From contig CP136065.1 of NCBI GenBank assembly GCA_032622095.1, forward strand, positions 149,859,577 to 149,923,576: DNA of 64,000 bases, read 5' to 3'. The stretch comes from Siphonodentalium dalli. Lineage: Eukaryota; Mollusca; Scaphopoda; Gadilida; Siphonodentaliidae. A program made the translations under genes and the position numbers. Below, one piece after another: positions 1 through 64,000 of the stretch; position 1 is the first letter of the stretch; each line of letters opens with the position of its first letter. The notes beneath the pieces were generated by a model. That model did no database searches, had not been told where the DNA came from, and saw only the letters and a list, made by a program, of their open reading frames with translations.

Positions 1-505
1 ACTCAAAATTCACTTCCGACCTGAGTGAACATTCACACGACCATGATTAAATTGTAGGCGTAGAAATCGGGCCTGACAAAAAGTGGATAGTCTGTCCATA
101 TGATTGCGATTTCATTACAGATAGGGAAATTGTTGGTTGTTCATACTACTATAGTATAGCAGCTGTATATATACATGTAGCCCTATCAAAACTATAATGT
201 ATATCTTTCATGTATGTTATATCCTTGTCTAAAATGTTATATAGATTGTTTTTACTTTGAATTTGTTTTGGGATATCTGTACCTTACGTACACATAACTG
301 CGATTCTGTCACAAGTTGGGGTAACGATCGACTGATACGAAACATTTTCGCAGCTGAAATAAAACAGTGCTTGATATTCATTTTTACTCACGATGTTGTA
401 GTGAGCATCTACCCAACGATGGAAAATTCTCCACGTATGATTGCATCTTGGTCATGTGAATGTTCACTAATGTAAATATCAAATTTGAATACATTAGATT
501 TTTAG

Positions 506-612
506 AATGAGGAAGAATTTGGTGATGCTAGCCTACCGTGCAGGATAGTGTCACTAAATTCACCCTCTGGGGACCTCATTCTGCAAATGACAGACACTAT
601 TTGCAGGCTTGG
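506..612. repeat. Half element of the GAATGAGGTCC MITE family
   Basis: One hairpin and the right end (ATGACAGACACTATTTGCAG, then GCTTG) are present and the left end is missing. It lies just beyond the donor of the last exon. The remaining 500 bases to the start of the window show nothing else I can name. Confidence 0.7.
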
Positions 613-630
613 TTGAAAGCAAATACAAAC

Positions 631-764
631 CTGTTAATGGTATATGGTAAGTGATAGCTTTTAATCCGCTTCCTCCTTTCACCAACACTTTGACTATATC
701 CAACGCACGTTTAACAGATGTGTCATCATTCACAGCTTCGAGATGCATAATGAACATTGTAATG
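631..764 (-). CDS. Exon 32, type B (unit 9), last in window
   Basis: The 134 bases are one base completing a Ser codon, 44 codons and a final G at donor ACAG|GTTTGT. The acceptor is GTCTTTCCAG. The peptide starts ITMFIMHLEAVNDDT and ends YHIPLTG. The entry is secure by phase; the donor is weak, so the 3' border is less certain. The following C exon lies outside the window. Confidence 0.72.
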
Positions 765-3700
765 CTGGAAAGACATAATAATTTGTCAATTAAATGATTG
801 AAGTGATCCAGAGGGAACAATCTCTCTGTAAGAATGTTTCGGTCTCATGCATGTGAGAAGCCTTCCACGAGGTACATGTATCAAAAAATAATACTACAGT
901 AATGCCCTAAATAATCGTCTCCTTAACCACAGCAGAATTATGGGTAATTTTTCAGGATTTAGTCGGAAATATGGCTTGTCTCAGTGAAATCCTGAAAAAT
1001 TACCCATAATTCTGCTGTGGTTAAGGAGTCGATTACTTAGGGCATTACTGTAGGGAAAACACAGTGTTTACTCATCTAACTCCGAGTCTCTTTATCTTAT
1101 TCAGTTCAATGGTTGAGAGTAGAAGCTTGCTCTATGATAACCCATTTTTTAGATGACTGTCACTAGAATTTTTATGGCAAATTATTCAAATTAAATTTAC
1201 AAGAAAATACAAAATTAAAATAAAATTCTAACGACAATAAAGATAATCTGGCATAACATTCCATAGTGAGTGGAAAAATTTCATGAGTGGATATGGACCA
1301 TAATATGAGGACAATATTACCTATCGAGTATCTTTTCAGGTTCATATTTTATCAGTAATTTCTTAACTATTGGTAGCAGTTCTTCCCACTTTGTCTCTTT
1401 TACATTGAGAAGTCGCTGCATGTCGAGCAGTGAGGATATACCATTTACATTGATCGCTATCTGCTCTATATCACGTGCTAACATCGCCAGCCAAGTAATC
1501 TTGTCCGTGTAAAGACTTCTCATTAACTGTGGATTAGAAATATACATTATTAACACTATTATTGGCTATCAAGTAGTTATTTAAAAAAAAGATATATTTT
1601 TGATGCACTATTTGAAAATGAATAATCCCATCCTAGAAATAACACATTTTCCAATATAATTACCAATTTCAAGTGGTTGGATATCATAGAGTTTGCCCCC
1701 ACAGCCTTGTAGCAGTCAATAGGAAAGCGTCTCTGACAACAAATGTGAAGGTGGCTTCACCGATATTTTTGTTGTGGGGAATAAAGGCTTGGCCCTATGT
1801 TAAAAGGCTTACAAGGTGCAAATCTTCAAAAAATAACACAAAAGTACAAAATAAGGAGAAAGATAAATATATGATGAACTCAGCTTTCCATACATACCAC
1901 TACTGTTGGTTATTGGTTTGTTAAAAATGCTTAAATTTGGTGTCATATAGTAACAATATAAGTTTATTACAGCCAAGAAATGCCGACCAAATCCCAAAAC
2001 AGTGGCAAACCTGGTTGTTGATAAATGTCGACGTGTTGGATAAAAGGATCAGAGGAGATAACTCAATATAAACTTACAGCTTCAGTCAGCTTGGATAAAT
2101 CGATGGATGATTTGATAGCTTGGGCCAGCTTTGTTGTGTTCTCGTTGCAGAGATTGGCACTCATTTCAGATATATTGAATAACAGCGATGACTCAGAAAT
2201 ATGCGACAGTCGTGTGAAGTTGCACAGAAGATTTTCTATGTCAGAGGTTGTTCCATTTAGCAGCATTCCCTGTGATGAATAAGGTGTTTTTAGTTGGTGA
2301 TATGATCCAGACTGGACATAAACAGATTGAACAAATTCACTTACGTGTACAAGGAAGTCCAGGAGGTTCAGATCATTGCGGTCTAGTACCCCGGACTGGT
2401 TTGGTTCAATACTGGTCCGATTATCTAATATGTGAATCAACTGCTTTATTAATTTAACAAAGCGGTTTCAATATATAATAGAAATCAAGTTCAGTCCAGT
2501 GGAATAACATCCCTCGAGAATATTTGTAGAATTTTATACCCATTGTTTCAAAGGGTAGAGTCGGTTTGATTGTCTTAATTCAGTTTCATCATTGGAAAGC
2601 TTCTTTTAAATAGCATGCAATATGCCATATAGAATCAAATTTTATTATTCTTGTGACAAAGGACAATTATCACTGTTGGATACATGATCAATAATGGTTA
2701 CTCACTTCTGAATCACATTTACCAAATGATGTTTTAATCTGGGTTGTTTCATCAACTTCGGCCCAATTAAAGTGTATCTACTAAGTCATCATTTATCAAA
2801 AAATGAAAACACTAATAGCTAAAAGCTCATGGCATATATATTTACATAGCCTGTTTGTTACACTAAATCCTGATCGGTGATTGATCAACTGCCAATTGGG
2901 TCATACTTTTCATATCCCAATACAACACACCATAACACGAACCGACATCACATCTTGCCGACATAGATGACTAAATGCTGCAGATAGAATAAGTGTGCAT
3001 GTCTTTTAAGTGCTCGGCCATTGACTAATCGATCGATCATTTAGTTAGAATATTGGGCTAACTTACAGTGCAGCATAGTATAATATACAAACTGCAGACA
3101 CATTTCAGAAGAAATAAAACAGATGAGTTTTTAGAAAAAAATGAGGAAAAAGCTATACAAATATAAGAAATGGATGTAATATGAGTGTGTTTTATTAAGG
3201 GGTATGTATGTCACTGTGGTTATTTGAGCACATTCAGTGTGAGTGTGCCCATGCAACAATCAAAGCACTATACCCTTCAATAAAACACACTCAAACTACA
3301 TTCATTTCCTACATAGACAGAGCACAATGTGCAACTTAATCGAGAATCTTTAATCAAATGTGTTGCAGACAGTGCAAGGAGAGTTAAAATTTGAGATTAT
3401 GATGCAAGTTGTGTTCTGCATTTAAACCACATCCCTTCTGTTTGGTAATTAAGTTTAAAGACATATTATGGACTTGTTTGGGTTTATGAAAGTTATAAGT
3501 TAGTACTCAGGTGCTATGCCAACCTGGGGAATGTAGCATTCTACTAACAACGCCGAAAATTTCAAAGAAGTTGACCTATGCTCAATTGTAAAATTTACAA
3601 CTTGGTTCGGGATGCAACTATCGGCGATAAACTGATTAAAATTATTTCTCCACTGAGAGTCATTGCATTTAATTAAGATATAGGAATGACGGTGAGTCTT

Positions 3701-6700
3701 GTCAATTTGAATTAGTATTCGTAAAACTAATTATTTTGAACAACAGTGTTCTCCACTTCTATTTGATCACTCAACCGGAGTGTTTCACATCACTTTAATC
3801 CTTGACTGTGGGCTCTATTAACCCTTTCAGTGCCAAGTCCGATTTTTGTATCAACCCATATTTCCTTGATCATTTTTCAAATTTATTGATTATAATAATG
3901 TGATACATTGACGGAAAGAGCTCTACATTGACGGAAAGAGCTCTAAATTAACCCTTTCAGTGCCAAGTCCGATCTTTGTATCAACCCATATTTCCTTGAT
4001 CATTTTTCAAATTTATTGATTATAATAATGTGATACATAAATATGGGTTGATACAAAAATCGGACTTGGCACTGAAAGGGTTAATACCATACTTTTGATT
4101 TAAGTCTGATGAAAAACAGGTAATTTGTGGAGCATCACGATAGGCATATCATACATAACACATGTCATCGCTCTTGGTAACGTCAACACAAAGTAGTTTC
4201 GGCATGTATTCAACAAGTAGTATATACAACAATATCTATTCAAACGCTGAATATGTGTGCTTCACGCCAATGGGTGTGGAATAAATAATAATATGAATCG
4301 TATGTGACACGTAATGGGGCAAGCACACATGCTTTGCCTCAAATTTGCCTTTTATCGGCAACATAATATATAACGCTAAGAATAATTTAAGTAACATCAT
4401 GCAGTGGTCCCGGCGGAGATTACATGACAGGACTTGTCATGGATTGTACAATCTTGGTCATCTGGTCTGGATTCTGGAGCGCAAATCCAAAATGACATAA
4501 ATGATGTCAGAAAACGTTTCATGACGTCTTCGCTGGTTTTCATTAAGCTTTAGAACCAACGAAATTGGTCTAAATAAAACTAATAGGCCTAAAATCACAT
4601 GGGAATTATTCATAAGTTGTGAAGTATAGCTATTTCATTTTCATCGCGATGGTCCATTTCTGAATCCGAACTTTGGCAATCTCCACAAAGTTTCTAACTG
4701 GAAGTCACGTGACAAGTTCTCCAAAATCCACACCCGCGATCTTTGAAAAATCACTGATGGATATAGAACAAAAATTATGTGACGTCATTCACCTGTGCCT
4801 AAGGTATAAACAACCTGCTGTGCGCTGGTGGTTGCTAATATACTTTTCTCATTTAATCATATTTATCCAGCCATAGATCTAGCAGTTGGCAAATTGAAGC
4901 TGAAAAATTACAACTGATCTTGGGACAACCTGATTAACATTTTGTTGTGGCCACTTTAAGCTATCAACTTAGAATATGTCTTTCATCTTAATTCACTTAC
5001 TATGTCGAGATTGACAGATGAATTAAAGAAGGCCTTGATCACATCTGGAGCCAGTTTGAAGGACCTCTCCATAATGCCTTGTAAATCTGTACCTTTGCTG
5101 AAGACGTCTTCAAGAGTTGGCATGGCTGTAAAAGATAAAATGCTGAATCCACTCAATTTATTATTTTCACAAACTAGGCCATATAAATAAAAAGTCTGTT
5201 CTCAGTCGTCTCCCTCATGACTCAAAGAAGAATTCACAAAAATTTGTTGTACAAATTTATCTAGAAATTTCAGACTCAATCTCAACTAGAATTTTAGATA
5301 GGTTTTAGTTGATGGCTAAAAAGCATCGGATGATATTGGTTCTAGAGTTCACTCAGGAATGCTTTGAAAATTATATGATTATATCTCGTAAAATTATCCA
5401 ATCCATACATCCACCCATACCGAAAAAAAGAGCATCGCTATAGAGCAGGGCAAATACACCCATGGTAATTCCATAACTCTGGTGACAATTGACGGGCAGA
5501 ACTAGGGCCTGATGAATCGGCAATTTCAACATCAAATCGAATCTCGAAATCGAATTGAATCTCAAATCGAATCTTTTTCAAACACTTTAGTATATTCGCG
5601 GTACCGATCAGTGGGAGGTACATGTACGAGCAAAAATGGGGGCAAATGTCCGATGATTTTATTATGTCAATGAGATAACTCAGATTACGAAGGAGGTTCA
5701 TTAAACTTAATTTATATGACATGATATGAACAATATTTAATCACAGTTTTAAACAGTTTAATATATAAGAATGCACATCATTTCATATTTTGTCCCACTG
5801 CCACTATGCATGATTGAAGTTCGTGAAAAGTAAGCAGTTTGGAACTTTGGAGTCAATGGAGTCTGATCCGAGTCATTGCAAACAGCAACACTTCTGCGGA
5901 TATATGCTTCTCCCTGTCGCACACAGCAATATTGCGCATCGTGACTTGGGAATGGCGCATATGCCAATGGGATTACAGGAACTATAGTATCCCAACTTGG
6001 GCCTGTCTGTCGGAAAGCTGAGTGGACAACAATATTCCATTTCCTGGATAACATATATGCTGTTTAAAGATGTTGGTCAGTTTGGAGACGACATAATGGA
6101 GCCCAATGTGTACCGGTATTTATTATATCTATATCGTTTTAAATTTAAATTAAAAAAATATATATTATTTGATCGAGCTGTGTAACGCAATATAGGCTTT
6201 TCTGGTAAGAATTTCAGATACCGACATACAAATATGTCTCACAAGAAATTCACTTGCTTCGGCAGCTGGGGCCGGACTATATCGTGACATTGCTGGTATT
6301 ATGTGGTGGAGAAAACCGTGTGCGCTACGATTACGGTACAACCATGATGAACACGTGAACCATCACAGACCTACCTGCAGGTTGCACGAGATGCACCAAC
6401 CTTCCACGAGTAACCAGCGCTGGGACTGGGAGGCCAATATATATATCGAATCATAAGATTCGAAATCGAATCAAATCTCGAAGCTTTGTCGGGCCCTAGG
6501 CAGAACCCAAGTTCAAACTTGACCTGTAGTTTGGGCTAGTAAACTCACATAACATTTCATTCCATTCAGTTCAGACTTCCTAAGTCATCATCCGGAAACA
6601 AAAATTGAGTGCAAATTCCAACAAAATTAGATTAGTTAATGTTCAAGAATCAGAATTGATATCACTGAATTCTAATTCGTCTTCATAATGAGATGTTTAC

Positions 6701-9700
6701 AATTCATTTTGTTTCAATGAAAAATAAAGTAAGACTATAGTGGTCGAATAGCAGTCCGAACGGTTCTTTAGTCTTTAGCTAACAATCTGAATACAACCTT
6801 ACTGTTAGAAGACTAATTTGACCATTTCAATAGGATTAAATGGTAGTATGATTACTTTTATTAACACTCAAATACTAGTAGAAAGTAGAACTCTTAGTGA
6901 AGACTTATTAAGCATTTGGGTGCAGAGGCTCTCTGGAATTGTTGGAAAAATAAATATAAAAAGACCTTCCTCTCTCATCCAATTTTCCATACATAATTAT
7001 TTATTTCAAGGGACTTATAAGAATAAGTATGATATTTCATGCATTCTTTTGTGAACATTTACTTAGTGTGTACTTCAAATGAGGCTATTTTGTTATAAAA
7101 AATAAAAAGCTTATGCAAAATAAATGATGTGGTCGGGATGCTGCTCACGCATCATATGTTGCGCTTTCTGTGTCCACAACTGTTTTGAATATTCTGTTAT
7201 AAAATTTAAACTGACAAAAATTGGAAATATATTTCTGGTATATTACATACCCATCAATTTGCAGGATAAATCAACAATTTACAACATGTTAGTTAGGTTT
7301 ATCAAGTGAAGGGGGTGGGGGGTAAAAGCAACCGATATAAGAGACAATGCATTGTATGTAGTCGCTTGAAGTATTGCAATTTCTCACTGCCCCTCTCCCC
7401 CTCGTTGGTATTCAAATCCCTCTGGGATGGTTTTTTTTTTATTTCTTTGTCATGCTTTCATTTGCTCTCATCTTTGTTAGTTTGTTGCTAGCTTTAATTT
7501 TGTCATTTTGTGTGATTGCGCACAACTGTTGATTTGGTTATTACAACTTTTAAATTAAAGCTGACCATATTCAGAACTTATCTGGTATGTTACTCCCTTG
7601 ATTTACAGGATAAATATATACCTCAATAAAAGGGCCCGACGAATCGGCAATTACAACATCGAATTGAATCATGATAATGATTAAAAATAAAAACGAATCT
7701 CGACACTTTAGTAGATTCACAGTACGAGCAAAAATGGGGGCAAATGTCAGCTGATTTTATAATCAGTGAGATAACTAAGAAGGATCATTAAACTTCATTT
7801 CTATGACATGGTATGAACAATTTATAATAGATTAATATATAAGAATGGTATGACATCAGTTCATATTTTTGTGCCACTGCCACTATGCCATGACGTTCAT
7901 GAAAAGTAAGCAGCTTGGAGTCAATGGAGTCTGACTCGAATCATTGCAAACAGAAACACACATGTACACCTCACCCTGTTGCGACCAGCAGGCAAGTGCG
8001 ATATCAGAATTGCGTATTGTGACTTGGGAATGGTGCATACACAAACGAGATTACAGGAATTATATAGTATCACAACCAAGCCTTGAAATAGTGTGCCTGT
8101 CATTTGCAGAATGAGGTCCCCAGAGGGTGAATTTAGTGATGCTACCCCACATAGTGGGCTAGCATCACCAAATTCACCCTCTGGGAACCTCATTCTGCTG
8201 AGTTGTAAGCAGAATGAGGTCCCCAGAGGGTGAATTTGGTGATGCTATCCCGCTATGCGGGGGTAGCATCACTAAATTCACCCTCTGGGGACCTCATTCT
8301 GCAAATGACAGACACACTATTTCAAGGCTTGATCACAACTTGGGCCTGTTCGTCGGATCAACTGAGTTGTCAAGAACAATTCACGAAAGATGATGAATGG
8401 CTTTTTACAAAGAACATTCTTGATCGCAGAACTTAAGTGATTGATTTATTGGTGGTTTACCTCGCTTTGGCAGCTGGGGCCAAGCTATATCACGACATAG
8501 CACGAGTAACCCACCGATCTTCATTGAGTAACCAGCGCTGGGACTGGGAGGCCTATGTGCTGTGAGCTGTTGGGCAACTTACCCTACACAGAGGTCCCAG
8601 ATGGTCGCAAAGGGAGATACAGGTTATGTATTTGGGATATGATGAAACATTTATAAAGATAAGGGAGCTTGTCCAATTCCGACGGAGTTTCCGTCGGAAT
8701 CGGAGTTTCCGATGGATATTTCCGATCTCCGATACCGATGGCAATCGGAGTTTTTGTATCGGTATAAAACTCCGATTCCGTCGGAGATTTTTCGCTGTGT
8801 CGTCGGTAAAATCATCCGATTCAATCGGAGTTTTATATCGGAGTTCCCGTTCTTCAAGTGCGGTATGTTTTGGAAAACTCCGATCCCGTGAATTTTCGTA
8901 GGAGCTTTTAATAAATCGTCGTTTCGGTTCTTCGTGTATATTGTTTATATATATACCAGACACAACGGAGAAAGACATGTAACATGTTACGTCCATTCTC
9001 AGCGACTCGGCCATTTCCGCTTCGCTGAGGAAATAACCTCCCCATAAATAGAAACCATATTCGCGCAATGCTAAAATAGGCCTATAATTATCAGTCGACG
9101 TAAACATCTCCGTAATAATTATAATATCAGATGAATTTATATGATAATAATATACTGAGTTGAAATTTATGTCGACTGTATAATTATATGCGTGCAGGAT
9201 TTGAACCGGTGAAATATGATATCTACTGGTAAGTATATTATTGGGTGCATACAAGATTTGAAATACACTGGGTTTACGGTATTCTCAGAATCCGACGATG
9301 TTGCAAATATAGTTTATATCGCTAAGGGGTCATCTCAAAACTACTATCGGGATCCCGATAGGATACCGATAGTTATATATACAGTTATCGGGAAATTATC
9401 GGGAAATGACGCAACGTTTTTCGGGAAATTATCGGAATATTTACATAGTCTATCGGGATTCGATCTATCGGAGTTTACTTTCATTTCGGAGTATCATATT
9501 CCGAAAACAACGCATGTTGTTTGGAAAGTTTCTGTATCGGGATTACTCCGGACTTTTATCGCGATTTTATGTTTTATAGGCCTATCTTTATTATTGATTT
9601 AATAGTTTCCTAACATGAGAAATCGTTAGTATAAAGTTTTAAAGTATCAGGGGGCACGTGTCGTAGAACTATTATATGTTATACTGTGGTGATCAGTGGG

Positions 9701-12700
9701 TGCTACGTACAATATCGGTATTTTACCTGGACAATACACCCCACCCATCGGGAAATCTTCAAAATCAATAAATAAATTCACGGGGAGCATACCCAAATAT
9801 GTATAGTATAGGCCTTAATGCAAGTGGCTACTTTCACTTTCTAAAAATAGAACAGATCCATCAATTGATTAAATTCTAAGATTTATTTCGGCGTTGCATG
9901 CAGCGGCTACTATCTTCAAAGCTTAATTGTGTTTGTAATATGTTTAAATACATCCGACTTTTAAATATGGAGGAAATAAAGAAATACATATATTATGGCA
10001 AATGTAAAAGATTTGTATTTAATCGCGAATCGCCGACGACACAATTAATGCATGCACAATCGAGTGCAGTCTTAACACGAGATGTCGTATATGTTCTATT
10101 TTTAGCCCGATTCCAGGAATTGGGGTCATCAATATTTACGTTTCTGGGAACAACACACGTGGCATTGCAGAGTAATACGTCTCGAAGATTTCACACAGTG
10201 AACGGATTTATAAAACAATTTCAAACATGGGACAATTTAACTCAAGCTTAAAAAAAATATCGGGCCTGTGTACACGTAGGCCTATATTCCGAATATACAT
10301 AGCCTAGGCGAAATTTATATTGGAATATGTGCGATGTCCATGCAGCATTTGATGTGCTTTATAACGCAATCATGGCAATTGCATTTTTGTTTTCCGGCAC
10401 ATGCATGGAAACAACAAATCTCGCCAGTAGACAGCCGTAGAAAGAAAAATATATATCCACAGTGGGTTTAACTTTAGCCTAAGCAGGAAATTTTGCTGTT
10501 ATGCCTACATTCTGCATGGTCATGCAGTTTCGGGGGGGGGGTAGATCTATCATGCACGCCATGAATATCTACACGATTCTCTACCCTTTAGTCAAGAGTA
10601 GGCTATAGAAATTCGAAACATGACATATGGGGGGGGGGGGTGTCCTGCTGTACATGTAAAGTTTTAGCAACATTTAGCAGTAATATTCCATACTTTTTCA
10701 TGAATCGTAATATGGTAAATAAAGAGCGTGTGGAAATATGAATGGAAAATTCCATGCAAATCTGCAGTGCAAAGGTTATAAATACGCGAAGTAATCATAA
10801 CATTTAACTGACAATTAAATGTGTGCATGGGCTGCTTTTCATATTCTACATTAATTTCGTTTTCTGTAATTACTACTAATTATAATGCTGCATTGATTAT
10901 TTCGATAAGTTGAACATAGCCTAATTATGTTGACAGTGTCGAATTTCACGATTGCATCATCAAGGTCAAGGTAACACGATGCGATTTATTTGTAGTAGGC
11001 CTGCTCCTATATTTCGTCATTTTTATCTTTCAAAAAGATGTCTTGCTAACTTTTATTTAGTTTACTTTCGATATTAACCATTTACCCAACAGTAATATTA
11101 CCTCCAGCCAACAGAACTTTCTGGTGACGTCAAAGTTTTTGGGGGAAAACATGTATTATTACTAAATGTTATGTGGCTCCTGATTTATGAAATTATGTTC
11201 ATCTGTATGGATGGGGACTGGGAGTAAAAAAACAAATCCAGAGTTGTGAATCCCCCTCCCCAAGCATGATAGTATGGTGAATATTTAGTAGGTTTTATAT
11301 TTATATTTTATAACAATAAATGTAATAAACAAACGAAAGGTAAGTTTTGTTTTATCAACAGATCAATGTGACATTCAGTTTCAATTTCTCTGTCGGAAAA
11401 CCATATCACGAAATTGAGTGATTTATTAATGTTTTAAGCCATGGCTACGTGGTGAAATGAAACATAAAATAAATCATCAAGTGGCCTATCAACTCTTGGA
11501 TAGTTACGTGTAAATTCAGTTACAATTGACTGCATTATTAGTCCAAACTAGTCAACATTGTGCCATCGATTACAACGCACGTGTTTTTTTGTTTACTTCA
11601 ATTTACAACGCACCGGTTTTTGACCTTGACATTGCAGTCAATACATTCGTACCGCACATATCTTGTGCAATTAATAAATTAAACAATTCTTTCGTGTCTA
11701 CATTGTATCTTATGATCGAGAAAAGTGCTTTCTCTTAGTGAAATTTTGAGCAATCATATTCAATATAAAATGACAAGACAGTGCCGATAAGTAATTCGCG
11801 GTAAATGCAGCACTATTCGGAATTAATGCGCACTTTCAATTTAAAAATAGCCGCGTTTGTCTCGTGAACTCTTGTGTTCAAATAAAAGTAACTAATGTTA
11901 AACAATGTCATTTCTTTGATTTTTCACATCATGATATATGGCCAATTTACTTGAGTATTTGGCAGTGTTAATGCGCGGAGAATAATAATTTTATTAATCA
12001 AACGAGAGAACAAAACGGCCGATCGATGCACATTTGTGCTATACAGTATTTTATTATTGTTGCGCTGACGCCGGCAAGGTCCGAGGTGTTTTCATCGTCA
12101 TCAGCTGATCAATAAGTTCAATGGAAACACTCGATAAATGGTCAATTGATACTAACACTAAAGCTAAGATATATTATGTTTGAATTTGCAATGAATGTCA
12201 TTTATTTATTACCGAATGGCTAATAGTTATATAGCCATGATAGATGACAGTCCCCATTGTGCGCCCCACATTCCAACACCACGTGTTCGCAGGTACAAAT
12301 TTCTGTTGCTCGATCGTTATCAGTGGGCGTTTCTTGATCTTTCTTGGCGGGAGTGTTTTTTAAATAAACCATTTGGATTGAATCGTGTGTCCATTCCTTT
12401 GTATTTTTAGATTACATTGTGGAGAATATACTCAAGATTATATAATTGTCAATGCGCGCAGAATAATAATTTTATTAATCAAACGAGAGAACAAAACGGC
12501 CGATGCACATAAATTTGTGCTACAGTATTTTATCATTGCTGCAATGACGTCGACAAGGTTCCTAGATTTTTTCATCGTCATCAGCTGATCAATAAGTTCA
12601 ATGACAGCATTCGATAAATGGTCAATTGATAGTAATACTAAATCTAAGATATATTCTGTTTGAATTTGCAATGAATGTCATTTATGAATTACCGAATGGG

Positions 12701-15700
12701 TAATAGATATAGCCATGATAAATGAGTCCCCATTGTGCGCCCCAATTTCCAACACGTGTTTGCTGTAGGTACATATTTTTTGCGCACGTCATCAGTGGGG
12801 GTTTCTTGGCGGGAGTGTTTTTTAAATAAACAATTTGGATTGAATCATGTGTCCATTCCTTTGTATTTTTCGATTATAGTGTGGAGAATATACTCAAGAT
12901 TATGTATTTGTTAATGCGCTTTAACAACATAATTTATTTGGGTACTAATCCAGCCAATCCCCGTGCCCACAATATTGGGCTGAATTGGCGTGACGTTGGG
13001 ACGTGTAACTGAAGAGAAAATCGAAAATGTTGTTGAACTTTTCGATCAAAACTTTATTGAATTCTCAAAATTGCTCACTCAGTGTATTAAAATAAAATAT
13101 TATTCGATCTTGTGATGAATGAGGGAAAAAATCAAATCAAATGACAGTTTTATTTGAGAACATTTCTAGGGCCAAAAGAGTTTTATCAAATATATATTTC
13201 AATTTTTTATCACGTTCACTTTGGAACAGTCTATTGCTAGTGTTGAAGGGATACTACCTTTAGAAACCATTCCTTTTTACGTTTCCTTCAGAGCGTTTCT
13301 AGGAGATATGTGCTGTATGAATAATATGCATAAAGAATTCAATGGACAATTTAATAACTTGGAATCAAAACATGAAACGTGTAGAGTTTTAATTCTTTTA
13401 AACAAGCTTCCACCCCAATAAAAATATGCTTACGAAGGAGGCTGTGGACGAATCCAAAAGTAATGACAACAAATAGAACCGGAAACATAAACAAACATGC
13501 TCGATTCGTCGAGCATAAACAACATGCTCGATTCGTCGATTATCAAAACAGACATAGGCCTAATTGTTCTTGAAATAAATGGGTAAATTATCGGAAAGTT
13601 GGTAATACGCTACGTACATTACTTTCGGAAATTTTTCGGGAAAGCAGCGTGTTATCGGAATATTTAGATGCGGTATCGGAATATTATCGGGAAATGGTGA
13701 CCGCTCTATCGGAATCTATCGGGAAATTTAGAAGATAGTTTTGAGTTATCGGAATCCTATCGGGATATTTATCGGGATCCCGATAGTAGTTTTGAGATGA
13801 CCCCTAAGTGCAGTTTAATATGGAATAATCCATTTCAATCCCGGCTGGGGGTGCAAATAATTATTCCATTTTCAATGACATACCGGTACCCAGGTATTAC
13901 AACGTACTGGTATCAGTACTGAAATTGTCTTCTAATGTTTCCAAATCCGCCTGAACAAACCAAAGATCTATTTCTTGTTGCCATTTTCTGAATAATTATA
14001 TCGTTTGAACCAACTTTGCGATTCTTAATTCAACTTCGGTCGAGTGAAAACCACGTGTGTGTGTTGTGTTGCAAACCGGAAGAGTGGATCAATCGGGAGG
14101 TTATTGGAAGAGCCTGTATAATTGATGGAAGAGCCGGACCAATCCAGTGACGGCAGAATCAAGCCTCACCCAAATAAGGAAGTTGGATTTATTTTTATTT
14201 TTTATTGATATTGGGAATCGTAGGGATTATTCATTTTTAAGAGACGAGTAATACCATCGGACCAGATAAATAAACAACGTGTTTTGCGAAAGCGACAAAC
14301 TGAAAATGACGCAACCAACAATCACGTAATAAAATGTTATGATTTACTCGATATTAAAGCTAGATTTTTCCAGTTTTCTCCGCAAAAGTTTAAATTATAA
14401 TCGGAGATGGGATGTGTATTCCCTTCATCACAAGGATTTCCCCATAAACGAACCGTCTGTTCAACTTTTTCTGGTGACTTTCTCAACTTTTCAGAGGAAG
14501 TTTGGCATAAATAAAAATGAAATTATTACACAAAACTCAAATCACGTCGCCGTTTTGATATCGGAGAAAACTCCGATGAAATCTGATTAAATCGGAGTTT
14601 TAACATCGTAGTTTTCATATCGGAGAAAAACTCTGATTTCATCGGAGTTTTGTTCAGAGTTCATCGAATTTTCACCGGAATTGATCGGAGTTCTTGATCG
14701 GAGAAAAAACTCCGATCTAAGAAATTCCGATGATGAGGGAGAAAACTCCGATTAAAACTCCGATTAAAAGCTCCGATCACCGACGGAAACTCCGTCGGAA
14801 TTGGACAAGGTCCCTAAAGCAGGCTATTCCCGGTGATAAAGGACTTTTATACAACGATTAGAGATATCCCGAATCACACAACCGCTTTCGAATAGAATCA
14901 AATCGGAATGTAAGATTCAAAATCAAATCGAACTTGAATCTCGAACCTATGTCAGGCCCTATTCAATAACGCCATGCAATAGTTCACAAAAATAAATAGA
15001 TAGAAAATTCTACACTGGTATAATATCAAGCATATATTGAGCAGACATCGCCAGGCTTTCAACATGACATCTGTCAAGGGAAGGAAGCAGCTTATTTACA
15101 TCATATTATTCACATGTTGATCGTGGAACCAACATTGTTTGAATCATCGCTAATTTACATACTGCAAATACTCAATTAGATCGCACTATGGCTCAAGTAG
15201 TCACGAGGAGAAGTAATTAAATCCATTTTAATTCATTGTCCAATTGATGGCATCATCAATAAAGTGCAGTAATTAACCCTTTCTATACTAAATACTCATT
15301 GATGAGTAATTCCCTTCCGAAATGTTCAGATAATAAGTTCAGCAAAAAATCATAGGTTGTTTGTTGAACTTGTTATCTAAACATTTCCGTCCAATCAAAA
15401 TGAATACTTCTGCACTTGTATTATCTTTTCGCCTGTCTGTTGTCTGCTTAAATTTTCTTGAACAACCCTCCAAATGAATAATAAACCATTCCAATGTATA
15501 CTTTTATAAGTAAGTGGGAGAATCCATTTAGTAAAGAGTGGGTTAACAGAGCTACTGGCCCAAGGCATTCTTCAGTGCTTCATTCAATATAGTTTACAAA
15601 CTTCAGCTCAATAATGTAGACTTTATTCAGCCAAGCTCTATATAATAAGAACACCTTGGGCAGAAGGCTTTGCTAAATTAGAATTTTGTTACTTTATTGA

Positions 15701-18700
15701 AATCAAGTATGAAATACCTTTATTGGTCTGCATCATGATTTTCATTATGACCTCGAGGAGAGACTTGAAGTTCTTATTGCTGATCATATTCTGCACAACA
15801 TCAGTTTTCAGTAGATCTACTGCTCCACTTGTGAACTGAATAAAACTGGAAAACAGAATAATTAAAAAAAAAAAAATGATTACTACATTACAGGGTCTCT
15901 TATATATTAACCCTTTCTATCTATATACTCATTGAGATGTAGTTATACCTTCATAAATGTTCAGATAATAAGTTCAACAAACATCTATAGGCCATTTGTT
16001 GAACTTATTATTTGAACATTTCCCCCAAAGGAATAGTCATCCTTCCGCAAATTATATTTTATATGTTTGTATCTGTCATCTGCTTATATTTCCTGAACAT
16101 CCCTCCAAATGAATAATAGACCATTTGAATGAATAACTTTTTCTTACTGAATGAGAGAACCCACTTTGTAAACAAAGGAATAAATGTGCGCTCAGGACTA
16201 AAGGCAAATTTTTTGTAGAACCTAATTTAGGCCAAAAAAATTAATGTTTTGTTTGATGGGGACCGGCACATTAAATTGCAAACCGCATGTTGAACGTTTT
16301 TTCATGACATTGTATGTTTAATTTATTATCTGAACATTTCCCTCCAACAAATAGGACTCCTTCTGTACTTGTATTATCTGTCGTCTGTTTATTTTTCTTG
16401 ATAACCCATCCAGATGAATAATAGACCATTCCAATGTATACTTTTATAACTGAGTGGGAAAATCACTTAACCTTTTCAGTGCCAAGTCCGATTTTTGTAT
16501 CAACCCATATTTCCTTGATCATTTTTCAAATTTATTGATTAGAATAATGTGATACATTGATGGAAAGAGCTCTAAGAGCTCTTTCCATCAATGTATCACA
16601 TTATTCTAATCAATAAATTTGAAAAATGATCAAGGAAATATGGGTTGATACAAAAATCGGACTTGGCACTGAAAGGGTTAATGTCTCTCATTGAATAGAC
16701 TCGTTCCTGCAAAACTGCAAAAATCTGAAAACATAGTAACATGACCCCTCCAGCTTCGGTGATGCAGAATGAACAAACAGATCAATAGAAACTGAATAAT
16801 GTAACACAGACTGAGAATTTATGCAAAATTCTAAAAAAAGATGTGAAGAGATAAATGTACTACCTATTAAAATCATAGAAAATTTCATCTAAGAAGTCTG
16901 GAATTCTCTCAAAACAAACTCCACTGTCAGCAAAACTTTTTGTGGAGTCGCCAGAAAACATCTTTGAGAATTCACTGTTCAGATCATTCATATCTAAACA
17001 TATCTGCGTGGATCTGGATGTCTTTCTAAAAGCTTTTATCTGAAAACAAAAATATGTGTAAGATGTTAACTCTTTCTTTACTACATACTCTTTGACAAGT
17101 ACTTCCCTCAGGAAATATTCAAATCATAATTTCAATAAACAACCATTGGTCTTTTGTTGAACTTATTATCTGCACATTTACCACCAATGAACATGAATCC
17201 TTCTACACTTGTATTCTCTTTTTGATTCTATTACATGAACATCCCTCAAAATGAATGGACCATTCCAATGAATACTTTTATAGCCAAATGGGAGAATCCA
17301 TTTAATAAAGAAAAGGTTACAGTGATCTGGAACACTCTGCTTGGTTGATTGAATGTCAAATGCTGTGCCCAAGACTATTTTTCGCAAGTTTTTCACTGAA
17401 TCATTTTATTTTCGTTAATCATCATCGATACTCTTCACGTGAAAGTTCTACTTTTCAATTTACAATCTTCTGTACTCTGTCTTATTTGCATGCATTTTAT
17501 TTAAATGGATTCATTTTTTCATTCTTCATCATTTTTAGCCCATTCTCATTTCATAGGTGTTCATTTTGACGGTTTGTAAGGTATCTTATAAAATGAGAAA
17601 CTGAAAAAAAAAAAAAAATTTAAATAAAAATGAGCCAGACCACCCAATATATTTTGCACAAGATACTATAAACAAGGATCCCTTTCATCGTTTTGTTTCC
17701 TGAAATGGTATGATCAATGTGGTTGGAATTTTCAGGCAATATTATTTGAATTCTACATTCTTTCAGTGGGCAAAGTGCTGGAGTACTCCACTTTTTAGTT
17801 TGCATGGTTTGGAATGATCAGATGATAATATCAACAAATGACATCAGAATTTTGTTAAACTGTTTGTTGCACTTATCATCTGAACAATCCCAACAAAGAA
17901 ATATATTGGAATCATTGAACTACACTTCATACGAATTCATTATTCAGTAAGGCCATGCGGCCTGATAATTCACTTTTACAAAAAACAATTGGAAGTGAGT
18001 TTTAAGGTTGACTTCATTACGAGAGAATCCAAAAAATGTTGACTAACTGATTACATATTACAACCCTTCTTCAATGGGCACATAAAAACATATGAAGAAG
18101 AATAAAGTTTAACCTCTTTGCTGCTAAATGACATTATGATGTCGTGTGCTGGGCTGTTGACATTGCCATTATCCGATGGAAAAAATATAACAGCAATATC
18201 ACAAGAACCATATTTAAACACTGACTATGTTGAAAGGCTATTATCGTTCACAATCGTGGAACATCATACAATGCTTGACACTTCAAGATACAGTTATTCC
18301 AAAGCACCAATCTCTGAGTTCCTGTTAATGAATAATGGCCTACTGCTAGTGTGCTGAAGTAGTTCCGTAGTACCTATGGACCATATAGCACACTACGTGC
18401 ACTTTTACGTCCATAATAGTTATGGACGTCATAGCAGTGAAGAGGTTAAGAGACTATAGAACACAACAACGTACATGAATAAAGATAATTCTTGTCGCTT
18501 TTACGTACCTTATCCAGTTCTGTGAGCAAATTATTTCCAAACACTGAAGTCAAAGGCGAAACACTGAATTCTTTGGATGCGCACATCTCTTGCCCTGCAG
18601 CTATAAAGTGTATATTTGTTGTGAGTAATGACACTTAAAGGAATGCAATAACCATTGTTATGAGCTAAATATAGATATTAAAAGGCTGCTTGGCCACACG

Positions 18701-21700
18701 TTTCCCAAAAAAGGTGGCTTTTTGTAAGAAAACAAATTTGACAACAATGATCAGAAATTTTGAACTTGACCTGTATATTAATGTGAGTAATCCATATAGC
18801 AAATTTTAAAGCAATCGGATAACTATAACTAAAGTTAACATCCAGAAAACGAAATAATTAGCAAAATTATAAGTCAAGGGCTATAACTCGGGTAAAAATG
18901 TGCAGACCTCACCCATAATGTAACTTGACCTGTGCCCCTAATCAAAAAGCTCACAAACCAAATATTGTTTAATTTCGTAATTATTAAAGAAGCTATCACT
19001 GGGAAAGGGATGGACGGATGGACACTAGCGATTTCTATAGTCCCCCAAATTTGTTTCAGGAGGACAACTATTAACGCATGTGATACTGGCTGTCATGCAG
19101 TTTATGACAAAAATACTATTATTTTACCTCACATTAACCCTTTCTATACTAAATACTGATTGACAAGTTGTTCCCACAGGAAGTGTTCAGAAAATAAGTT
19201 CAATAGGTTGTTTGTTGAACTTATTTTCTGAACATTTACCTCCAATGAAAATGAATCCTTCTGTACTTCTATTATCTTTTTTTCCGACTGGTGACCGCTA
19301 ATTTTTCCTGTACACCAATCCAAATGAATAATAGACCATTCTATTAAAATATTTATTTTTATAACTGGGTGGGAGAATCCATTTAGTATAGAAATGGTTA
19401 AGACACTGTTAATTCCCCAATGGATTCTATTACTCATTTCGCAATGTTTCCCTCCCACTAAACATAGCTGGTCAACAAAGTTTTGGATGTTTACAACTCA
19501 GACCGAGACGTCCCAAAGTAATTGATCGAAATATTCGAAGATGACCCTTTTTTGTTTGATAGCCCAAGGACTTCTTAATTCTCAAAGATCATGAACAGTG
19601 GTGTTGTCAACAAACATTTCGCAGATGTTTCATCTTCTGACATTGCAAAGTTAATCGATGATAAAGACAGAAAAAGTACAACCAACAGTACTAGTGTCTA
19701 GAAACCCATATTCAGTCACAACTCAAGGGACATGTCTGTTCGGTATAATAAATGGCCTCAAGAGATATTGGTTCCTCGGGGAGACAATCCACATATTCCC
19801 CCTCAAGCCCAGTCATCATTTTTATATTGAGACCAGGGGATTGCCCGTCAAAAATGACAGGTCTATAGAAGAGTTCTGTCAGTTTACTGAAGCAAGCGGG
19901 ATAACTCTAACTTATATCGATCATCCACTTTAGGGGGACGGAAATTTGGCCATCGCGACCCTTGGACCGATGTGCTATATCTTAGGATATCTTTAACTGA
20001 TCAGCCTGAAAATTTTGTTGTTGTATTCTAAGATGTTTCAGATCGTATGTTCTAAATTTGGGCTACATTGGACGCATGGTAGAAAAGTTATTAATGCGCC
20101 AATAGCATGAATGAGTTACACACACAGACGACAAGTTTTTTACAGATAGATAGGATAGCACGAAAAGCTGGAAATCTTGATTGCAATCCTTCAGCGATCA
20201 CAAGAGTGCCAAAAATAATCAGCTAGTGAGGCATTTATGCAGTATTGTGTTTATTACAGGTTCATGCAACATCCCCTAAATCTGATGTTACCTGAAGACT
20301 TACTCATGCTATATTCTATTTTGTAATGCACAAAGACTATTTAATTTTAATGTTCCATTTGCATTTTCAAGTCTGATGTCATTTATGTTGTATGTCTTCC
20401 AATGTCTATAGCCATTCCACATAAACCTATAATTATGAAATTACACTAGCAACTATATAACAGACAATAAAACTGCAGTAATGCCCTAATTAATCGACTC
20501 CTTAACCACAGCAGAATTATGGGTAACTTTTCAGGATTTAGTCGGAAATATGGCTTGTTGCCATTCATCTGAAAGCTCTCCCCGAACCATATTTCCGACT
20601 AAATCCTGAAAAGTTACCCATAATTCTGCTGTGGTTAAGGAGTCGATTAATTAGGGCATTACTGTATTATGGAATTTGGCCATATGCCAATGGATGCTTT
20701 CACAATATATGATGACGATTTTTGTATTCTATGAATCTTCATGTCATATGCTGAAAGTGTCTTAACCCTTTCTTTACTAAATGGATTCTCCCATCAGTTA
20801 TAAAAGTATACTTTGGAATGGTCTATTATTCATCTGGAGAAGTGTTCAGGAAATGTAAGCAGATGACAGGCTGCGAACAGAGAAAACATGTGCAGAAATA
20901 AATGGGAAATGTTCAGATAATAAGTTCAACAAACAGGCTTTTTGAACTTATTATCTCAACATTTCCTAAGCCAGTAACGGAACTACTTGTCAATGGATAA
21001 TTAGTAAAGAAAGAGTTAACCCTTTCAGTGCCAAGTCCGATTTTTGTATCAACCCATATTTCCTTGATAATTTTTTCAAATTTATTGATTATAATAATGT
21101 GATACATTGATGGAAAGAGCTCTTAGAGCTCTTTCCATCAATGTATCACATTATGATAATAAATAAATTTGAAAAATGATCAAGGAAATATGGGTTGATA
21201 CAAAAATCGTACTTGGCACTGAAAGGGTTAAGCTATCTAATATTAACTCACCGATGAGTCGATTGTAATACACCTGATAAGTGTTCTTCTGCAGCATGTA
21301 GTGATTGAAACTAGACCAGAAAGAGTTGAATTCAGGAACATTCTCCACATATGTTACTGCTCTCTGGCACATAGCTGTAAGTCTGGAAGAAGATTTATCG
21401 ATTGATCTTAGTTAACCACTTTATCACTGAACGGAATCTCCCACTCAGTTATAAGAGTTTCATTTGAAGAGAACCAAGTAATTACTCGTGCACGTTTTTT
21501 GCTCAAAAAGTGGGTACTGGGCTTACTCACGAGGACCCCCATGTGCAAAAATATTATGTTAGCCTTCAGGTGCCAACCTACCATCATGTTTTATACCAAT
21601 ACCATATAGACAGTTCTGTACATTTGGAATAATTTTGAATAAGGTTGTACATTTTGGGATTAATTTGTAAACACAATAGGGTTGTATGATGAGTTCACAA

Positions 21701-24700
21701 GTTAATTTAGTTACACTAATGATTATTAATGAAGCTAATTCTGATAAAAACACAACAGGTCACTCTTCTGCATTATCAAAGGATCCAACAAAAACACTAA
21801 GTGATTACTCCACATCCCATTGAATTTACTCTGATAGAGGTGTGAACAATAAGTGACACATCCTTTGATTTTATTGATCTGATACCTCTTTGATTGATCC
21901 AACAACTAAGAATAAAATAAGCTGTGTATAATTCACAACAATATTAACACAAGTGTATACTATTATACATCTTTATTATTTAAGAAAAACAACTGGAAAA
22001 AATAATAAAAGATGTGCTTGAGTATGTTATCCTATTTTGCAGGACATGATTGTATTCACCTTCCAAATGCTCAGAAATGGGGGTGGGCTTATCTACGAGG
22101 ACCACCCCATGTTTTGTTTAGGGTGAAAAACCCAGACTGTGCTTATCTTTGAGGATGGGCTTACTAACGGGTGTATACAGTATTTCACCGAAAATTCAGG
22201 AAATGAAACATACTTGAAAATAAGCCACAAAAAGTATAGGTTGTCCATTTACTTATCTCACAACAGCTTCATGTACCACTGACACTTCCAGATTCATAGA
22301 AAAAACAGGGAGGTAATTTTGGCAGATTTGGCTGTCAAGGCGCCATAAATCTCAATGACTTCACAGAGGTCAAGTCATCAAGATATAGTAATGCTCTAAA
22401 TAATTGACTCCTTAACCACAGCAGAATTATGGGTAATTTTTCCAGATTTAGTCGGAAATATAGCTTGTTGCAACAAGCCATATTTCTGACTAAATCCTTA
22501 AAAATTACCCATAATTCTGCTGTGGTTAAGGAGTTGATTATTTAGAGCATTACTGTAGCAAAAATCAGTCTGAAAGCTTATAGACAATTAAAGCACCAAT
22601 CAAATGCAGACCCTGGTACAATAAACAGATTTAATACTCATTTCTGTCAAAAATAGTATCTAAATATAATATTTCTCGGGTATGGCCGATGACCCCTGGG
22701 GGGGGGGGGGGGGGGGTGGCTTCTTGATAGTTTAACGACACCTAACTTATTAAAAGGTTGAAGAATACCAATTCACAGTTCATTTTAGGCATATAATGTA
22801 AGCAAGAGTCTGACAAACAAAAGGCTGCTGTGCATACCACACATGCACCAAATTGAATTTTGGACCTTGTTTAAATTTCCAGTTTTCAGTATTTTACATA
22901 CGGAAAGACAAGGGATTATAAGATCAACCAGATGGATGCATGCCAAGTAAGATATATGGCGACGATCGGATAAGGTATATGGCCTGTAGGGTGTGCCGAC
23001 GGAAATTGTTGATGGATGCATGGATGACTTACCTGTCCGCTGAATATGTGTTCAAGCTGGTCGTAGCATTGAGACCTGATAAAATGCCATTGAGCCAAGG
23101 CGTTATCTTGTCGAAATCTTTCTCATCGAGCACCATCTTATTAATCATTTCGACTAGATTCTTTGTATACTCTGTAGCTTTTGACCATGGGTTGAAAGTG
23201 TACTGAGATTCATTTGTAACCTGCACTATCTGAAGCACAGACAGGGAATATTAGGGTTATCATTATTTAACCAATGGGTTTACAATTTGGAAAACCCTGC
23301 ATATGTGATGAATTGCTATTTGTGTTTAGTAAATTACAAAACACAAATAGCAAATCATCACATATGGAGGGTTTTCCCTAACACAGTCAGGAATAACATG
23401 TTCTCAAAATGAAAGTAAAATTGAAGATTTATACATGTATACAGTTGAAGAAAAAAAACATTGTAAAATAATTTGTCACAATTTGTGGATTGTAAACTTA
23501 GGTATAAATCAGTATAAATGGTAAGAAATCTAATGACTCTTTCACCACAAACTGATTATCAACATGTTCAGTATATAATTGGACATGGTTCACTGTTGGA
23601 CAGGTTTTATTGGCAATTTTTTTTATTTTTGGCATTCCCAATTTGTTTTACTTATATACAATTATGTGCATCAATAAAGCAGTATTAGCTGATCATTGAC
23701 CATAAAAGGGACCCACTGCCCTTCATTGGATGCCTTGCCTTTGTGAATGTCATTGCCAATGTGTAATAAATACAGTTTAAGGCCCACTCAATTTTCAAGT
23801 CACCAATTATTTTTTTTATAGTGACTTGATGGATTGGATACGGTTTTAATAACACTCTATGCCATAAAATATGATTAAAATACTGTAATTCATCACCAAT
23901 TGAAACATCTGTGTCTCAGAAGATGCCCATAGAGAAATAGAAAACAGCTGAAATCATAGAATGATTCCCCCCATTTTGGCTCCCCGAAAAGATGAATTTT
24001 CAATGAAAATAATACACTTTTTACTAAAATCTAGATGACCAAAACATGTTAGTAACTAGAAAACAAAAACATGTTTACAGTTTATTACACCGGATAATTT
24101 GATGATACAATGTTTTGGAGCTTCCTCTTTCAAATGGTATATTTTTATATTTTATTCCTAATTAGACCATGTCCATTAGATCTTTTCCAAAACTATTCCT
24201 AAGTGGCAAGGAACTCACATTTGTAACTTCTTGTAAATATCTCGGACATGTTCTTACTGAATACCTTTCAGATGATGGAGATATTGAACGACAATACCGT
24301 GCTATTTGTATACGGTCTAATATGATAATTAGGAAATTTCCTAAATGTTCTAATCAAGTCAAAGTGATTTTATTTCAGCATTATATTTCTCCATTAAACT
24401 GTGCTCATCTTTGGGGACAATTCACCAAACGCTGTTTCAATAAATTAACTGTGTGTTATAATAATGCGTATAGGATGTTAATGGGTTATGAAAGAAGATG
24501 TAGTGCAAGTGGTATGTTTGTCAATGATCGATGCTGTCGCTAGGGATGTTGAGGAGAAAGTGTGTGTTCAGTTTTCGCGAGAGAATGAAAGATATGAACA
24601 ATTCAATCATTTAAATGTTTTTCAATTCAGATTTAAAATACTTTTCCAAAATTTTCATTGTTGGAACGAATTATTGTATACTATATGATTGATTAATGAT

Positions 24701-27700
24701 TACTGATATATACATGTACAAAATGCTGATATATGGACCAACCGAGTCTGAAATAAAGATATAATAATAATTATAATAATAATACAGCACATATTTTATA
24801 TATGTGACCTGGGTGTTTGAAAATTAACCCTTTGGAGAGTATATGTAACGTCATATACATGATGTCATGAGTAAATTTAACATCAACATCAAAGCAATAA
24901 TTATTAACAAGTTCGGGTCAAAGGGGTCCAATAATTATTTTTAATATATGTGCATTTTTTGTTAACATGTGTTATCATAATCGATTGCACTTATACATTT
25001 GAGACATTACATTAATAAAAATAACTCCTATACAAATCATTTATAAATCAGATGATTTATTGAAGTTATGTCTACATAAAATAACACTTCCTGAAACGAC
25101 ATATATGTCATTCTACTCCTCAACCGATAGACAACATATATGTCGCTCTACTCGCCAAAGGGTTAAGTGGGCCTTTAACCCTTTACCCAACAGAACGGCC
25201 CTGTGCCAATGCTTTCTCTTATATATGCGAGTCGACCATAGGTCGCCTCGCATATATAAGAGAATGCATTGGCTTAACACATATTAAAAATGATAAAATT
25301 GTCAAAGAATGTAGAAAAATATTATTATTTTTTTTAGGCCAATGCATTATCTTATATATGCGAGGCGACCTATGGTCGACTCACATATATAAGAGAATGC
25401 ATTGGCACAGGGCATAACTGTAACCATCACAATGTGGTCAATGAACCGGTTCCAATGATATCCATATTTGTATGGTTTTATTGAGACAGACCGAAGATAT
25501 TTTAGGCTGTTGAACTTTATTTGGGCGTTTTTGACCGTTTTGTTGGGTAAAGGGTTAACCTGCCCCAAGTGACACAAAGAGTGCATGGATCAAATAATAA
25601 ATTTTCAAATCAATGAAAGTTTCCCCAATATGCTTACTCTCTCGTATAAGCTGGTGAAGTTGAAAAGTCCCATCAGTTCCATCATCGCCTTTGACTTATT
25701 CCTAACTCCGTCACAGAAATCCTGCTGGATCAGTGATATGTTAGTTCCAGTGGGGAATGTTAAAACATCATTGAACATGGCTGGATTACAAGCCATTTGC
25801 TCCATGGGTGTAGTAGCATTAAACGTCTGCAAATACTGGAAATAACAAAGTTTGTATATGAGCTTTTGGGTTTAAAGGGATTCAAGGCCTTTAACCCTTT
25901 CAGTGCCAAGTCCGATTTTTGTATCAACCCATATTTCCTTGATCATTTTTCAAATTTATTGATTATAATAATGTGATACATTGATGGAAAGAGCTCTTAG
26001 TCTTGGCACTGAAAGGGCTCTTTCCATCAATGTTTCACATTATTATAATCAATAAATTTGAAAAATTATCAAGGAAATATGGGTTGATACAAAAATCAAA
26101 CTTGGCACTGAAAGGGTTAATTCAAAAGAATTCTCGATCTGACCTGCGATTAATAAACAAAACCTGTCACATGTGGATATCCTTCACCCGATTGTGGTTC
26201 ACGAATATTCCATAGATCATTCACATCCTGTCCGCGATGATGGAGATCAGGGACCAGCCTAGACCATATTTTCAGGGCGAAATGACTTCGCCCTACTATC
26301 AAAATAAGGCGAAGTGGCCGTTCTATAGGGCGAAGTGAGTCTACAAAACTTAAATTGAACAGTACTACGACAGGAGTCGCTATAGAACGAAAATAGGAGA
26401 GATGTAATATGTCAATTAAACTTATGAAACAATGGTTGAAATATGGAGTCTTTATGTTCACTTCATGACCCTAATAACTATTAATAATACCCAAACATAA
26501 TTGTGAGAGGATAGCAGCATTTTATATCGTAATTGTGGGAGAATGACAAGATTTTATTTCATATTTTTCGGGTTTTTAAAAATGCCAACAATATTTATCA
26601 AACCGAAACGAAACGAAATCATGAACACTTTCACTGCGCTCTATTAGTAATCCCGTTTGAAAATTTAATATGCTTCACAAATTAATTTGTTTTTAAATTT
26701 CTTTAACCAAACTCCATAGAGGGAGTGATGAACTGACACATTGTGAGAGCTGTGAGTTGTAATCTTCATTGTAAGGTGTGGTAATCACGGTAATCTAAAA
26801 ATCACAACAACCAGATTAACACTTGAGGCCCGACGATGTTTTCACAGCTGCCAGTAATCAGACTCCGTTGTCAACATGCTTCCAGATTGGAGCAATACAG
26901 GTGTTAATTGTTTTACAACACCCTGATAGTGGAGTATTGTGTGCAATCACTGTTGACAGTTGTAAATTATCATAAATTATTTGGGGAATTTTGCCGATTT
27001 TCGTCAGTCAACTTTGGAATTTTCAGGGCGACTTGAACTTCGCCCGACTGCAAAAATAAGGCGAAGCGGACGGCACTAGGGCGAAGAAGTCGCCCACGTC
27101 GCCCTCTCGGCTGGTCCCTGATGGAGATACAGAATGGACACATTTTACACTCTAAGCCCAATTACTTCAGAAGAAATGAATGGACAAAACCTGTTACATG
27201 TTGATATTGTTCCCGTCCTGCTTCCTCATGAGTAGGGCCCTCCGAATCGGTCTTTTTCCACATATTCTACACCTGATATCGAATCAGGATCCCAAACTCG
27301 ATATCGAATCGATTCTCTAATCGAACCGACTAGTCTCAGAAAATTTGATCGTATAATTATGACAGAGTTTAAATATCATTGCATAAAGTATTTTTGAAAG
27401 AAAACATGTGATAATTTCAGATTTTATAAATTATACATTTCAATTAAATTTTTTAAACTAATAATTATGCAGTTAACCATGCATTAGATATTATAACCAT
27501 GCAAATAATCTGCAGATTGACATGTTTGGGATATGATCATGCATGTGACATTATAAACTAGAGCAATATTTAGAGGATAACGGTTTGGTGCTTTGTGATT
27601 TCGGAAAGGTACAGGACGAATATACTGTGGCAAATTTAGTTAATGGGCGACAGCCTCCTATGAGAGACTCACATATATAAGAGAATGTATTTTCAATTAC

Positions 27701-30700
27701 GCAAAATACATAATGAAGCATGTAGCTTTAATTTGTTTTGGGCAAAATGGGCAGACACAGAGATATCAATGTGTTCTTTTTTATTTTGAGCAGATGACCT
27801 GGCTACTTAATTATGACTTGTACGGTATGCCTTACAATTTATCAGGCAAGATTTAACCCTTTGAGTGCCAGGTCGATTTTTGTATCAACCCACATACCCT
27901 GTGCCAATGCATTCTCTTATATATGCGAGTCGACCATAGGTCGCCTCGCATATATAAGAGAATGCATTGGCCTAACAATTTTTTTTTTTTTTTTTTTTTT
28001 TTTACAATTTTAATAATTTATTCTTATATTCTTTAACAGACTTATTGTGTAGGTTTAGGGCCGATCTCATCGGCCCCTGGCACTCAAAGGGTTAAAGATC
28101 TTGAGAACCCAAGATCCTGACTTACCAGTTTTGGATTGAATGCAGCTGTAAACATGTCTGCTACTGTTGGATTTGCAAGAAGCTCAGGTAGCAGCTCATT
28201 CAATCTATCCACATCTGGCAATAACTTCAATAAGGATATCGTACCATCTGAGAGAGAGAGAGAGGAACAAAAATTTAATTGACATTAGAATGACGCCTAC
28301 TTCTCTAGGCCACACCTAGCGAATAGTCATATGAATGAAGATAATATTAATTTAGATATAACCAGGGTTGCCAATAGGTACTGGTACCAGAACCGGCGGT
28401 AATCAGGAATTAAATCGGTACCGGTTCTGATGTCAAGTACCGACGGTTCTCGGTACTGATTGTTGATTTCTATTAATATACCTCTTAACGAATATAAAGG
28501 TTTAATTAAGCAGCTCAACATAACGCAAAACACAACTGCGATGGGTTAACGTGATATCGTATGCACATTCGAACATCAAAGGCACAGTATGACACACAAT
28601 GACAACTTAATTGTCACGAAATTCTATTTCGAACTAGCCAACTACAACTAGGCTTACTGGAAACGACTTTGGTTTTCATTGGGTGACATCATTTATGAAA
28701 TTACAAATTTACAACATGCGAGTAATATGGCCGATTAGTGAGTTCTCTAATTAATTACCACACAGATAATATGGTGTACCGTGACACCCTCACTACCGTG
28801 TATCCATACAAACCTACAATGTTAGCCGGCCCAGTAGTCAAACATACATGTGTACATTCGTTCCACTCTGTATTCCGTCTTTTAAAAAATCATCCCTTTG
28901 CGACATGCCGAAAACCGCCGCAGACAACAACTTAATCGTAAATGTTGTTGCGATTTTATTTTCGTTGTTTGACTAAACCTCGAACTTAACAAAAAATTGA
29001 TGATGGAACCCCACAAAACCAGAGTTATTTGCAGTATAAAAGTCCACTCAATGAGTACCGATACCGACCTGGATTGCGGTACTGAATATCAGTACGGAAC
29101 CAGTACCGAAAGTTGTGGTACCGTCGGTACTTTGGCAACGCTGGATATAACCAATCATGAAAATGTGCTTGTAATCGGCCTATTGAAGAGACTGGATTCC
29201 ATCTTGAAATGAACTGTTTCATCACAACCACTGAAATTACACTCAGAAGCCAATATGACCAATATTTACGTCAGAATCCATTTAAAGGTACTCAATCTGA
29301 TTAAGCAACCATAAATTACTATTTCTTTGGCTTCAAGGGTAAAAAATATTTGATTCGAGTCGAGGAACCCACCTTTTAAAGCTCAGAGTGATCAAATATC
29401 AATTTTTGAAATTTGTTAATTTTTGGAGATGTGGTCCACTTCCACGTCTCAAACGGACAAATTGCGGGTGTAAGATGGATAACTCTAAAATCAAGTGGTT
29501 ATTATTAACAATAATAACCACATGATTTTAGAGTTAGCCATATTTCCAACTAAATCCTGAAAAATTACCCATAATTCTGCTGTGGTTAAGGAGTTGATTA
29601 TTTAGGGCGTTACTGCACCACCATTTTTCTTCTAATCAGTGGGGGTATAATTAGTTTGAATGTATTGAGCATGACCTACTTACCTTCAGACTTTAGTGAG
29701 CTGAAATACGATGCATAAACATCCATGAAGGCCATATACCTTCTGACAATATCATTCTCAAACCATCCCCTCAGCAAACCGTGTGATTCCATTTTATTAA
29801 TTATGTTCTCAGACCTGAAACAAATAAAACATAAAGATTTGAATAAGTGCATCAATCTGTTTTAACCCTTTCACGATGGGAGCTGCGCTGGTGCAGCATT
29901 AGTGGTCCTGTGCCAGTGCATTTTCTTATATATACAAGTCTCCTATAGGGTTAAGCTATTTAATCTTAACTCAACGATGAGTCGATTGTAATACACCCGA
30001 TAAGTGTTGCTCTGTATCATGTATCATAGGAAGCCTTGCATATATAAGAGAATGCACTGGCTTACATGGTCAAGGCAAATATTGTTAGAATTCATTTAGT
30101 ATAGAAAGTATATGAGTTGTGTCTATAATGAGTCTGGAATTCCAAAATCTGAACCTTGGTAAAATTATATTATCCCGCAAATCAAAGGAGCAACATACTA
30201 GAGATACTAGTTCCGATTAAGGTCAGCTTTAATTTTTGTAATGAATAAACCACATAACAGTTGTTGGCACAGTCCCAAAAAGACAAAATTAAAGCCAAAA
30301 AACAAAACAACAATGTGATGAAAATGAACATGAATAAATTGAACATGAATTAACCAACCCGGAGGGATTTAAAAACCAATGAGGCGATCAGGAGGCAGCT
30401 GGAAAATTCTAAATTTCTAAGCGACTGGAAAAAGTTGAACTTTCTCATAAAATGCTATGGCTAGCCTATTCTTATTACCTCCCTTGTTTACTGGAAATAT
30501 ATATTGCCTTTACTTTTGCTTTCTATATCATCATGTTTATAGTTCTACCCTTGCCTTCATACGACACACCCGTGATTCACAAGAAAAACCCAACTAACAT
30601 GCTGTTAATTGTTGATTTATCCCGCAAATCAAGGGGGCAACATACTAGAGATCCTAGTTCCGATTATGGTCAACTTTAATTTTTGTACTGAATATTCCAC

Positions 30701-33700
30701 ATAAAAGTTGTGTGAACAAATAATGCACCACAGATTATGAGTGAGCAGCATCCCGCCCACAACTCAGCAGCCAGCCAGGCAAGCCTGCAAATAGTGTGTC
30801 TGTCATTTGAAGAATGAGGTCCCCAGAGGGTGATTTTAGTGATGCTATCCTGCACAGCGGGCTAGCATCACTATATTCACCCTCTGGGGACCTCATTCTG
30901 CTTAGGCCCTCAACTGCTATGGTAGATCTAGGATCAGATTGAAGTTCCCCAGTTGAAGTTGGTGATGTTCACCTGTTGGGCACCTCGATTATGCATTTTA
31001 TCTGCTGCAAATTAGGGGATATAGAAACTTCCCAGAAGGGAAAATGTAACTAAAAACAATGTTAATTTGAGACTATAGATACTTCCCAGAAGATGAGGCA
31101 TAAGCAGAATGAGGTCTCCAGAGGGTGAATTTGGTGATGCTAGCCCGCTCTGCGGGATAGCATCACTAAATTCACCCTCTGGGGACCTCATTCTGCAAAT
31201 GACAGACACGCTATTTGCAGGCGTGCAGCAAGATGTAGAGGGAAGAAGAAACTCATCAACCTGATGGTCCATAGTCAGGAAACAACCGAGACAGCCCCTG
31301 CAGTCTGAATTACCCAAAAAGAGAGATCTCCTACCATTTCGATCTCTGTGGCTCCTTTTTTTTTTAAATAACATTTTATATCCACTTCATGCAGCGTTAG
31401 AAGCTATATATGTAACTTGAAAGTCAAATAGGCATTTCAAAGGAGTTTAACACTTTCTTTATTAACTAATCATTGAGGAGTAGTTCACTTAGGAAATGTT
31501 CAGATAAAAAGTTCAACAAACTGCCATAGTCCGTTTTTTTAAACTTATTATCTGAACATTTCCTTCCAATAAAAAGGAATTCTTCTGCACTTTACTTCTT
31601 CTCAGTTGTCTGCTTTAATTTCATGAACATCCCACCAGATGAATAATAGACCATTCCAATGTACATTTTTATAGCTAAATGGAAGAATCCATTTAGTTCT
31701 AATAAGGGTTAATATCTACTCACATGTAACTCAGCTGTTTTAGATTTGCTTCTATTATCCGTGTAAAGAGAGAGTTGATTTCTACAGATGGTAAACTATC
31801 ATCACTCATTAGAAGATTCATCAATTCACCAAGATCATCCAACAAAGTTTCATAGGATAACGTTGGTAGAATGTCCATGGCATTATACACACCAATATTA
31901 CTGATCAGCATCTGTAAGACAATCATCAAAAGGTTAACATTCTGTGATATGAAAATTTATTGGTGTTGGAAAATATTAATGTGCAATTTTTAATTAATTT
32001 CACAACAGCACAACTATATTCCTGGTATTGTTCCAAATTAAGCAAGCAATATATAGAGCACACCTCAAATTATCAAAATGTAAATACAAATTATTGAACA
32101 TTAACTTTTAGAAATATTGCCCTTAATTGCTCTTTGAGCTCTTTCCATCAACGTATCACATTATTATAATCAATAAGTTTGAAAAATGATCAAGGATATA
32201 TGGGTTGATACAAAAATCGGACTTGGCACTGAAAGGGTTAATGCTGCTCCAGCACAGTTCCCATCTTGAAAGAGTTAATACAACCCAAAAACAGTGGAAT
32301 GGTATTAGCATGGTCAGAACCTAAATCATAGTAAGAGTACCAATTGCTATCTGCTTCAATTTTTCTATGTTTTTGCCAACATTGAAATATTTCTGAGTGA
32401 ATATGTAGAGGATCTACAACAAGTTATGTTGGGATTTTAATATAACGAGTTTCATAAAATCTTATATCACAACTACTCTGGTCCTTGAAACATTGGACCT
32501 AGAACAAATGGTTGACAAGCTGTTTTTGGTGTCATTTTATATATGCAAGGCCTTCTTTAATGCTTGATTATCATGATGGGAGCTGCGCTGGTGCAGCAAT
32601 AAAGATCCTGTGCCAGTGCATTATCTTATATATATGGGATCCTTGCATATATAAGAGAATGTTTTGGTCTAACAATATTTACCTTGACCTTGTAAGCGAG
32701 TGAGTTATCTTATATATGCGAGGCTCCCATATGGAAACTCACATATATAAGAGAATGCAGTGGCACATGATTGTTAATGCTGCACCAGCACAACTCCCAT
32801 CATGAAATGGTTAAATGAAGTCATCATCATTCAGCTACATGTATCACATATGAAAACATACTGGAAACTGAAAAAAGTTTGTCAACCAGTTGCCAGTAAG
32901 TTTTCATATGTGATCCATGCAGCTGAATAAGGTTGACTTCATTCATTGAAACACTGAAGATGGCCTTGGTCTTAAAGCTATACTTAAATGCACATTACTA
33001 TTACAACCCGGCCCCAGAAAATTGTTAGGATCTACCTTTTCATGCAGTTGGAATACGTCAGCATTAGACATGTTGGCATTGATCAGTGTGTCATACCACA
33101 GTGATGCGTCCACTCCACACAGCTTTCCACATCCCATGATCTGCTGGTCTGTGAATCCCCTTGATAATAACAATGTTGTATTACACACAGATGCTCTAAC
33201 ATCTGGTAAAGTTCCCATTTTATTCAGCTGAAATAAAAAAATTCCAAGTTAGAGAACAGGTTCACAGGGTGAATGTTGTCAGGGACTAATCTAGCCCAAA
33301 TTTGGACCCTTTTAAATGGTTTCGGCATCCAGAGTTTGGGTGCCAAAACTAATTGACAAAAAAAAATTGATCCAAGACCACTGATAACAAGGGCAACTCC
33401 AAGTGTGGTAAATGCTCCTGATGGTCAGTTTAGAGAGTGGGCAATACTATCTATTTGTATGGATGTAAATTTTTTTATTTTCTAAATCCGAGAAGGTCTG
33501 TCAATGTGAGAAAATCAATGGATAAAACCAGTGTATCCTTTTGCTCATATTGACCTATCACTATTCCAAAGATTTTCAAATCCATCGCTTGGTGCTTGAG
33601 TAATAAAGTTAGATGTGATGCAAAGATGGAGAATCTTGATATTTCCAAAAAGGACAATAACTCCTTCAAAAATACATGGACAAAACCTGTCACTATCCTT

Positions 33701-36700
33701 CATCCAATCCTGGCCTATTACCATTCAAAATAACATTCAAGTCTGACCATTGCTATTGGAGTTGCTAAATATCTGTAGATAGTGAAAATTCAATATGATT
33801 TGAAGTCCACAGTATGTGGGCATCCTTTTCCCCTAAACTGGGATATAAACATACCAGAGCACAACCAAATCCAATGGTAAATGCCCAAGTTACAAGTTGA
33901 AATGTTCATACAGGCTAAAAATTAAGAAATTGCCACTTCAAACAAGGGCCATAACTGGTAAAAATGAAAGGACAAAACCTGTGCTATCACCATACCAAAG
34001 CACAACTGAATCCGATGATCCCAATGCTTTGCCTAAGTTACAACTGAAATGTTCTTTCAAACACAAAATTCACAACAAATTTCCAAGTCAAACAAGGGCC
34101 GCAACTCTGGTAGAAATGAATGGATGAACCCCACAGTATGTGGGTATCCTATCCCACAAGCTGTGCTGTAACCATACTAATTACATCCAAATCTGATGAT
34201 CAATGTCAAGTCAAAATTTCCAATTTTATGCAATAACTAGTGCAAAAAAATGTTGCAGTTGCAGTGACGTTGATAGCTTTTCTGCAATTGTAAGTCACTC
34301 AGTTTTGTATCAAAATCCACCTTTTTCGAGAGTGAACAGACAAAAACATGCTTCAAATGAAAGCAATGAAAATAAAACTTATCTTTCTTTGTTAAATTAG
34401 TGAATAACTTCTCAAAAAAGATGATATCTGGTGTGGTACATGCAAACCTGCAAATAATGTCTGTCATTTGCAGAATGAGGTCCCCAGAGGCTGAATTTAG
34501 TGACACTATCCCTCAAGGCAGGCTAGTGTCACCAAATTCACCCCCCCCCCTGGGAACCTCATTCTCCTTAGGCCTCAACTGCTAGTCACCTTGATTATGC
34601 ATTTTATCTTTTGCATATTAGGGGATATAGAAACTTTCCAGAAATGAAAAGTAACTAAAAACAATGTTAATTTGAGACTATAGATACTTCCCAGAAGATG
34701 AGGCCTATGCAGAATGAGGTCCCCAGAGGGTAAATTTGGTGATGCTATTCCACTATTTACAGGCTTGGGTACATGCAAATGTTGCTAGAAACGCTGGAAT
34801 TAGATGTAATGGAACAATTTTCATTGAATAAAAATTACTATTACATTTGGGGGTATGTCGTCACCATCATTCTACAAACTTGATAAAATGTAATTTCAAA
34901 TAAATTGTATGATGAACCTTACCACAGGCTTTGTGTATGAATCTGCATATACATTGTATGATCCTTCATATGTGTAAATCTCCGCGAGGTACCTGATCAC
35001 TTCAGTACTGTTCATACCTGTAGAAGTTAAAAGGAAATATTTATTATTTTTAAAACGTTACAGTTTTGGTTGAAAATCTATCATTTAAAGCTAATCAATC
35101 CGATCAGACGTTCCCCATATCATCAAGTGACAACAACAACATTTCTCCAAAATACGCTTTAGTTATCACAATCGATTAATTACAACAAAATAATGCTAAC
35201 CATGGTCAACTATGGTATAAAATTTCCCAAAACGTGTTATTTATCAACAAGTTGTTCAACGAAATATTTCACTAGAGTATCATGAAATTTGGCTGTATTA
35301 CCAATTTATTTTAGAGTTACCCATCTTCATCCGCAATTTTGTTTGAGACCATCGGTTTGATGACTTTTACTGGGCCACAAATAAATATACATTTCGAGAA
35401 ATAACAAGTTTAAAAAATCAATTGATATCTAATCATTCTTTGATTTGATGGGTGTACTAACTGATATGTCCATTATAATGCCGAGAAACAGAATGACATT
35501 TAATTTTGACAACATACCCTTTGTTTTCTTCATCGTAGTCACCATTGGGAGTATGAACGTGCGATCTATAATTAGAAGGGCGAGGTAACCATCAGTATTC
35601 TTGACAGCCATGTCATGGATCTGCTTCGTATATATTTGCCTCATCCATCTGCAACATGGAACAAAAAAGATTAGCTGTATATTAAGGGGACATCCGCCAG
35701 TACTAATTGTCGCCTCCAAATCCCCAATAATAACAATCAAGTCCAACTAATAGAAGTGCAGTTGAAATTAGCTGTTGGAAATTCTGCAGGCTCAACTAAC
35801 ACGTCACATGTACAGGATTTTGTTGCCAACAATTGAGAATATTAATGACAGGATTTTATCACATAAGTTAGGTGAAAGTACTCGCTTCTCAAAACAATCA
35901 ATGCAAGAATGGGATTGATTTAGTATGTTGATATTGCCAAAGTCATCACATGGACACCCATGCACACATGCTTGGCAATTTAGATGTTAACGTTAGAAAC
36001 TGGAAACGTGCAGAAAAACGGTTGTGTTGTGAATTGCCGTACACTAATAGCAGCTTCTGAAGGTACGGTACACAAATTCGCCAAACATCATCTGGAAAAA
36101 CTCGGAGAACACATAGTCAACACCAAGACATGGGCGAGATCTATATTTCGTCAAAGGAACATCTTGAATAGGAAAGGTACAAAAACAACTAAGAACTTGC
36201 CATGTTATGTTATTTATTTTTATGAAGTTCGATCGATTAAACATTTGAATTAGACTGTAGCTGCACTTTCATTAATATAATCCCAGAAATACCTCCCTAG
36301 GCTTTGAATGTACACCGGGTAATAGAATTACCTACTGCATGACATTTCTTCAAAAGAGCGACCGTGACAGTTTTGAAATCATTTTTATCTTGGGTTTTTA
36401 ATTTCGTGGTTATCAACAAACGCGAGACCACGAAAATTGTACCAACATGAAAAAACGTACTTTTACCTCCTCTAGAATTTGACTAAGTTACTCACTACTG
36501 CCCAATTGCTTGAAAAAGGGGAGAGACAAACAGAAAGTGATAACACTTACATATCAGTATTCATTTGGGGAGTCTTCCATAACTCCATTATTTCTCCGAA
36601 ATTGAAGTTAGTGAAGGCATCAGTTGTCATCATTGGCGGATTTGCAATCAGATCTTTAATAGACTGGTCAAGTTCGTTTCTATGTTTATTCATGCTTTCC

Positions 36701-39700
36701 CAGTCAGCAGTAGCAGTGTAGTTAGGGCTCCATATTTTCATCAGCTGTAAAAGTAAAAATATGTCGCAGTTGAAAATAACATATTCCCTAATAAGATACT
36801 TACACACTGAATTACATGGTATATTCATTTTTATTCACGAAGGAGGGATCTATGAGAGACCTGTATAAAATTTTATTATTTTGGTATGAAATAACATAAG
36901 TACGTTTTGAACGTTATGCTGACCGGACATCAGGGCATTGGTTAGTTTTCACATATATAAAACAATGAGAATTTCCTTCAATTTCCGTAATTATACCCTC
37001 AAATAAATTTGGCAAATCATTTCGAAATTTGGCCAAAAAAAAAAATATATGGCAAAAATTTTGGAGATAACATTTTGGTCCACTGCCAACACTGGTATAA
37101 TCAGTGTTCAAAAGAAAAACAAAGAATTATTTTGTGATGCTTGAAACTCATTCCAAAAACTATACCAAGGTATCATGTTGATTTTGTGTCCAAATATTAT
37201 TTCCAAAAAGAAAATTGTAAACTTATATCTGCATATCCAAATAGAACATTTGGTGGCAGTAATAGCTATGTTCATCAAAATAACAAAATTTAATAATTGA
37301 TAAACATATATTGTATGATTTCAAATATAATTTGCAGATCTGCCATACTTGTTGCAAGTGTTATCGAGTTTTGAACACAAACCTCTGTATTAATTTCCAT
37401 ATTCTGTGGTTGATTTTGGAAAGACTGCATTATTGATTGTGGGTACTCGCACAGCAAGTTGTTTAAGTCCGTTGCTAGCTCCTCAGATATGTCTGGGTTT
37501 GTCGTATTGAGCCTAGGTAAAGTACCATTGATGCAGCTAGAAATCATATCTATGGGAATCAACTGCTCAATATACTGCAAAGCAATAAAAAAGATTACAT
37601 GGCAAGTACAGTAATGCCCTAAATAATCGACTCCTTAACCACAGCAGAATTATGGGTAACTTTTCAGGATTTAGTCGGAAATATTGTTTGTTGTCATTCA
37701 TCGGAAAGCTCTCACTGAGAGCTTTCCAATGAATGGCAACAAGCCATATACTAAATACTCACTTATGAATGGTTACCTTAGGAAATGTTCAGATGATAAG
37801 TTCAACAAAACGACCATTTGTTGAACTTATTATATGAACAATTCCCATCAATGAATATGAATCCTCCTCCTCTTGTATTATCTATTTTTCTGTCCGTCAT
37901 CTGTTTTTATTAACTGAACACCCCTCCAAGTGAATAACAGACCATTCCAGAGTATACTTTTATAACTGAGTGGGAGAATCCATTTAGTAATGAAATCTTT
38001 AACAATTATCCAGCTATCAAAGAGTTAAACAAATTAAGTATAATCTTCTTGGTAAATAACAACAAATCATAACTTTACTAAGCACTACCTTATCAACGTA
38101 ATCTAGGATGTGCCAATAAACTTACCATTTGGATCCAGTCAGTTGTAGAACCATTCTGGTACATGGTAGCAGCTTTGGTCATAACTCGTTTAAGAGTATC
38201 CATCCAGTTCAGAATGTCTGTGGTGTTGAATTGCATGGATGTTGACATGTTCCCTGTAAAGAGTTGGCATAAGTTATATGAATAACTGTAAAAAAAATAT
38301 TAGCACTACATGCAAAAAATAAAAATAATTCAAACCAGACGTTTTTGGATATTATAAGGATAAATAAAAAAGGAACTTCGTTTCTCAAGGACTGCAGCGT
38401 CTTAAAAAACTGTGCGCATTGGCACTTTTTATCGCCAACGAATAAAAAGTGTGCCCACTTTCACCAGCATATAAATATTCGCGTCTTCAGTCTCAGGCAT
38501 CGATAGAAATAAGTTATTCATCTTTGCTCGGAATTATTCGTCTTTTGCTCAGAATGGAAATCGTGCGCGCCACCGATATTTCACAATCGCAATGGCGACC
38601 CTCGTGGACATTGGCATTTTTCTAAATAAAAAATGCATCGTCCCGTGGACAGTGTTGTCTATCCCGAAGAGTTATAGCTTAAACATGCTATGGGTGAAGG
38701 TTTTAAAAGAAAATGCACCAATTTTGCCTTTCCAATGCAACGAAGACGACGAAACGGATCAAACGGTGCAAATTCGGGTGCTTGTATCCATTTCAAAAAC
38801 ATCAGATTTTGACTTTGTTGACGATTCGCTGAACGCATTCGAAGTAGCTTCAACATTCGGAAGGTATTTTCGCATTGAAGCCACTAAAATGGACACTGGG
38901 CCTGCTACAAGTAGTAGTACAAACATTCTATCTAATAATGTGCCTGACAGTGCCAAGTCTGTGAGTGTGAAAAATGCATTTGAAATGCTAATGGAACGGG
39001 ATGTGGTTGCAGTGCCAACATTTGGCGGCAACACAAAACGAGATGACTTATCTCGAGACTTTACTTCTTATATCGACACACGGAACCTAGGATTCCAAAA
39101 GGACACTGAACCAAATGGGCCGAGGTTTTATAAACACTGTTTGTAATGGGCTATGGTATCTGGATCCTCATGTCAAAAACATGTAAGAAAGATCATGCCA
39201 TGTGCCGAAAGCTTTCAATAAATTTCTTGGATATAATGACCCTCGAAAAACGAAACATGGTATACCGCCAGTCACCCAAGTTAAGATGCTGGAACACTCA
39301 GAGCAGCTGGCCAGTCTACTGGAATTGCCGTTTATCAAGGCGTTGAAATGGGAGGAAGTTAAAACTGCTGTATCAGACTTGGCGTACATGATGCACAAGT
39401 ATGCATGCTATCTCCAGGATAAAAGGTATATATTGCTATTGATCTTGTTTTATTGAAGATAGTTTACTTTTTTGTTTTCCCCAAATACGATCATTGGACA
39501 TATAGATGGCTGGCCAACACTTGGGTTTAATACTATATTTCCCCCTAATGCAGGCCTCAGCTCACAAGGCGACTCAGGCGAGATTTTCGCCTTACTGTCG
39601 CTGACTTCGCCCTATCGTCGTTCTAAGGCGAAATCGAAGTCGCCTTCAATTTTAAGTAATTTTTTTTTTTTTTTTTCTTAATTTTTTTTTCTAGTATTTT

Positions 39701-42700
39701 TTCCCAGACATGTCCGTATATAGATGAATTGTGGCGGCCATCCCAAAAAGAAACGGACGATGCAGAGACAAAGTCCCAAGTGTTTAAAATAAAATATGAC
39801 CTATTATTTTGTGTTGTTATTCAGTCGCCGTTGTTCCCTTTGCGGCAATGAATGTTAATCACGAATGTTTTGACACGCTGAAAACACGATGAGATGTTAG
39901 CAACTTAGCATCTGTGTTGTTATTGACCATCGTGAGTGTCACAAATAATGTTTTAATTAACTTAAAAGACCGGTGTCCCGCATTTCAGATATAAAACAAA
40001 TACGACATTATTAGAGTATGTACCAGGCGCTTCGGAAGTTCGTTTCGGTAACGCGTTGCACTTTTTGAAGAGACCGCGTCACACTTTTTGACGGAAGAGA
40101 CCGCTTCCGTAAATAAATAAATGTCAAGTTTATTGCTTTAATCGGATTATACCAGTGATGTTGGCATTAATTAAGGGAGGCCATTAATTAATAAAAGCTT
40201 TAGCAATAAAACTAAAAGCTTTTGCAACTCCTTTGTTAGTTAATCCTTATTGTTTATTTTAGCGGACACCCACATTACAGCCGTGACCAAATTAAACTTT
40301 CAAAGTTACAACTTACAATTTACATGCATCATGATTCAGACTGTACAATCTGACAATAGTCAATACTACAAACGTATCTTCCAGGCTGCAGTCTAGGAAA
40401 TAATACTTCTTCCATTTAGTTAAAAAATTAACTACTACTGTAACTTGATAATTGTCTTGCTTAAATGATAGCTACACAAAACATTTCCAAAAAATTTAAA
40501 TGTAAAATAACAATTAATTAGGCTAATTTCAGATAAAGTCAAAATTTTTTAGTTTTATTTCTTATTTTATGTTTTAAATTTTTTTATTGATGTTATAAAA
40601 TAAAGCGATAGTTGAAAATTGTCAATTTTCCGTAGTCTCCACTTCTCCCTGAAGTCTCCCTAAATTTCCTGAAGTCTCCCTAAATTTCCTGGAGGGAGAC
40701 TTCAAGTCTCCCTGTTCTGAACCCCTAGGCTGAGGCCTGCCCTAATGCGATCTTTAGAATTAATAATAGATGCAAAATAGCTATAATTGTTTTGGTCAGA
40801 TCCATGTCTATCAATGTTGTCATTTCAAGTGCATTGGTACTAGTGTTAACCTATTTCTACATTAATCTTTTCCAGGAAATCAACTCTTGACAATCAAAGA
40901 CAGACCCAACCTGTTCGAAATCAGTCTGATGCGGAATGCTTGGTAGTCATCAACCCTAAGTGCCCGATAAAGCCAACGTTCTATGCAAGATACAAAGCCT
41001 TGGTGGACGCCTTAGAATTCTCTGCATATTGGACGCCAGTATGCATTGACAGTTTTACCCCAGATGACACACATGAGCGCAAATATTATTTGCAAAATCT
41101 GCCTAGTGCTATTCCCATAAAATGTTACATGTATTCTCAGTTTATGTATGCTGGACCAGCTGGGTGCATTTGTATGTGTTTTCTTTGACCAAATAAACAT
41201 GGGTTTCTTTAATATACTGTTGTAGTCATTCAACATACCTTACCAAATGAATATTTCTATTGTCAGGATGACTAAACCCTTGTCCATTGATTGCTGACTA
41301 TCACAGGAGGTTTTCCATATCAAATGGGAACCGAAATTAGAATATGGAAGTTTTGGAAGTCATTTACATTGAAACTAAAAAAATAAATAATAAAAACCTG
41401 CCTCCCTCATGCTAAAAAATTTGGATATACAATAAAAATAAAAACCTGCCTCCCTCATCACTTTTGAAAAAAAAAATCCTTGAGAAACAAACACCTTTTT
41501 TTATTTGGCCTAATACTCGCATATTTTAATATGGAAGTTTATTGTTTTTCTTATTTTTGTTTTTCTCTATTATTATTGTTCTTCTTATTATGCTTAGCAA
41601 TTTTATAACGTGAGAGCTTTCCGATGAATGGCAACAAGCCATATTTCCAACTAAATCCCGAAAAGTTACCCATAATTCTGCTGTGGTTAAGGAGTTGATT
41701 ATTTAGGGCATTACTGCATGTATATAGACCTAAAATAGTTCTAGCAAAATAGCCTACATAGGATTTTGTCCGTGTTTGACTTACACAGTTATATCCCTTT
41801 ATGTGATGAAATGGAGGTTGCCGTATCTTGAAAAGTATGAGTAGCAGAAACTCGATATTTGGACCATAGATACATCTCATTATGCCATAATGGCACCACA
41901 CATAAATATTTATGTCCATGCGTTCTCTACAGAGATGTCGCCCATGGTTTGCAAAACTCGACTTCTTTCAGATCCAGTGTCCACATATGGCATGCAAGGT
42001 ATTCAGATTGTTCAGCTTCTGTCCAGTTACTCGTTAGCAACTTGCTATGCAAAAACGTTTTAAACAGGGATGGATTTACATTTTGGGGTTGGGGTTGGAA
42101 GATATTTTTCTCAATATTATTTTTACACCGATTTGCACCAAACTCAGAACATAAAGTCTCTGGGGTGTGGCGATTATATAACAATTCTTGCATCAGGTGA
42201 TAAATACCAGAGTTATGTGACCTTAAATTTTAATTTTGAGCTAGAGTGTCTTATGGCCTTATCTCCTTCAAAACAAATAGATGCATGTCGGTGTTTCATA
42301 TGCTCTTTTGTTAAGAATACTGAGGCGAACATATGGGGCAAGTCTCAATGTGTGTTTTCACCAACTATTTCCCACTTTTTTCTGCAAATATAATTTGCAA
42401 AATAGATTTTCACCAAATTTAATTTTGAGAAAAAAACATTTCAGCTAATTTACTTTTCACAGAATTGGAATGTTCAGGTGATCAATGACAATAATCATTT
42501 ACGGAAGTATCAAACTTCTGCTTACAGAAATTTAAGCCTAGTTTTAATCCCACATTTTGAAATCAGCCCAAATTCTGAACATTTTGGAAAAGCAAATTTT
42601 CAAACTGAAGTTCATTGCATTTCAAACATTGCATGTATCAAATAGCTATGATTGTGATGGAGTTTGCGACATGGACAACACAATTATATTTTACACAATC

Positions 42701-45700
42701 CGACATGAAACAATCCAAAAAAGTTTTCACGTCAGCAGAGAACATTGGTTCTAATCCATGACCATCAATTGGGATTACATCATATCAGTCAAGCCAAGCA
42801 TTATTATCAGTAATATGCAATAAGCTAATTTGGCCTGTCAGGCTGTGTTAACCCTTTACCCAACAAACCGGCCAAAACCGGCCAAATAAAGCTTCAACAG
42901 CCTAAAATATCTTCGGTCTGTCTCAATAGAACCATACAAATATGGATATCATTGGAACCGGCTCCTTGACCACATTGTGATAGTTACAGTTATGCCCTGT
43001 GCCAATGCATTCTCTTATATATGCGAGTCGACCATAGGTCGCCTCGCATATATAAGAGAATGCATTGGCCTAAAAAAAATCTTTTTTTAACACTTTTTAC
43101 CATTTTTTCTTACATTCTTTAACAATTTTATAATTTGTAATGTGTTAAGCCAATGCATTCTCTTATATATGCGAGGCGACCTATGGTCGACTCGCATATA
43201 TAAGAGAATGCATTGGCACAGGGCCCTTCTGTTGGGTAAAGGGTTAATGCAATGGTCAAGACACTGGAGATGTTTAGATTGAAATCTTCTAACCTCGAGG
43301 CCAAACACCTACAGACTATACCAGTCTATTCCTGTGACAGAAAACTATTACCCATTAGTGAGAATATCTTCTATTTCCAGAAGTCTGTGCAACATTCCAC
43401 AGCAGTTTCTTTAGCTTCGAATGAGACATGAAAGGTGCCACGCTATAGTCAGTATTAAATGAGGGCATTAACACACCTGATTATACGTTCATCTACCACT
43501 GGACACAATTTCCTGATAATTAAAGAAAGTATTCTAACCTTTCATACTGTTGAGGTGTTGGGTGATCAAAGGTATGAACACATTAGCTGTGTTTATGTAT
43601 CTCGCCATTGACTGGTCCACACCAGGTATCATTTTCACGAGGGACATCGACCTAAAATGTTGAAATAACATATTATACCCTGGATTATATATCAAGCAAA
43701 AGTCTGTTCATCCCCTGAAAGATCAAATGACAAGACTATACCCATTATAATTTTAAAATAAGCTATCAATTCACAGAATACTGTAAAACAATTGGTTATA
43801 TGCCAGCTGTAAGCTTGTTTAACCCTTCCATGACTGGAGCTTCCTGAACCTTTGCGAAAACCCTGTGCCAATGCATTCTCTTATATATGCAAGTCTCCCA
43901 TAGGGAGCCTCCCATATATAAGAGAATGCATTGGCCTAACAATATTTACCTTGAGTTTGTAAGCCAGTGCATTCTTTTATATATGTGAGGCTCCCTATGA
44001 GAGACTCACATATATAAGATAATGCACTGGCAAAAGGTCTTTAATGCTGCACTAGTGTGGCTCCCATCATGAAAGGGAATAACTGGCTGATAAATGAAAA
44101 TAATAAAAAAGTTTCACTGCAACTGAATGCATGATTGACAGGTGCTTATTCCTATGCAAGGCATAATTGTTACTCACAAAGAACTTGTCTAATTTTATGA
44201 AAATATGTTAAGAAATATGCGCATTATAGAATTTGTAGATCAATATTTTTGGCCATAACTGCATAAACTTAATCAAAAGAAGAGTTATTTCTTAAATAAA
44301 AGAAACATTGATACTGTATCTCAAAATGATACAACATAATGAAACAATGATGGGAACAATGAATGGGAATTACAGAATGAGCCATCAGCAATTATTATGA
44401 AAGTTTTAAAGATGTGGTAAGCATTGGCAGTGGGTATTGCTGTTAAAATAGTCACAACGGTTAAAACTGCCATAAACAGAAAGAATATGATATTATAGGC
44501 AAATTTTGTTCTTACACCAATCATAAATTTTGTGTAAATTGCATGTTATTACTCTGTGTTATGTAAACACATGCCATGTTATGTAGACAAACAGTACATA
44601 AAGAGTATGCGATAAGCAAAACACGCAACACCGGGGAGACCCTGATAAGGGAACTTTGGTTAGAAATGCCACCAAGTTGTTTACAATATAATGCTTGCTA
44701 ATCCACGCCTCTCAAGATTTCAGTGTTGATTGGGTCACCATGAATCACTCTCCTAAACAAAATTGCCATGGTGTTGAGTGTTTTGCTTATCGCTCATTAT
44801 TTACGTGCTGTATATAAACAAATGATCGGCTCACACAAAGTGTGTTTCACGGATAATATTACATCCATCCTATCACTATACTATACTATTAGTATATTCT
44901 TCAGGAATGTTTCATAATTTGGTAACTGTTATTTCAAATTTATAACCTATAACGAAGGCCATCCGTGCCTTTAACACATACCACTTTTCAATTATAGATG
45001 CCATCTGGGTAGAGAGAAGTTCCTGGAGTTTCTTCGTGAGTTCCTGCGAAAGCATTGGATTCAGCATTCCTGATGTCGGATTTATCGGCTGCTGAAGATA
45101 CTTTTGTATGAGGGCCACTGAATCAGAGAGAGTTTTAACAATCTGTGCAATATCAGTGGTCTCGTTACTTGTAGAGAGCGATTTCAGATCCATGGATGCC
45201 AACTGCAAAGAGCAAAATTAAAAAATAGCATTTATGGAAATACATACATATGATATCTTCGATTATCATTAAAGATGGTGTATTTCTTCCTGGATCTTTT
45301 TGTATGGATTTGAAGGTGCAAATAATAATTTTGATATATAATCACCAGATAGCTCAATTTAGAAGGTTTCGGCACCTTTGGCCTTCTTCAGAATTTAATA
45401 TAAGGGAGACAGATACAACTTCTAAGTAAACAATAAGAATAATCACGATTATGTAATATTGTTTACTTAGTAGCCCCTTTGCACATTAGGGGCCTGTGAC
45501 AGACATTTCCTACTCTTTTATATATATTGATCATATTATTATGCTACTTCAATAAATCCTTCGACAAATAGGTTCATATTGGACCTAAATATTGACATTG
45601 GTTCATATTGGACTTATTTGGTTCTGATATAAGTCCATAGTGTACGTATACCCGTTATTCTTTTAGAAAACACATCTATAAAGGGTGTACATCTGGTGCT

Positions 45701-48700
45701 GAAATAGGACCATAGTGAGTGTACGTTTGTTTGTTATTTATTTAATTAAATTTTTTTAAATCAAAATTTTGTATAACTAACACTGTTATAATCTCCGCCA
45801 GGGTACCCCGATTAACCACACCAAATTTGAAATCGGTCTATGGGACTGGGAGAAAAATCCAAAGAGACAGACAGACAGATGGACAGACAGACAGATCCTA
45901 CTCTTTTATATATATTTTTTCTGGAGAAGGTCAAAAACTTCTAATTTGAGCTATCTGGTAATTATATATTTATACAACGTCCCTGCATTCCCTGCAGAAT
46001 GAGGTCCCCATGCAGAGGGTGAATTTGGTTATGCTAGCCTGCTGTGCAGGGTGGCATCACTAAATTTACCCTCTGGGGACCTCATTCTGCAAATGTTAGA
46101 CACACTATATCCAGGCTTGTGATAATCACATAGATGATGAGATGTAAGCATTAATATAGTCCAACATACTGATAGCGATTCCAGCAAATCATTCATTACA
46201 CATTACACCATGTGGTCCCTACATATACCCATCGATGTTTACCTTTTGAAGCACTCTGGAAGCTTTGGCTGCATGCTCAATGTATCTCCACAGAAGCACG
46301 GTGTTGTTACTGTCACACATGTGCTGCATGAAACCATTCATAAGAGCATCGGTAGCGTTATTTAGAACAACAGCTTGCTGGAAGGCATCCGAGTCACAGA
46401 GCGTTTCCTTTGGATTTTCAGAGGACAATATCTCTTGAAGCTGGAAATAAATGGACTGACTCAATAAAAATAAATAATCATTCATACTACTTTAGCAAAC
46501 ATACTTTTATGCAAGATAAACTAGATAAGAGACCATTTATTCTCTAAATTTAGAGATAGAACAAAATTCAGGACAAATGGGATATGGTTAGATGATGGCG
46601 AGTACAAACCCATACTACATGAACAGACACCGGGTAACATATTTATCTGTTCCAAATAGCACTTCAAATATAAGAAATCATAATAACATTTAGCTGTTCA
46701 ATTTTGACATCCTTCAATATCTCGATCACACCGAAAAAAGTTAATTAATTTTTCGGGTTGAGGTTCCTACATAATACTGAAAGTTTTTTGGGGGTTGTAA
46801 TTTCCAGAACAAGGCTGGCACATAATACTGTAAAATATCCTTGTTTTAGCCACTAGGCCATGTCACACCAGTTTTAACCCTTTCATGATGGGAGTTGAAT
46901 TTGTGCAGCATTAAATATCCTGTGCCAGTGCATTATTTATGCGAGTCTCCCATAAGGAAAGACAATGCACTGGCTTACAATGTCAAGGAAAATATTGTTA
47001 GGCCAATGTATTCTCGTATATATATGTGAGGCTCCCTATGGGAGACCAGCATCTACAAGAGAATGCATTGGTACAGGGTTTTCACAAAAATTCTAGCAGA
47101 TCCAGTCATGGAAAGGTGGAGTATAAACTGTGCAAATGATTAATTTCACTGGTAAATCACTTCAATGTATACATAAACTAACACCTAGTGTGTGGGAATG
47201 CACCACCCCCTCCCTTAGTGCTGTATTCAAGTCAGTTCTATGGTGTTGCTGTCAGATCGGATGCTTATGATAATGGCTGCTCCTATACTACATATAACGT
47301 AGGTATCATGCGCGCATTAAAGAACACTACCTTACTCGTATTTAAATTCGCGCAGTACTATATTTCGCTCAGTTTTGAATTCGCGCACCTATCTGCACGA
47401 ATTCAAAATTGACAATAATATTTTCCTAAAAGTTTTGAATCTGATGACATTTTCAGTTCTTCTAATCGTTCCTGAAGATACATAACGCGACAGATTTACA
47501 TTGTGCATGTAAAACACAACTGCATCATCAATGCCTTGTGAGGATGTGTGTTTGTATGCTCCATTACTCCAAATAATTGTTCTAAGTGATATTTTATTGA
47601 AATAGTTATAGACATCATTGGAATGAACTCGAAAAAAGTAAAACCACAACCACATACTGTAGGCAGCTGACTTCAGAAAAAATAAACACTTGACTGTGGG
47701 TTGTGTTGGCATAAATAATTCAGTTTGTTTGGTCATGGTGTCACTCCATGCATTGTTGGTAGCTGGTGGCGTACGTTCGGGCATCTTCAGCTGGCACATG
47801 TATATTTCTTACATGTATTTCAACAGTGACGATGTTACCATAATTTGTTGCTTTACATAATTATGAGTCATGTGTTTTATGTTGGTCACCTTATAAAAGC
47901 AGGTCTAGTTATCTATATTCAGTCCAGCCTATCCTAATGTATGTAACTCCATCCATCTGCTTTTCCCTGTGGTTCGCTATAAACTCAGGAATCATACTAT
48001 TTTTCGCTCAGTTTTAAATTCACGCACCAATGGGTGCAGATATCCCAAAAATATTTGTTAACACGCAAATACTCTGATGATTGTCCGAACAATTAAACAC
48101 TGATTTCCTGATAATGTCCCGAAATAGTCAGAAAACAGCACATAATATTTTTCTAGCATTTTTTTTATTTCCGAGATGCATTTATTTTCTTTAACTATTT
48201 TGGATTATGATTAATGGTAGTTTTAATTAATGTTCGTCAACAGCAGATTCTCTGAGCGATCTTGGCCGATGATGCTGTGACAATGTCTGTGGCCAAAAAA
48301 TAAAGCGAAATCATAATATATTTCTGAAAGAATCCCGATAATTCAAAATTACTCACTTTTCCGAAATTCGGTCATTTCCTAATATATCCAGTAAGGTAGC
48401 TGTATTTGTTATTGGGATCTGTCAGGAAATATGATGATTTCCCGGTAGTAGTGATGAAGCCTAAAGCTTACCTTTGTGATGTTGATATTAGCCTGCAGTA
48501 ACTCATCAATATTCTCGAATGCTGTGATGATGGATTGTACTTGCTGATTGAGCATAGTCGCATTTAGCAGAGAGTCAAAACTCATGGGTGATTCTGAAAT
48601 AAAGATATAGTGAAATTAGCGAAAGGGATGCAATCCAGCAATAAAGCACATACATTCAATGAATACCATTGGTATCATCAGTGGCCGAAACAGCAAGGTA

Positions 48701-51700
48701 CATAGTGCGTTAGGCTGTCATGAGGCGTCCAGTGATCAATGTTTGCAATGGACTCAAAATTGTTGGGCCAAAATTAGGGCCATCTCAAAACTTTTTGGGC
48801 CATTTTAAAATTGTTTGGTCATTTATTCTTCATGAATGCACAACTAAGTAAAACTAAATGGCACAAAACATAATATTTAGTCCACAGATCTCCTGGTGCG
48901 ACAACCCAGCCATGAGTATATACCTTTATACAAGGTTTATAACTATCGGACCTATATTGAGCATAGACTCACTTGCGATCAAAATTCATCCAAATCCCCT
49001 GTGCATGAGATAATGCCACATATTCACACCTTTAATTTGATGTATCTCCCGCAGATCACCAAAGATATATACATGAATATGTGCACTCTTACGAAACCAG
49101 GCAAACCCGTATACAGATTCCAATGAAATATAGCATAGTAGTACTGCAGAACTTATACTGCTGAGATCACATACACAGGAGCATACATGGTGAATCATTG
49201 TGACAAGTGAAATTCTGCAGTACTACTATGCTATATTTGCAGTGCCAGGTAAGAACCATATAAACTTTCCCAGATATACAAATCATGTTACCCTCAATTT
49301 TCATGGAACATCAATATACACTTATCGGGAATCATACCAGCTTTACAGTCACTGGGGTCTGTGGTTTCTATACATACAGTGGCGGGATTTTATAGTGAAA
49401 TTAACCCCTATACAGTATTTCTGCCACTGATAATACCAACCAATGTCATGATATGGCCTGGTGGTTCAAACCCCAAGCAATTATCAACTAGACTACAGAT
49501 ACCAGTGGCTGTGCATAACACAAATATAGTCATTAAAGATGCATAATCCAAATTAACGCTCGCAAACTACTATTTCCTTGGCTTCAGGGGTAAAAAATAT
49601 TTGATTTGAGTCGAGGAACGCACCCATCAAAGCTCAGTGACAAGATATCAATTTTTAAAATCTATTATGCTTTCACCACCGATACCTTTTAGTGGCCCAC
49701 TCAAAAGTAGACTAGAAGACGGTCTTGTACCAAATTGTGGATAAAGATGGATAACTCTAAAATCAAGTGGCTTTTTTGTGTCAGATATTTGACAAACCGG
49801 CAAAATTTCGTTCAACAAAATGTTGATAAATAACAGGTTTTGGGCAATTCTATACTAATGTTGACTGCGGTTAGAATTATTTTTGCGCAATTAATCGATT
49901 CTGATAACTGAAGAGACATTTAAAAAAATGTTGTTGTTGTTGGAATCAAGATGATATGGGGACCATCAAATCGGATTGAGTACCTTTAAAAATAAGGAAA
50001 TTAGTTGAATAAACAGTTGAAAGGTCCCAGAATATATTATATGCCAACCATAATAAAGCAAACTAACATGTAATTAAATAAGTGTGGTTATGTTACTGAT
50101 AACTCGACTATTCATTCCAGTGGCCATATTAAATGTTACCTGTCAGTGCCCGCATTTCCTGGTTGAATGACTTGGCCCACAAGTTGAGTGTTGCCAGATA
50201 CATGTATATCTGTTGTCCTGTCTGTGAACTGTTCAGCAATGGCTCCATAACTTTGTTTAGACTACGGATGAAATTTAAATATGTAGTGTGTGTAGATAAA
50301 TTAGATGGGACAAGACATATATCACTGTGTTAAATTGAAATTGTGAAAATTGTATTTAACAAAAATAGAATTGTATCTATAGCCACTAATTATATCATAA
50401 TGAAAGATTGTTCGATTAGATATTTCGAAATATGGCTTGAGCGATTTGATTGCTTGTAAGTTTGATCCATCATAAGTGTTTATCAACTGCACAAATTATA
50501 TATTAAGGTAAATTATCTTCACATATGTTACAATTGGAATTAAAAATAACCAATTGATTTAATGAATACTTGCATACACTTCTATAGGGATATCCCTGAA
50601 TGGTCTATTCTTTATATCTTGGAGACATTCTATCTTGGAGGCATTCTAATTATATAAGCACATTAAAACAGTACAAAATGAATTCTCGTGCATTCATTAG
50701 ATAGGGCGTTCAGATAATGAGGCTATTTATTTAACTTGCATCCCTACATATGAATGAGTAGATAATTTGCAACTACCCATTGACAAGTAACCAGCTAATG
50801 AAGTGATGAACAATTAACCCTTTCTTTACTAAATACGCATTGACGAGTAGTTTCCTTAGGAAATGTTCAGATAATAAGATCAACAAACGACCATGTTGAA
50901 CTTGTTATCTGAACATTTCCCACCAATGAATATGAATTCTTCTGCTGTTATATTATCTGTTTTTCTGTCTGTCGTCTGCTTTTATTACATGAACCCCCCT
51001 ACAAATGAATAGTAAAACATTCCAATGTTTACTTTAACCCTTTCAGTGCCAAGTCCGATTTTTGTATCAAACCCATATTTCCTTGATCATTTTTCAAAAT
51101 TATTGTTTATAATAATGTGATACATTGATGGAAAGAGCTCTAAGAGCTCTTTTCATCAATGTATCACATTATTATAATCAATAAATTGGAAAAATGATTA
51201 AGGAAATATGGGTTGATACACAAATCGGACTTGGCATTGAAATGGTTAATAACTAGGTGGGAGAATCCATTTATTATAGAATTTTTTTTAAATGTACTTA
51301 CAGATCAACATAATCCGGGTATTGGGATGTTATATTCTCAAGATTTGCAGCCATGTTGTTACTGAGAAGTTTATCAGGGTCCATGTTGACAAGTTTGTTC
51401 ATGTCAATTCCATCAAACGAGACAGATGTCACATTCATCATTCCCATAATGCTTTCGGTCAGCGTCTGGATAGCTTGTGCATACTTTTCATAGTCTATTG
51501 GAATTGATGAATTGTACTTCTTTATCTGTTTATAGAAGGAATCCAATCATCAAACAATGGTGATAAGACAACCTTATGATGAGGCACCTCTCTCATGACT
51601 TGAAAAAAGGCTCACTTCAAAATATTGCATTCGGCCGTTATTCATGACTGGAATTCAGAGATTGGTGCATCACAACCATTGAAGTTTTGAAACAATGATA

Positions 51701-54700
51701 ATAGCCCTTCAATATCAGTTTTAGGGTTTCCTGATATTCCAATTATATTTTTCCATTGAAAAATGTCACTACGGCCCGGCATATGCTGTCATAACATCAT
51801 TTATCAGTGAATAGGTTAAGGTCACACCAAGTCAAATTCCAGTTCGAATGTCCGCATGTGCATGGTACCAGAACCCCATGTAATCATTTTTATTTCCCCT
51901 TCAATCTGTCGTTGAAAATTTTAATCTAATTTAATTTAGAGTGGTTGGTGTTGAAGAAATAATGGAATTATTACATGGTACATAATTGTACTTCAGATAA
52001 AATCATTCAGATTCGATTTCAAAATTGTCTTTTGATCCAATATTTTCACCTACCATGTTTGGTGGTGATCAAGTAAGTAACTGGAATTATCATTAGGAGA
52101 TCAAGATAACTTTAATTTACCATAAAATGACCACATCACTGATAGGGCCTATTATTAATTCATTTATTGTGCAGGCAGATATAAGTGATCACAAATTCTC
52201 TTTAATACAATTGTTAGAGAGAAAGCTCTACCACCATGGCCTCAAAACCATAATAATGGTATAATAACCAATAGTTGGGCTAAACAGTATGTATTATATT
52301 TACCTTTGAGATGAGTTCATCAAATTTGACAGCGTCGTCTAATTGTGACACAAACAGAGAGCTGTTGAAGCCACACATGCTGTTGACGATGATAGTTATG
52401 TTGTATGATGGTGGTATGGTGAAGTACTCATTAAGCATATCTGCACTGCACAGCAACTCCTGTAGTTTTGTTTGGTCCATTATAATGGTTCCAAATTCTT
52501 GATTCTGCAACAAATATGGGAACTAGACACTAAATCCTGAAAAATTACTCATAAATCTGCTGTGGTTAAGGAGTTGATTATTTAGTCGGAAATATGGCTT
52601 GTTGCCATTCATCATAAAGCTCTCAGTGACGGACGGACGGACGCCAAAACACATGGATGGACAGGCCAATAACATAATACGCATATTGGATTTTTGAGAA
52701 AATTGAAAACTAAAAAAAATATAATGGAACACACACAAAAATAACTGATAAATTGTGAGTTTGACAAAAGTGAAAATGTAAATGTGCACAGATGAGAACA
52801 ACAAAAACAGAAAGAGATCTAGCCGGCAATGTACATCAACATATTATATAAATGAGCACTGATTCACCTACATTGTCTTATTTTGAATTGCAAAGAAGTA
52901 AAGATTGGTCACTTGATTAAGAAAGTACACAGTTCTAGCGGCTAATCATTATTTTTATGAGTAAGCAAGTGTACTGATTACCCGTTGACGGATTAAGGGT
53001 TTCATGGAGATCGGATGATAATCAGAGAAGTGATTGTTTACTATAGCCTTGAAACGTTTTGGACAAAAAGTTTGGCCAAAGGATATTTTCTTTTGCAATT
53101 TTCAAAAATAAATTGGCCACTGACAGTAATGAATCCTGCTTTTCAGGCTCATGTCTCGGATTTCACAAAGACAATTGATTCGCCCATTAGTAAATAAAAC
53201 AGAGTACGTATTAGCTCCAATGATGTGAAAAATGTATGACAAAATAAGTTCTAATAGACAGTATGAGCTATGCACAATACCGACTGAGCTGCTGGCCCCC
53301 AGTCATTAAAGCAAAACAGATATACTAACTTTATCTTGTTTGAGTTTTATATTCATCAGGGCTGAGGCAAAGTCAGTTTCCAGATTTGATGTCATTTCCA
53401 GAATTCTTCTTAACTCTGTTGCATTTCGGAACAGCGAGCCAAGATTAATGACTCCATCAACGGGGCTAATCTTGTCCATGATTTCCTGCATGGTGTCAAC
53501 GATCACCTTTCCTGCATTGACGAAGGAGTTAATACTCTGCATTATGGGATCTTCGAGTGCCGATGATGACATGCTATTGTATGTCTTCATCATATTCATC
53601 AGGCTCTGTGTGCTGTAAGATTTTTCAAGAGCTTTTAAGGCATCAGAAAGACCTAACGAACCAGATGAGAACATCGCAATCATCTTCTGCTGCATCGATT
53701 GTGACTTCTCCAAGATGAACTTCCAGTCTGGTTTATAGGTCGTATTCGATAGTTCCGTCATCAGATGCATGAGGTTCAGACTTTGGAGAATTTTTCCGCC
53801 AGTACTGTTACCACTGCAATCACCGGATACGATGTCACATGTACCCGCTTCATTCAAAGTTGAGAGCAGATTCGTTATGAAAGTATTCGGGTCCGAGATT
53901 ATAGCTGTGACATTCGTATCCATGTTCATCGCGCTGAAGACTTTCTTCAGTGATGGCAGACTGTCGAGAAGAGCTAAGAGTGTTGTGTTGGTGGTGTCCA
54001 CTTTAGTGAGATCATCTTGTAGTAGCTGGAGTACACTCTGTACTATTAAACCATATTGCCGCATCGACTCCATCTCTGGATACATTGATAGTGTATCCAT
54101 CATTGCTACAAGCCTGAAAGTACAACCAAAGTAAAACTGAATACTACCTTATTTATATTTAATTCGCGTTGAACTATTTGTCGCACAGCCATTGGTGAGC
54201 AAATTTAAAACTAGTGCAACTCCTGAGTTTATACCAAACCACAGGCTATATAAGAGGGCTGCGTTAATGAGTAACATAAGATTGCATTGAAAAGACAATT
54301 ATATTCACATGTGACCAACCAGTGGTAAAATCTTCGATGATGCAATGCTCATAAAAAATTCCAGGATGAAGGGGCATGAACTCAACTCTCCATATTCACA
54401 ACCCTGGAGTGGTACGCCATCACATACAGTCTGAGTTAATTTTAATAAACACATGTATCTTCAGGAATGATCTGAAACTCTCATCAGATACCAGACATTT
54501 ATGAACATATTTAAATAGGAGTACGGTAACTGCACAGGGATCATTTGAACATATAAATTATATATACATTATTGGGAAGAGGGATATCAAGGCATACCTA
54601 TGCAATATATTTCTGACAGAACTTGTGAAGTGGTCAGATCTATGACTTAACTAAATCTTTCCATATTGTAATCAAGTATTTCATGAGCCCTTGATACTGA

Positions 54701-57700
54701 TATGGTTAAATGTATCGATCGGAAACATAATACATGTTATCAAGAGCATAAAGGTGATATAGTAACTTAAAGTCAACAAGGACAATAACCCATGCCAGGT
54801 CTATGAGGATTAGCAGTAATGATTTTCATTACTCACTGTTGCATTGTATCATTGAGATTCTGTGTGCCTTGAACTCTCTGAAGTACTCCTGACCAGTAAG
54901 ACTCATTACTCCAATTAGGGTTAATCGGAAACATCACCATGGGAGGGTTCTCAATCCACTGAGATACATACATCTGTATACGTGTCTGCATGGCCATTAG
55001 TTCGGAATATTTCATTTCATTGCCCTAGAGAAAATGAATATACAAAGCTATCAACACAAATTCAGATCGAGATTATTCACCATAATAAACAACTGAAAAC
55101 ACAATATGAAGGTAGTTATGTGATTTTACAGGGAATTTATTATCGGTAGTCGGTCAAGAAGTGCCATAAAACAAACCAAGAAGGGATGCCCAAATTCGCA
55201 TCAAGTAGCAATGCACAAATCAAGCCAAAAAGACTCATTCATGATCTTGCTCTCCTCTTCAAATGATGCAAATTTGTATAAATAGAGGTTTCCACACATA
55301 TTTGTTAGTGGGAGGAGCTTATGGTTTCTAAGAAACTAATCTACATAAATAATTGAATTAGTTTTACAGCACCTGCCAATATGCTATAATACACACAAGA
55401 ACGTACTTACTTTTTGTCTTTAATTGTGAATAAATATGACGACTGTCCCGCAAAATGAAAATGAGTGGATAAATTTCCAAAATCATTGCACAGATCGAAA
55501 TTTCAAAACATAATGATTTGACAACAAAATCTATTTAAGCAACTTAACACTGAAAGTATGACTGGATATCAAAATTAGGGTGAACAAAGAATTTTCAATG
55601 CAAGCTGATTGGTAGAAAATATCAATCTGCTGATAAATTATTTGATTGACAGCTGTGGAATGGTCCATATTCTGCTATATCACATAGAAACATTTTTCAC
55701 ATAATTAGCCATTAAACCCGGCCTCATATCTTTTAGTAAGACACATTGTATTATCGACACATGGTGTGGCGTAAGAACTCAGCACAATGATTTCGATGTC
55801 AAAGATGGAAATTTATTATAATGTTAATTAGAATAGGAATTATGATATTCAATTTGTGTTGGGTTATTTATTTTTGACTGTGAGCTAAACATGGGTAATG
55901 AGGGTGGTTGAACAATTTTGCCAACATAAAAAGACACATTTAAAATGGAACTATATTTGTTCTTGAAGGTGTCTTTACTACCTCTTTGGTTGTGATATGA
56001 AAATCAATATTATTTTTTTTAACCGCAGCCATTTCGAGATTGTTTTTTCCTTGCTAAATGTGATTATGTGATAAAATGGATCTCAAATTTGTTGCAATTC
56101 TATAAAAAAGTCTAACAAACTTGTCCACTAAATGTTATTCGAGTCTCGCTAAAGCTCGACTCGAATCAAATTTAGTGCACTTGATTAATAAATTTTGAAT
56201 AGAATTGCGACTCATTAGAGATCTACTATATATTGTACAATTTACCTTTTGCATGAGTTCTTGCACATCATAAGCAGTCTCAAATTCATTTCCAATGGCT
56301 GTTAGATTTATCGTGCAAAATCTGTACTGCAGTAGTGTGATATTCAATGTCACATGGCTTGGTATCGTGAGATAGTAGTCCATGTTGGTGCAGAATTTAT
56401 ATAGTGCTTCCGTCATATTGGTGATGGAATACAATGTATTCAACTGGAAAAGAAAGACGTTTAAATGTACAAGAATTTTTTTGTATACACAGTATATAAT
56501 ATCATCAGGGGGTAATTCTTTGAAGACAAAGCAATGTTCACAGCTGACTTTTCATCTAATAAATCAACATGATTAATATAATTCCCACCAGCTATCATCC
56601 ATATATTTATGCATGGATGTGAGACATTCTCTGAATACAAGGAAGGAATACAAGGGACAACAAAGGAAGTAACATTAGCATATTACTATGGTAATCATGT
56701 GCTACGTTCCAATACCAAGACGTCATCAAGAGTTGTTGAGACCCCTGACATGAGTCTGCATGTGCATGAGAGATGACTGCCATGTGATTTAGGCATGATT
56801 GAATCAGTTTTACGTTGAATCATTGCTGCGTTCACATATAAGTTTCCACACTGAAACTTTGCATGTTCATAAAACTTTGAAAAATATTTTCTGCCAGAAA
56901 AATTTTCAAAAATGAAGAGTTCAGTATGAGAACTGACAGCTTTGAAGAGATACAGCATCTTTATATAAACAAATCACACACTACAAAATTTTATCATTAT
57001 ACCTTATTATTATTCATGGATGCTAGTAGTGTTTCTATAACCCCAGGTTCTTGTAGCAATTCAAAGAGTTTCTTAGCTTCTGTTGTTCCATCAAATAATT
57101 TGTCTAGCATTATATAGTTCGAGCCTGAAAAAAACAAAGTTTACAGATATGAGCAATCTTTAGACAAGCTAATTTGATGTGTATTAGTCTGCTCGGTTGC
57201 ATGCTTTATAAATTGAAATAATAACATTCTTCTCTACAATCTTTTGGCCTTTGGACTTCTACAGCCAAAATATTACATTTCCTGACAATAACATTGTAGA
57301 ATAGTTATAAAATATGCATTGAATGGACTGTTTGCTTTATTACCAATGTCTGCTTACGTTTTCTTCTTAAAATAGTTATATTTCACCAGAATATGATTCT
57401 AAGAAAATATGTTGCTTTCTTGTAATACCCATCATTATATTTGATAATTTAGCCTATATAACCAAGCAGGAAAATCAGAATATATTCCAGATAACAGCAG
57501 AACTTATTTAAAAAAAATAAAAAACTCAAAACTAATCTAACATACAACGCTACATTACAGATATACAAAAACTATACAAATGAATATAACTGAAATGATA
57601 GATATGTATAAACTGGAATTTGAATACCGATTAGATAGTGCTCGGTGTTATTAATGAAAATAAAGACTTGATTTTTGGTGTAAATAATCACAGTTAACGA

Positions 57701-60700
57701 TATTGTCACGTTTTTTTCACCACCATGTAATATAACCAAGACCATCAAGCTGGTGATGGCTACTATACATAAATCCAGTTAGCGTTTTGAGACTGTGGTA
57801 GTTTGGCATGGAAGTAGGCCAAGAAGTAGGTCGTCGGACCACGATGTATGCCATTCGATAAAGCCTGGTAAGTTTTGTAGCATGAAGTTTAAAGATCAAG
57901 AAGTGATATCCCTCACCCTCCCCTCGTAATAAGGGAGCATGTCAAAACCTCTTTCGCATATGCGAAAAAAAATGCGATAAAACTGCGAAAAATGTGGCGT
58001 CATTGACGTTGTTTTTTCAACATTATCGGAGTTTTTCGTCATTATCGCACGCCGTAACGTTGTACGTTTTCGTCGTCTTGGTTCGATGTTTTCGCAATTA
58101 TCGCGGTTTTTCTCAAATGTTCGCTGTTTTGTTTCGACATATTTTCGCAGTCTTTGTTTTCGTCAAGATCGCAGCATTATTTCCCTCAATATTGCTGTTG
58201 TGTCGATATGATTGGCAGAACAGTTTGTGTTCAATAAATACATTACTCAATGGTCGCAGTTTTATACCGATGTGTCGCGAATGGGAAGATGTCGGTGTCC
58301 ATGCTGAAGTTTCTCAGATCGGAGTTTTTCTCATAAGAATTCCAATGATTTAATCGGAGTTTTCTCCGATATGAAAACAATTCCGATTTGATCGGAGTTC
58401 TATGTATTAGTAAATTTCTCCGATCTACTGAAATCTCTGATTTGGTTAATATCGGACAATTCAAATGTTCATGAACTATTATTAATAGAAGATTCAAGTC
58501 CCAAATAAATGATTCCCAGACCCGATTTATATAATAGGATAGGCCTACAATCATTTCCTACATTTTGATGTGGCCGCAAATCGGTGGGTTTACAGCACTG
58601 ATATTGTATCACTGGTTTACAATAAATGTTACAGTACAATGTTGAAACCATTCTTCACTAATTGAGAAGACATCACGACGACAACAACAACAACAACAAC
58701 AACAAAACTGTCGCACAGTTCACGCATAGATGTGAGGGACCGGTATACGTCATAATATGTCAGTAGGCCTATATGTTTGTATAGCCTTTTGCTAAATGTC
58801 ACCCCTTCAAACATTTGGAATGGATTGACTATTGTTTAATTAGGCCTTGTGAGAACTCATAGCTATCAAAACAATCGAACTGTCAAGTCGTTGTACTTGT
58901 GTGTTAACCGCATAGAGTTGTTTGTATGGCCTTTGGCTGAACTTTATTTTCCTTCACACAATTCAGCAAATAAAAATTCAGCTGGCATCTGATTACGCAG
59001 AAGGCAAAAATAAATGCGCGAATTTATGAAGTGCGACAACATCGTATCGATGTTTTATCTTTTCATCAACTTTTCGTCGTTTGCGAATATCGATCAATGT
59101 TTCGACGTCGCGACTTTCGCGTTGTCGAAAGTTTCGACATTTTACGGAAATGTTTGGTCTGTTGTGGTTTCGACGTTATCGCACTTCTATGACCAGTCGC
59201 TTTCGACGTTATCGCATTATTTTTCGTCATTTCCGACATTTCATTTTTGCACATTTACGTCAAAACTTTTTCGACATTATCGACAATATTTTCGCATATG
59301 CGAAAGAGGTTTTGACATGCTCCCTAACAGTCATGAGCAGATCCTCAAGGTCTCTAGAAACACACATTTTTCTTTGACATTTAAGTAGGGCGATCATATT
59401 CTTTGATGTTTGCTGCATATCGTCACAGAGTTAGAGTGGCATTTGAGGGCCTCCATTGCGTGCTACATGATCCATGATGAGTGGCGTCTTTATTATGTTA
59501 TATCAAAGTGGTTGCGTAGTCACCAAGTATGGGCACGGATCCAACGGAATCACACCCAATGTGACCGCTTTCTGTGTTTTATATTGTTATACACAGATCA
59601 TACATCCTGACTTTAATACTTGATTTAATCTAGATTAGTTTAAGTGGAATAGTTCTGTTCACACACACCTGAGGAGAGTGATTACTTTCCGTGGCCTGCT
59701 GATGGACGATATTACGATAATTTTATGTTAGCCGATATTACTATAAACAATATTGAATTTTTCAAGAACTATATGAGTGGCACATATCTTATCCAGGAAC
59801 TTGTTCAATCTGTAAATTATTCAATGACAAGATGTGACATGCTCTTATAATATGACAGCTTAATGGTATAACATACAGCTACCCAAGTTCAAAGTTAACT
59901 CAATAGTAAGGGCTAAATGCCAAAAATCGACATGTTATCCACAGTATAGTCTCATAATAATGAGAGGCCGATCACGATTGGCAGATGTTTATCCTATCCC
60001 TTGGGATAGTAAATTACTAAGATCGGAATCATAATTTAGGGTTTTGATGTTGAATTATAGAGTATACTGTTATATCCTATTAAAGACAAATTTACATAAT
60101 AAAACAAATTATTAAGATATCCAACTTAACATCATCTATTCTTACTAACTGCCAGTGTTTTGTGTGGCTTCTAGCTATTTGGCAGCTTCAACTATAGAAA
60201 CATCCCTTTCTATACTGAATGGATTCTCCCATTCAGTTAAAAAAGTGCATTGGAACGGTCAATTATTCATTTGGAGGGGTGTTCAAGTAATTAAAGCACA
60301 CTACAGACAGAAAAACAGGTAATAAAATAGAAGAATATTTAATAATCATAGGTGGAAAATGTTCAGATAATAAGTTAAACAAATGACATATGGCTGTTTG
60401 TTGAACTTATTATATGAAGAGTTATTAAGGTTTTACTCATCAACGAGTATTTAGTATAGAAAGAGTTAACCCTTATATGACTGGAGCTTCCTGAAATTTT
60501 GCAAAAACCCTGTGCCAATGCACTCTCTTATATATGTGAGAGTCCCATAGGGAGACTCGCATATATAAGAGAATACAATGGCCTAATAATATTTACCTTG
60601 ACCTTGTAAGCCAGTGCATTCTCTTATATATGCGAGCTCCCAACAGGAGACTCGCATAAATAAGAGAATGCACTGGCACATAATCTTTAATGCTGCACCA

Positions 60701-63423: not shown

Positions 63424-64000
63424 CTGCAGAGAAAAATGTGGTTTATCAGTTAAATTTTTTTTTGGAGAATATTAAACACAAATAAAAAAAATATTTCATG
63501 TAATATGCTGTCTAGTATATATATTTTTTTTACAACAATAACGTAATTTTTCTGAGTGATGACTCTACCTGAGACATTTAAAAAATATTTATATACTTTT
63601 TAAATATTCTACACAGGACGCGTGCTGTCCAAGTTAGAGGCGAATGGCCAAATCATTTAAAAAAATTCCCAAAGATATTTCCTTTGGCCACAATGTTAGA
63701 AGCCTAAAATCACATCACAGAATATCACCAGATCTCACTAAAATACTTACACTCATTACAAGATAATTAGTTTCTCGCCTCTGTATGTTTGAATAACAAT
63801 GTCCTTACTTAACAAAACAATGATGCTTAGATGCTACGTACTAGCTACTTGTTCTTACTTTATAATCAGTTGACAATACTTTACTACTTCCATCATTTCA
63901 ATACAATAAAAAAGGCAAATCAGTCAGTGCACAATTCAATTGGTATACAATACTGGCTAGACCTGTTTTACTGTTTTTTTTCAGATCTCACTGGTGCACA

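Follow-up and report, generated by a model that had tools for sequence, protein, structure and literature searches.

Probable serial duplication of an ABCA1/ABCA4-type lid in the giant ectodomain of a scaphopod ABCA transporter

Background

The ECDs of ABCA4 and ABCA1 are made up of a base, a tunnel and a lid, the last of which is hollow and mobile (PMC7932691, PMC8219669). In ABCA4 the lid is the distal subdomain of ECD1, covers residues 101-300 and is located between C81 and C324, with a disulfide linking C75 and C324, while the lid is highly divergent between ABCA1 and ABCA4 (24 % versus 50 % overall) (PMC8501128). Human ABCA4 exon borders, as given by variants, fall at c.302, c.442, c.570 and c.768, which correspond to codons 101 (phase 2), 148 (phase 1), 190/191 (phase 0) and 256/257 (phase 0), respectively (PMC7544654). 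Borders have likewise been reported for ABCA12, at c.1061 (phase 2), 1287 (0), 1782 (0), 2332 (1) and 3179 (2) (PMC6503032, PMC10048568). A 4.8-kb exon of human ABCA13, situated in this part of the gene, is mentioned in the title of a 2002 paper by Prades (cited in PMC7948424 and PMC13161189). According to previous descriptions, the long N-terminal region of this protein shows neither homology to known human proteins nor a well-conserved domain (PMC7948424), and its structure has been termed largely unexplored (PMC13161189). No account of the ABCA12 or ABCA13 ectodomains in terms of lids or tandem repeats was found in the open-access literature.

The ABCA gene of Siphonodentalium dalli described here has in common with ABCA4, ABCA1 and ABCA7 the first transmembrane segment (TM1), the region of exons 1-3 and a segment encoded by three exons, here termed B, C and D, together with its splice borders. 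Also common to these genes are the exons presumed to correspond to ABCA4 exons 9, 10 and 13, TM2-6 and NBD1. Whereas a single lid of ~200 residues is present in an ECD1 of ~600 aa in the former, ~18 such segments occur in tandem in the present gene, where ECD1 comprises ~4,200 aa.

Results and discussion

Gene model and splice phases

The window, that is, the whole stretch of 64,000 nt analysed (C5:149859577-149923576; window coordinate + 149859576 = genome position), forms part of a genome of 2.23 Gb in 9 contigs. The array and the gene are located on the minus strand throughout, and the gene is therefore read from high to low coordinates. Gene structure and splice phases are predictions from the genomic sequence. 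Exon chains were searched for using splice matrices and codon usage, with frame continuity required and without knowledge of any cycle. The phases 0-2, 2-1, 1-0 and 0-0 (exon types A, B, C and D, respectively) were found to recur in this order over most of the window, so that the cycle claimed in the first-pass annotation was recovered by a search blind to cycles, and the same order was observed far outside the window on both sides. Approximately sixty of the array exons are derived from this search, while five (B0, D0, DA15, B16 and B17) were placed or re-bordered with the expected phases in view. The splice scores of some array exons are modest.

All thirty-two exons previously claimed for positions 631-63423 could be located on the minus strand, which the first-pass annotation had left unstated, with GT-AG borders in 32/32 (Table 1). 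Their lengths (A 185-224, B 113-134, C 86-128 and D 189-201 nt) are close to those first proposed, with the lower limits of C and D extending below the earlier values of 92 and 192 nt; in the whole array, the ranges are 164-242, 113-146, 86-137 and 165-210 nt, respectively. The cycle had been described for all of these exons, which is mostly borne out, but two exons, the fused exon F9 and the hybrid exon DA15, break the pattern. Similarly, the eight to nine repeats originally counted agree with the approximately nine units inside the window, but the array exceeds the window in both directions, its limits lying near +144.6 kb and -3.8 kb (window coordinates), with units U0-U7 upstream and U17 downstream. 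Eighteen units can be distinguished on the basis of D segments (D0 to D8, one in F9, D10 to D14, DA15, D16 and D17), a count that includes the short segment in F9 and the hybrid DA15.

When the flanking DNA was included, a model of 68 exons from the ATG (three leading and 65 array exons) was obtained, which is in frame, stop-free, bordered by GT-AG in 68/68 exons and encodes 3,835 aa. Eleven further exons keep the frame through to TM2 and beyond, which together with these 68 exons places the array between TM1 and TM2 of an ABCA transporter and gives an ECD1 of ~4,200 aa from TM1 to TM2. The gene model does not include a separate exon (84841-84954) or two coding-looking tandem repeats (92274-93068 and -19972..-19554).

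Table 1 Predicted exons in and around the window and copies of two repeats, in window coordinates
Feature	Position	Strand	Phases	Length (nt)	Remarks
Exon 1	182423-182480	-			ATG start, MGQFGRLIWKN...
TM1 exon	166693-166786	-			
LPSAG exon	166139-166265	-			
A8	63239..63423	-	0-2	185	
B8	60789..60919	-	2-1	131	
C8	57003..57124	-	1-0	122	
D8	56246..56443	-	0-0	198	One Cys pair
A9	54837..55024	-	0-2	188	
F9 (fused)	53330..54113	-	2-0	784	B9-C9-D9(short)-A10-B10-C10, intronless; 261 open codons
D10	52304..52504	-	0-0	201	
A11	51302..51525	-	0-2	224	
B11	50140..50261	-	2-1	122	
C11	48472..48593	-	1-0	122	
D11	46243..46440	-	0-0	198	
A12	44982..45202	-	0-2	221	
B12	43539..43651	-	2-1	113	
C12	38126..38253	-	1-0	128	
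D12	37383..37574	-	0-0	192	
A13	36551..36744	-	0-2	194	
B13	35518..35648	-	2-1	131	
C13	34923..35017	-	1-0	95	
D13	33036..33227	-	0-0	192	
A14	31724..31911	-	0-2	188	
B14	29684..29814	-	2-1	131	
C14	28126..28247	-	1-0	122	
D14	25638..25826	-	0-0	189	
A15	23033..23229	-	0-2	197	
B15	21252..21382	-	2-1	131	
C15	18509..18594	-	1-0	86	Alternative acceptor gives 92 nt
DA15 (hybrid)	16864..17039	-	0-2	176	Starts like D, with its Cys pair; ends in the phase of A
B16	15718..15845	-	2-1	128	
C16	5001..5125	-	1-0	125	
D16	2078..2269	-	0-0	192	
A17	1321..1526	-	0-2	206	
B17	631..764	-	2-1	134	
C17	-922..-804	-			Just past the window edge
D17	-3768..-3571	-			Just past the window edge
Palindrome copies	25196-25292, 27894-27990, 42992-43088, 43858-43954, 60505-60601, 62914-63152				
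RMRSPEGEFSDA repeat copies	507-630, 7975-8331, 30780-31225, 46013-46119				

ABCA features flanking the array

The ABCA-type identity first suggested for the gene was borne out by TM1 on one side of the array and TM2-6 and NBD1 on the other. The N-terminus has the cytosolic 'LxWKN' start, TM1 and subsequent LPSAG/Cys segment of ABCA proteins, with the cysteines equivalent to ABCA4 C54, C75 and C81 conserved. Downstream of the array, TM2-6 and NBD1 have ABCA1 as their best match (E 3e-120) among solved structures, with neither ABCA12 nor ABCA13 among those retrieved, and incorporate the Pfam domains ABC_tran and ABC2_membrane_3, so that the large ECD1 between TM1 and TM2, TM2-6 and NBD1 of the ABCA subfamily are all present. 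Towards the second half of an ABCA protein (TM7, ECD2, TM8-12 and NBD2), candidate exons reach -76 kb downstream, and the DNA examined stops short of NBD2.

Some further features were observed in these flanks. The Walker A motif of NBD1 (-39834..-39560) reads GHNGSSKTT rather than the usual GHNGAGKTT, without the glycine before the lysine, and this domain may be degenerate. A furin-type site, GKRRKREVTT, is inserted directly ahead of the conserved LPxHVxYKI motif, in an exon shortly before TM2 (-18877..-18742); cleavage there, if it occurs, could detach the giant ectodomain or leave it attached through disulfides alone. Farther upstream, at ~227 kb from the first exon, an intronless open frame of 362 codons (C5:150269167-150270093, minus strand) covers most of ABC2_membrane_3 (E 4.9e-25), while most other matches in the genome have introns.

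Similarity among the units

A four-exon block of about 210 residues had been postulated to have duplicated repeatedly; this reading is borne out, the block recovered here comprising ~205 residues. Comparison of A, B, C and D exon profiles, proposed earlier as a check on this claim, assigned 36/58 exons to their own type in leave-one-out tests (14.5 expected; binomial 2.6e-9), while in 100 sets of composition- and length-matched shuffles 16.6 +/- 3.4 exons were typed correctly (maximum 26). When D exons were excluded, 25/43 exons were typed correctly, with a shuffle maximum of 20. The D and C types are clear in this comparison, but the A and B exons are only weakly alike. A held-out D exon (133926-134123) scored 22 bits against the D profile. 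Leave-one-out analysis of whole units gave a clear signal in half of the units only and none in 6/12; exon-order permutations are uninformative for this test, as scoring is local. The phase cycle thus persists where exon-type profiles only partly recover the types, in agreement with the earlier contention that phases have been kept better than the protein sequence.

The cysteines provide evidence that does not depend on alignment. D exons, with 29 % of the length of the 3,742-aa array, contain thirty-six of its forty cysteines (1e-15), and a pair, usually 24-28 residues apart, occurs in every separate D exon. D13 contains three cysteines, the outer two 22 residues apart, D6 one extra cysteine, and the D part of F9 two further cysteines.

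A Pfam scan of the array exons returned nothing above chance, leaving the units without a Pfam family. No second array was found among the best-scored candidates of a genome-wide search, the sensitivity of which is limited by the short exons, and one other gene with a similar LPSAG exon was found (C9:155134232).

Identity of the unit

Exons 1-3 joined to B0, C0 and D0 gave a collinear match to ABCA4 in the PDB (E 8.8e-19; query 3-237 to ABCA4 6-245). In this alignment, ABCA4 residue 148 lies opposite codon 139, the B0/C0 junction (phase 1), and residues 190/191 lie opposite the C0/D0 border (182/183); extrapolated beyond the alignment, the end of D0 (residue 248) corresponds to 256. The B/C, C/D and D/A borders coincide with the human ABCA4 exon borders 4/5, 5/6 and 6/7 and, as both borders and phases agree, B, C and D can be equated with human ABCA4 exons 4, 5 and 6. 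Furthermore, the cysteine offsets in D0 (14 and 39) are those of C205 and C230 in ABCA4 exon 6, and the interior D exons have the same pair at nearly equal offsets and the same exon phases. At the level of the predicted sequence, homology to ABCA1/4 and a common cysteine register are evident.

At the opposite end of the array, C-D of U17 had ABCA1 142-235 as top match (E about 0.01) among 177,635 PDB sequences, with ABCA4 153-251 lower in the list (E 0.63). The exons after U17 resume ABCA1 347-630 and ABCA4 366-644 (E 4.5e-23), and include exons of 137 nt (1-0), 117 nt (0-0) and 177 nt (2-2), which we take to match ABCA4 exons 9, 10 and 13. On the basis of the matches of the first and last units to ABCA1/4, the two ends of the array can be recognised as copies of a single ancestral segment. 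Since this segment is the lid, ABCA4 101-300, the ectodomain consists of tandem lids, and the array very probably represents ~18 serially duplicated ABCA1/4-type lids in ECD1 of one ABCA lipid transporter. The phase pattern would then have been inherited from ABCA exons 4-6, the unit being a lid with its ancestral introns.

Direct sequence matches to the lid are confined to the first and last units. In the PDB, no match of interior units to ABCA1/4 was detectable with profiles, and a C16-D16-A17-B17 query returned nothing; likewise, the averaged D profile did not find ABCA1/4 and gave one chance match. The high divergence of the lid itself between ABCA1 and ABCA4 helps to account for the far drift of the array copies. 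The only PDB entries matched by profiles of A and of B-C-D were of the kind of designed helical repeats and spike heptad regions, which were judged to reflect chance similarity in helical composition. AlphaFold2 modelling of the fused exon alone gave a mainly helical model of low reliability (mean pLDDT of 41), too poor for use in a fold search.

Alternative explanations

In principle, a search that keeps the frame in AT-rich DNA with many GT and AG sites might always yield some cycle, and the regular phases could be an artefact of exon picking, considering the modest splice scores and the five exons set with phases in mind. However, the ~60 exons from the cycle-blind search, together with a cysteine register, exon-type homology and 68 stop-free exons that no such artefact can produce, make its probability practically negligible, and the match to human ABCA4 splice borders already refutes it. 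Those borders also bear on the possibility that introns were gained at equivalent places in an intronless repeat, of which the 784-nt exon, the one intronless stretch of the array, would retain the primitive state. As the B/C, C/D and D borders are found in human ABCA4, where the segment is single-copy, the introns predate the array, and parallel insertion at the same phases seventeen times is implausible; this course of events is scarcely credible.

A further possibility is the insertion of a different domain into an ABCA gene, followed by its duplication, given that interior units have no direct match to ABCA1/4 and that no Pfam family is available for them. It is nevertheless considered very improbable, as the lid itself is matched by the units at either end of the array, with its exon borders kept, and the Cys pair, at near-equal offsets, and the exon phases are shared by the interior D exons.

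Origin of the array and its irregular exons

Serial duplication of the lid would have begun in an ancestral ABCA1/ABCA4-like gene, in which the lid was encoded on exons equivalent to human 4, 5 and 6 (B, C and D; 2-1, 1-0 and 0-0), and the B-C-D block would have been copied in tandem about seventeen times. The joining exon A (0-2) is most simply explained, from its phases, as a hybrid created by recombination inside exons at the first duplication, with a start like that of exon 7 (phase 0) and an end like that of exon 3 (phase 2); neither the A profile nor the C16-D16-A17-B17 query gave a match in the PDB that would point to its source. Subsequent selection may have preserved the frame-critical splice borders and a single Cys pair per unit, while the remainder drifted.

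Two later events would account for the irregular exons. The order of segments in F9 is B-C-short D-A-B-C, its 3' end being matched by the C profile (9.3 bits), and this exon is best regarded as a region that lost its introns, since these are present in single copy in human ABCA4. DA15 has the Cys pair of D but ends in phase 2 and thus stands for D plus A, presumably after deletion of one D-A border.

Shape and function of the arm

The equivalent of ABCA4 C324 is likely to be encoded in the exon at -9453 (ICGDD). If it is present, the two ends of the array are tethered together at the opening of the tunnel, and the array between them must form an outward loop. We envisage ~18 helical, glycosylated lid domains (95 N-glycosylation motifs occur), probably with one closing disulfide apiece, that would form a giant arm looping out where the lipid tunnel opens, with exit and return at the neck of the original lid. 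By inference, the function of this arm is most likely to be the binding and positioning of lipid or a lipid carrier, as is the case for the long N-terminal region in ABCA13. It is unlikely, but conceivable, that the tandem lids stack as a continuous hollow hydrophobic arm and that vertebrate ABCA13, and partly ABCA12, are built likewise with their introns lost; an ABC transporter would then feed or drain a lipid conduit tens of nanometres long.

Relationship to ABCA12 and ABCA13

A giant insert between TM1 and TM2 is common to ABCA12, ABCA13 and the present gene, the ECD1 of which has the oversized dimensions of the ABCA12/ABCA13 clade. Human ABCA12 exons 10-11 (from c.1062) comprise 226 nt and run from phase 2 to 0, resembling B plus C. 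Furthermore, ABCA12 c.2333-3179 (847 nt) is similar in length to ABCA4 exons 9-13 (838 nt), which leaves ABCA12 with ~1,230 nt in excess upstream, equivalent to about two units. The two-unit excess and the likeness to B plus C are suggestive only, while a link to ABCA12/13, on the basis of size and the published ABCA12 splice borders, is plausible. The 4.8-kb exon of ABCA13 differs from the nearly all short exons found here. For ABCA13, the present gene offers a testable answer, namely that such ectodomains grow through tandem duplication of the lid, a history recorded in the exon phases. The identification with the lid predicts where the units begin and end, the fold of the domain and a single disulfide in each unit.

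The array is a clean case of gene structure outliving sequence similarity. Gene structure likewise records homology better than protein sequence in the aphid bicycle genes, but these form a dispersed family of putative effectors (PMC9168663), as opposed to repeats within one transporter.

Repeats

Three types of repeats were observed. A near-perfect, MITE-like palindrome of ~75 nt (GCCAATGCATTCTCTTATATATGCGAG...) is present in many copies in array introns (Table 1). The tandem repeats left out of the gene model represent one and the same repeat with an open reading (LLVVMPPLFVVAASTTFAETVNNGFSSANSVQPALQARS), occur in two introns more than 110 kb apart and are probably a non-coding satellite. 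Finally, a dispersed repeat reading RMRSPEGEFSDA... contains acceptor-like and donor-like sites, and its copies (Table 1) are mistakable for exons.
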